DNA of 51,677 nt from Elusimicrobia bacterium CG_4_9_14_3_um_filter_62_55 (GTDB taxonomy: Bacteria > Elusimicrobiota > Elusimicrobia > UBA1565): NCBI GenBank assembly GCA_002790095.1, contig PFUL01000181.1, positions 1-51,677 on the forward strand. The letters run 5' to 3'. Positions 1 through 51,677 of the stretch are shown one piece after another. The notes under the pieces were generated by a model that was not told where the DNA came from, searched no databases, and saw only the letters and a list, made by a program, of their open reading frames with translations. Numbering within the stretch: position 1 is the stretch's first letter; the number at the start of each line of letters is the position of its first letter. The position numbers and the translations under genes were made by a program.

Positions 1-3000
1 CCTGCGGCGACGGAAATAATGCCAACGCCGACGCGTTGGGAACCTGCGCGGTCAGTCAGGCTTCCTTTACGGTGACCGGTCTGGATTCTCAAACGATCGA
101 CATCGAATTCCTCTACCGGACCACCGGCCGCACCGCGAAGCGCCGGATTTCCGTGGTCAACGGCGGGATGACGACCGCGACCGTGGATCTGCGCGACGCC
201 ACGTTCTCGATCTCCGGCCTGATCGTCAACCAGATCACCGACACCGGCTTCAACACCAACCCGAAACTGGTGGACAACAGCGCGCTGGTGCCGCTGAAGA
301 CCCGCACCGGAGGGGCGGTCACCCTTCCGCCGCTGACGGACGTTCCTGTTTCGACCGCTTCGCTCGCCCGCGTGATCGCGGTGCGCCAGGACTTTAACAC
401 GTTCTCCGTCGGAGTCTCGACCTCCTTCGACCCGGCCAACGACCGCGTCGGCTTCATCCAGACCGGCGGGACCTTCACGATCCGAAACGTGCCCGCCGGA
501 GTCTACCTGCTGCGGACCGAAAACCTCCGTCTGTGCGCCACCTGCGCGGTCGCGGTCCCGGAAAGCCGTTCGATCGTGACGGTGACCAACGCGGACCTGG
601 TCGGGTCCAGCATAGCCCTGACCTCCGGCTTCAGTGTGAGCGGCTCGATCTCGTTGGAGAACAGCATCTCCGACGCGCGCACCCTCGCCCTCGCGCTGCG
701 CAACTCGCGCCAAGAGGTGGTGCGTTCGACGCGGATTTTGCTGGGCAACCCCGGCACCGGCCAGAACTCGAACTCCGTCGCGTACGGCTTCGCGAATTTG
801 CCCGCCGGTCAGTTCTATACCTTGAGCGTCGTCGACAGCTCGGCGGCGCCGAAGTACATCGGCGCGCCGATCCGATTCCCGGACGCCGCGTCCTCGCCCA
901 ACGGCCTCTCGGGCAATCTGATTTCGCAGAACCTTACCTTGAAGGTCGGCGCCTTCGTGACCGGAAAACTCAAGGACGCGAACACCGGTTCGCTGATCCG
1001 CGAGGCGAACGCGAAGCTCCTGGCGCCGAATTTCCAGATTACCGCGACCGCCAACCCGTGGGTGGAGGGCGGCTTCGCGATCGCGCCGTCGAGCGTGCAG
1101 GCGAGACCGATCCTCGCCGACGGGACATGGAAGGTCGGGCCGTTGTTCCCCGGCATCCCCTACGACATCCGCCTCGGCCAGACGAAGTGGGACCTCGCGT
1201 TCCTGGCCAACGGCTCGCAGAACTACGCCCCGGTGACCCTTGCGGGTCAGATCATGCAGTCGTCGGAGATCAAGGACGCCGGAACCATCGGCTTGGCGCA
1301 GGGGCAGTCGATCAAGGGCACGATCGTCAACGCGGCGTCGACTCACACCGCCTTGGGCAACATCAAGGTGGTCTCGCGCCCCTCCTTCGGGACCTCGGAC
1401 GTGCGGGTCGAGACCTACTCCAACGGCGCCGGCGCGTTTACGATTTGGGTTTCGACCGAGGTCTCGGCGCAGTACGACATCCAGTTCGCGCCGCGCGACG
1501 GCAATCTGGCCTCCGACGGCTTCCGCTACTCGACGCTGGACCTGCGCACCGTCGAGGTCACGACCGCGCCGTTGGCGATCCGCTTGAATCAGCTGTTGGG
1601 TTCGGTCACGGCCCAGATCACGACTGCCGACGGCGGGGCCTTAGGCTATCCGTTCGGCGACCAAAAGGGCTTCCCGGCCGCCGCGGTGTTTATGCAGAAG
1701 GCCGGGGTCGTGGCGCTCACCAACCCGTTCGGCGACGTCGAGGAATTGACCGACGGGGCGGGCGGCTTCACCGTGCCGGGTCTCTCCACAGGGACGTACG
1801 TGCTCCAGGCGGTCAGCCTCGGCTACAATGTCGCGAAGGCGACGGTGGTCGTGACCCCGAACTCGTTCTGCATCTCGACGACCTCGAACATCGGGGCCTG
1901 CACGACGAACGTGACGCTGCAGCGGGGCGCGCAGGCGACCGGCCGCATTCTCCTGCCCGACGGCTCGGCCCCCAGCAACCGCGAGGTCGGCGGCGTGGCG
2001 GCGGCGACGCGGGACTTCAAGGAATTCCTCCCCGGCACCGTCGAGTACGATCCGACCGCGCAGACGGTGAAGAGCTATACGATATCGGGATTCAAGACCG
2101 GCTTGGTCTACGACCTGGTCATTTTGCCGCAGCAAGGCGACGATATCTACACGCCGAACGAGGGCCAAGGCATCTCCTTCTCATCCGCGGAATCGACGAC
2201 GACGAAGACGATCAATCTGACCTACTCGCGGCCGAAGCCGGACTGCGTCGCCGATCATAAGGCGCTGGGCAACAATCAATTCCTGGTGAAGTTCGAGTGC
2301 TCGCAGCCGATGCGCAACAAGATCACCGCCGACAGCGATCTCTCCCGGATCATTACGATCGCGACCGCGACCGCGAGCGGCGCCGCCCTGATCGCCCCGA
2401 ACGGGACCGGCGCGATGCTGGGTTCCGATTACCGGCTGGCGAGTACGCGAAGCAGGTTCCAAGGGATTTACCGGGCGGCCGCCGGCGAGTCGCAGTACTC
2501 GATCAAGCTGCTGGCGACGATGGCCACGATCGACAACGCCACCGGCGACAACTTCATCCTGGAAAAGACCTTCGACTTCTTCACCGGCTTGGAGTCGGCG
2601 AAGAAGGACAAGTGTCCGAACATGAAGACCTGCGAGTTGAAGCTGGAACCGACGCAGGAGGACACGAATCTCGGCCGCAACGAGAAATTCTCGGTGAATA
2701 TCCCGCCCGGGTCGTTCACGAAATGCGCCGCGGGCGATGTCGGCTGCACCGTCGATCCGGGCCAAGCGGGTACCAACGATACCCAGCTCAATCCGCAGGT
2801 CGAGGTCCGCCGCGCACGCTCTAGGGAACAGGCGTCGGCCCAGTACCTCCGCGCCTACGGCTACACGCCGCAGCACTTGGCGACGCGCAACGACCGCGAG
2901 TCGATCCCGGGCGAACTCGGCATGGCGATTGCGAATTACAAAACGCTCGCCTCGACGAATGTTAACGCCGCGAGCGCGTTCTACGACATTTTCCTGCCGT

Positions 3001-3608
3001 TGGGCATCCGCACGCAGTTGACCAAGGAGGTCGATTTGACCTTCTCGTATCAACTGCCGTCGTCGACGACGCCGGTGAACGACCTCAACGTCTGGCATTT
3101 CAACACGACCACGGGCAAGTTCGAAATCGAGAACACCAACCGCCGCGTCGACGCGCAGAACGAGACGGTGACCGTCACGGTGGATCACTTCTCCACCTTC
3201 GTCGTGTTGGCCTCGACGCCGATCGTCACGTCGAATTCTCCGTTCGGCGGCGGGGATATCGACGTGTTCAACTTCCCGAACCCGTTCGACTGCACGGGCA
3301 AGACGAAGTCGCTCAATAACCGGGTGACGAATACGGGATCGGTGAGCTTCAACGGGACCTTGATCCGCTTCAGCCTCCCGACGGGCCAAACCGCGGAAGC
3401 GAAATTCCGGATCTACAACGTCGCCGGCGAACTCGTGCGTGAGTTCAGTCAAGGGAGTCTCGCGGGCGGGTTCACCTACTACTCGCCGTGGGACTGCCGC
3501 AACCAGGGGGGCGTCAACGTCGCCTCGGGAATCTACATCGGCCAGCTCGAATGGGGCGGGAAGAGTAAGTTCTTTAAGATGGCGTTGATCAAGGGGAGCG
3601 GCCTGTGA
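1..3608 (+). CDS. Large secreted multidomain protein with type IX-like C-terminal domain (5' end outside window)
   Basis: The reading frame is open from base 3 with no stop, so the true start lies upstream; the TTG at 36 is only an internal codon. About 1200 residues are visible. Repeated short modules end in a hydrophobic-Pro/Gly-Tyr pattern (TFTIRNVPAGVYLL, GFTVPGLSTGTYVL, SYTISGFKTGLVYDL), as in carboxypeptidase-regulatory-like beta-sandwich domains. Near the C-terminus are a ZU5-like region ending VTVTVDHFSTFVVL and a FlgD/type IX-like sorting domain (FNFPNPFD, then FRIYNVAGELVREF, then GIYIGQLEW and FFKMALIKG). The last third is recognisably paralogous to the end of the 3580-residue protein at 7946-18688. 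The stop overlaps the start of a PorV-like gene by one base, so the two are translated together. I infer an exported, surface-attached or released protein; its ligand or substrate is unknown. Confidence 0.85.
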   Translation, partial: CGDGNNANADALGTCAVSQASFTVTGLDSQTIDIEFLYRTTGRTAKRRISVVNGGMTTATVDLRDATFSISGLIVNQITDTGFNTNPKLVDNSALVPLKTRTGGAVTLPPLTDVPVSTASLARVIAVRQDFNTFSVGVSTSFDPANDRVGFIQTGGTFTIRNVPAGVYLLRTENLRLCATCAVAVPESRSIVTVTNADLVGSSIALTSGFSVSGSISLENSISDARTLALALRNSRQEVVRSTRILLGNPGTGQNSNSVAYGFANLPAGQFYTLSVVDSSAAPKYIGAPIRFPDAASSPNGLSGNLISQNLTLKVGAFVTGKLKDANTGSLIREANAKLLAPNFQITATANPWVEGGFAIAPSSVQARPILADGTWKVGPLFPGIPYDIRLGQTKWDLAFLANGSQNYAPVTLAGQIMQSSEIKDAGTIGLAQGQSIKGTIVNAASTHTALGNIKVVSRPSFGTSDVRVETYSNGAGAFTIWVSTEVSAQYDIQFAPRDGNLASDGFRYSTLDLRTVEVTTAPLAIRLNQLLGSVTAQITTADGGALGYPFGDQKGFPAAAVFMQKAGVVALTNPFGDVEELTDGAGGFTVPGLSTGTYVLQAVSLGYNVAKATVVVTPNSFCISTTSNIGACTTNVTLQRGAQATGRILLPDGSAPSNREVGGVAAATRDFKEFLPGTVEYDPTAQTVKSYTISGFKTGLVYDLVILPQQGDDIYTPNEGQGISFSSAESTTTKTINLTYSRPKPDCVADHKALGNNQFLVKFECSQPMRNKITADSDLSRIITIATATASGAALIAPNGTGAMLGSDYRLASTRSRFQGIYRAAAGESQYSIKLLATMATIDNATGDNFILEKTFDFFTGLESAKKDKCPNMKTCELKLEPTQEDTNLGRNEKFSVNIPPGSFTKCAAGDVGCTVDPGQAGTNDTQLNPQVEVRRARSREQASAQYLRAYGYTPQHLATRNDRESIPGELGMAIANYKTLASTNVNAASAFYDIFLPLGIRTQLTKEVDLTFSYQLPSSTTPVNDLNVWHFNTTTGKFEIENTNRRVDAQNETVTVTVDHFSTFVVLASTPIVTSNSPFGGGDIDVFNFPNPFDCTGKTKSLNNRVTNTGSVSFNGTLIRFSLPTGQTAEAKFRIYNVAGELVREFSQGSLAGGFTYYSPWDCRNQGGVNVASGIYIGQLEWGGKSKFFKMALIKGSGL

Positions 3609-4555
3609 TGAAGCGCTTCCTCTCTCTGATCGCGCTTGCGCTGATCGCCGCGGCTCCCGCGGGGGCGATCAGCAACCGCGCGGGCACGAGCGGGGCGGCC
3701 TTCCTCAAACTCGGCGCAGGCTCGCGCGCCGGAGCGATGGCGGAGTCCTACTCGGCGGTCGCCGGTGACGTCAGCGCGATCTACTACAATCCGGCCGCCT
3801 TGACGCGGTTGACCAAGAGCGAATTGCTCGCGGCGCACACCGAACACTTCCAGGGCATCGGCTACGAGGTCGGGATGTTCGCCTACCCGTTCGGCCGTGG
3901 GGAGAAGTCCTCGAAGAACGTTTTGGGCTTCGCCGTCTACAACCTGGGAGTTTCGGATATCCAGCGCCGCACCGGGGATACCGACGCGCCGATCGGCTCT
4001 TTCTCCGCGGGCGATTACGCCTATACGCTTTCCGGGGCTCACCGCGTGAGCGAGCGCGTCAGCGTCGGCGGCAACGGCAAGTACATCCATCAGACCATCG
4101 ACTCGTTCCATGCGGACGCCTTCGCTCTGGATGCCGCGGTGCTTTACACGCCGTATCCGAAGGCCGCCCGTCCGATGCATTTCTCGGCGGTGCTGAAGAA
4201 TTTCGGCACGAAGGTGAAGTTCGCGGGGATCACCGATCCTCTCCCCGCCGGCTTCACTCTCGGGTGGGGCATGAACATCACGCCGAAGTCGTGGATGGTC
4301 AACGCCGATCTGACGAAGTACAACGACACCGATCCCTTCCTCGCGATCGGGACGCAGTATCGCCGCGAACTCAGCGAAGCCATCGCGGGAGCGTTCCGCG
4401 CGGGCTTTACCACGCATCGCCGCGAGAATCCCGGCTTCAACGAACTGACGCTGGGAGCGGGGCTCGAATTCCATCGAGCAGCCTTCGATTTCGCTTGGGT
4501 GCCGTTCGGCGACCTCGGAAACACCTTCCGCTTCTCCGTCATCGTTAAGTTCTAA
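3608..4555 (+). CDS. PorV/PorQ family outer-membrane beta-barrel protein (copy 1)
   Basis: The product is 315 residues with a signal peptide (KRFLSLIALALIAAAPAGA). The mature N-terminus carries the family signature: GTSGAAFLKLGAGSRAGAMA, then AIYYNPAAL. Alternating hydrophobic strands continue to a C-terminal phenylalanine, typical of BamA-inserted barrels. I chose ATG 3608, which overlaps the upstream stop by one base and follows GGGGAG at about 3593-3598; GTG 3605 is possible. In characterised type IX systems PorV is the outer-membrane shuttle that receives cargo through its C-terminal domain and hands it to the attachment complex. Immediate linkage to a protein with such a domain supports that role here. 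No SprA translocon or PorKLMN gene is in the window, so the secretion route is inferred. Confidence 0.85.
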   Translation: MKRFLSLIALALIAAAPAGAISNRAGTSGAAFLKLGAGSRAGAMAESYSAVAGDVSAIYYNPAALTRLTKSELLAAHTEHFQGIGYEVGMFAYPFGRGEKSSKNVLGFAVYNLGVSDIQRRTGDTDAPIGSFSAGDYAYTLSGAHRVSERVSVGGNGKYIHQTIDSFHADAFALDAAVLYTPYPKAARPMHFSAVLKNFGTKVKFAGITDPLPAGFTLGWGMNITPKSWMVNADLTKYNDTDPFLAIGTQYRRELSEAIAGAFRAGFTTHRRENPGFNELTLGAGLEFHRAAFDFAWVPFGDLGNTFRFSVIVKF

Positions 4556-4559
4556 ATAA

Positions 4560-4605
4560 GGAAAAACGTCTGTTTTTCCACTGTTGCGGCGATGTTAAGC
4601 GCCGC
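4560..4605. terminator. Two tandem hairpins after the first PorV-like gene
   Basis: Directly after the stop codon, GGAAAAAC (4560-4567) pairs perfectly with GTTTTTCC (4572-4579) across a 4-base loop. GCGGCG (4586-4591) then pairs with CGCCGC (4600-4605) across 8 bases. Neither is followed by a clear T-run, so a Rho-independent terminator is uncertain; they could be mRNA-end stabilising structures separating the first cargo/PorV unit from the FecR operon. Confidence 0.4.
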
Positions 4606-4615
4606 GTTCCGGGTA

Positions 4616-4643
4616 TTGCAAATCCGGCCTACCCCGCTATCCT
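4616..4643 (+). promoter_or_regulatory. Candidate sigma-70-like promoter of the FecR operon
   Basis: TTGCAA (4616-4621) is separated by 16 bases from TATCCT (4638-4643); each hexamer matches the consensus at 4 of 6 positions. Transcription would start near 4650, about 13 bases before the ATG at 4663. It is the only gap of more than 20 bases in the plus-strand run from 3608 to 19641. Confidence 0.45.
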
Positions 4644-4662
4644 AACGAAGCATCACGGTTTC

Positions 4663-6189
4663 ATGAAACGCATTCTTCGCAGAACCATACTTACCCTAAT
4701 AGTGGGCGTTCTCGCCTCGGCGACCGCGTTCGCGGCTTCGCTGCGCAAGGTCGAGGGGCTGGTGCAGATTCAAGGGATCGGATTCGGTCCGTGGAGAGCC
4801 GTAAGGGACGTTCCTCGCACGGTTTCTCCGGGGGAGAAGCTGAGGACCGGCCCGGGAGCCGGGGCGGTGCTGCTGTTCTCCGACGGGACGCGCGTCGACC
4901 TGGAGGGGGACGCGTCCTTGATCCTCGAGGCGGATTCCGCGGATCGGAAGATCCTCCGTTTGGTGCTTGGAACCGCGACGCTCGAAGCCCGCGGCGCGAA
5001 GACGCGCTTGATCACCCCGACCGCGGTCGGAGCCGTGCGGGAAGAGGCGGCGACCTTTCGCGCCTCGGTGCTCTCCGGCGGGCGTACGACCTTGCAGGTG
5101 TTCGACGGTCTCTTGGGAGTGGAGGATAATCGGGGACATCAGACGCTGCTTCGTCCTCAGGAGAGTCTGCGGATCGATTTGACCGGGATGGCCGTGCCGC
5201 GCCGGCTTCCGACGGGAACTCAGATGCGCAAAGCGGACGCGCGCGACCGTCTGCTGCGGGAAATGCGCTTTGACGCGGAGCGAGACGCCCGTACGGCCCG
5301 TTCCGCGGCGAGGCTGCGCACGGGAGAGCTTGAGTCGGGAAAGGCCCTGATCGACCGCACGGGACTCCGGGTTCGCTCGGAACGCTATCTCCTGCGCCCC
5401 GGTCCGGATCAATTCAAGCTTGTCTCGCTGACCGGACGCGGCTCCCGGATCGACTACTTCTACTACCACGCGGTTTACAACGCGGCGCTGCCGGGAAACC
5501 TCTCGGGACTTTGGGCCGAGCTGCAGGGCGCCGTCGACGCGGCGCCGTCGCGCACGAGGACCTCCTACGAGGTCGGCATGTCGAACGGACAGGATTCGGT
5601 TCGCATCGCCGCCGACGGCGGGCACCTTGTGGATTTGAACGCGAACGCGGACGCGACGGACAACGTCTCGTCGTTGTTCGACGGGAATTCGGACGGCTAC
5701 GCGGAGGTCTCGGGCCGGGCGGTGTTCGTCCCGCTGTTCGACCGTTACGGGGTCTACGTGAACGGAAAACTCAAATCCGGCTACACCGGCGCGAACCTGC
5801 AGGCGCTCTCGGACCGGACGAAGTCGACGAACACCGATCCATTCAGCGGGGCGGCTCTGACGGCGCAGAACGCGTATTTGGACGGGACCGGCTTTCTCGC
5901 TTCCCTCAGCGAGAACACCACTTTTCCGGATTCGGAGGCGATGCGGCAAAGCGTCTATGAATCATATTCCGACGGCGCGTTTTTCCAGACGGATTCGTTC
6001 GCGCTCGACGGCGATCAAGGAACTGCGACGAGCGGTGATTTCGGCGGGATCAGGAGCGGGGACGGCTTCCGGAGACGTTTGTTCGATTTCAACCTCGAAC
6101 AAACCCTGACGGCCTCCGAGTTTTCGGGTCGGAAAATCGACCTGATGCTCGGCCCGCGCTTCCAGGTTTTGTCGGGACTGATTCGGTAG
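4663..6189 (+). CDS. Exported FecR-domain protein
   Basis: The product is 508 residues with a signal peptide ending near TAFAA. Residues about 27-175 form a FecR-type beta domain: KVEGLVQIQ, a PGEKLRTGPGAGAVLLFSDG stretch typical of the family, then VDLEGDASLIL and LVLGTATLEA. A charged, probably helical segment follows (about 185-225), then a Ser/Asp-rich C-terminal region with no recognised domain. Classic FecR proteins are inner-membrane anti-sigma factors with an N-terminal cytoplasmic segment; this one instead begins with a signal peptide, so it is more likely a periplasmic or surface FecR-fold protein like those beside secretion genes. It begins a tightly spaced unit with the barrel, cNMP-binding, giant-cargo and PorV genes (gaps 8, 13, 16 and overlap 4), which suggests a shared function. 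Confidence 0.75.
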   Translation: MKRILRRTILTLIVGVLASATAFAASLRKVEGLVQIQGIGFGPWRAVRDVPRTVSPGEKLRTGPGAGAVLLFSDGTRVDLEGDASLILEADSADRKILRLVLGTATLEARGAKTRLITPTAVGAVREEAATFRASVLSGGRTTLQVFDGLLGVEDNRGHQTLLRPQESLRIDLTGMAVPRRLPTGTQMRKADARDRLLREMRFDAERDARTARSAARLRTGELESGKALIDRTGLRVRSERYLLRPGPDQFKLVSLTGRGSRIDYFYYHAVYNAALPGNLSGLWAELQGAVDAAPSRTRTSYEVGMSNGQDSVRIAADGGHLVDLNANADATDNVSSLFDGNSDGYAEVSGRAVFVPLFDRYGVYVNGKLKSGYTGANLQALSDRTKSTNTDPFSGAALTAQNAYLDGTGFLASLSENTTFPDSEAMRQSVYESYSDGAFFQTDSFALDGDQGTATSGDFGGIRSGDGFRRRLFDFNLEQTLTASEFSGRKIDLMLGPRFQVLSGLIR

Positions 6190-6197
6190 AGACAACG

Positions 6198-7463
6198 ATG
6201 AAACGGCATCTTTCAGGCCCGGGAGCAATGCTCATGGCGTTATTGACCGGCGCGTTCGCGTCGGCGCTCGACCTTCGTCCGGCCGCCGCGGCGCAATGGC
6301 AGCCGGCGGGCTCGCTGCGTCTTCTCGGCGGTCAATATGCCTTCCGGGGGGCGCGGGCCGGGGTCAGCGGGGACGCCGAGTTCCGGGGGGCTCTCGCGGC
6401 CGTGCTGGGGGATCGCTGGTCTCTCTTGGGCTCACTCGATACGGCTTACGAAGGGACGAAGCCTCTGTCGCAGCCGACCGGGGGCGGGGCGCTGTTTCAA
6501 CAGAGGATGGCGCACGCGGCGGGCGTGAAGGCGGTGTATGCCCCGTCCGCGAATCGCTGGCGGTTCAAGCCCTCGCTTCGCTACCGATTGGAACTGCTTC
6601 GGGAGACCCGGGACGAACGCTGGTTCGAGGGACTGTTCGACTCGCAGGCGGTCACGCTCGGCTTCGAGGGGGAATTGCCCTTTCGCGACTTATATTCGCT
6701 GCGTTTGGGCTTGGACTACGGGTTCGTGAGTTTTCCCCGTTACCGGTCCTTAGAAGCGCGTTCTCCAACGGACTTTCAAGGCGGCCGCCTCGCGCGGGAA
6801 CTCGCCGGCGACAAGGTTCTGGATCACCGGAGCCAAACCGCGTACGCGGCGCTATCGTTTCCCATGTCTTTCCTCGGGAAATCCGAGGTCGACGCGTCGT
6901 TGTCGTTTCAGCGCCGCGGGTTTCAGGATCAGCCGGTCGTCACGGGGGACGGGACGCTGTCAGGGACGAACCGGGTCGACTTTGAAACGCGCGCGTCGGC
7001 GCGTGGGTCGGCCGCCAAGGAAATCCGCAGGGAACTCCGCCTGCGCGGAGCCTTCGGGCTGTCCGGCGCCATCTCGATATCGAATCAAAACCGCTACGAC
7101 GCGGACCGGGGGGAGTATCTCGCCCGGTACTACAACCGAACCGAGTGGTCGCTGTCCCCGTCGGTCGCGTTGGAGTTGGGAGACGAGCGGAGCCCGGTGA
7201 CGGTGCGCCTTCGCCTCGACCGGACGACGCGCGCGTGGGGTCGGCGCAGGGCGCAGGATGCTTCGGGCGTCTACCGCGGTCCGGCTTTAAGTCAAACGGT
7301 TTGGACGACGGGACTCGATCTTCGCTGGCCGTTGGGGACGCGGCTGAGTTTGGTTTCTGAGATCGAAGGCTCATGGGCCTCGTCGAACCAGGCCTACGAA
7401 CAGTATTACCGGTACAACTACGGCTCGGTGAGGGCGGTGACGGGCCTCGAGTTGGCATTCTGA
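6198..7463 (+). CDS. Predicted outer-membrane beta-barrel protein, family not recognised
   Basis: The product is 421 residues. An N-terminal hydrophobic signal region (about 8-33, rich in Ala, ending RPAAAA) leads into alternating polar/hydrophobic strands with Arg/Tyr girdles throughout, such as WSLLGSLDTAYEG, YSLRLGLDYGFVSF and EWSLSPSVALELGDE. The last residues are AVTGLELAF, a terminal-phenylalanine pattern expected of a BAM substrate. The ATG lies eight bases after the FecR stop. Number and alternation of strands suggest a barrel of 16 or more strands, but this is by eye. No plug or TonB box is visible, so a TonB-dependent receptor is unlikely. Position between FecR-like and cNMP-binding genes suggests an accessory pore or surface protein of the same system. 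Confidence 0.6.
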   Translation: MKRHLSGPGAMLMALLTGAFASALDLRPAAAAQWQPAGSLRLLGGQYAFRGARAGVSGDAEFRGALAAVLGDRWSLLGSLDTAYEGTKPLSQPTGGGALFQQRMAHAAGVKAVYAPSANRWRFKPSLRYRLELLRETRDERWFEGLFDSQAVTLGFEGELPFRDLYSLRLGLDYGFVSFPRYRSLEARSPTDFQGGRLARELAGDKVLDHRSQTAYAALSFPMSFLGKSEVDASLSFQRRGFQDQPVVTGDGTLSGTNRVDFETRASARGSAAKEIRRELRLRGAFGLSGAISISNQNRYDADRGEYLARYYNRTEWSLSPSVALELGDERSPVTVRLRLDRTTRAWGRRRAQDASGVYRGPALSQTVWTTGLDLRWPLGTRLSLVSEIEGSWASSNQAYEQYYRYNYGSVRAVTGLELAF

Positions 7464-7476
7464 CGGAGGGAACGGC

Positions 7477-7929
7477 ATGGAAAAACTGGAGATGACGGAC
7501 GTCGATTACGCGAACCTCGCGAAGGCGCTGCGTACCGTGGATTTCTTCGCGCCGATGACGATCGGGCAATTGGAAATGATTTTGCCCTACATCCTGCTCA
7601 TGCGGTACGCCCCGGGAGAAACCGTGTTCCGTCAAGGCGATCTCGGGGACGCGTTTTACATCGTTTACGACGGGGGAGTGCAGGTCCGCTTGAAAACGTT
7701 TCTGTTCTTCTCGAAACCCGTCGCGGAGTTGCCGGCAGGCTCGTTTTTCGGGGAGATGGCGCTCTTGTCCGATGAACCGAGAAGCGCGACCCTCGTGGCG
7801 ACTTCGTCGACCCGGCTCTTCGCGCTGCTTTCGCGCGACTTCCAGTACGTGCTGAAAAAGAACCCCGAGTTCGCCGAGGAAATGCGCAAAATCTCCGACC
7901 GGAGGAAATTCATGTCGCAGCATCAGTAG
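7477..7929 (+). CDS. Stand-alone cyclic-nucleotide-binding domain protein
   Basis: The product is 150 residues and consists almost only of a CRP/PKA-type cyclic nucleotide-binding fold. A helix leads into ILLMRYAPGETVFRQGDLGD and AFYIVYDGGVQVRL, then the phosphate-binding cassette FFGEMALLSDEPRSATLVA with the Gly-Glu pair and the Arg that in the family hold the cyclic phosphate. There is no DNA-binding helix-turn-helix, kinase or channel domain; the C-terminus is a short charged helix. GGAGG at 7465-7469 is a good ribosome-binding site seven bases before the ATG. It is cytoplasmic (no signal), the only such product in this exported-protein operon, and may transmit a cAMP or cGMP state to a partner. 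The partner is unknown. Confidence 0.85.
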   Translation: MEKLEMTDVDYANLAKALRTVDFFAPMTIGQLEMILPYILLMRYAPGETVFRQGDLGDAFYIVYDGGVQVRLKTFLFFSKPVAELPAGSFFGEMALLSDEPRSATLVATSSTRLFALLSRDFQYVLKKNPEFAEEMRKISDRRKFMSQHQ

Positions 7930-7945
7930 CCCGGGGCGGCCGCTT

Positions 7946-10900
7946 ATGAACGTGATACGTTCCATTCTCCTCTCTCTGCTTCTCGCGCTTCCCGGCGCGA
8001 CGGCCCGCGCCGCGTCCGTGCAGTGGAGCGGACAAGGAGATGGTTTTAGCTGGAACGACGCGGCGAACTGGACTCCGGTCGGCATTCCGGGAACGAGCGA
8101 CGACGTTTCGATTTCCTCCAGCGTGACGGTCATCGCGAATTCAGCCTCCGGGGTCGCGCTGAAGTCTCTGACCGTCGGCAACGGCGTCTCCTCGACGACC
8201 TTGGTGGCGTCCACGGGCATTATCGTTTCCGGACAACTCCTCATCCGCTCCTCCTCGGTCTTTCAATTCGACGGCAATGAACACGCGGTGGCGGCTTTGA
8301 CGACGCTGGAAAGCGGATCGTTGGCGACGCACACGGGACCGGTCGAATCTTCGACGGTCTCGGCGGTTTTTCGCACGGGGGTGTTCGATCTCCAGGCCGG
8401 CGCGACCGTTTCGGTTTCCGGAAAGGGTCTCCGCGGGGGTCTGGCCGTCGCCCCCGGACTCGGCTCCGGCGGCGGCGGCGCGGGCAGCGGCGGATCGGGC
8501 GGCGGCGGGGCCGGACATGCGTCGGTCGGCGGTCGGGGCGGCATCATCCTTAACGGCGGGGCGGTCTACGGCGACGCGCGCGACGCATTCGACCTCGGCA
8601 GCGGCGGCGGCGGGTCCCTAGCCCCGTGTTTCGGCGGCGCGGGCGGGGGACGATTTCGGCTGATTGCGGATTCGGCCACGATCAACGGACGCATCGAAGC
8701 GAACGGCGCCGACGGCGGGGGGGGCTGCGCGTTCGGCGGAGGCGCCGGCAGCGGAGGAACGATTCGCGTTCAAACGGCCGACCTGTTTGGAACCGGAGTC
8801 CTCGCGGTGGACGGCGGAACCGGCGGGACTTCCGGGGTGGGGGGCGGCGGTGGATCGGGCGGGCGCTTGTCGATCGTTTCGACGGGAACGCTCTCGTTGG
8901 GCGTTGCGGTCTCCTCGGCCGCCGGTCTCGGCGGGATCGGCGGTCCCTCCGGGGACATCGGAGGCCCGGGTTCCACCTTCATCAGCCCCAAATACTTTAC
9001 CGGCGGCGGATTGTCGTTTTGCACCGACGCCGGAAACTGGTGGGGGAATCTGCTCCCTCAGGACGGCGAGTTTGTGGTGTTCGACTCGACCGGCGCGAAT
9101 AAGGACTGCACGTGGGCGTTCGGAACCGTCAAGGTCGGTTCGATGACGCTCCGTTCCGGGTATCTGGCGAATTTTTCTTGGTCCAGCTTCAGCAGTGAGA
9201 TCACCGGCTCGTTGTCGGTTGAAGGCGGGACCTTTACGATGAACAACGTCGGGCTTAAAATCGGAGGCGACTTCACGCAAACGGGCGGTGTTTTCAACCT
9301 GACCCAAGGGACGGTGACCTTCGCCGGGGCGTCCAGCCAGACGGTCCGGATGACTCCCGCCGCCTCGTTCAACCGGATCGTGACGAACGCGGGACGGACC
9401 TTTCTCCTCGCCTCCTCGATGGACTTGAACGGTCATTGGCGCGCGATCGGTCCTTCCACGGTGACCCTGACGGGGGGGACTTCGGTGTTCCTTTCCGGAG
9501 ATCTCGATTTCGATTCGACGGTGGCCGTGCTGGAATCCTCGACGCATGCCTTCGTTTTGGACGGGAGTTCCTCGCAGCTGCTGCGAATTCCGAGGATGGG
9601 GCAGCTGCGCGTACGGCCGGGCTCCTCCGGACGCCTGGCGAGCGGTTTTACCTTGGGAGTCTCGTCGGGAGTGACGATCGACGCGGGAGGCGTTCTCTTT
9701 GCGCAAAGTGCTGTCCTCGCCTCGAGCGGCGACTGGATCAACGACGGGACCTTCGACGGGACGGGGGGGACGGTCGCGTTCGGCGCGGCGGGGAGCACGC
9801 AAACAATCGTTCGCGGCGGGGCGGGATTTCATCATTTCCGTCTTGACGAGATGCAAGCGGTGGTTCGCTTAGCAACCGACGCGTTCGTCGGCGGGGATTT
9901 GAGCGTCTTGCAGGGCATCCTCGATCTAGGCGTTTCGACCCATCGGGTGCGCGGCCATTGGATAGAGAGTTCGAGCGGGACGGTGCGCCCGGGCGGAGGA
10001 GTCGTCGTGTTCGACGGAAGTTCCCCGCAAACCGTGTTTCAGTCGACAGGGTCGGCGTTCCATACCGTCGTATCGTCGAACGCGTCCGGCGTGACGTTTG
10101 CGACGCACACGGTGCTCACGGGCGCCTTCTCGATGGAATCGGGAGTCGCGGCGTTTCCGGGAATCTCGCTGCGCATCGGAGGGGATTTTTTCCGGCGCGG
10201 CGGCGTGCATCCTTCGGTCGCGGGTTCGACGGTGACGCTCGACGGGATCGGGATTCAACGGGTGGACCTCTCGACCGGCACGATCGCGCTCGACAGCCTC
10301 GTGATCGCGAACTCTAGCGGCGGAGTTTCTCTGGACAATTCCCTCTTTCTCGACCGTGATCTGACGATCTCCACCGGGGCGGTGCTCTTTGGGAGTTCGG
10401 GAACCTTGACCCTGCGGGGCGCTTCGGCGCGGCTGAACGCTTTCGGCGCCGTGTATCGGTCTACGGGACCGGTGGGCCATCGTCTTCGGCTGCAGGCCCC
10501 GCCGGGGCGGGAAATTATCGTGGCCGCGGATAGTACGATCGGCGCCTCGATGGAAATTATCGGGAAAGCGACTCTGGCCGGAGACCTGGTCCTCGATGGG
10601 ACCGGAGAGTTCCTGACGGTCGGCCCCGGCGCGGAGTTGGACGCCCGCTCGAGCACGATTACGTTGCGCGGGACGACCGACCTGCGGTTGTCGACCGGTT
10701 CGTTGTATCGCCGGGACGCGGATTCCTGGCTCGTTTTCGCCGGCTCGGGAAGCAATCGAGGACTGACCCTCTCTACGGGTCCGTTCGGAAACCTCCGCGT
10801 CGCCCCGGAGTGGCCTCAGGCGTCGTTTCGGTTCGCGGATCTAACGCTGGACGGATCGTTTGTCTACGAGAACGGATCGGTCCGGAATTCAACGGGAGCG

Positions 10901-13900
10901 GTTCTGACGGTGAAGGGCGATCTCCGGATAGAGGGTTCCTCCTTCGACTTCGCGTCGTTTGGGTCGAGTACGGTTCGTTTCGCCGGGACATCGGTGCAAA
11001 CCGCTTCCGTTCCGGCGAGCGCGCGGTTTCATGATTTCGAGGTGGCATCGTCCAGTCCCGTCGTGTTCTCGACCGGAAGCGCCGTTTCGATCTTTCACGA
11101 CCTCCTTTTGACCGGCGGTTCTCTCCGGGGTTCGGACGCCGCTGTCTCGTTGTGGGGAAATTGGACCGGGACCGGCGGCGCGTTTATCGGCGAGACGAGC
11201 ACGATAAGCTTGGTCAATCCGGCGACGACTCAGACCTTCGTTGATTCCTTGGTCCAGAATTTCCACGGCTTGACGGTTTCGAGCGGAACTCGGGTTTTTA
11301 AGCGAGGCTTCGGGGCGAATGCCTTCACCGCGTTGACGCCTGCGACGACGATTCAGTTCGGCAGCGGGGAAACATTCACGATCCTCGGGTTGACCGTGAA
11401 CGGCAATTCCCTGACGTCCCCTGTCGTTTTAACGAGTACGGCGACGGGCCTTTCCGCCCGTTTCGTCGTGACCCAGTCGACCGTCACCGCCGCGCGCGTC
11501 CAGGACATCGACGCCTCCGGCGGGGCGGTGATCAACGTAAACGACGGACGCAGTGTCTCCGGAGGAAACACGCCGGGGTGGAATTTCATCTCCGATCTCA
11601 TGCTCCTTGCTCCCGGCGAATCGTTCGTCCAAGCGACCGGCAAGGTCGGCGCGCCGACCCCTCAGGTTGCGGGGACGACGTTTACCGTCACGGTGCTCGC
11701 CGTTTCGGACCGTTTCGTATCGGTCTCGGCGTCTTCTATTACCGTTTCGCTCGCAACCAGCGACCCGTTCGACGTGGAGCCGTCTTCCCGCGCCCTCCTC
11801 GCCGGGACGACGACCTTCCCGGTCGTCCTGCGGACGGCGGAACCCTCGCCGCTGAACTCTGTTCTAACGCCGACTTCCCCTTCTGCGATCGGACAGACCG
11901 GATCGACGGTTCCGGTGAATCCCTCCTCGTTCGACCGTCTGCAGATGGTATTCCGGGGACAATCCGTTTTGCCCGGTTCTCCCTTGGGGATGATCGGAAC
12001 CCCGGAGATCGAGTTGATCGACCGGCCGTTCTCTCTGACGATTCGCGGCACCGACGCGTATTGGAACTTAATCAGCACCACCGGCGCCGGCGTCGCTCTC
12101 GCGACGAGCACGGCCGCGGGAGCGGTCTTCCCCGCTCCGCTTCAACTCGTCGGAGGGACGACCGTGTTCTCCGGCGTGGTGATCGGAAGCACCGGCGTGT
12201 TCACGATCACGTCCTCGCATACCGTCGATTCTTCGATCCTGCCGGTGATCGGGTCCACCTTTTCGGTTTTCTCGATTTCCAATTCGAGTCCGAGCATCAC
12301 CTTCGACCTCCCAAACAACGCAGTCGTCGGAACCTTGAGCGGTTCTCTCACGGGACGCGCGAACGATTCGGTCGCCGTCGCCGTCGTGCGGGTCGCGGTT
12401 CAAGATAAAACGGAAGGGAAGTATTACGACTGGAACGCCGGGACTTTTACCGCGCCGGCGGCGGACTTCCGGCAGGCCGACGTCGAACCCTTCCGGGGCC
12501 GCGACGTGATTTGGAAGGTGGCGTTGTCGGATGAGAAACTCGTCGAAGGCCGGCGCTATTTCATGGTCGCCCGCTCGACCAACCCTACGGAACTGGAAGG
12601 ACAGGTCGAATCGACATTCACGTTCCGTTTCTCGGATCTTCTTTTCTCTCCGGGTGATGGAGAAGGAACAGCCTCGCTCACCTCCGAGTCGCTTCCCGGA
12701 TGCGGGATCGCGGTGGCGACCGTAACCTTCACCGTCGGACCTTCCGGAATCGGTCTCGGCGGCGCGGTCGCGCTTCGGATTCCGGAGGGTTGGACGAAAC
12801 CCGCCGGTCTTTCACCCGGCGCGGCTCCCGCGGTGGGCTACGCGGCCATCGTTTCGACTTCTCCGGCGTGGACGGTGCCCGCTTCTTCTCCCGTCGTATT
12901 CAACCCCGTATCCATCGGGAGTTCGACGCTGGGCGACAATTGGATCGTGGTTTCGGTCGCGACGAATGCGGCGAACGGTTTCGCCCCCGGAGAGCAGATC
13001 GCGTTCACCTACGCCGGCATTGCCGCCGCCGGCGCGGGCGGCACCGGCCCGCAGTTCTTCGATCTTCGCACGCGCAAAAGCGCGGCGGGGGACTTGATCG
13101 GAATCTCGACCACTCCCGTCCTGACGCTGAGCACCGGTCCTCCGGCGGCCCTCGCGTTCTCGGATGTGCGGGAGTTGTCGCTCGGGCCGCTGCAGCAGGC
13201 GCCGACCGCGCAGATTTACCTGACCGACGCCTGCGGGAACCGGACGCCCGCCGCGGCGCCGCTCAACGTCTTCCTCTCGGCCGAGGCTTCGAGCGGCGCG
13301 GCGCGAAGCACCGACTTCCAGGCGGAATTTATTAAGTCGGGCGGGTTCTCCTCATCCTTCGTCACGATCGGGACCGGGCAAAGCGGGTCGGAGTCGTTCT
13401 TTTTCAGGACTTCCACGACGGGAGTCCAGGTGGAGATCCTCCGCGCGAGCGCGACTCTATCCGGGTCGGCCGCGTACGCCGAGCGCGTCGCCCGCCTCTC
13501 GACAAGTACGCTCGCGTTCACGGGAGTGTCCATCGACACCGGGACGCTGTCCTTGGGCAGCACGTCCGTCGTCTTGACGCCGGGTTCGCACGAGAGGGCC
13601 GTCGTTCGCTTCACGCTTCCGGCGGCGATGGATTGGTCGGTTTCCGTGGGAACCTCGTCGGCGATGGATTCGACCCTGTTGCGCTCGGGCGGCGTTTCGG
13701 AGGAGGGGGAGACCCGCGTCGTGCCGTTCGATCCGATTCGCTGCGGGGCGGGCGTCTGCCGTTTCTTGGATGCGGGCCGCTACGGTGTGCGCGTGCAGGC
13801 CGCCGCCGGGGTTCTCGAAGACCGTACGCTGGAACTGCGGATCCTGGAGACTCCCTCCCTTTCAGGGACGCTTGGGACCGCGGGTGCCGGCGCGTTGGTT

Positions 13901-16900
13901 CGCGCCGACGGCCCGGGCGTCGGCGCGGGACATTTCGATCGCGCGACGTCGACGGGTTATTTCCGAATCCGAGGGCTTCGGCCCGGCGCCTCGTATTCCG
14001 TCACGGCGACGACGCTGAGCGTGGTGGACGGGGCCGCGGTGACGCTGAGCACGGTGGTCGGCGGGGTGATCGCCTCGTCCACGGATACCTCGCTCGGGAT
14101 ATTGGGGTTCGATTCCCTCGGCACTTTCCGGATCAGCGTCGGAATCCCGGTCCCGGCCCCGACCGAACTTTTCGGCGGCGTGACTCTCGAAAGCGCGGAC
14201 GCGTCGCGGCGCGCCTTCGGGACCTTGCACTATCCGAAAGGAGCCGCTCGCTCCGATGATGGGGGACAGATCCTCGGTCGCAACGCGAGCACGTGGACGG
14301 TGCTCGCGATCGCGCCGGGAGTCTATACGGCGACCGTGGAACTCGCCTCCCTGGGGATATCCTCGACGATCCCGTCGATAACGGTGTCCAGCGGGATCAC
14401 CCATTACCCGGTGACCTTGACCCCCCGCGCGAATTTGTACGGCCGCGTCATACTCCCGTCGACGCAGACCTACGGAACCTTCGTGGCGGTGCAGGCGATC
14501 GCGGCGGGGAAGACGGTTCCGTCGGTATTCGGCGGCGGATTCATATCCCCCGCAGATTCCGGAGTCGTTCCGACTTCGACGACATACTCTCTATTCGGTC
14601 TCGCGGCGGGCAGTTGGACGATCCGCGCGGAAAGCCGCGGATTCAAGTCGACCTCCTCGGCGCTGTTCGTCTCGGGATCCGGAGAAATCGGCGATTCGAT
14701 CACCGGGGCGGGGGGGCTGGATCTCTCGTTGGAACTGGGCGCCGTACTGGTCGGTTCGGTGACGGTCTTGGGCGACACGCGGCGTCTCGACGGCAGCGGC
14801 GAGACGGACATCCCCGGGCTCAATCTAAAGGCGGGGCCCGGGCGGTTTTTCGTCTTTGTGGACGCGTATGATCCGGCGAGTTTCGCCCGCGGCGGAACGG
14901 TCGTGGAGCTTTCCACGGCGGCGTCGCAAAGCGTCGCGACCTTCACGATCACCGGCCTCGATCCCGGCGAGCATTGGGTGGACGCGCGTCTTCCCGGGTT
15001 CCGCAAAGATCCGGCCCGCGCCGCGCGCGTCGCGGTTTCCAGCGCTGCGCCGTCCCGCGCCGACATCGTCTTCCGCGCCAACGAGGCGCGGATACGTCTG
15101 GTCGTCGAGATATCGACTCCCGCGTCGCCATGCTCGTGCGCGGCTGATTTCGCGCGGGTCGGCGCCTCGTTCACGCGTCCCGATGGGAGCGTGCGCGTCG
15201 TGTCGAACCTTACCTCTCTGGACGGCGTCGACGGCGCCTCCTTCACCTACTATCAATCGAGCTTCTCGTTCTTGAGCCCGCCGTTGGAGGGCGGGTTTCA
15301 CCGTATTCTTCTGCGCGACGGGATCTCCGGCGGGTTCGACGAACGGACCGTGCCGGCGGCGTTGGGATCGACCGCGACGGCGACCGCGGCGCTCAACCGC
15401 GCGACATACACGATTTCCGGAGCGGTTTCTTTCTCGGGCGGCGCCCTGTTTTTAAAAGACGGATTTTCCATCTCCGTGAGTTCCGTCCCCGGATTGCTTT
15501 CTCAAAGCGCGACCGGCGCGTTTTGTTTGTTGGGTTCGACGGCTCCGGTCTCGCTGCCGGCGCTTCGCGTCGAATTGCTGCCGATCGAGAGGACCGCGCC
15601 CGGCGAACCCGGGAGTCTTTTTGTTTCCACCTCTTCGAATTGCGCCGATTTTTCCCTGCCCGCTTCTTCCGCGTCGGCCGTCGCGGGTCTCTCCGCCTAC
15701 GCGGCGGCCGTAAAGGCGGACGGATCCTTTTCGATTCCGGGGATTCCGGAGGGGGTCTACCGCCTGCGGATTCCGGGGGATTTGAACGCGACCGCGGCGG
15801 ATGGAAACGAGATGGCGCCGTTTGATCAGGAACTGCGCGTCGCGAGCGCGGCGGCGCTGTCGCTCAGGCTCAAGGCAGGCTCGCGGGTCGCCGGCGTCGT
15901 GCGGGCTCCGGACGGGGTTGCGGTTGATCGCGCGATCCGCGTCTCGCTTTTCGACTCGCGGGGACGCAGGGCGGCGACGAATCAGTTGCGCTTCAACGCC
16001 GAACGCTCCCGGGGATTTGTGTTCGACAGCGTCGCGGATGGAGACTATACCCTCGCCGCAGAGGATCTCGGCGCGCGGGCGACGCTGGCGGCGGAGCCGC
16101 TGTTGGTCTCCGTCGCGGGAGCGGAGCGCGAAGGCTTGGAGCTCTCTCTTGTCGCGGGGGGAAACATCGTGGGACGGATCGCCGTCGAGCAGAGGAGACC
16201 GGACGGTACGCGTTCCTTCACCGGGATCACTCCAGACAACCTTGTTTTGCTGCCGCCGGGATTGCGCGTCGTCGCTTCCGCCAACCCTTGGCGGCTGGGC
16301 GGGTACGGCGCCGCGCTCGGCGAGGAGTGCGGGGAAGAGGGCTGCGCCCGGCTGAGGATCGACGCGAACGGCCAGTTCGTCGTTCCGGCGCTTCTCCCGG
16401 GCACGTACGACCTCGAGTTCAACATCGCGAATGGTTCCGAAAACACGCTGCGCGGGAGTCTCGATTTGGTCTCGGCCGTCAGCGGGGGCATCACCGTGGA
16501 ATCCAACCGGACCACGGACGCCGGGATCGTTCGTTTGATCGGAGCTGCTGCGGTCTCGGGGTCGGTTGTGGACGCGGTTTCCGGAGTGCCCGTCGCGAAC
16601 CTGCCGATTCGGGCGGTGCCTTCCGTGAGGACGCCGGGGACCGAAAGCCGAAGGCGGGCCGAACCTGAAACCCAGACCGACAACGCAGGGAGCTATTTGC
16701 TGCGCGGCCTCGACCCCGCGGTTCGCTACTACGATATCGTCGCCGCCCCGCGCTCGGAGGATGAGAACGGCTCGCGGACGCGGCCTTACGCGACAGTCGT
16801 GCAGCCCTCGGTGGACGTGGTTAGCACGACGACGGTCGATTTCTCCCTTTTGCCGAGTTCGTTTTCGGTTTCCGGCGCGGTCGCCGCAGAGGATGGGGGA

Positions 16901-18688
16901 ACGCTGCGCTCGGCCGGAGAACGGAGCGCGGAGCCCGGCGCGCTCGTGGTGCTGCGCAAAGACGGCAAAGTCGAAGCGCTGGATTCCGTGGAGGATCTGC
17001 GGCTTCGGACCTTCCCGGACGGGTTGTTTACGATCCCCGCGGTCGCCACGGGGACCTATTCGCTTCGCGTATACGCGGACGGCTACGGCTTGCGCAAGCT
17101 GGCCGTAATCATATCGACGCGTTCGGTCGATCTCGGAACGATCACCCTTTCGCGGGGCGCGTCCGTCGCGGGGCGCATCGTCTCCGCGGACGGCACGGCT
17201 CCGGGGGAAGATGAAATTTCCTCGGTGTTCGCGGCGACGCCGGACATGTCCCGGACGCTATTCGGCAGTCTGACGCGCGATCCCAATACGCGTACCGTGA
17301 CCGGCTATCGCGTTTCGGGGCTCGATCCCGGAACCGGATACCGCGTCCTTCTGCGCTCCTCCGCGGAGGACATCATCTCCCCGGAGAACGCCCGCTTCGT
17401 CGTGGCGACAAGCAGTTTCGAAGCGCGGACCGTTGATCTCGTCTATCGTCGCCCCCGTCCTGCGGTGTTGGTGAAGTCGCGCCGAACCGGAACGGCTTTC
17501 GATCTGGCGTTCGAAACGAACCGGCCCTTGCGCTCACGCAAACGCAGCGACGGCGACGCGTCCCTCATCATTTCAACCGTCTCCGCGCAGGGAACTCTTT
17601 CCGTTCTGGAAATCGCCGCGGACCGACGCCGCGTGAGGGGCGTGTATACTCCGGGTGTTTCGGAATCGAGCTTCACGTTGCGTTTCGCGGCGTACAGCGC
17701 GATCCGGGATCCCGACAGCGCCGACCCGTCCGACCCGGAGTACCGTCTGGTCTCCACGTTTACCTTCTACCCGGGGCTCGACGGCTATCACCAAGCGGCG
17801 ATCCCGAACCTCACAGGTGGAAAGGTTTCGCTTGAAACGGATCCGGGACGCGTGTCCCTCCCCGAGGGCGCGTTCTTCGTGGACGCTTCGTCGACGGTGC
17901 GCGTGGCCTTGGAGCGCTCCGACGAACTGCTGCAGGACGCGCGCGGGCTGCAAGCCGCGGGATACACCCCGGAGGGAGCGAATCTCAAAGCGCTGCGCCA
18001 TCCGACCGGAGCATATCCGGGTCCTTTGGCGCGCGCGCTAGCCGCGACCCCTCCCGGGGTGACGCCCATGAGTTCGTTTTACGACGTTTTGCTTCCCGCG
18101 GGTGTTCCGACGACGCTCGCCAAGCCCGCGGAATTGACGCTGCGGTACTCGACCGGGGCGTCCGCGTCTTCGCTCGGGGTCTACTGGTACAACGCCGCGG
18201 CGAATACCTATGTGCGGCAAACGGATGCGGGAGGCGTCGGGCTCCGCATCGACGGCGGAAACCGGACGGTGACGATCAGCGTGGACCATTTCTCCACGTA
18301 CGTCCTGTTTGATTCGGGCGTTGCGGCGATCTCCGGCAATCAATTCGCCGGCGGGGGGATCGAGGCGTTCAACTTCCCGAACCCCTTCGATCTGAGCGTG
18401 AAGACGGTCACGCCCATTCACGGAGTTCCCGCCCGCGCCGTCCGCGGGACCTTGATCCGTTTTGCTTTACCCCCGGAGGCGTCGGGTGCGGGGAGCCTGC
18501 GGATCTATGCCGTCACGGGCCGACAGGTGCGGGGATTCGATCTCGGAACCTTGACCGGCGGCAAGTATTACTACCAGGCGTGGGACGGCCGCAACGACGG
18601 AGGCAACGACGCGGCAAGCGGCGTGTATATCGGTCAGGTGAAAGTGGGCGAACACTCCGCGTTCTTTAAGATGGCGTTGATCAAATGA
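7946..18688 (+). CDS. Giant (3580-residue) secreted repeat protein with type IX-like C-terminal domain
   Basis: A signal peptide (residues about 1-22) precedes a W-G-W-NW-P type motif (FSWNDAANWTPVGIPG, about 33-48) common at the start of large beta-helical adhesins. Residues about 165-320 are Gly-rich. From about 450 to 1110, parallel-beta-like repeats recur every 75-245 residues, each with a V-x-F-x-G-x-S-x-QT element. Ig-like segments follow, then from about 2000 carboxypeptidase-regulatory-like modules (YFRIRGLRPGASY, TFTITGLDPGEHW, SYLLRGLDPAVRY). The last ~1200 residues are paralogous to the protein at 1-3608, ending with VTISVDHFSTYVLF, FNFPNPFD and FFKMALIK. The composition is extremely Ser/Thr/Gly-rich. 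Start ATG 7946 gives a clean signal peptide. The stop overlaps the second PorV-like gene by four bases. I infer a surface or extracellular adhesin-like protein exported by a PorV-dependent route; no catalytic domain was recognised. Confidence 0.85.
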   Translation: MNVIRSILLSLLLALPGATARAASVQWSGQGDGFSWNDAANWTPVGIPGTSDDVSISSSVTVIANSASGVALKSLTVGNGVSSTTLVASTGIIVSGQLLIRSSSVFQFDGNEHAVAALTTLESGSLATHTGPVESSTVSAVFRTGVFDLQAGATVSVSGKGLRGGLAVAPGLGSGGGGAGSGGSGGGGAGHASVGGRGGIILNGGAVYGDARDAFDLGSGGGGSLAPCFGGAGGGRFRLIADSATINGRIEANGADGGGGCAFGGGAGSGGTIRVQTADLFGTGVLAVDGGTGGTSGVGGGGGSGGRLSIVSTGTLSLGVAVSSAAGLGGIGGPSGDIGGPGSTFISPKYFTGGGLSFCTDAGNWWGNLLPQDGEFVVFDSTGANKDCTWAFGTVKVGSMTLRSGYLANFSWSSFSSEITGSLSVEGGTFTMNNVGLKIGGDFTQTGGVFNLTQGTVTFAGASSQTVRMTPAASFNRIVTNAGRTFLLASSMDLNGHWRAIGPSTVTLTGGTSVFLSGDLDFDSTVAVLESSTHAFVLDGSSSQLLRIPRMGQLRVRPGSSGRLASGFTLGVSSGVTIDAGGVLFAQSAVLASSGDWINDGTFDGTGGTVAFGAAGSTQTIVRGGAGFHHFRLDEMQAVVRLATDAFVGGDLSVLQGILDLGVSTHRVRGHWIESSSGTVRPGGGVVVFDGSSPQTVFQSTGSAFHTVVSSNASGVTFATHTVLTGAFSMESGVAAFPGISLRIGGDFFRRGGVHPSVAGSTVTLDGIGIQRVDLSTGTIALDSLVIANSSGGVSLDNSLFLDRDLTISTGAVLFGSSGTLTLRGASARLNAFGAVYRSTGPVGHRLRLQAPPGREIIVAADSTIGASMEIIGKATLAGDLVLDGTGEFLTVGPGAELDARSSTITLRGTTDLRLSTGSLYRRDADSWLVFAGSGSNRGLTLSTGPFGNLRVAPEWPQASFRFADLTLDGSFVYENGSVRNSTGAVLTVKGDLRIEGSSFDFASFGSSTVRFAGTSVQTASVPASARFHDFEVASSSPVVFSTGSAVSIFHDLLLTGGSLRGSDAAVSLWGNWTGTGGAFIGETSTISLVNPATTQTFVDSLVQNFHGLTVSSGTRVFKRGFGANAFTALTPATTIQFGSGETFTILGLTVNGNSLTSPVVLTSTATGLSARFVVTQSTVTAARVQDIDASGGAVINVNDGRSVSGGNTPGWNFISDLMLLAPGESFVQATGKVGAPTPQVAGTTFTVTVLAVSDRFVSVSASSITVSLATSDPFDVEPSSRALLAGTTTFPVVLRTAEPSPLNSVLTPTSPSAIGQTGSTVPVNPSSFDRLQMVFRGQSVLPGSPLGMIGTPEIELIDRPFSLTIRGTDAYWNLISTTGAGVALATSTAAGAVFPAPLQLVGGTTVFSGVVIGSTGVFTITSSHTVDSSILPVIGSTFSVFSISNSSPSITFDLPNNAVVGTLSGSLTGRANDSVAVAVVRVAVQDKTEGKYYDWNAGTFTAPAADFRQADVEPFRGRDVIWKVALSDEKLVEGRRYFMVARSTNPTELEGQVESTFTFRFSDLLFSPGDGEGTASLTSESLPGCGIAVATVTFTVGPSGIGLGGAVALRIPEGWTKPAGLSPGAAPAVGYAAIVSTSPAWTVPASSPVVFNPVSIGSSTLGDNWIVVSVATNAANGFAPGEQIAFTYAGIAAAGAGGTGPQFFDLRTRKSAAGDLIGISTTPVLTLSTGPPAALAFSDVRELSLGPLQQAPTAQIYLTDACGNRTPAAAPLNVFLSAEASSGAARSTDFQAEFIKSGGFSSSFVTIGTGQSGSESFFFRTSTTGVQVEILRASATLSGSAAYAERVARLSTSTLAFTGVSIDTGTLSLGSTSVVLTPGSHERAVVRFTLPAAMDWSVSVGTSSAMDSTLLRSGGVSEEGETRVVPFDPIRCGAGVCRFLDAGRYGVRVQAAAGVLEDRTLELRILETPSLSGTLGTAGAGALVRADGPGVGAGHFDRATSTGYFRIRGLRPGASYSVTATTLSVVDGAAVTLSTVVGGVIASSTDTSLGILGFDSLGTFRISVGIPVPAPTELFGGVTLESADASRRAFGTLHYPKGAARSDDGGQILGRNASTWTVLAIAPGVYTATVELASLGISSTIPSITVSSGITHYPVTLTPRANLYGRVILPSTQTYGTFVAVQAIAAGKTVPSVFGGGFISPADSGVVPTSTTYSLFGLAAGSWTIRAESRGFKSTSSALFVSGSGEIGDSITGAGGLDLSLELGAVLVGSVTVLGDTRRLDGSGETDIPGLNLKAGPGRFFVFVDAYDPASFARGGTVVELSTAASQSVATFTITGLDPGEHWVDARLPGFRKDPARAARVAVSSAAPSRADIVFRANEARIRLVVEISTPASPCSCAADFARVGASFTRPDGSVRVVSNLTSLDGVDGASFTYYQSSFSFLSPPLEGGFHRILLRDGISGGFDERTVPAALGSTATATAALNRATYTISGAVSFSGGALFLKDGFSISVSSVPGLLSQSATGAFCLLGSTAPVSLPALRVELLPIERTAPGEPGSLFVSTSSNCADFSLPASSASAVAGLSAYAAAVKADGSFSIPGIPEGVYRLRIPGDLNATAADGNEMAPFDQELRVASAAALSLRLKAGSRVAGVVRAPDGVAVDRAIRVSLFDSRGRRAATNQLRFNAERSRGFVFDSVADGDYTLAAEDLGARATLAAEPLLVSVAGAEREGLELSLVAGGNIVGRIAVEQRRPDGTRSFTGITPDNLVLLPPGLRVVASANPWRLGGYGAALGEECGEEGCARLRIDANGQFVVPALLPGTYDLEFNIANGSENTLRGSLDLVSAVSGGITVESNRTTDAGIVRLIGAAAVSGSVVDAVSGVPVANLPIRAVPSVRTPGTESRRRAEPETQTDNAGSYLLRGLDPAVRYYDIVAAPRSEDENGSRTRPYATVVQPSVDVVSTTTVDFSLLPSSFSVSGAVAAEDGGTLRSAGERSAEPGALVVLRKDGKVEALDSVEDLRLRTFPDGLFTIPAVATGTYSLRVYADGYGLRKLAVIISTRSVDLGTITLSRGASVAGRIVSADGTAPGEDEISSVFAATPDMSRTLFGSLTRDPNTRTVTGYRVSGLDPGTGYRVLLRSSAEDIISPENARFVVATSSFEARTVDLVYRRPRPAVLVKSRRTGTAFDLAFETNRPLRSRKRSDGDASLIISTVSAQGTLSVLEIAADRRRVRGVYTPGVSESSFTLRFAAYSAIRDPDSADPSDPEYRLVSTFTFYPGLDGYHQAAIPNLTGGKVSLETDPGRVSLPEGAFFVDASSTVRVALERSDELLQDARGLQAAGYTPEGANLKALRHPTGAYPGPLARALAATPPGVTPMSSFYDVLLPAGVPTTLAKPAELTLRYSTGASASSLGVYWYNAAANTYVRQTDAGGVGLRIDGGNRTVTISVDHFSTYVLFDSGVAAISGNQFAGGGIEAFNFPNPFDLSVKTVTPIHGVPARAVRGTLIRFALPPEASGAGSLRIYAVTGRQVRGFDLGTLTGGKYYYQAWDGRNDGGNDAASGVYIGQVKVGEHSAFFKMALIK
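9309..11250 (+). repeat. Protein-level beta-helix-like repeats inside the giant gene
   Basis: Similar segments recur in the translation: GTVTFAGASSQTV (about 9309), GTVAFGAAGSTQTIV (about 9766), GVVVFDGSSPQTVF (about 9999), STVTLDGIGIQRVDL (about 10229), STVRFAGTSVQTA (about 10968) and STISLVNPATTQTF (about 11199). Most are followed about ten residues later by an aromatic-rich element such as FHHF or FHDF. The DNA copies are diverged, so this is an old protein repeat and not a recent nucleotide duplication. Confidence 0.65.
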
Positions 18689-19641
18689 AAACGAGGAGAC
18701 TGCTTTCGATCGTCCTCCTCTGCGCGGCTTTCCCGGCGCGGACGGGGGCGTTCGGCTCCGCGTCAAAAGGCACGGCCGGAGCCCAATTTCTGAAAATAGC
18801 CCCCGGCGCCCGGCCGGTCGCGATGGGCGAGGCGTTCGGGGCCGTCGCCGAAGGGGTATACGCGGCCCATTACAATCCGGCGGGGCTCGCGTTCGTCGAT
18901 CGGGTCGAGATCGGCGCGGCGCGAGACGCGCATTTTCAGGATATTGCGCACAACTATGGAGCGATCGCGGTGCCGCTTCTTTCTTTGCAGAACACCCGTC
19001 GAAAGCGCAACGCGTTCGGGACAGCCGCGTTTTCGCTGACGAGTCTTTCGATCTCCGATCTCGAACGGCGGGGGACTACGGAAACGGACGCCCCTCAGGG
19101 TTCTTTCGGAGCGAGCGATTTCGCTTACGCGCTCTCCTACGGCGGGTCCGTGACCGAGTCTCTCGCGCTGGGCGCTTCGGCGAAACTGATCCGGCAGACG
19201 ATCGATCGAACCGGGGGAACGGGGTTTGCGTTGGACGGCGGCGTGTTGTGGCGCCGGAAGCGCGGATCCCTCGGCGCCGGCCTGCGCAACTTCGGGCGCG
19301 GAGTGCGTCTCGGTTCCACCACCGATCCGCTTCCGACCGTCACTTACGCGGGAGCCGCCTACCGACCCGCGGCGGGATGGCTCGCGGCGGTGGAATTGCG
19401 GCAGCCGAGCGACGATGTTTTCCTGTTCTCTCTGGGAGCGGAATACGAGCGGGTCTTCTCGAAGCGTCTGCGCGGCGCGCTGCGCGGGGGATTCAATTCG
19501 GCGAATACGGATGCGGACGGCTTGGGCGGCGTGTCCTTGGGCGGCGGGATCGCGTACAAGCGCACGGAATTCGCGATCGCCTGGGCGCCGATGGGGGAAC
19601 TCGGCAACACCTTCCGGTATTCGCTGCGCGTGAAATTCTAG
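18685..19641 (+). CDS. PorV/PorQ family outer-membrane beta-barrel protein (copy 2)
   Basis: The product is 318 residues and a paralogue of the protein at 3608-4555. It has a signal peptide, the N-terminal signature GTAGAQFLKIAPGARPVAMG, then HYNPAGL, and ends GELGNTFRYSLRVKF; copy 1 ends with the closely similar GDLGNTFRFSVIVKF. The ATG overlaps the giant gene's stop (ATGA), implying coupled translation in roughly matched amounts. By analogy with PorV of the type IX system it would receive the C-terminal domain of the 3580-residue protein at the outer membrane. That each cargo gene has its own copy suggests partner specificity, or dosage. Its stop codon overlaps the stop of the convergent gene by four bases, leaving no room for a terminator between them. 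Confidence 0.85.
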   Translation: MKTRRLLSIVLLCAAFPARTGAFGSASKGTAGAQFLKIAPGARPVAMGEAFGAVAEGVYAAHYNPAGLAFVDRVEIGAARDAHFQDIAHNYGAIAVPLLSLQNTRRKRNAFGTAAFSLTSLSISDLERRGTTETDAPQGSFGASDFAYALSYGGSVTESLALGASAKLIRQTIDRTGGTGFALDGGVLWRRKRGSLGAGLRNFGRGVRLGSTTDPLPTVTYAGAAYRPAAGWLAAVELRQPSDDVFLFSLGAEYERVFSKRLRGALRGGFNSANTDADGLGGVSLGGGIAYKRTEFAIAWAPMGELGNTFRYSLRVKF

Positions 19642-20162
19642 GACTTCGGCTTTTCGCCGAGGCCGAACGCCTTCGCGGCGCCGGTCTTGGAGTCCGCGGC
19701 GCTCTCGCCCACCTTCGCGGTGCGTTCGCTCATCTCGTTGGCCTGAGCGGCCGCGGCGGTTTTCAGATTCACGGTTTGAAACGCCGTTTCGTCCGCTTCG
19801 GAGGTCGGGGAGGTTTGCCCGCTCGGCAACGCCGACTCCGGCAACGCCAGAGATTCGTCGTTTTGGACGTAGACGATCTTCCCGTTGACCCGCATCGCCG
19901 TGGTCACGCCCGGCTCCGCGAGAATCGCCTTGGAGAGGGGATCCGTGCCGAGTTTGATGGGCTTCGGGGCGTTTTTCTTGTCGTCGAAGCGTTTTCCGCC
20001 CTTCGTCCCGCAGTTGAACGGCAAGGCGCAGATCGTGAAGGTCGGTCCTTTTTGCGGGGGTTTCGGGGCTTCCTTGATAGGCGACGAGTCGAGCGCGAAG
20101 GCGCCGGTCGCGAATGCAAAGATCAGAGAGATCAACAGCGGCTGTTTCCACTTCTTGTCCAT
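19638..20162 (-). CDS. Small exported protein of unknown function (174 residues)
   Basis: The product has a clear signal peptide (KKWKQPLLISLIFAFATGAFA) and a mature part of about 150 residues rich in Lys, Pro, Ala and Ser. Two cysteines lie close together (CALPFNC), possibly a disulfide. The segment AMRVNGKIVYVQNDESLAL has beta character; the C-terminal third is Ala-rich and probably helical. No family was recognised. The start ATG 20162 has a TATCCT hexamer six bases upstream and only a weak AAGG next to it. It lies downstream of, and on the same strand as, another exported unknown protein, and both upstream regions share GGCCTA sites, so the two may be co-regulated. Confidence 0.7.
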   Translation of the reverse strand: MDKKWKQPLLISLIFAFATGAFALDSSPIKEAPKPPQKGPTFTICALPFNCGTKGGKRFDDKKNAPKPIKLGTDPLSKAILAEPGVTTAMRVNGKIVYVQNDESLALPESALPSGQTSPTSEADETAFQTVNLKTAAAAQANEMSERTAKVGESAADSKTGAAKAFGLGEKPKS

Positions 20163-20168
20163 GACCTT

Positions 20169-20174
20169 AGGATA
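20169..20174 (-). promoter_or_regulatory. -10-like hexamer next to the start of the 174-residue exported protein gene
   Basis: On the minus strand TATCCT ends six bases before the ATG, which would put the transcription start within a base or two of the start codon. No good -35 was found at 16-18 bases. Confidence 0.3.
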
Positions 20175-20205
20175 GCGTCCGATCGGTTGCGGGATAAGAG
20201 ACGAA

Positions 20206-20258
20206 GGGCCTAGCGGATTTAGGGAGGAGGCCTAAACGGAATTGGGCCCAGGGGCCTA
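20206..20258. promoter_or_regulatory. Three direct GGCCTA repeats, candidate operator
   Basis: GGCCTA occurs at 20207-20212, 20229-20234 and 20253-20258, spaced 22 and 24 bases (about two helical turns), in the 97-base gap upstream of the gene starting at 20162. The regular phasing in a short non-coding gap suggests cooperative binding of a regulator. The same hexamer clusters again at 21542-21593. Confidence 0.4.
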
Positions 20259-20259
20259 G

Positions 20260-21519
20260 TTAGCGGCAGGCGCCGTTGACGAGCACGCCCCGAACCGTGG
20301 TTCCGAAGGTGGTGGTGCGCGTGCAGGTTTCCTTCGCTTCGCGCATGGGAGTGCCCGCGGAGGAGGTCAGCGAACGCTCTATGCGGTCCTTAGCCCCGTC
20401 GTCGTTGGGGTCCCGCAGTGCTTGCGCGCCGTGGTTGTCGGAATCCAGCGCCTGGAGATACGAGCGGGAACGCCCCAGTCTCTCCGGAATTCCCGCGACC
20501 GGGACATGGCTCGGATCAGGACCGCGCAGCAGGCGCTCGATCGCTTCGGGGCTCTGCGCGGCCTGATATTGGGCCTGAAGCGTCTGGAGGCGGTCCTTGG
20601 CTATGCCGCGATCCATTCCGGGCTCGAACATCGGCACTTCCCGACCGCCGGGCCCACCGGGGTTCGAGGCGGAGAAGCCGTTGCCGAAGCCGCCTTTCGC
20701 GGTTCCGCCGCAGGTCGTGCAGTCTCCCGCCGCCGGATGATCCGCCGGGTCGCCGTTGTACATGCTGGTCGGCGGTTGGTCCTGAGAAAGGGTATTGAGA
20801 AAATTGTCAACCTGAGAATCGTTGACCGGGGCGTCGTTTTGGATGATGTTGTTCGCCATCAGGTCCGGCGTCGGGGCGCTCTTCTCGCCGGAGTCGGGTG
20901 TCCCTTCTTCCGGGGAGTCCATCGACCGCGCAGCCGCCGCTCCCTCCGCGGGGGAAGGCTTGGGAGTGGTGTCCGGAAGTTCCGCCGTCTGAGTGCCGGC
21001 GGCGGGGTCCACCGAGTCGAAGGGGTTTCCGCGGCACAACTGCGCGGTGTTGTTGCAGAATCCCATGATGTTGCCGTCACCGTCGAACTGGGGCTGGACA
21101 TCGTCTCCGCGCTGAAGGTCTTCTATCAGACCCTGCATAAAGGCCTGGGACAGGCCATCCGGCTTGCCGTCGTCGCCCGTCTTGATGGCCAAGCTGTCGG
21201 TGATCGCCTTGAGCCGTTCATCGGAAACCGGGCTGCCAGTCGATTCCCCGTTCGCCTTAATGGCGGCGACCACAAAGTTCTTGACGTCCGCCTCGGTTTT
21301 AGGCGGCGCAAGCGGGTTGGGAATCCCGGGGCCCAGGTCGAATCTCGACGCTTCGTTCGCGGCTGCGGGAGTGCCGCTTTCCGACGTAGAGGTTTCGGTC
21401 TCCGCCGTCGCGGTCTCTTCCGGTGGGGGCTTCGGCGGGTCTTCCGCGCGCGCTTTGGCCGCTCCCAGGAGAAGGGAGAGCGCGGCGAGTACGGGAAGCA
21501 GGACCTTCGAACGATACAT
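20260..21519 (-). CDS. Exported low-complexity protein of unknown function (419 residues)
   Basis: A signal peptide (YRSKVLLPVLAALSLLLG, cleavage near ARA) is followed by an acidic Thr/Glu/Ser-rich linker (about 27-60). Next is a small helical segment (about 78-135: DVKNFVVAAIKANGEST, then LKAITDSLAIK and AFMQGLIEDLQRGDD), which looks folded. After it come disordered Pro/Ser/Asp-rich stretches with a few cysteines (CNNTAQLC, CTTCGG), a helical DRLQTLQAQYQAAQS segment and a Cys-containing C-terminus. No family was recognised. AAGG lies about seven bases before the ATG. A promoter with TATACT and TTGCGC precedes it. It is secreted or periplasmic, possibly a structural or regulatory component linked to the 174-residue protein next to it. 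Confidence 0.7.
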   Translation of the reverse strand: MYRSKVLLPVLAALSLLLGAAKARAEDPPKPPPEETATAETETSTSESGTPAAANEASRFDLGPGIPNPLAPPKTEADVKNFVVAAIKANGESTGSPVSDERLKAITDSLAIKTGDDGKPDGLSQAFMQGLIEDLQRGDDVQPQFDGDGNIMGFCNNTAQLCRGNPFDSVDPAAGTQTAELPDTTPKPSPAEGAAAARSMDSPEEGTPDSGEKSAPTPDLMANNIIQNDAPVNDSQVDNFLNTLSQDQPPTSMYNGDPADHPAAGDCTTCGGTAKGGFGNGFSASNPGGPGGREVPMFEPGMDRGIAKDRLQTLQAQYQAAQSPEAIERLLRGPDPSHVPVAGIPERLGRSRSYLQALDSDNHGAQALRDPNDDGAKDRIERSLTSSAGTPMREAKETCTRTTTFGTTVRGVLVNGACR

Positions 21520-21537
21520 TTTCTTTACCTTGCCGAT

Positions 21538-21565
21538 AGTATAGGCCGTAAGCTGGACGGCGCAA
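21538..21565 (-). promoter_or_regulatory. Candidate promoter of the 419-residue exported protein gene
   Basis: On the minus strand TTGCGC (21565-21560) and TATACT (21543-21538) are 16 bases apart. The start codon is 18 bases downstream of the -10 with an AAGG site between, so this gene has a leader. A TAGGCC site overlaps the -10. Confidence 0.45.
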
Positions 21566-21603
21566 GCCCATTGGGCCTAGGCGTCAATAGGCCCTAAGAC
21601 CTA
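21542..21603. promoter_or_regulatory. GGCCTA/TAGGCC cluster between divergent genes, candidate operator
   Basis: TAGGCC at 21542-21547, GGCCTA at 21574-21579, TAGGCC at 21588-21593 (within the near-palindrome TAGGCCCTA) and a variant GACCTA at 21598-21603 lie in the 142-base gap between the minus-strand exported protein gene and the phosphohexomutase gene. One copy overlaps the minus-strand -10. The clustering matches that at 20206-20258, pointing to a shared regulator. Confidence 0.4.
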
Positions 21604-21624
21604 TGAAATTAATGTCGCAAAATC

Positions 21625-21655
21625 TTGAACTTCTTCCTCTTGTATGCTATATATA
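21625..21655 (+). promoter_or_regulatory. Candidate promoter of the phosphohexomutase-enolase operon
   Basis: TTGAAC (21625-21630) is followed after 17 bases by TATATA (21648-21653), with overlapping TATATA at 21650-21655. The start codon at 21662 is six to eight bases beyond the -10, so the mRNA would begin at or next to the ATG. No Shine-Dalgarno sequence is present. Confidence 0.45.
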
Positions 21656-21661
21656 CGGCCC

Positions 21662-23140
21662 ATGGCTATCAAATTCGGCACTTCCGGTTGGCGCGCGATC
21701 ATGGCGGAGGAATTCACCTTCCAGAACGTGCGCCGGTTGATTCACGCGATCTCGGCTCATGTGAAGGAGCATCCCGAATTCGGCTACGCGAGTTCGGATT
21801 ACCGCCAGCACGCCGGCAAGGTCCCCGATTCCGAGGGGCCGACGGTGGTGATCGGGTACGATCCCCGCTTCCAAGGGGACGAATTCGCCCGCGAAGCCGC
21901 CCTCGTGTTCGCGCACGACGGGATCCGGGTTCTTATGTCCAAGGAAGACGTCCCCACTCCGGCGCTGGCATGGGCCGTCCTCGAAAAGAAAGCCGTCGGC
22001 GGGGTCTGCGTGACGGCCAGCCACAATCCGAGCCGCTACAACGGCATCAAGTGGTCTCCGTTCTGGGGCGGACCGGCGACGCTCGGCGTCACCGACGACA
22101 TCGAGCACCGCCTCGGCGTCATGGGACACGCCCTCGTGAAGACGATGCCGCTCGTCAAGGCCGAGCGGGATCAATGGATCGTCCAGACCGACCTGAAGCC
22201 CGGTTACTTCAAGCAGCTTCGGAGCCTGTTGGACCCCAAGGCGCTCAAGAATTCCAAGCTCAAGATCGGCGTGGACGCGATGCACGGCGCCGCGCGCGGC
22301 TATTTGAGGCCGTTCCTGGAAAGTCTCGGCCTCGATGTCATCGGCATTCGCGAAGAGCGCGACGTCGATTTCGCCGGCGCTTCCCCCGAACCCGATCCCT
22401 CGAAATTGAAGGAACTGATCGCCCTGATGAAGAAGGACAAGCTTCACATCGGGATGGCGTGCGACGGCGACGCGGACCGCTTCGGCATTCTGGATCAGGG
22501 CGGGGAATGGATTTCGGCCAACGATGTGCTTGCGCTGACCCTTCACCACCTCGTCAAGAATCGCGGACAGCGAGGCAGCGTCGCCAGAAGTTTGATGACC
22601 TCCCACTTCGTCGATGCGGTGGCGAAGGGGCACGGTCTTCGCGTGCGCGAGACGCCGGTCGGGTTCAAGCACATCGGAGATCTGCTCCGCACCGGGGATT
22701 TCCTATTGGGCGGAGAGGAGTCGGGCGGGCTTTCGATTCGGGGCCACGCCCCGGAGAAGGACGGTCTTTTGGCCTGTCTTTTGATGGCGGAACTCGTCGC
22801 GTTCGAGAAGAAGCCGCTCGTGAAGATCCGGCAGGAGCTTTTCAAGTCCTACGGGGAATTTCACAACGCTCGAATGAATTTCGAACTTCCCGACGCGAAG
22901 TTCATGAAGGACCTCAACGACCGCCTGCGCGTGAAAGCCCCGACAAATCTCGACGGCACCTCGGTGTGGCGCATCGACGACACCGACGGCTATAAGTTCA
23001 TTCTGAAGGACGGACGCTGGCTCGGCCTGCGGTTCTCCGGCACCGAGCCCGTGGTGCGTCTCTACGCCGAGGCCCACAACGAGAAGGATTTGAAGGCGCT
23101 GGTCGCAGAAGGGCAGCGCATCATCGAGGGAAAGAAATGA
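21662..23140 (+). CDS. Phosphoglucomutase/phosphomannomutase family protein
   Basis: The 492-residue product belongs to the alpha-D-phosphohexomutase superfamily, which moves phosphate between C1 and C6 of hexoses through a phosphoserine enzyme. All four signature elements are present: FGTSGWRA near the N-terminus, the active-site serine loop TASHNP, the metal-binding loop DGDADR, the sugar-binding loop GGEESGG, and the C-terminal phosphate loop RFSGTEP. Substrate preference (glucose, mannose or glucosamine phosphate) cannot be told from motifs alone; the GGEESGG loop and length resemble bacterial phosphoglucomutase-like enzymes. I chose ATG 21662 and not the in-frame ATG at 21644, which lies inside the promoter -10 region. 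The stop overlaps enolase by four bases, joining hexose interconversion to glycolysis. Confidence 0.9.
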
Positions 23141-24435
23141 GCCAGTTCAAGATCGCCTCCGTCACCGCCCGGGAGATTATGGACTCCCGGGGATTTCCGA
23201 CTCTCGAAGCGGAGGTTCGTCTGGAGGGAGGCGCTTGCGGACGCGCCGCGGTGCCCAGCGGCGCCTCCACCGGCGAGCATGAGGCCGTCGAGCTGCGCGA
23301 CGGGGACAAAGCCCGCTTTATGGGGAAGGGAGTGCTGAAGGCGGTCGAGAACGCGCAGGGCGCGCTCGGCGCGGCGCTGGTCGGGATGGACGCCTCGCAG
23401 CAAAAGGCTCTCGATGAGAAAATGATCTCCCTCGATGGGACGCCCAATAAAGGGAAGCTCGGCGCCAACGCGATTCTGAGCGTTTCTATGGCGGCCTCCC
23501 GTGCCGCGGCTCAAGCTGCGGGCAAGCCGCTCTATCGCCATCTTCGCGACGCGTTTAAGATCGACGATTCTCAGTGGCTGCTCCCCGCCCCGATGTTCAA
23601 CATCATCAACGGGGGAAAGCACGCCGACAGCGGTCTCGACGTTCAGGAATTCATGGTCGTGCCTCTGGGTGCGCCGTCCTTCCCCGAGGCGCTCCGCTGG
23701 GGCACGGAGATTTATCAGCATTTGAAGAAAATCCTCGCCGGGCGCGGCGAATCCACTTCCGTCGGGGACGAGGGTGGTTTCGCCCCGCGCCTGAAATCGC
23801 ACGACGAGGCTATCGAGACGATTTTCGATGCGATCGACGCCGCCGGTTATTCCGGCAAGGTTCGCCTGTCTTTGGACGCCGCCGCGAGCGAGTTCTGCGA
23901 CGGAGGGAAATACGGCTTTGAGGGCGGATCGCTTTCCGCCTCCGAGATGACTGCGAAGTACGCGGCGTGGGTCGCGAAGTATCCGGTGGCCTCGATCGAG
24001 GATCCTCTCGATGAGAACGATTGGGAAGGCTATAAGAATTTGACCGCCGAACTCGGCGAGCGCGTCCGTGTGATCGGAGACGATCTCTTCGTGACCAATG
24101 TCGCTCGCCTGGAGCGCGGCATTAAGGAAAGGTCCGCGAACTCGATCCTGATCAAGCTGAACCAGATCGGAACGCTCAGCGAGACGGTCGCCACCGTGCT
24201 CATGGCGCAAGAGGCGGGTTTCTCGGCGGTGATCTCCCATCGCTCCGGAGAGACGGCGGACGCCTACATCGCCGATCTTGCCGTCGCTCTGAACGCCGGC
24301 GCGATCAAGACGGGCGCCCCCTGCCGTTCGGAGCGCCTGGCCAAATACAACCAGCTGCTGCGCATCCACGACGAACTCGGGAGTAAATCCCGCTACGCCG
24401 GTGACAAGGCCTTCCGCGCGGTGGTGAATGCCTAA
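23137..24435 (+). CDS. eno: Enolase
   Basis: The 432-residue product has the standard enolase length and dehydrates 2-phosphoglycerate to phosphoenolpyruvate in the cytoplasm. Visible motifs are the substrate-loop [15 protein letters not shown], the catalytic-base-partner loop [10 protein letters not shown], the magnesium ligands in [11 protein letters not shown] and GDDLF, the catalytic lysine in [13 protein letters not shown], and the SHRSGETAD signature. Nothing essential is missing. The ATG overlaps the phosphohexomutase stop (ATGA), and the 3' end overlaps the FtsB-like gene by eight bases. The eno-ftsB gene order is widespread in bacteria and supports both calls. Confidence 0.97.
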
Positions 24436-24811
24436 ACGAGACAAACGCGCTCACTTTCGCAATTCGGGGCCTAGTCCTCGCTCTCTGCTCGGACGCCGCC
24501 AGGCGCCCGCTCGCGCGATCACCCGCCGGGCCGCCGCGGTCTACGGCGGTCTCGCGCTTGCCGCGGTGCTGCTTCTGGTCGGGAACCGAGGGTTCCGGAC
24601 GATCATCTCCGGCCATTTTCAGTTGCGGCGCCTGAACGCCGAAATGACCCGCCTCGAGCGGGAAGAGGCCGAACTGCAGGCGCGCATCGACGCGGTTCAG
24701 CACGATGACTGGGCGCTGGAGCGCGTCGTTCGCAAACAGCTCGGTTTTCGCCGCGACCGCGAGATCGAGTACCGATTCCCGCCCCCTCCCCCCGAAGAAC
24801 GCTTCCGTTGA
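24428..24811 (+). CDS. FtsB/DivIC-like septum formation protein
   Basis: The 127-residue product has a basic cytoplasmic N-terminus of about 35 residues, a single membrane segment ([19 protein letters not shown]), a periplasmic coiled coil ([20 protein letters not shown]) and the family's C-terminal signature [20 protein letters not shown]. FtsB/DivIC joins FtsL and FtsQ/DivIB in the divisome and helps activate septal peptidoglycan synthesis. The N-terminal extension before the membrane segment is longer than in E. coli FtsB. Its location directly after enolase matches the common eno-ftsB arrangement. The stop overlaps a TTG start of the next gene. Confidence 0.9.
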
Positions 24812-25446
24812 TCTACCTCCGCCAGATTGAGCTTGGGCCGATGGGGAATTACGTTTACCTGGTTGGCGATCCCGAGACGAAGGTTTGCGCGGTCGTCGAT
24901 CCCGCCTGGGATGCGCGCGCGATTTTCGACGCGGCGAAGGCCGATGGGTATCGGATCGAACAGATGCTGATTACGCACGGGCACCACGATCATCTGAACG
25001 CGATCGAGCCGCTTCTTTCTTTGGTCGACGCGCGAGTCCACATACACGAACAAGACGCCTTCGCCGTCCCGGCGATCGGGGACGCCCTCGTTCCGGTTCG
25101 CGGGGGGGATCGCCTCGAGCTGGGAAAGTTGTCCGTGCGCTGCCTTCACACCCCCGGGCATACCGAGGGCTCTCAGTGCTTCCGGTTTGAAGGGAATCTG
25201 ATGACCGGCGATACCTTGTTTATCCGCAGCTGCGGGCGGGTGGATTTCGAAAATTCCAATCCGGAAAAAATGTGGGCCAGCTTGAAGAGCCTTTGCGGAC
25301 TCGAGGATTCCCTGACGGTGCTGCCGGGGCACAATTATTCCCCCGAAAAGAGCGTCTCCTTGGGAGTGGAAAAGACGCAAAATCGGTTCTTGCGCGCGGC
25401 GCTCAACGCGGGTCCGGAGAAGTTCCGAGCACTCGTCGGCCTTTGA
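24808..25446 (+). CDS. Metallo-beta-lactamase-fold hydrolase, glyoxalase II-like
   Basis: The 212-residue product carries the two-metal site THGHHDH, the second histidine in HTPGHTEGS, the bridging aspartate in GDTLF and the last histidine in PGHNYSPEKS. The RSCGRVDF segment is typical of the hydroxyacylglutathione hydrolase-like branch (also persulfide dioxygenase relatives). Members hydrolyse thioesters or act on low-molecular-weight thiol adducts; the exact substrate is not determinable here. The start is TTG 24808, which overlaps the upstream stop by four bases (TTGA); the next in-frame ATG at 24841 would remove the first beta-strand, so TTG is preferred. Confidence 0.88.
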   Translation: MIYLRQIELGPMGNYVYLVGDPETKVCAVVDPAWDARAIFDAAKADGYRIEQMLITHGHHDHLNAIEPLLSLVDARVHIHEQDAFAVPAIGDALVPVRGGDRLELGKLSVRCLHTPGHTEGSQCFRFEGNLMTGDTLFIRSCGRVDFENSNPEKMWASLKSLCGLEDSLTVLPGHNYSPEKSVSLGVEKTQNRFLRAALNAGPEKFRALVGL

Positions 25447-25450
25447 TTCC

Positions 25451-25456
25451 TATAAT
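25451..25456 (+). promoter_or_regulatory. Perfect TATAAT box five bases before a start codon
   Basis: TATAAT is at 25451-25456 and the ATG of the HAD phosphatase gene is at 25462. Transcription would start at about the A of the ATG, so a leaderless mRNA is expected. No -35 match and no Shine-Dalgarno sequence were found. Confidence 0.4.
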
Positions 25457-25461
25457 AACGC

Positions 25462-26112
25462 ATGAGCCGGACTTCCTGGGCCGTCGTCCTCGATTTTGAC
25501 GGGACGATCACCACGCATGATATCGCCGATTCGATCCTCAACGAATTCGGAGGGTTGTCCCGCCGGATGATCAACGCCTCCTACGATCCGGGCGTCGTAA
25601 CCGAACAGTGGGTTCGCGATATGTTTCGTCGCGTTAAAACCGAGCCGGAACAGCTCCGGCGCTTCGTCCGGAAAACGGCGAGGGCGCGCCCCGGGTTTCA
25701 CGATTTCATCGCCCGCTGCGGGGAGCTCACGATTCCGGTGGAGATCGTCAGCGGCGGGCTCGACCTGTATCTCGACCTTTTGCTCGGAGATTGGGGGCAC
25801 GCGCATCTTCCGCGCTACCGGGCCACCTCGCGGATGACAAACTCGGGACTCTCCGTGCGCTACGGCTATTTGAAGGGATCCTCTCTTGACGATTTTAAGC
25901 GGGACCGGGTCTTGGCGCATCGCCGGGCGGGACGAAAGGTGCTCTTCGCGGGAGACGGCACAAGCGACATCGCCGCCGCGAAGTCGGCCGATGCCGCGTT
26001 CGCTCGCGGCCATTTGTGGAAGCATCTGCGCGGCGCCGGATTCTCCGCGAGGCCGCTCCGGACCTTTCACGCGGCGCGGCGCCTTTTGGAGGTCTCATGT
26101 TCCCAACCTTGA
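25462..26112 (+). CDS. HAD-superfamily phosphatase, MtnX/SerB-like
   Basis: The 216-residue product has the HAD motifs in order: LDFDGTIT with the nucleophile and acid aspartates, EIVSGG (motif II), a lysine in the DFKRDRV region and GDGTSDIAAA (motif IV). The helical cap between motifs I and II places it in subfamily IB with SerB and MtnX. MtnX removes phosphate from 2-hydroxy-3-keto-5-methylthiopentenyl 1-phosphate in methionine salvage; SerB dephosphorylates phosphoserine. The sequence pattern resembles MtnX more, but no other salvage gene is adjacent, so the substrate is open. The 3' end overlaps lgt by 16 bases. Confidence 0.82.
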   Translation: MSRTSWAVVLDFDGTITTHDIADSILNEFGGLSRRMINASYDPGVVTEQWVRDMFRRVKTEPEQLRRFVRKTARARPGFHDFIARCGELTIPVEIVSGGLDLYLDLLLGDWGHAHLPRYRATSRMTNSGLSVRYGYLKGSSLDDFKRDRVLAHRRAGRKVLFAGDGTSDIAAAKSADAAFARGHLWKHLRGAGFSARPLRTFHAARRLLEVSCSQP

Positions 26113-26882
26113 TCCAAATCGGTTCGTTTCGGATCGCGACCTACGGGGTGATCGTCGCGGCGGGATATCTTCTCGGAATCGCTTGGCTCACGAAAGAGCG
26201 GGAGCGCATGGGCCTCGATGAAGAGCGCTTCTGGTCGCTGATCTACGCCCTGTTTATCGGAGCGATCCTGGGCGGAAAGCTGATGTATTGGGGCGTGGAA
26301 TGGCGATCCCTGCTGGACGGCTCTTTACATCCCTTGCGCGACATCCGCTACGGATTCGTGTTCTTCGGGGGCTTGCTCGGTTCCTGCGTGACCGGCGCTT
26401 GGTGGGTGCGCCGGCACAAGGCCGCTTATTTGAAGCTGGCGGATTACTTCGGGGTCGCGCTTCCGATGGGGCATTCCATTGGTCGGCTGGGCTGTTTGAT
26501 GGCGGGCTGCTGCGCCGGACGCCCCACCCAGGTTCCTTGGGCGATCCGCTTTACGCATCCGGAATCCTTGGTCGCTCCGCATTTGCGGGGCGTGGGGCTT
26601 CACCCGACGCAACTCTACGAGTCCCTCGCGGTCGGCGCCGTGGCCTACGCGGCGCTGCGCACGATCCGGCGGGTGCAGGCCGGGACGCTGCCCGCCGGTT
26701 CCGCGTTCGCGCTCTACATCGGACTTTACTCGTTCGCTCGATTCGTGATTGAATTTTTTCGCGGGGACGACCGCGGCGGTTTCTTTTTTGGACTGTCTCC
26801 CGCTCAATGCATTTCGCTGGCGGTTTCGGTGTGGGCGCTCTGGATCTACACGAGGCGGCGATTCCCCAAGGAGGTCGCGTGA
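26097..26882 (+). CDS. lgt: Prolipoprotein diacylglyceryl transferase
   Basis: The 261-residue integral membrane enzyme transfers diacylglycerol from phosphatidylglycerol to the lipobox cysteine of prolipoproteins. It has the N-terminal PTLIQIGSFRIATYGV segment typical of Lgt, about seven membrane helices, the signature HSIGRLGCLMAGCCAG (the Cys-containing variant of the GRLGNF motif), HPTQLYES, and the C-terminal RFVIEFFRGDDRG. I chose ATG 26097, preceded by GGAGG five bases upstream; an earlier in-frame start would overlap the HAD gene extensively and lacks a ribosome site. A probable lipoprotein gene at 49967 shows that the pathway has a substrate in this window. Confidence 0.93.
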   Translation: MFPTLIQIGSFRIATYGVIVAAGYLLGIAWLTKERERMGLDEERFWSLIYALFIGAILGGKLMYWGVEWRSLLDGSLHPLRDIRYGFVFFGGLLGSCVTGAWWVRRHKAAYLKLADYFGVALPMGHSIGRLGCLMAGCCAGRPTQVPWAIRFTHPESLVAPHLRGVGLHPTQLYESLAVGAVAYAALRTIRRVQAGTLPAGSAFALYIGLYSFARFVIEFFRGDDRGGFFFGLSPAQCISLAVSVWALWIYTRRRFPKEVA

Positions 26883-27832
26883 AAGGCGGGCACCATGTGG
26901 CGGACCGGCCGGGGGAGCGGTTGGATCGTTTTCTCGCCGACTTGTACCCGGGCTACAACCGGGCTCATATTCAGGATCTGATACGACGCGGGAAGGTGAC
27001 GGTGGACGGCAAGCCCAAAGCGCCCGCCTACCGTTTGAAGGGCGGCGAGCACATCGGCTTGGAAGCTCCCGCGGAAGCCTGGTCGGACATCTCGTTTGCG
27101 AAGAGCGTGATCCGCGAGGACGAACAGTTGCTCGTGATGCGCAAGCCCGCGGGATTCCTGACCCATCCGATGAACGACAGCTGGTTGAACGCTCCGGAGG
27201 CCGCGCTCGAATCCGACGATCCCAACATCGCAGGCCTACTGCTGCGCCACCGTCCCGATACCTGCGGGACGCTCGAACGCTGCGGGATCGTCCACCGCCT
27301 GGACCGCCAAACGAGCGGCGCGCTTATCGTCGCGAAAACCCGCGACGCGCAGGAGCATTTGCTGGCTGCGTTTCGGGACCGCGAAGTGGAAAAGGTCTAC
27401 CGCGCGGTCGTTTTGGGGACGCTGGACGAAAAGACGCTCGTCGACGCGCCGGTCGGCCGGAGGCCCGGGCACCGCAAAATCGAGGTCACCCCGTTCGGCC
27501 GGGACGCCTCCACCGAGTTTCGGTCTCTGGAGTCCGCGCGAGGGCTCTCCTTGGTCGAGGCGCGTCCTAAAACAGGACGAACGCATCAGATTCGCGTTCA
27601 CTCGGCCCATTTGGGAATTCCGGTTCTGGGAGATCCCGAAGGCTTCGACGCTCATCGCGACAAAGTGTTCCTAGGGCTGAACGCGCCGAAGCCTCCGCGC
27701 ATGATGCTGCACGCTTACCGGGTCCGCTTCACCCATCCAGAATCCGGCAAGACGGTTTCGTATACTGCGACCCCGCCGAAGGACTTCCAAGAGTACTGGG
27801 ACAGCGTGAAGGGCGGAGAACTTTCTTCCTAA
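26879..27832 (+). CDS. RluD-type 23S rRNA pseudouridine synthase
   Basis: The 317-residue product has an N-terminal S4 RNA-binding domain (RLDRFLADLYPGYNRAHIQD, then LIRRGKVTVDG) and the RluA-family catalytic domain with HRLDRQTSG, whose Asp is the conserved nucleophile-position residue. Later motifs GRTHQIRVH and PVLGDP also match. It isomerises specific uridines in rRNA, most often in helix 69 of 23S rRNA for RluD; the exact site cannot be assigned. I chose GTG 26879, which overlaps the lgt stop (GTGA) and has AAGGAGG just upstream. The same operon pair lgt-rluD type occurs in other bacteria. Confidence 0.9.
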   Translation: MKGGHHVADRPGERLDRFLADLYPGYNRAHIQDLIRRGKVTVDGKPKAPAYRLKGGEHIGLEAPAEAWSDISFAKSVIREDEQLLVMRKPAGFLTHPMNDSWLNAPEAALESDDPNIAGLLLRHRPDTCGTLERCGIVHRLDRQTSGALIVAKTRDAQEHLLAAFRDREVEKVYRAVVLGTLDEKTLVDAPVGRRPGHRKIEVTPFGRDASTEFRSLESARGLSLVEARPKTGRTHQIRVHSAHLGIPVLGDPEGFDAHRDKVFLGLNAPKPPRMMLHAYRVRFTHPESGKTVSYTATPPKDFQEYWDSVKGGELSS

Positions 27833-27835
27833 CTT

Positions 27836-28417
27836 TCAGCCTTTAAGGCGCGCAAGGCCCTCGTAAAGGGCGGCCGGAAACTTCAGGAAGAAGCGACGCA
27901 GCGGATAATACCGGGCGGCGGGACGCGCTTTGGAGCAAAGCTTCGGCGCTTCGCTGCAGAGCGCCCGCACGCCCCGATGCGCGTGCAGACCGTTGGAAAC
28001 GACGAAGATCGTGTCGAGGCCCGAGAGTTTCGGCGCGGAGAAGCGCGCGTTTTCGAGCGTGCTGCGCGCGCGCTCCTCGAGACGGATCCGTTCGCGAGGC
28101 ATTCCGAGACGCACCGCCGCGAGGGCCATCGTCGCCGCTTCCGAATGCTCGTTGCGAACCGGGGCTCCGGAAATCACGACGCGTTCGCAGTCGAAATCAT
28201 GGACGATCGCGACCGCGGTTTTGACCCTGTCCCGCTGCTCCGGCGAAAGCGTCCCGTCCGAATTCGACGGGTAACCGAGAACGAGCAGGCCGCAGCGTCC
28301 GGCCGGAGGCTGCGCAACCGCCGCGCGGGCGCCGAGCCAGAACGCCGCTTCAGGACCCGCGGCGACGGCGAATCCCGCGAGCGTCCAGAGAAGGCGTTTT
28401 CGAGTCATGTCTTTCAT
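27836..28417 (-). CDS. YdcF/DUF218-family membrane-anchored protein
   Basis: The 193-residue product has an N-terminal membrane anchor (RLLWTLAGFAVAAGPEAAFW) and the DUF218 core: GLLVLGYPSN, VVISGAPVRNEHSEAATMA, the family signature ERARSTLENARFS, and FVVSNGLHAHRGVRA. DUF218 proteins (SanA, YdcF, ElyC) act in envelope functions such as barrier integrity or lipid carrier metabolism, but no reaction is established for this branch. I chose ATG 28417, nine bases after an extended -10 motif; ATG 28408 is also possible. It converges with the pseudouridine synthase gene, three bases separating the two stops, and diverges from proline dehydrogenase. Confidence 0.8.
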   Translation of the reverse strand: MKDMTRKRLLWTLAGFAVAAGPEAAFWLGARAAVAQPPAGRCGLLVLGYPSNSDGTLSPEQRDRVKTAVAIVHDFDCERVVISGAPVRNEHSEAATMALAAVRLGMPRERIRLEERARSTLENARFSAPKLSGLDTIFVVSNGLHAHRGVRALCSEAPKLCSKARPAARYYPLRRFFLKFPAALYEGLARLKG

Positions 28418-28426
28418 TAAAAACGC

Positions 28427-28435
28427 ACTATAGCA
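28427..28435 (-). promoter_or_regulatory. Extended -10 promoter of the YdcF-like gene
   Basis: On the minus strand TGCTATAGT is an extended -10 (TG-n-TATAGT), which does not require a -35. The -10 ends nine bases before ATG 28417, giving a leader of only about two to three bases and no Shine-Dalgarno sequence. Confidence 0.45.
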
Positions 28436-28508
28436 AAAGGATATCGCGCGGGCGGCGAGCGTCCCGGGAGGCCGCTTGAGGACTCGGGAAAAATGATAAA
28501 GTTCACGC

Positions 28509-29357
28509 ATGCGGGCATTGACCTTTCTCGCGAGCCGTTTCGTGGCGGGGGACAACGCGGAGGACGCGGTCGACGCGGTCTGCGAACTCAATCGCCTGGG
28601 CATCAAAGCGACGCTCGATTTTTTGGGCGAGGACTGTGAAAGCGAAGCTCAGGCTGAAGCCGCGACGCTCGAATACGAGTCCCTTCTCGATTCCATCCAC
28701 AAGGCCCGGCTGGACTGCAACGTCAGCCTGAAGCTCACCCAATTCGGCATGAATCTGGATACGGGGTTGGCCGAAAGCAATCTTATTCGAGTCGTGACGA
28801 AGGCGGAGTCCCTCGGGAACTTTGTGCGCGTCGATATGGAAAGTTCGGCCTATACCCAGGGGACGCTTGATCTGTTCAAGCGGGTCTTTTTAGAACATAA
28901 AAACTGCGGGGTCGTCGTTCAATCCTCCTTGCGGCGCACGGCCGCAGACGTCGCGGAGTTGAACGCGCTCGGCGCGCGCGTGCGTCTGTGCAAGGGCGCC
29001 TACAAGGAACCCGCCTCCGCTGCGTTCCAGGAAAAGGCTCTCGTGAACAAGAGTTACGATGAGTCGGCAGCCGCTTTGTTGAAGGACGGAACCTACCCGG
29101 GACTCGCGACGCACGATGAGGCTCGGATCGCGGAGGCGATCCGGTTCGCGCGGGAGAACGGCGTCGCTGCGGACCGGTTCGAATTTCAAATGCTGTACGG
29201 GCTGCGGCCCAAGCGCTGGCGGGAACTCGTCGCCGACGGATGGAACATGCGCGTCTATGTGCCCTACGGCACGCATTGGCTCCCTTACTTTACGCGGCGA
29301 ATTCGAGAGCGCAAGGAGAACTGGATGTTCGTGTTGAAGAATTTGGCGGGCGGATGA
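28509..29357 (+). CDS. Proline dehydrogenase (monofunctional)
   Basis: The 282-residue flavoprotein oxidises L-proline to delta-1-pyrroline-5-carboxylate. The PutA/ProDH barrel motifs are all visible: TLDFLGED, NVSLKLTQFG, VRVDMESSAYT, VVQSSLRR, RLCKGAYKEP, FEFQMLYGLR and the proline-carboxylate-binding RRIRERKENW. The length matches the compact PutB-type enzymes of Gram-positives and Thermus. No P5C dehydrogenase is adjacent. Instead the stop overlaps a threonine dehydrogenase gene (ATGA), linking proline and threonine breakdown. The start ATG 28509 has a weak TAAAGT six bases before it and no ribosome-binding site. Confidence 0.92.
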   Translation: MRALTFLASRFVAGDNAEDAVDAVCELNRLGIKATLDFLGEDCESEAQAEAATLEYESLLDSIHKARLDCNVSLKLTQFGMNLDTGLAESNLIRVVTKAESLGNFVRVDMESSAYTQGTLDLFKRVFLEHKNCGVVVQSSLRRTAADVAELNALGARVRLCKGAYKEPASAAFQEKALVNKSYDESAAALLKDGTYPGLATHDEARIAEAIRFARENGVAADRFEFQMLYGLRPKRWRELVADGWNMRVYVPYGTHWLPYFTRRIRERKENWMFVLKNLAGG

Positions 29358-30397
29358 CGATGCAGGCTTTGACGAAACGGCGCGCCGGAGCCGGTGCGGA
29401 ATTGATGCGGGTCGCGATTCCCCGGATCGCCAAGGACGAACTGCTGCTGAAGGTCAAGCGCGCCTCGATTTGCGGCTCCGATCTTCCCATTTACAACTGG
29501 AACTCCTGGGCGCCTGATCGCCTGAAGCTGCCGATGACGTTCGGCCACGAATTTTGCGGGGAAGTGGCCGAGACCGGATCCGCGACGCGGGATTTTAAGA
29601 AGGGCGATTTCGTCTCCGTCGAATCGCATGTCTACTGCGGGCTTTGCTCGCAGTGCCGGAACGGACAGCGGCACGTTTGCCGGAACTTGAAGATCATCGG
29701 GATCGACGGCCCCGGGGGGTTCGCGGAATTCGCCGTCGTCCCCGCGCGCTGCGCGTGGAAGCACAAGGACCTCCGCTTAGCCAAGGTCGGGTCGATCATG
29801 GAACCCTTGGGCAACGCCGTCTACGCCGCGCTGGTCGAGGAGATCGTGGGTCAATCGGTGCTGGTGCTCGGCTGCGGCCCGCAGGGGCTTTTCGCGATCG
29901 CCGCCGCCAAGGCGGGCGGCGCGAAACCGATCATCGCCGTCGAGATGGCCCCGTTTCGCAGAGCGCTGGCGAAAAAGATGGGTGCCGATCACGTTTTAGA
30001 CCCCCGGGCGCCGGGGATTTTGGACGCGATCCGGCAAATCTCCGACAATTACGGCGTGGACGCCGTGCTCGAGATGTCGGGCGCCGCCCCGGCGATCGAG
30101 TTGGGGCTGAAGGCCGTGCGCAGCGGCGGGCGCGTCGTCGCGTTCGGAATCCCCTCGAAGATGCCGAGCATCGACTGGGCCAACGACATCGTGTTCAAGG
30201 GAATCCGGGTGTACGGGATCGCGGGCCGGGAGATTTTCAATACCTGGTCGCGAATGGATTCGCTTTTGCGTTCGGGGGCGATCAAGGTGGATTCCGTCAT
30301 CACGCACCGATTCCCGCTGAAGCAGTTCAAGAAGGGCTTTCGGGTCATGAACGCGAAGTCGAAAAACTGTGGAAAGGTCGTACTGGAGATCGGCTGA
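29354..30397 (+). CDS. tdh: L-threonine 3-dehydrogenase
   Basis: The 347-residue zinc- and NAD-dependent medium-chain dehydrogenase oxidises threonine to 2-amino-3-ketobutyrate. Catalytic zinc ligands sit in SICGSD and FGHEF; the structural zinc cysteines are in CGLCSQCRNGQRHVC; the Rossmann glycine motif is VLGCGPQGLFA. The segment GREIFNTWSRM is characteristic of Tdh against other sorbitol-dehydrogenase-like enzymes. The next gene encodes the partner ligase, which confirms the assignment, since Tdh product is unstable and passed to Kbl. I chose ATG 29354 overlapping the proline dehydrogenase stop; ATG 29360 is a close alternative. Confidence 0.92.
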   Translation: MTMQALTKRRAGAGAELMRVAIPRIAKDELLLKVKRASICGSDLPIYNWNSWAPDRLKLPMTFGHEFCGEVAETGSATRDFKKGDFVSVESHVYCGLCSQCRNGQRHVCRNLKIIGIDGPGGFAEFAVVPARCAWKHKDLRLAKVGSIMEPLGNAVYAALVEEIVGQSVLVLGCGPQGLFAIAAAKAGGAKPIIAVEMAPFRRALAKKMGADHVLDPRAPGILDAIRQISDNYGVDAVLEMSGAAPAIELGLKAVRSGGRVVAFGIPSKMPSIDWANDIVFKGIRVYGIAGREIFNTWSRMDSLLRSGAIKVDSVITHRFPLKQFKKGFRVMNAKSKNCGKVVLEIG

Positions 30398-30398
30398 T

Positions 30399-31598
30399 AT
30401 GGAAACGGAGTCCCGAAATCGGATGGCGTTCCTGGACGACGAACTGAAGACTCTAAAGGACGAGGGGCGGCTGATCAAGCTGCGAATCCTCGAGGGGTCG
30501 CAGCGGCCCGTCTCCATCATCGACGGCAAGAAAGTCGTCAATCTGACTTCGAACAACTACCTCGGCCTGACTACGCATCCGAAACTGCTTTCCGCCGCGA
30601 AAAAGGCGATCGACGACTACGGCGTCGGAACCGCCGCGGTCCGCACGATTATCGGGACGATGGACATTCATCAGGAACTTGAGCGCCGAATCGCTCGCTT
30701 TAAGGGGACAGAATCGGCGATCGTCTTCCAATCGGGCTTCGCGACGAACGTGGCTGTTTGTCAATCGTTGATGACCCACTCCGAGGATTTACTGATTTCC
30801 GACCAACTCAATCACGCCTCGATCATCGACGGCGGGCGCCTCTCCAAGGCCGTGCGCAAGATTTACGCGCACAAGGACATGAAGGACCTTGAGTCGATTT
30901 TGAACTCTCTGGAAGCGAGAAGGGCCCGCCGGAAAATGATCGTGACCGACGGTGTTTTCTCGATGGACGGGGACATCGCGCCCCTGCCGGCCATCCAGGA
31001 TCTTGCCGACCAGTACGACGCCTTCGTCATGGTGGACGATGCGCACGCTTCCGGCGTGATGGGAAAAAACGGCGCCGGGACGCCGAGCCATTTCGGCCTG
31101 ACCGATCGCGTTCAGATCCAGATCGGAACGCTTTCCAAAGCCATCGCCGCGATCGGCGGCTATGTCGCCTCCTCGGAGGCGCTGCGCGAATACATGGTCT
31201 CCACGGCGCGTCCTTTTTTGTTTTCCAGTTCCCATCCGCCGTCGGTGAGCGCGACCTGCATCGCCGCCCTCGAAGTGCTGGAAACCGAGCCCCAATGGGT
31301 CGAAAAACTTTGGAAAAACGCCGCGTTCTTCAAAGAAGGCCTCAAGAAGGCCGGATTTGATACGGGCGCGAGTGAGACGCCGATCACCCCGGTGATGGTC
31401 GGCGACACGAAGAAGGCGACGGAGTTTTCGAACCGGCTCTTCGAGGAAGGCGTGTTCGCGCTTGCGATCAATTTCCCGACGGTGGCCCGGGGGAAGGAAC
31501 GTCTCCGGACGATCGTTTCCGCGGGACACACGCAGGCGGATTTAGACTTCGCTCTGGAGAAGTTCGCAAAAGTCGGAAAAGCGCTGGGCCTGATTTAG
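30399..31598 (+). CDS. kbl: 2-amino-3-ketobutyrate CoA ligase (glycine C-acetyltransferase)
   Basis: The 399-residue PLP enzyme of the alpha-oxoamine synthase family cleaves 2-amino-3-ketobutyrate with CoA to glycine and acetyl-CoA. Motifs include SNNYLGL, the AAVRTIIGTMDIHQELE segment typical of Kbl, DDAHASGVMG with the cofactor-binding Asp and His, and the Schiff-base lysine in GTLSKAIAAIGGYV. The length equals that of E. coli Kbl. I chose ATG 30399, one base after the tdh stop, with GGAG about 12 bases upstream. Alternatives in the family (BioF, HemA) are excluded mainly by the tdh neighbour. Confidence 0.93.
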   Translation: METESRNRMAFLDDELKTLKDEGRLIKLRILEGSQRPVSIIDGKKVVNLTSNNYLGLTTHPKLLSAAKKAIDDYGVGTAAVRTIIGTMDIHQELERRIARFKGTESAIVFQSGFATNVAVCQSLMTHSEDLLISDQLNHASIIDGGRLSKAVRKIYAHKDMKDLESILNSLEARRARRKMIVTDGVFSMDGDIAPLPAIQDLADQYDAFVMVDDAHASGVMGKNGAGTPSHFGLTDRVQIQIGTLSKAIAAIGGYVASSEALREYMVSTARPFLFSSSHPPSVSATCIAALEVLETEPQWVEKLWKNAAFFKEGLKKAGFDTGASETPITPVMVGDTKKATEFSNRLFEEGVFALAINFPTVARGKERLRTIVSAGHTQADLDFALEKFAKVGKALGLI

Positions 31599-31657
31599 TA
31601 GCCTGTAGGCCGTTCCAACCGCCGAGGGGGGCCTCCGCCTCCTTAACATCGCTGTCA

Positions 31658-31686
31658 TTGAAAAGACGGGAATTTCCTGTTAAACA
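31658..31686 (+). promoter_or_regulatory. Weak candidate promoter before the serine hydrolase
   Basis: The 121-base gap after kbl holds TTGAAA (31658-31663) and, 17 bases later, TAAACA (31681-31686), a poor -10. A G/C-rich stretch at 31624-31641 could fold weakly but has no T-run. Nothing else was seen in this gap. Confidence 0.25.
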
Positions 31687-31719
31687 TTAGGGAGTTTCCT
31701 TCGTACTGTGTTGAACCGG

Positions 31720-32952
31720 ATGCGCACCGAAATTAAGCGAAAAAAATGGATGAAGGCGGCGGGCGCGGTCCTCTTGGCCGGGGCCGTTTTGGCGCCTTTG
31801 CTCGCGTTCGCCGGCGACGGGGCCGTACGAGGGGTTCGATACGATGTTTCTTATCTCTGGACGCGAAGCAAGGACGGCGTCTTCCGGTACCGGGATCAGG
31901 TCGCGAAGACGCTCGGTCCCGAGGTTGCGAAGCACCTGCTCGTGGTGAAGCAGCGGCGGTACTACGGTTTGATCTACGACCGGGATGGAGCCGGGTCCGA
32001 TGCGTACCGGATTGCCCGGAATCATACCCAGGTTCTGCGCGAAAACGGGCTTGAGGGCGCCGCGCCGACGCGGTCGGTGCGTTGGGCCGTCGTGGAGGGG
32101 GAAGCGCGTGTGAGCGAGGTCGAACTTACGGACCTCGGCGCGACCGCGGAAATGGAGGAAGAGATCGAGGAGTACGTGAAATCTCTTCGCCGGCGCGGGA
32201 AACTTCGGTCCGACGAGACGACCGCTTGGTCTGTTTACGATTTCGCTTCCGGCCAGAGGTTGGTGACGATCAACGTCGACAAGCCGCTTCAAGCCGCGAG
32301 CATGGTGAAGCCTTTCTTCGCTTTGGCCTACATGCATGAAGTCCGGGCGAAGCGCAAGGTCTATACTCCGACGGCGAAGACGATGATGCGTCGGATGATT
32401 CAGCACTCGAACAACGCGGCGGCGAACTGGGTCCTGCGCGAACTCGGGGGACCGGCGAAGGTGCAATCGATTCTCCGGGCCAACTATCCCGAGATGTTCG
32501 CCCATACGCGCGTCGTCGAGTACATCCCGCCCGGAGGACGCACCTACCGGAACAAGGCCGCCGTGCGCGATTACAACCGATTTCTCATCTCCCTGTGGCA
32601 CAACGAACTGCCGGGGTCCTGGGAAATCAAGCGGCTGATGAAACTGCCCAGCGGCAACCGTATTTATGACGGCGCGGCGAAGGTCCCGGTCGGCACGATC
32701 GTCTACAGCAAGACCGGCTCCACGAAGCACCTCTGCGGGGACATGGGCATACTCGTCGCCCGCGGCAAGGATGGGGAGCGCTATCCGTATGTGATCGTCG
32801 GCGTGATCGAAAAGCAGGCCGCTCATCCGAACTACACGGCCTGGATCCGCAGCCGCGGAGACGTGATCCGCGACGTCTCGTCGTTGATCTATGAGCGCCT
32901 CGCTCGCCGCCACAATCTGCTGACGACGACGCAGACCGCGTCCTCGCGCTGA
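31720..32952 (+). CDS. Exported serine hydrolase of the class A beta-lactamase/PBP fold
   Basis: A basic N-terminus and signal segment (AAGAVLLAGAVLAPLLAFAG) lead to a domain of about 375 residues. The three penicillin-recognising motifs are present: the nucleophile motif SMVK near residue 194, SNN near 230 and KTGS near 331. The VYDFASGQRLVTINVDKPLQ segment before SMVK is typical of this fold. Spacing between the first two motifs is shorter than in true class A beta-lactamases, so a D,D-peptidase-like or cell-wall role is more likely than antibiotic resistance. The N-terminal 150 residues are not a recognised domain. GTG 31708, TTG 31711 and ATG 31720 are all possible starts, and none has a good ribosome site. 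Confidence 0.82.
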   Translation: MRTEIKRKKWMKAAGAVLLAGAVLAPLLAFAGDGAVRGVRYDVSYLWTRSKDGVFRYRDQVAKTLGPEVAKHLLVVKQRRYYGLIYDRDGAGSDAYRIARNHTQVLRENGLEGAAPTRSVRWAVVEGEARVSEVELTDLGATAEMEEEIEEYVKSLRRRGKLRSDETTAWSVYDFASGQRLVTINVDKPLQAASMVKPFFALAYMHEVRAKRKVYTPTAKTMMRRMIQHSNNAAANWVLRELGGPAKVQSILRANYPEMFAHTRVVEYIPPGGRTYRNKAAVRDYNRFLISLWHNELPGSWEIKRLMKLPSGNRIYDGAAKVPVGTIVYSKTGSTKHLCGDMGILVARGKDGERYPYVIVGVIEKQAAHPNYTAWIRSRGDVIRDVSSLIYERLARRHNLLTTTQTASSR

Positions 32953-33014
32953 CCCGACTGAAGAATTCTTAAGGCCGATGTCGGAGGCGCGGCATTCTAC
33001 TCAGTACACTCAGA

Positions 33015-33040
33015 GGGGACTGTCCCCAAACTCTGTCCCC
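33015..33040. repeat. GGGGAC/GTCCCC palindromic element between convergent genes
   Basis: GGGGAC (33015-33020) can pair with either of two GTCCCC copies (33022-33027 or 33035-33040). The second pairing gives a 6-base-pair stem with a 14-base loop. The element sits in the 92-base gap between the convergent serine hydrolase and purH genes, so it may terminate both transcripts. It also resembles REP-like palindromes of environmental genomes. No other copy was noticed in this window. Confidence 0.35.
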
Positions 33041-33044
33041 GAAC

Positions 33045-38820
<5,776 letters not shown>

Positions 38821-38840
<20 letters not shown>

Positions 38841-40350
38841 CGGGCCAATACGAGGCGACGACGTAGGTCCAAACCGTCCCGATCACGATCCCCAAGGACC
38901 ATCCGATCACTTTGACGCCCAAGGGAAAGAGCGGCAGGTAAGAGAGGGCTCTCAGGACGCATTCGCGGGCGGCCGTCGCCGCGGGAAACAGGTCCTTCGT
39001 AAAAAAGAGGACGACGGCGACGCTGGAAACCATCGCTGCGATGTTCCCGGTTTCGGAAATCGGCTTCTCCGTGAAAATCGCCAGAAGGAACAGTCCGAGG
39101 AGTCCGCCGTAAGTCCACCCCATCGCTTGAAGACCAAACCACAGGATGGACGGTTGCCGTCCGAAAATCATCGCCGTGACCGCGAGAATGACGGCGAAGG
39201 CGACCACAAACCCGCGTGAGAAACGCAGAGCCTCCGCGTCCGGAACTTCGCGGCCGCGCGCCCAATGCGGTTTGTACACGTCGATGAAGGCGGTGGACGC
39301 CAAGCCGTTGAGGGCGGAATCGAGAGAGGACATCGCCGCGGCGAGCAGCCCCGCGACCAGCAGTCCCCGCAGGCCCGCGGGAAGCGCGGTCACGATGAAA
39401 TGCGGGAATATCCAATCGTTGCGGCCATCGGCGACGAGTTGAGCCGCGGCGGCGTCGGGAAAGACCTGGTAGTAAACGAACAGCGAGGCGCCGACGCTTA
39501 AAAACAGCAAAGACGTGAAGATCGGAGCGATGCCGGCGGCCCAGGCGGCTTTCTTGCTTTCCCCGACGTTTTTGCAGGTCAGCATGCGCTGAGCCAGATC
39601 CTGGTCGCACGCCCCGACCGCCAGTCCGATGACCAGCGCGAAAATGTTTCCCGACCAGAAATTTTTCGGATCCGCCAGGTCGAAGGAAAAACGGAAGACT
39701 TCGAACTTCCCGGCTGCGGCCCCGTCGTAAAGAAATTGAGAGAACCCGCCGGGCAGCGCGTTCCAGATGACGATGAGGGAGGCGCTCGCGCCGAGTACGA
39801 ACAGCGCCAATTGGAGCATATCGGTCCAAATGACCGCTTTGATGCCGCCGGTGACGGTGTAGAGTAGCGCGAACGCGGCGATGCAGACGATCGCGGTCTT
39901 CAACCCCAGGCCGAAAAACACGGAAACCGCGATCGCGCAGCCGGCGAGCCGGACGCCGCTGGCGAGGACGCGGCTGAACATGAAGAAAATCGAGGCGGCC
40001 GTCCGGCTTTTTAGACCGAACCGGTGGCCGAGGAGTTCGTAGACGGTCGTCACGCGCAGTTCGTAGAAGCGGGGAAGAAACCAGCGCGAGAGGAGATAGT
40101 ATCCGAGGAAGTTCCCGACGCCGAGCTGGAGATACACGAAGCTCCCCCCGAACGCCGCGCCCGGGACGCCGATGAAGGTCAGCGCCGACAGCGAGGTCGC
40201 CAGCGAGGAGGCGGCCACCGGAATCCATCCCATGGAACGCCCCGCGAGGAAAAAGTCGTCCGTATCTTCTTCGCGGCGTCCCGCCCAAACCCCCAGTGCG
40301 ACGACGGTCGCGGTATAGAGAGCGAGAACGGCCCAATCGATCGCGGTCAT
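38821..40350 (-). CDS. Sodium/solute symporter (SSS family)
   Basis: The 509-residue product has about 13 membrane helices and the SSS pattern: WAVLALYTATVVALGVWAGR, then DDFFLAGRSMGWIPVAASSL, then SLSALTFIGVPG, with the GGIKAVIWTDMLQ signature in the middle and a late helix with GLLVAGLLAAAMSSLDSALN. Members couple Na+ entry to uptake of sugars, amino acids, vitamins or organic acids; the sequence alone does not tell the substrate. The start ATG 40350 lies four bases after the thioesterase stop. Its place in a riboflavin/ligA operon does not indicate a clear pathway partner. Confidence 0.9.
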
Positions 40351-40354
40351 GCGT

Positions 40355-40849
40355 TCACCACCGGTGGTATGCGGGATGGCCCGGCTTCACGGCGACGAAG
40401 TTGCCCAGGCAGGACGCGGTCCGCTTTCCGCCGGCCAGGAGTTCGGCCTCGATCAGCGCGCGGTCCTCACGGGATTCCTTGACCCGGGCGATGATTCGCA
40501 GCGGCCCGTCGATGGGAGTGGGGCGGAGCAGGCGGACCGAAAAGTCGGCGGTCACGGTGCACGGGGGGGAGTCCGCGGCCGTCCGGTCCATCAGATAAAC
40601 CGCCGCCGTCCAGTTGGAATGGCAATCGAGCAGGGCCCCGGCGATACCGCCGTTAAGCATTCCGGGAAACGCCTGGTGGTGGGGCTCCGGGGTCCACTCG
40701 CAGACGAGTTCTCCGTCCGGGGCGCCCGAAAGAAAACTACGGATCCTCAGTCCTTTCTCGTTGGCGGGGCCGCAGCCGAAGCAGGAACTCTTCGGCGCGT
40801 AGCGCTCTTGGATCGACGCCCCCCGTTCAGGCACGCTCGCGAGGCCCAT
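40355..40849 (-). CDS. PaaI-like hotdog-fold thioesterase
   Basis: The 164-residue product has the hotdog helix segment HHQAFPGMLNGGIAGALLDC with the family's conserved HxG-equivalent region, followed by beta strands (TADFSVRLLRPTPID, RALIEAELLAGGKRTA). An N-terminal Cys pair (SSCFGCGPANEKGL) is common in a branch of uncharacterised acyl-CoA thioesterase-like proteins. It likely hydrolyses a short or aromatic acyl-CoA, but the substrate is unknown. The ATG 40849 overlaps the nusB 3' end by 23 bases; GTG 40834, six bases inside nusB, is an equally possible start. Confidence 0.75.
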   Translation of the reverse strand: MGLASVPERGASIQERYAPKSSCFGCGPANEKGLRIRSFLSGAPDGELVCEWTPEPHHQAFPGMLNGGIAGALLDCHSNWTAAVYLMDRTAADSPPCTVTADFSVRLLRPTPIDGPLRIIARVKESREDRALIEAELLAGGKRTASCLGNFVAVKPGHPAYHRW

Positions 40850-41297
40850 CCTTCTTGGTCTTCGGCTTGCGGGGTTGTTCCGGGATTCCGTTCGCGGGCC
40901 GTTCGAGTTTGATTTTGTCCAGGATCCCGTTGATGAACTTGCTCGAATCGTGAGAGGAGTAAATTTTCGCGATTTCCAAGGCTTCATCGATGACCACGCT
41001 GACCGGCGTTTCGGGGCAATGAAGCAACTCGTAGGAGGCCAGCCGCAGCAGGTTCCGGTCCACCGTCGCCATGCGCCCCAATTCCCAGTTCCGGGCGACC
41101 GCGCGGATGTGTTCGTCAAGGGACGCGAGGTAGGTCTCGGTTCCGGCGATCAACGCTTCGGCGAATTCGCGCGCGGCGGAGTCCATTTTCGAGCCGTGCC
41201 CCACCGTGAGAGAGGCTTCGGAGCGGTTCATTCCGCCGACGTCGATCAGGTAGAGAGACTGGAGCGCGAATTCGCGGCCCTGGCGCCGTCGTCCCAT
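40827..41297 (-). CDS. nusB: Transcription antitermination factor NusB
   Basis: The 156-residue helical protein binds boxA RNA with S10 (NusE) in rRNA antitermination. It shows the family N-terminus RRRQGREFALQSLYLIDVGG and the C-terminal core MATVDRNLLRLASYELLHC, then VVIDEALEIAKIYSSHDSSK and FINGILDKI. A basic tail of about 20 residues follows. The ATG overlaps the ribH stop by one base; ribH-nusB is a very common gene pair, which supports both. Confidence 0.95.
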   Translation of the reverse strand: MGRRRQGREFALQSLYLIDVGGMNRSEASLTVGHGSKMDSAAREFAEALIAGTETYLASLDEHIRAVARNWELGRMATVDRNLLRLASYELLHCPETPVSVVIDEALEIAKIYSSHDSSKFINGILDKIKLERPANGIPEQPRKPKTKKDGPRERA

Positions 41298-41794
41298 CAG
41301 CGCTTCCTCCCGACGCTAGCGGTCCCGGAAGGGTCGCGGTGCCGGACGCTCAGGAATCGTCCGGTGCCGCCGAGCTTCATCTCGGCCATCACCAACGCGG
41401 CGAGCGCCGCTTCCGACCCGCGGTCCATCTCCCCTTTCGTGCGGGCGACGGCTTGCTTGAAGTTGTTCGGGGTCAAAATGCCGGTCACGCAGGGCACGCG
41501 GGTTTCCAGGGAAATCTTTTGCAGATGGGCGTAGGTCGCCTGCGAGATGTAGTCGTTTTGCGGGGTTTGACCTTTGAGGACGCAGCCCAAAGCGATGATC
41601 GCGTCGAAGCGTCCGGAGAGCGCCATCTCCTGGACGGCCCACGGGATCTCGAATCCTCCGGGCACATGAACGACTTGGATGCGGTCGTTCTCCACGCCTT
41701 CCTCGTTGAGCGTGCGCAGACAGTTTTCGAGCAATTTCCCGGTGATGCTCTCGTTGAAGCGCGACACGATAATTCCGAAGCGGGACCTTTTCAT
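41297..41794 (-). CDS. ribH: 6,7-dimethyl-8-ribityllumazine synthase (catalytic His replaced)
   Basis: The 165-residue product condenses the RibA/D pathway product with 3,4-dihydroxy-2-butanone 4-phosphate. The family pattern is clear: [46 protein letters not shown] and the [16 protein letters not shown] helix. In most homologues the loop is RGxTxHxDY with a catalytic histidine; here that position is Gln (TPQNDY). The gene lies between ribAB and nusB and overlaps ribAB by four bases, so it is surely the cell's lumazine synthase position. A Gln-variant enzyme with altered rate, or a compensating residue, is possible. Confidence 0.9.
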
Positions 41795-43086
41795 CCGCGG
41801 GCCTTCCGTCCGCGCTCAAGGCTGATATGATTCGCGTCGACGCCCTCAAGGAGATGCCCTAGTTTGAGCCGCTTGGTTTTCAAGTAGCGTTCATTGTGAG
41901 GATTCGGCTTGATGCGGATCGGGACGCTCCCGGTGACCTTCAATCCGAACGCGTCGATCCCGACGATTTTTCGCGGATTGTTCGTGAGAATTTTGATCGA
42001 GGTGAGACCGAGGTCGGAAAGAATCTGAGCCCCGATCCCGTATTCCCGCAGGTCCGCCTTGAAGCCGAGCGCGATGTTCGCTTCGACCGTATCAAGACCT
42101 CTATCCTGAAGCGCGTACGCTTGGATCTTCTTGACCAAGCCGATTCCCCGGCCTTCCTGCGCGAGATACAGAAGCACGCCCCGGCCGGCCTTCGCGATCG
42201 CCTTCATCGCCGCTTCGAGTTGAAATCCGCAGTCGCAGCGGAGGGAAAACAGCGTGTCGCCGGTGATGCAGGAGGAGTGAACGCGCACGAGCGTATCCTT
42301 GGAGCCCGGCAGGCGACCCATCGACATCGCGAGGTGTTGTTTCCCCGTCAGGCTTTCCTCGTAGACGTGCAGCTGGAATTCCCCGTGAGGCGTCGGAATC
42401 CGTCCGGAGGCCACCCGCTCCACGAGGCGTTCGTGCCGGCGGCGGAACTCGATCAAATCCTCGATCGTGACGATCTTAAGCTTGTGCCGTTTGGCGAAAG
42501 CCGAGAGTTGTCCGGTTCGGGCCATGGACCCGTCTTCGTTCATGATTTCGCAGATCACGCCGGCGGATTTGAACCCGGCGAGCCGCGCGAGATCCATCGC
42601 CGCCTCGGTATGGCCGGCGCGCACGAGGACGCCGCCTTTTTTCCCCCGAAGCGGGAAGATGTGGCCGGGGCGGATGAAGTCTTCCGGTCCCGATTTCGCG
42701 TCGATGAGCCGCCGGATCGTCCTAGCCCGGTCGGAGGCGGAGATCCCGGTCGTCGTGCCTTTGCGGGCGTCTACGCTGATCGTGAACGCGGTGTCTCGGC
42801 CCGGGCCCGCGGGAATCGTTTGGACCATCGCTTCGATCTGCAAACGGTCGAGGATTTCCCCGCTCATCGGGGCGCAGACCAGTCCGCGGCCGTGGCGCAC
42901 CATGAAGTTGATCGCCTCGGGCGTGGCCTTTTCCGCCGCCATCACCAGATCGCCTTCGTTTTCGCGGCGCGGGTCGTCTACGACGACGACCATGCGTCCT
43001 CGCTTAATTTCCGCGATCGCATCCTCGATGCGGTCGAGGCGTGGCGTGGGGACGGCCCTTTTCTTAGAACGCTTTTTCGCCTTCAT
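41791..43086 (-). CDS. ribBA: Bifunctional DHBP synthase / GTP cyclohydrolase II
   Basis: The 431-residue product supplies both riboflavin precursors. The N-terminal DHBP synthase domain has [20 protein letters not shown] and the [11 protein letters not shown] segment. The C-terminal GTP cyclohydrolase II domain has the three zinc cysteines in [18 protein letters not shown] and the [10 protein letters not shown] loop, and ends with the [15 protein letters not shown] and [14 protein letters not shown] signatures. A basic 16-residue N-terminal extension (KAKKRSKKR) is unusual but short. I chose ATG 43086, overlapping the ribE stop (ATGA); upstream residues in frame lie within ribE. Confidence 0.95.
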
Positions 43087-43676
43087 CGTTTCCGGGTGCG
43101 GCGTCTTGATTCTAAAATGTTCGCGACGTAGCGCGCCATCAAATCCGCCTCTAAGTTGACGCGGTCCCCGGGCGCGCGCCCGCCGAGCGTGGTGTTTTCC
43201 AGCGTCTCGGGGATGAGCATCACTTCGAACCATCCGGCTCCGGTTTTGGTCACGGTGAGGCTTGTCCCGTCGATCGCGACGGAGCCTTTCGGCGCCACGA
43301 GCGGGGCGATTTTACGCGGAAGGCGAAAGCGCATCCGAACGAATCCGTCGGGGAGCGGACCGCGATCGAGAACGGCGTCGCAGGCGTCGACGTGTCCGCT
43401 GACCCAATGTCCGCCCACGAAGTCGGCGGCCTTCAACGGCGTTTCGAGATTAACCCGGTCTCCCTTGCGAAGGGTTCCTAGATTCGTGAGGCGGTGCGTT
43501 TCGGGGCCGACGTCGAACGCCAACTCCGCCCCTTTGCGCGAGACGACGGTCAGACAGGTTCCGTTCACCGCGACGCTCGCGCCCTTCGGAAGCGCCCCGA
43601 ACTTCGCGCGGATTTTGAGGACGCGCCCCGCGTTCGCGCTCACGACTCCCAATTGCTGCACGATGCCGGTGAACAT
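43083..43676 (-). CDS. ribE: Riboflavin synthase alpha subunit
   Basis: The 197-residue product dismutates two lumazines into riboflavin. It has the typical N-terminus [12 protein letters not shown] and two homologous lumazine-binding barrels: first [13 protein letters not shown] and [12 protein letters not shown], second [15 protein letters not shown] and [19 protein letters not shown]. Both barrels and the C-terminal helix for trimer contact are intact. It is translated from ATG 43676, overlapping the ribD stop by one base. Confidence 0.95.
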
Positions 43677-44746
43677 CAGGCAACCCTCCCGGTTAGAAGG
43701 AAGTCGGGACCGACGCGGCGCATCGAGGTCGCTTCCAGCCGGGGGGCTTTCGCGAGCGAGGCGAAACCCTTCCCTTCGAAAAAGGACCGCGCGGCCTCTC
43801 CTCCGAGAAGAGACGGCGCCAGGAACAGGCGCACTTCGTCGACCAGCCCGGCTTCCAAAAACGCGGTATGGATCTCGCTGCCCCCTTCGACGAGCAAAGA
43901 GGTCACGCCTCGTTTTGCGATCGCGGCCAGAGCCTTGCGCAGATCGACGCGCCTTCCGAGGAGGGGAACCCGCAGGTGCTCAACGGCCGCCGTCGCCGGG
44001 AGCCGGCCGTTGGGCGCCTTCGACGAGACGATCAAAGAGATTCCGGGCTGGGTCAGAAGCTTCGCGCCGCGGGGCGTGTTTTGCCGAGAATCCAAGACGA
44101 TGCGCAAGGGATGGCGCCGGCCGGTGCCGGTGAGACGCGGATCGTCGGCGACAACGGTTCCGCGGCCCACGAGAATCGCGTCCACTTCGGAGCGCATCTT
44201 TCGGCTCATCGCGCGCGCGGCGGGGGAGGTGATCCACTTCGATTGTCCGGAGACCGTTTGAATGCGTCCGTCGAGGCTCGCCGCCGCTTTCAAAATCACG
44301 TAGGGACGGCCCTTTCGGATCCATGTGAAGAAGGCGCGGTTGAGCGCTTCACACGGCTGTGCAAGCAGCCCCTCTTCGACTGCAACGCCGGCCCTGCGCA
44401 AGGCGGCCTTCCCTTTCCCAGCGACCCGCGGATTGGGGTCCCGGACTCCGAAAACGACGCGCGACACGCCCGCCTTCTTGAGGGCTTCGGTACAGGCGGC
44501 GGTTTTACCGAAAAAGCAGCAGGGCTCGAGGTTGACGAACGCGGTCGCGCCGCGGGCCGCCCTTCCCGCTTTCGCCAGCGCCATGGGTTCCGCGTGCGGA
44601 CCGCCGAAGTTGCGGTGCCAGCCTTCTCCGACAACGCGTCCGTTTTTCACGAGAACGCATCCGACCATGGGGTTGGGACTCACGAGACCCCGTCCGCGCT
44701 TCGCGAGGGCGAGGGCCCGCCGCATGAAGCGCGCGTCGTCGTTCAC
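43676..44746 (-). CDS. ribD: Bifunctional riboflavin biosynthesis deaminase/reductase
   Basis: The 356-residue product has an N-terminal deaminase domain with the zinc ligands HAEP and EPCCFFGKTAAC (Cys-x8-Cys spacing kept), and a C-terminal reductase domain starting YVILKAAASLDGRI, with LVEGGSEIHTAFLEAGLVDE. It converts the GTP cyclohydrolase II product to the ribitylaminouracil. I chose GTG 44746, which overlaps the preceding dehydrogenase stop (GTGA) and gives the standard RFMRRALALAKRG start; no ATG lies between it and that helix. The gene order ribD-ribE-ribBA-ribH is the classical one. Confidence 0.94.
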   Translation of the reverse strand: MNDDARFMRRALALAKRGRGLVSPNPMVGCVLVKNGRVVGEGWHRNFGGPHAEPMALAKAGRAARGATAFVNLEPCCFFGKTAACTEALKKAGVSRVVFGVRDPNPRVAGKGKAALRRAGVAVEEGLLAQPCEALNRAFFTWIRKGRPYVILKAAASLDGRIQTVSGQSKWITSPAARAMSRKMRSEVDAILVGRGTVVADDPRLTGTGRRHPLRIVLDSRQNTPRGAKLLTQPGISLIVSSKAPNGRLPATAAVEHLRVPLLGRRVDLRKALAAIAKRGVTSLLVEGGSEIHTAFLEAGLVDEVRLFLAPSLLGGEAARSFFEGKGFASLAKAPRLEATSMRRVGPDFLLTGRVA

Positions 44747-45786
44747 GTGCGGGGGAGAACGGCCGATTTCAGGTTCGAGCGGTGCTGCCGTTCTTCGAAG
44801 TAGCCGGGCACGTCGGCGAGGCCGATGGAACCCTCGATGAGGCCTTCGGTGGAAATCAGGCCGGTCGACAGGAGGCGAAGCGCGGTCTCGAAATAGCGGG
44901 GTTTGTGGTGGAACACGCCGAACAGCGAGAGTTGGCCGTAGTGCACGCGGTGCGCGTCCACGGGGACCTCGGTTCCCTGCTTGCATCCGCCGAACAGGCA
45001 GACCTTGCCGCCCTTGCGGGTCATCGAAATCGCCTGCTTCCACGTTTCCGCCTTTCCGACGGCTTCGAAGACGGCGTCGACGCCGCGGCCGGCGGTGAGA
45101 GAACGCACGGCTTCGACCGGGTCGCGGTCCAAAGCGGAAATCGTTTCGCCGGCGCCCAGGGCCGTCAACGTCGCGAGCGGTTCGGGGCTGCGGCCGATCA
45201 TGAGGGGCCGCACGCCTTTGGCTTTCAGCGCTTCCAAAAGAAAACGGGCCATGATCCCGGCTCCGATCACCGCGACGCTGTCGCCTTTGCGGATTCCCGT
45301 CGCGTCCACCGCGTGGATCGCGCAGGAAAACGGTTCGGAAAGGGCCGCGGTTTCAAATGCTGTTCCCTCGTCGATCGCGTAGGTGTTTCGGGCCGCGATG
45401 TTCGCGGGGAGCAGCAGGTATTCGGCGTAGGCGCCGTTCAGGAGCTTGAGATTTTCGCAGAGCTGGTTCTCGTCCCGGTCGCAATGGAAGCAGCCGTCGC
45501 AGGGGGCGGAGTTCGCCGCGACGACGCGCATGCCCGGCTTAAAGCGCGTCACTCCCTCTCCGACCGAGGCCACGGTGCCCGCGAACTCGTGGCCGAACGG
45601 GGCGGGCAAAGAACCCAAAAGGACCGGATGTCCCTGACGGAAGGCCTTGAAGTCGGTGCCGCAGGTAAGCGCGGCGCCGATGCGAAGTAGAATTTCGTTC
45701 AGTCCCGGCTTGGGAACGGGGACTTCCTCGAGGCGGATGTTCTTGGGGCCGTGGTACATCACGGCGCGCATCGTGGGGCCGCTCAC
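44743..45786 (-). CDS. Zinc-dependent medium-chain alcohol dehydrogenase (second of pair)
   Basis: The 347-residue product has the catalytic zinc motif LTCGTDFKAF and FGHEFAGTVASVG, four clustered structural cysteines (CDGCFHCDRDENQLC) and the NAD-binding AVIGAGIMARFLLEA. It oxidises an alcohol or polyol; sorbitol- or L-iditol-dehydrogenase-like enzymes share this layout. The substrate is unknown. GTG 45786 overlaps the upstream dehydrogenase stop (GTGA); ATG 45771 gives the more canonical RAVMYHGPKNIRLEEV start and may be the real one. It is co-transcribed with another dehydrogenase and lies near a class II aldolase gene. Confidence 0.83.
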   Translation of the reverse strand: MSGPTMRAVMYHGPKNIRLEEVPVPKPGLNEILLRIGAALTCGTDFKAFRQGHPVLLGSLPAPFGHEFAGTVASVGEGVTRFKPGMRVVAANSAPCDGCFHCDRDENQLCENLKLLNGAYAEYLLLPANIAARNTYAIDEGTAFETAALSEPFSCAIHAVDATGIRKGDSVAVIGAGIMARFLLEALKAKGVRPLMIGRSPEPLATLTALGAGETISALDRDPVEAVRSLTAGRGVDAVFEAVGKAETWKQAISMTRKGGKVCLFGGCKQGTEVPVDAHRVHYGQLSLFGVFHHKPRYFETALRLLSTGLISTEGLIEGSIGLADVPGYFEERQHRSNLKSAVLPRT

Positions 45787-46868
45787 CGTTTCCCCGCGGT
45801 TCTCTTCTTCTTGGCGGCAGGGCGCTTCTTTTCACCTTCGTCGCCTTTGCCCGGAAGCAAAATCGCTTTCAGGATTTCGCGGCCGCGCACGCGGCGAAGC
45901 GCCTCGGCGAAATCTTCAAGGCCGAAGCTGTCGCGGGCGAACAGCGAGAGATCAATTTCGCCCGCGACCACGATCCGGTGCGCCTCCCGCAGGTCTTCGA
46001 TCTGCGGGGAGTAGCTTGAGATGATCGAGAGTTCCCGGTGGTAGAGCGCGTCCAAATCGATCGAGGCCTTCGGTTGGGTCGCGTATCCCGCGAAAACATT
46101 GAGCACTCCGCCGTCGCGGACCCACTCGAAGCGTTGGGGGATCATCGACGACGGGCCGGCCGTCGAGATCAGCGCGTCGGCGCCGCGATTTTGCGTGAGC
46201 CGGCCGACCAAGGATTGGACGCTCCCGTCCTTTCCGGTATAGGCGTGATGAATGCCGAGTTTGTTCGCCGCGCGAACGCGCATGTGATCGATGTCGATTC
46301 CGACGACCGTAGCTCCGATGCGCTTGAGCGCGAGTGCGGTGAGCAGCCCGATGAAGCCAAGCCCGACGACCACGACGGTATCGTCCTGGCGGGCGCCGAT
46401 GCGGCGGAGGTTCCTCAAAACGCAGGAAAGGGGCTCGATCATCGTCGCGTGCGTGAAGGGCAGCGACGCGGGAAGTTTGAGGGCGACATGCTCGACGTGC
46501 CGCGCGGAAATCCTGACGAATTCGGAGAATCCGCCCGGATCGAGGTTCGTGCGCTTGAACTCGCGGCACATGGACTCGGTTCCGCGGCGGCAGTAGTGGC
46601 AGTCGAGGCAGGGGACGTGGTGACTGACGACGATGCGGTCGCCTTTCTTGAACTTCGTCACGCCTTTGCCGACGGCGTGAACGCGGCCGGCGACTTCGTG
46701 CCCGAGCGGCACGGCGCGATCGCGGATGGCGGAATCGATCTTGAGAAGGTCGGAGCCGCAGAGTCCGCACGCTTCGACGCAAAGCAATAATTCGCCTTCC
46801 CCGATTTCGGGAATGGGAATGTCCTGGAGCTGGATGTCCTTCCGACCGAGATAAACGAGGGCTTTCAT
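45783..46868 (-). CDS. Zinc-dependent medium-chain alcohol dehydrogenase (first of pair)
   Basis: The 361-residue product starts KALVYLGRKDIQLQDIPIPE and has catalytic-zinc residues in CGLCGSD and LGHEVAGRV, a structural zinc cluster (CLDCHYCRRGTESMC) and VVVGLGFIGLLTALA for NAD. The C-terminus has an unusual Lys/Arg-rich tail (EKKRPAAKKKRTAGKR) that other family members lack. It resembles threonine/sorbitol dehydrogenases but is clearly not Tdh, which is encoded at 29354. I chose ATG 46868; the readable extension upstream runs through the divergent promoter and aldolase gene. It heads the twelve-gene minus-strand run. Confidence 0.83.
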   Translation of the reverse strand: MKALVYLGRKDIQLQDIPIPEIGEGELLLCVEACGLCGSDLLKIDSAIRDRAVPLGHEVAGRVHAVGKGVTKFKKGDRIVVSHHVPCLDCHYCRRGTESMCREFKRTNLDPGGFSEFVRISARHVEHVALKLPASLPFTHATMIEPLSCVLRNLRRIGARQDDTVVVVGLGFIGLLTALALKRIGATVVGIDIDHMRVRAANKLGIHHAYTGKDGSVQSLVGRLTQNRGADALISTAGPSSMIPQRFEWVRDGGVLNVFAGYATQPKASIDLDALYHRELSIISSYSPQIEDLREAHRIVVAGEIDLSLFARDSFGLEDFAEALRRVRGREILKAILLPGKGDEGEKKRPAAKKKRTAGKR

Positions 46869-46883
46869 AAAAAGATCTAATAA

Positions 46884-46911
46884 ATTATACAATAATAAAG
46901 CTCTTTTCGAA
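46884..46911 (-). promoter_or_regulatory. Divergent AT-rich promoter region, minus-strand TATAAT
   Basis: The 45-base gap between the dehydrogenase and aldolase starts is strikingly AT-rich. On the minus strand a perfect TATAAT (46889-46884) lies 16 bases from TTCGAA (46911-46906, a palindrome). The plus strand has TATACA at 46886-46891 overlapping it. Shared elements would couple or exclude expression of the two directions. Confidence 0.5.
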
Positions 46912-46913
46912 CC

Positions 46914-47558
46914 ATGAAACCCACCGAAAAACAGCTCCGCCGTGAAATCGTCGACATCGGCCGCAAGATGTACGCGCAGGGATTCGTGGTCGCCACCGAC
47001 GGGAACATTTCCGTGAAGCTGCACGGGGAGCTGGTGCTGGTGACGCCTTCCGGAGTCCCGAAAGGCGAGCTTAAGGAAGAGGACCTCGTCGTCGTGGATC
47101 TCCAGGGCCGGACTCGTTTCGGCCGCCGCAAACCGACGACGGAGTTCCGCATGCACCTGCGGATTTACGCTCAGCGGCCCGACGTGGAGGCGGTCGTCCA
47201 CGCCCACCCGCCGATCTCAACGGGCTTCGCCTGCGCGGGGGTGCCGCTGGATCAGCCCATCGCCACCGAAGTGATTCTCCAACTCGGGAAGGTCCCGCTC
47301 GCCCCATACGGAACCCCAGGCACGGAGGAGCTTCCCGAGACCTTGATGTGCTGCATCCGCGATCATAACGCGATGCTGATGGCCAATCACGGGGCCGTGA
47401 CCTACGGGAAGGATCTGAAGCAGGCCTGGGGGCGGATGGAAACCGTCGAGCAGTTCGCGAAAATCATGCTCGTGACCAAGATGCTCGGCCGTCAGAACCC
47501 CCTTTCCGACGCCGAGGTCGCCAAAATCGTGGCGGCGCGCTCCTCGTATTTCTCCTAA
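46914..47558 (+). CDS. Class II aldolase (fuculose-phosphate aldolase family)
   Basis: The 214-residue product has the class II aldolase/adducin fold: TDGNISVKLHG, the catalytic glutamate in TEFRMHLRIY, the metal-binding pair in HAHPP and the third histidine in MANHGAVTYG. Family members are zinc enzymes cleaving fuculose- or rhamnulose-type phosphates, or MtnB dehydratase in methionine salvage. The substrate cannot be fixed from sequence. Its divergent neighbours, two alcohol dehydrogenases, suggest that an aldehyde released by aldol cleavage is handled by one of them; a MtnX-like phosphatase is encoded at 25462 but is far away. Confidence 0.88.
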   Translation: MKPTEKQLRREIVDIGRKMYAQGFVVATDGNISVKLHGELVLVTPSGVPKGELKEEDLVVVDLQGRTRFGRRKPTTEFRMHLRIYAQRPDVEAVVHAHPPISTGFACAGVPLDQPIATEVILQLGKVPLAPYGTPGTEELPETLMCCIRDHNAMLMANHGAVTYGKDLKQAWGRMETVEQFAKIMLVTKMLGRQNPLSDAEVAKIVAARSSYFS

Positions 47559-47589
47559 CGGCCCCAAAATGGGTCTTGGCGGAGTGTCG

Positions 47590-47618
47590 TTGACATGCAG
47601 TGTTGTCATGGGTATATT
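47590..47618 (+). promoter_or_regulatory. Near-consensus sigma-70 promoter at the start of the low-GC patch
   Basis: TTGACA (47590-47595) is six of six; 17 bases later TATATT (47613-47618) is five of six. Transcription would begin near 47625, with a 40-base leader containing GGAGG (47655-47659) before ATG 47665. This is one of the two strongest promoters seen in the window, and it rules out translation starting at the upstream ATG in the -35/-10 spacer. Confidence 0.7.
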
Positions 47619-47664
47619 GGCCTACTCGAGAATGGGAATTTCAGCCCTCCCCTCGGAGGAATTC

Positions 47665-48772
47665 ATGCGCTTCACCTCACTGTCACTGCTATTGGCCCTA
47701 TGCGCCTTCCCGGTCAGCTCAAGCGAAGTCCAAGTTCAATTTTGATGAATCGATAGATGCTTCGGTTGTACTAGAGCAAGCTCAGAATCAGACCAAGGAA
47801 AAAAACAGCACGGTTCCCGAAATTGGAGAGTCAGGCATGGTGCCTTGGCTATTAAAGCCTACGCTGAAAGCTGAGCCTGCGGTCGATCCTAGGCAGGAGA
47901 CCTTGGTTGAGCTCTTTGGGGATATTATCCCTCTGCATAATCGACTCCGGAATTATTTGGTCAACCATCAGAATCATTTAACAATGCAGGGCATCTTGAA
48001 GGACCACCGGATGGAATATATCGAAGTTGGGCTCCGAGAAGCTTTTCGTGCGGAAGGTGTGGATATCACCTCCGAGCGGGACGGGATGCTGCCTGAGGCA
48101 GACGAATTGGATGCAAAAGACACAAGCCTCTCAGAGGAGCAAGCGCAGCTAAACGAAAATAAGAAGAAACTGGACGTGCGGCTTGCCGATATTAAAACGC
48201 AGGGTGCTGAGCACGAGAGACGTTGCCTTCCTACTCATCCCCCGGAGAGACATCAATGGTGTGTTGATAATGCCGCTCGTTTGAACAAAATCATTGATGA
48301 GTACAACGAGGATGTTCGCAAACATAATGCTACGGTTGAGGAGTGGAAGAAGCAGGTCGGTGAGCTTAAGCCGAAGTGGGATGCGTTTGTGGAAGCGATT
48401 CGCGCCTGGGAAGAAAAAATTAAGAAGTTAATCGATAAGGTCGAGAGCCATTTCCGCAATCTGAAGGATTGTGAGTACCTTCGGAACGATGTTGAGATAA
48501 TTCCATCACCGGATGTGATTACTTGGCGTCTTGCGTGTCATTACAATTGTTGTGGCTTGCCGTACCTGTACATTTTCCCTCCTTTGCGCGAAAGGCCAAT
48601 GCCCGCGCAGGCGGAACTGCTTTGTAGGCAGGTCAAACCTATGTGCACTCCGGGAGGGGCATTTCAAGGTTCAAACTCATTGTTCAATAAGGATTGGGCC
48701 CTCAAGGAAGGATTTGAGCATTCGGGCAAGTGCCCTTCCGGTCAGATGTCGACAGAGGGCAATACAAAGTGA
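47665..48772 (+). CDS. Exported coiled-coil, Cys-rich protein with apparent frameshift in the signal peptide
   Basis: The ideal start (ATG 47665, GGAGG five bases upstream) reads a signal peptide (MRFTSLSLLLALCAFPVSSS) and then stops at 47743-47745. The next frame continues at the same place as SAQAKSKFNFDES and stays open to 48772, so one extra base between about 47700 and 47740 (for example in CCC at 47709-47711) separates a normal exported protein of about 369 residues. The mature part has a helical region, a long coiled coil (about 170-275: EEQAQLNENKKKLDVRLADI and KKQVGELKPKWDAFVEAI) and a Cys-rich end (CHYNCC, LLCRQVKPMC). No family was recognised. It may be a broken gene or an assembly error. 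Confidence 0.6.
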
Positions 48773-49125
48773 TCAAAAAAGTGGATGTGTGCTACTACGC
48801 TCTCGGTGGTGATAAATCTAGTAAGCAGGTTGCTGAGAGGATTGGAGCGGCGGGGTTTTTTATCGTGCTACAACCCGTTGATCCCACGATTACGCTTGGT
48901 GGAGCAAAAATAGGTGTTGGGATTGGATCCGGTGATTTGCATGTGGTTGATCTGGGAGAGGGAACTATCGATGCTGCAAAGTTTATTCTCGAGAATTTTC
49001 CAGCCGTCAAGGGAAAAATTTTCGTTGTTGAACCATCTCCCTCGGTCGATCTGGAGACCGATGGTCTAATCTCGGTGACGCGCGAGTCTCTTGTTGAGCG
49101 TCTTCGGGAGATTCCGCGGGATTGA
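48769..49125 (+). CDS. Small Rossmann-like protein of unknown function (118 residues)
   Basis: GTG 48769 overlaps the preceding stop (GTGA), which suggests co-translation; ATG 48730 is an alternative. The product looks like an alternating alpha/beta fold: IKKVDVCYYALGG, SSKQVAERIGAAGFFIVLQP, KIGVGIGSGDLHVVDLGEG, TIDAAKFILENF, KIFVVEPSP and ESLVERLREI. The glycine-rich second strand could bind a nucleotide or sugar, but no known motif is met. No signal peptide is present, so it is cytoplasmic, unlike its upstream partner. An immunity or effector role beside a secreted protein is possible but unproven. Confidence 0.6.
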   Translation: MIKKVDVCYYALGGDKSSKQVAERIGAAGFFIVLQPVDPTITLGGAKIGVGIGSGDLHVVDLGEGTIDAAKFILENFPAVKGKIFVVEPSPSVDLETDGLISVTRESLVERLREIPRD

Positions 49126-49167
49126 TGCTTCGTGGCCGGGCGAGCAGCAGGTAGAGATAGTATCGTG

Positions 49168-49395
49168 ATGACTCAATTCGAGGAAATTGCAGACTTCCCT
49201 GACAACGAAATTGGCGAGATTTATCGGGGATTAACTACTGAGACGATGGCGACTGCCCTGATAACGGCTCCCCAAAAGGTAATCGACAAGTTTTTCGCCA
49301 ACATGCCTGGGGATTTGGTCGACCTGATTCGGAGTCGGAAGCCCTTTGACTGGCGGTTCGAGCGGGGGAGCCTGGAAGTTCTTCTACAGCGATGA
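49168..49395 (+). CDS. Orphan FliG C-terminal-like domain protein (75 residues)
   Basis: The product begins MTQFEEIADFPDNEIGEIYR and continues LTTETMATALITAPQKVIDK and FFANMPGDLVDLIRS. This follows the FliG C-terminal armadillo segment position by position (FEDI--LDD--I--VLREVD---LA-ALK-A---L-EK---NMS). In flagella that domain forms the motor switch surface, yet no flagellar gene is in the window. ATG 49168 begins directly at the domain; GTG 49132 and GTG 49165 are possible starts. A second frame (see findings) carries a plausible alternative C-terminus, so the 3' end is uncertain. Confidence 0.5.
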   Translation: MTQFEEIADFPDNEIGEIYRGLTTETMATALITAPQKVIDKFFANMPGDLVDLIRSRKPFDWRFERGSLEVLLQR

Positions 49396-49476
49396 ATACG
49401 GATTGGTTGCCAACGGTGTTAACTCCTACAAGTACAACGCGTGCGCTGTAAACGCACCTGACATTTCTATATGGGT

Positions 49477-49505
49477 TTGACAGGGTGAAATTGGGCCTTG
49501 CTAAT
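49477..49505 (+). promoter_or_regulatory. Consensus -35 promoter of the candidate non-coding RNA
   Basis: TTGACA (49477-49482) is six of six and lies 17 bases before GCTAAT (49500-49505), which matches TATAAT at four positions. The predicted start is near 49512. Downstream there is no convincing reading frame before a strong terminator at 49693-49734. Confidence 0.55.
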
Positions 49506-49511
49506 TTTGTC

Positions 49512-49735
49512 GCCCGGGGCTATACCTACCTTGTCCAACCCCGCGCGTCGACTCCCGGGGACTTCTCGTGACCGGTCAGGTGGTGGGCTCCATTTCCCGC
49601 TTTGGGGGGGGGGATGTAGAGCGGCCGGTCTGAGGAGGTCGTCGCCGAGACCGAACCGGGACGCGCCGAGTCGGACGAAACGAGATCGCGGGGGCTTGCG
49701 AACACGCATGGGTTCGCAAGCCTTCGCCTTTTTTC
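49512..49735 (+). ncRNA. Candidate structured RNA of about 225 bases, family unassigned
   Basis: The region between a consensus-like promoter and an intrinsic terminator has no coding signal but folds well: GTCC (49533-49536) with GGAC (49673-49676), GCGCGT (49543-49548) with ACGCGC (49661-49666), CCCGG (49554-49558) with CCGGG (49656-49660), TCTCG (49564-49568) with CGAGA (49646-49650), and GACCGGTC (49570-49577) with GGCCGGTC (49623-49630, one G-U pair). The result is a long interrupted rod, an architecture and size compatible with 6S RNA, but without a sequence signature that I can name. A run of ten G (49604-49613) sits near the apical end. tmRNA, RNase P RNA and SRP RNA hallmarks are absent. 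Confidence 0.45.
49693..49734 (+). terminator. Strong Rho-independent terminator
   Basis: GGCTTGCGAAC (49693-49703) pairs perfectly over 11 bases with GTTCGCAAGCC (49712-49722) across an 8-base loop, followed after six bases by six T (49729-49734) and a further T-rich stretch. Confidence 0.75.
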
Positions 49736-49861
49736 AGTCCTCTTTTTTATTCGTTCCGGACCGGGCCAACGGACCCGTCGGCGATTGGGTCCTATACCCC
49801 TTACCCGATTCTGCTCAGCCGTTAGAATATAGCGAAACCCTTGTAATCTTCGGGATTGGCT

Positions 49862-49950
49862 GGAGAGCATCCATGGCCCGACCGTAATCGGGCGACACCC
49901 AGGGGAGTCTTGACGGCGCACGGGCGCCATCCGGGCTCTCCTATTTTATT
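49862..49950 (+). other. Structured leader before the lipoprotein gene, possible attenuator
   Basis: GGAGAGC (49862-49868) pairs with GCTCTCC (49935-49941); after a 4x4 internal loop ATGGC (49873-49877) pairs with GCCAT (49926-49930). Inside, CCCGA (49877-49881) and TCGGG (49888-49892) can form a hairpin, sharing one base with the ATGGC arm. The outer stem is followed directly by TATTTTATT, so it could end transcription or act as a leader structure. A TAGAAT box (49823-49828) lies upstream. No known riboswitch consensus fits. The rest of 49736-49861 and 49951-49966 shows nothing recognisable. Confidence 0.4.
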
Positions 49951-49966
49951 GGGGGTTAACACGGTT

Positions 49967-50671
49967 ATGAATCGATTTTTAAATTTCTTTTTCATCGCGG
50001 CTCTCGCGGGGGCGGTCTGCGCGTGCCGAAAAGAATCGCCCTCACCGAGAAAGGAAGCGCCGGCGCTCTCTGCGCCCGAAAAGGACGGCTTTACCCGTCC
50101 GAACGTGCCCGCCGCCGCCGAAGTCTCGGCCTCATCGGGAGCGGTTAAATTTTCGCTGAGCATGCCGACGACGGCCTATCACAAGGCCGACCACGCCATT
50201 TGGGTAAAGGTCTCGATGACCAATATCGGGACCGAGCCGCTGTTTATTTTCAGTAAGTCTCTCTTCGCGGGAGCGCCGGCCCTGATGAGCGTCGATCTAT
50301 GGAAGGTGGAAATTCAAGACGCCGGCGGTGAACGCGTCTATTACGAAGCTCCCATGCACCCCATTTCCGGAGATTGCGTTCCGGACTATAAGCGCCTGGA
50401 CCGGCGCGAACTCATGCGGAAGTATGCCAGGGATTTGGCGCCGGGCGCGACGGTTTCTACTCCGAGCGTTCCGGATTTAGGAGGCTGCCCCGATTCGCGG
50501 AGAGACACCCTCGGAGATTTCGGCCAAATCCCCGGGCTGTATCTTATCCCGGGGGGGCATCGAATTCGGGCCGTATTCGACCAGGTGCGTCCTTCCGGTA
50601 TATCCGGGGCTCCCGGGCCGGGCGAGGTTCGCGTTGAAACCCCATGGATGAATTTCGAGGTTTTGCCGTGA
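49967..50671 (+). CDS. Probable lipoprotein of unknown function
   Basis: The 234-residue product starts NRFLNFFFIAALAGAVCACR, a short signal peptide with a likely lipobox (VCAC), then a disordered Lys/Pro/Ser stretch to about residue 50. The folded part is a beta-rich Ig-like domain (KFSLSMPTTAYHKADHAIWV, then VSMTNIGTEPLFIFSKS), like the intracellular-proteinase-inhibitor or invasion-associated beta-sandwich folds with NIGTEPL typical of such domains. It ends RVETPWMNFEVLP. ATG 49967 is chosen because in-frame codons upstream encode no signal and lie in the structured leader. It is presumably exported by Sec and lipidated by the Lgt encoded at 26097. Confidence 0.65.
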   Translation: MNRFLNFFFIAALAGAVCACRKESPSPRKEAPALSAPEKDGFTRPNVPAAAEVSASSGAVKFSLSMPTTAYHKADHAIWVKVSMTNIGTEPLFIFSKSLFAGAPALMSVDLWKVEIQDAGGERVYYEAPMHPISGDCVPDYKRLDRRELMRKYARDLAPGATVSTPSVPDLGGCPDSRRDTLGDFGQIPGLYLIPGGHRIRAVFDQVRPSGISGAPGPGEVRVETPWMNFEVLP

Positions 50672-50763
50672 TCCGCTTACTATTGGCGCTTTCGCTGTTC
50701 TTCGGAAACTCTGCCTTTAGCCTGCAGACCCCGCATGATTACGATTGCGCAAGCGAGCCCTAA
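50668..50763 (+). CDS. Tiny ORF with a signal peptide, possibly a truncated gene
   Basis: GTG 50668 overlaps the lipoprotein stop (GTGA) and reads a textbook signal peptide, MIRLLLALSLFFGNSAFS, followed by only 13 residues before TAA at 50761-50763. The mature stub has one cysteine. The minus-strand peptidase gene starts its stop codon at this very point, so the original downstream part of this ORF may have been lost in a rearrangement. A genuine small secreted peptide cannot be excluded. Confidence 0.35.
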   Translation: MIRLLLALSLFFGNSAFSLQTPHDYDCASEP

Positions 50764-51677
50764 TCCTTCAGATACTTGAGCAAGTAGGTGAACTCGAGGG
50801 CTTTGCGCATCGCGGCCTGTTTGAGGTCGGCCGCGGCGGAATGTCCGCCCTCGATGTTCTCGTAGTACCAAACCCGGTGGTTGCGGCCGAGCATCTTCGC
50901 GACCATCTTGCGCGCATGCCCCGGATGAACGCGATCGTCCTTCGTCGAGGTGATGAAGAATATTTCCGGATAGCGCCGCTCTTTGTACCACAGCACGTTC
51001 TGATACGGCGAATACTTGCGGATAACTTCGCGCATCGCCGGATCGTCGGGATTGCCGTACTCGCCCATCCAACTCGCGCCCGCGAGTAGTTTGTTGTAGC
51101 GGAGCATGTCGAGCAGCGGAACCTGGCACACGACGGCGTTGAACAGTTTGGGCCTCTGCATGGCGACGGCGCCGACCAGCAGCCCGCCGTTGGAGCCTCC
51201 CATGATGCCCAAGCGGCGCGGGGAGGTGATGTTCTGATAAATCAAATCCTCCGCGACGGCGATGAAATCGTCGAAGGCCTTCTGGCGATTTTCCTTGAGC
51301 GCGGCGCGATGCCAGGCGGGACCGTACTCTCCGCCGCCGCGGATGTTCGCGAGAACGTAGACCCCGCCGCGTTCCAGCCACATCTTTCCCAGCGCCGCGT
51401 TGTAGCCCGGAGTCATCGAGGCCTCGAATCCTCCGTATCCGTAAAGGAGGGTCGGGTTCTTCCCGTCGAATTTCATGCCCTTTTGTCCGACGAGGAAATA
51501 GGGGATCGCCTCCCCGTCCTTGGAGACCGTGAAGAACTGCTGCACGTCCACGCCTGAAGCGTCGAATTTCGCCGGCAGGGCTTTGAGCAGTTCGGGTTCA
51601 AGAGCGCCTTCGCGCAGATGGAGCAGCGAGGTCGGCGTCAGGAAGTCGGTGTAGCCGAAGAAGATGTCGTTGGAGTA
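50760..51677 (-). CDS. Prolyl oligopeptidase (3' part; N-terminus outside window)
   Basis: The frame is open to the window edge; about 305 C-terminal residues are present, covering most of the alpha/beta-hydrolase domain and the end of the preceding linker (FGYTDFLTP). The catalytic serine is in MGGSNGGLL, the aspartate in STKDDRVHPGHARK and the histidine in IEGGHSAA, all in the S9A family context; LLYGYGGFEASMTPGYNA and GGVYVLANIRGGGEYG are also family signatures. S9A enzymes cleave after proline in short peptides. The seven-bladed propeller should lie beyond 51677. Whether it has a signal peptide cannot be seen here. Confidence 0.93.
   Translation of the reverse strand, partial: YSNDIFFGYTDFLTPTSLLHLREGALEPELLKALPAKFDASGVDVQQFFTVSKDGEAIPYFLVGQKGMKFDGKNPTLLYGYGGFEASMTPGYNAALGKMWLERGGVYVLANIRGGGEYGPAWHRAALKENRQKAFDDFIAVAEDLIYQNITSPRRLGIMGGSNGGLLVGAVAMQRPKLFNAVVCQVPLLDMLRYNKLLAGASWMGEYGNPDDPAMREVIRKYSPYQNVLWYKERRYPEIFFITSTKDDRVHPGHARKMVAKMLGRNHRVWYYENIEGGHSAAADLKQAAMRKALEFTYLLKYLKD

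Follow-up and report, generated by a model that had tools for sequence, protein, structure and literature searches.

Genes for giant exported proteins paired with PorV/PorQ-family barrels in Elusimicrobiota suggest a type IX-like route of secretion and display

The window analysed here, a stretch of 51,677 nucleotides that makes up one whole contig (C101) of a 4.31-Mb, 95% complete Elusimicrobia genome, opens with seven consecutive plus-strand genes spanning positions 3–19641, in the order cargo1, PorV1, FecR, accessory, cNMP, cargo2 and PorV2 (Table 1). The reading frame of cargo1 is cut by the contig edge, and its orthologues at three other Elusimicrobia MAG loci (L146, L147 and L148) extend further upstream; Pfam finds EMC7_beta-sandw/CarboxypepD_reg-like stretches in the visible part, together with a FlgD_ig match of 27.6 bits. 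Residues 152–1197 of cargo1 align with residues 2589–3580 of cargo2 at 31% identity (378 bits), a common region that accounts for most of the visible cargo1 and for the last ~28% (~990 aa) of cargo2, in agreement with the first-pass annotation of this DNA, which had described two exported proteins with a paralogous C-terminal part. Its description of each cargo gene as running with start/stop overlap into a PorV/PorQ-type gene is equally sound, the overlaps being TGATG at 3606–3610 for cargo1/PorV1 and ATGA at 18685–18688 for cargo2/PorV2. For PorV1 the start is taken as the ATG at 3608, the ORF tool having placed it at the GTG at 3605. The two barrels are 38% identical to each other. Just past the module, on the minus strand at 20260–21519, lies a gene for an exported 419-aa protein, rich in proline and glutamate, with no family match.

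Table 1. Genes and domains of the cargo–PorV module, with positions numbered from the first letter of the window
Feature	Position	Strand	Description
cargo1	3..3608	+	Large exported protein with CarboxypepD_reg-like repeats; ORF of 1201 aa, 5' end cut by contig edge
CTD of cargo1	3258..3605	+	TIGR04183, 23.4 bits (cut-off 23); CTD profile also matches
PorV1	3608..4555	+	PorV/PorQ-family outer-membrane barrel; NF033709, 146 bits; start overlaps cargo1 stop
FecR-domain exported protein	4663..6189	+	PF04773, 34 bits
Accessory exported protein	6198..7463	+	421 aa; probable outer-membrane beta-barrel (from sequence only)
Small cyclic-nucleotide-binding-domain (cNMP) protein	7477..7929	+	PF00027, 66.6 bits
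cargo2	7946..18688	+	Exported protein of 3580 aa; CarboxypepD_reg, 71.7 bits
CTD of cargo2	18362..18685	+	AlphaFold2 pLDDT 94.8; best Foldseek match PorZ 5m11
PorV2	18685..19641	+	PorV/PorQ-family outer-membrane barrel; NF033709, 126.5 bits; 4-base overlap with cargo2 stop

That the window barrels belong to the PorV/PorQ family, and are not the unrelated barrels that an HMM search might have revealed, is supported by comparisons of both sequence and structure. PorV1 and PorV2 alike score above the curated 90-bit cut-off of the PorV/PorQ subfamily model NF033709 and fall below both equivalog cut-offs, which stand at 250 bits for PorV (NF033710; 61 and 43.5 bits) and at 220 bits for PorQ (NF033711; 82 and 57 bits). 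A phmmer search of the PDB with PorV1 finds the solved PorV 6h3i_F (E 2.7e-6), and a profile built from 60 barrel sequences matches a single PDB chain, the same 6h3i_F, which is the PorV of the SprA–PorV translocon (E 1.9e-32). The AlphaFold2 model of PorV2 (pLDDT 91.1) is placed by Foldseek nearest to PorV 8gl6_F (2e-13) and 6h3i_F (2e-11), with FadL next (1e-8), and on this ranking identification as a FadL transporter is rejected. Identification as PorP/SprF is rejected as well, the model TIGR03519 matching one of the 60 barrels, weakly. As to the PorV label first given to these genes, the family is right and the name a little too specific: the PorQ model is matched by all 60 barrels tested, with a lower best E-value than the PorV model gives, so that “PorQ-like” describes the barrels more exactly.

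The C-terminal domains (CTDs) of both cargoes are type IX-like and come nearest to those of PorZ and PorU, two T9SS proteins that keep their CTDs and are bound to PorQ and PorV, respectively (PMC10202324, PMC5562754). The AlphaFold2 model of the cargo2 CTD is an Ig-like domain for which Foldseek lists, after PorZ, FlgD, PorU and substrate chains of the T9SS translocon, with modest E-values (1e-3 to 1e-2), as is to be expected for a domain of 124 residues. The type A T9SS CTD model TIGR04183 only just accepts cargo1 and does not list cargo2. Among 39 CTDs compared with NCBIfam at E ≤ 0.01, 37 match PorZ, 34 PorU and 30 Por_Secre_tail (TIGR04183), and the type B CTD model (TIGR04131/PF13585) matches one of the 39, weakly. 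Elsewhere in the source genome, contig C26 (L126–L128) is spanned over all of its 40 kb by one open frame of 13,346 aa; the frame's terminal CTD stops some 100 bases short of the contig end, and Pfam finds Ig-like domains only in its scanned parts.

The pairing of cargo and PorV genes is a solid observation, well outside what chance would give, and it extends far beyond this contig. The first-pass annotation had pictured a secretion “island”; that local reading is rejected, as the source genome carries 24 PorV-family genes, of which 18 are linked to a CTD ORF (directly upstream in 16, following in the 17th and one gene away in the 18th), so that the window is one case, with two of the ~18 linkages in the genome. 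The independent Pfam profile FlgD_ig, searched in the source genome, gives the same picture: for nine of 12 informative proteins the next gene downstream is a PorV gene (p ~3e-18 if positions were random in a genome taken to have 3900 genes), and 11 of the 12 adjoin one or stand one gene apart. About one-quarter of the PorV genes in the source genome, and about one-half of those in a closed genome of the phylum (CP096137), have no CTD neighbour.

Recurrence in relatives, which the first-pass annotation had proposed to count, is equally clear. Judged by PorV similarity, the named genomes nearest to the source genome are Elusimicrobia MAGs, which places it in Elusimicrobiota. In 40 regions of other genomes of the phylum, a CTD immediately precedes most PorV genes, and no PorV gene is followed by an unshared CTD. 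An independent set of 79 loci, all from named genomes, has a CTD upstream of PorV in 64 of 76 cases and downstream in 2 of 47, as against 7 of 570 control ORFs. Across the 51 genomes of the phylum with complete PorV counts there are 343 PorV genes and 354 CTDs (slope 1.06, r 0.94, Spearman 0.92), figures that are to be read with the knowledge that the CTD profile, having been trained on PorV-adjacent CTDs, favours a 1:1 count and may miss CTDs of other types. Very rich genomes, such as the two with 81 and 84 CTD matches, may hold more CTDs than PorVs. The number of PorV copies runs from 1–3 in small gut or symbiont genomes to 10–30 in free-living ones. One dedicated PorV per cargo, as was first suggested from the two modules of the window, is the rule in the phylum.

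Some neighbourhoods depart from this pattern or carry it further. At two loci (L047, on contig C59, and L217) the PorV gene is preceded by a protein ending in GPVWPV in place of a CTD protein, perhaps another class of partner. In Endomicrobia-type genomes (loci L095, L104 and L121), several PorV genes that have no upstream cargo precede a conserved protein of ~187 aa ending in KYHE. Cargo-to-PorV pairs in the same order are present at a KSB1 locus (L223) and a Neomarinimicrobiota locus (L224), and the arrangement is therefore not limited to Elusimicrobiota.

The cargo–PorV pairs are inherited as units. When 17 pairs of the source genome are compared with 10 pairs of the closed genome CP096137, reciprocal best PorV matches are also reciprocal best CTD matches in seven of seven cases, both window pairs included, and the cross-genome CTD and PorV comparisons correlate with r 0.74 (permutation p 0.0002). 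Within the source genome, CTD and PorV distances also correlate (r 0.45, p 0.0015), and within the closed genome alone, where seven pairs with frameshifted sequences were available, the mirror-tree gives no signal (r 0.005). Because tight linkage can by itself account for such co-inheritance, the test speaks for modules and not for CTD–barrel binding.

The three genes that separate the two pairs of the window are less uniform in their distribution. The domains first assigned to the FecR and cNMP genes are both confirmed by Pfam matches, and the accessory protein between them, which has no Pfam or NCBIfam match, is a probable barrel to judge by its sequence. All seven genes are found in the same order at L146, L147 and L148. 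The FecR and accessory barrel genes adjoin a cargo–PorV pair at ~20 loci across the phylum, where the accessory-protein homologues beside FecR score 112–271 bits, and the cNMP gene is kept in place only in the close relatives represented by L146–L148. This distribution marks FecR and the accessory barrel as an accessory sub-module of one class of cargo. In the type IX literature PorE is the tether for PorP; by analogy, our guess would be that FecR and the barrel might tether the giant cargo in the periplasm or to the cell wall.

An outer-membrane pore of the type IX kind is present in nearly all of these genomes. The SprA model TIGR04189 matches frames of 1700–2100 aa in 56 of 60 Elusimicrobiota genomes, that of the source genome (on contig C103) among them, with scores that always lie under the curated equivalog cut-off (130.7 versus 200 bits in the source genome). 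A search with Pfam SprA_N (PF14349) and a phmmer search of the PDB with a single Elusimicrobiota SprA gave no match; a profile from an alignment of 21 members, on the other hand, recovers SprA and nothing else from the PDB at E 1e-36, which identifies these proteins as true SprA homologues. The two genomes that have no PorV (G017 and G050) have neither SprA nor CTDs. The SprA gene is divergent from LptF/G-like genes at 20 of 21 loci (L064–L083 among them), with ComF adjoining at 16. Near SprA at 10 of the 21 loci stand two tandem FadL/PorV-like barrels of ~400 aa (for example L040:6878–9625), whose NF033709 scores are weak and which are candidates for a general SprA partner.

The remainder of the type IX core, for which the first-pass annotation had proposed a search, fares differently from SprA. 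The motor and ring were sought with the models for GldM and GldN. GldM (TIGR03517) finds no match in the 60 phylum genomes or in the closed genome, and none in KSB1, Neomarinimicrobiota, Latescibacterota and the other genomes tried as a hoped-for positive control, which leaves the GldM negative unvalidated; GldN (TIGR03523) likewise matches none of the 60 and had no positive control. The C25 (PorU-type) protease model PF01364 matches one of the 60 genomes (G006) and is absent from the source genome. Since the match in G006 demonstrates that the C25 search works, the PorU negative is the better controlled of the three, and the presence of the protease in one genome of 60 makes a sortase-free anchor plausible. 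As PorM/GldM, PorN/GldN and a PorU-type C25 protease are not found, type IX secretion in its full sense is not established, and the absence of a motor is an inference.

In the reading that we consider fairly probable, these genes encode a type IX-like system of secretion and display in which the cargo leaves through SprA and stays on its own PorQ-like barrel, with no sortase involved. The giant cargo would be synthesised with a signal peptide and carried over the inner membrane by Sec, after which its Ig-like CTD would route it to the SprA homologue, the pore in the outer membrane, where the CTD would pass to the PorV/PorQ-type barrel that the next, overlapping gene supplies for this cargo. 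With no PorU-type sortase in evidence, cleavage of the CTD is not expected, and the barrel would hold the cargo at the surface permanently, in the way that PorQ holds PorZ and SprF is believed to hold SprB. Export through SprA, binding of CTD to barrel, permanent anchoring and lack of cleavage are thus what we would predict of each pair. A further-reaching version, which we put forward tentatively and would sooner doubt than affirm, is that the whole phylum has a type IX-like system without sortase, and possibly without motor, made of the SprA pore and cargo-specific PorQ-like barrels only, in which each surface protein shares an operon with the barrel that receives and anchors it. Such a system, of which the pairs at single KSB1 and Neomarinimicrobiota loci would be further instances, might be early-branching, and Bacteroidota may have derived their design, with its general shuttle and its sortase, from a form of this kind.

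Other explanations have to be set against this evidence. It could be supposed that there is no secretion system at all, and that FadL-type small-molecule channels happen to lie beside adhesins with a FlgD-like Ig domain. Sub-threshold Toluene_X/FadL matches, the second rank of FadL among the barrel folds and the place of FlgD among the best CTD matches would fit this; that all 60 barrels match PorV/PorQ models, that the best PorV fold has an E-value five orders of magnitude below that of FadL and that the pairing is seen in 64 of 76 cases against 7 of 570 control ORFs render chance adjacency a highly improbable account. Alternatively, the barrels might do no more than anchor cargo that takes a different path through the outer membrane, SprA serving something else. 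The SprA genes are unlinked to the cargo–PorV pairs and sit instead beside the LptF/G-like and ComF genes, and one genome (G048) has 12 PorV genes and 6 CTD matches with no SprA match, although its assembly is in 110 contigs. Weighing against separate roles are the joint loss of SprA and PorV in G017 and G050 and the fact that in type IX secretion the CTD, the PorV/PorQ barrel and SprA are known to interact with one another, so that we regard another route as improbable.

Somewhat less easily set aside, if still unlikely in our judgment, is a conventional T9SS that is complete but has diverged strongly, whose PorLM motor, PorKN ring and sortase would lie under the limit of detection and whose PorV paralogues would be recycling shuttles with cargo preference, not permanent anchors. 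SprA itself is recognised only below its cut-off, and faster-evolving GldM-like parts could have escaped searches that, for GldM and GldN, had no matching positive control. Yet these two models are silent in all 60 genomes while SprA is found in 56, the C25 model that demonstrably works in one genome is silent in the other 59, and a recycled shuttle has no need of a copy per cargo, a single PorV being sufficient for ~30 cargoes in P. gingivalis (PMC5562754).

The T9SS has been described as exclusive to Bacteroidota (PMC12618676, PMC10202324, PMC4793230) or to the FCB superphylum (PMC11205867), all type A cargo being carried by a single PorV, and in the openly searchable literature on Elusimicrobiota we found no description of one. 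SprA with one PorV/PorQ-like barrel per cargo outside these groups would alter the view of where the T9SS originated, and it makes testable whether SprA functions without the GldLM motor. The natural cognate and non-cognate pairs of CTD and barrel would offer a way to read the recognition code, and if each PorV marks the gene before it as that of a surface protein, the surface proteome of a mostly uncultured phylum becomes assignable.

The first-pass annotation did not recognise the arrangement as any described system, which stands for Elusimicrobiota and not for the logic of one shuttle per cargo. In F. johnsoniae, type B CTD proteins have dedicated SprF-like shuttles, one barrel per cargo, with the gene directly downstream in 9 of 12 cases (PMC12618676, PMC9143113), and a like logic has been proposed for PorZ–PorQ (PMC10202324). 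What differs here is the combination of a type A/PorZ-like CTD with a PorQ-like barrel, the scale, with one barrel per cargo as the rule, and the phylum; sortase, ring and motor also appear to be lacking. The likeness to the SprB–SprF type, where one FadL-fold barrel serves each giant surface adhesin from a gene directly downstream, is nonetheless close, and in the type B pairs too the CTD is probably uncleaved, the barrel is a proposed anchor and export is via SprA. Unlike the type B pairs, those of Elusimicrobiota have CTDs of the type A/PorZ-like kind and barrels akin to PorV/PorQ and not to PorP; they belong to another phylum, have no general type A/PorV shuttle alongside and come with no detected motor or ring.

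Close parallels are also the PorZ–PorQ and PorU–PorV pairs of the P. gingivalis attachment complex (PMC5562754, PMC10202324), in which a surface protein with its CTD intact sits on its own PorV-family barrel, and it is against PorZ and PorQ that the Elusimicrobiota proteins score best. P. gingivalis, in contrast, has one PorZ–PorQ pair per genome, serving the sortase, whereas Elusimicrobiota have up to tens, encoded as adjacent genes, with giant repeat cargo and no detected sortase. With the general PorV shuttle of Bacteroidota, finally, the Elusimicrobiota barrels share their superfamily, the CTD fold and the SprA pore; they differ from it in that one PorV attends to ~30 cargoes in P. gingivalis (PMC5562754), as opposed to one per cargo here.
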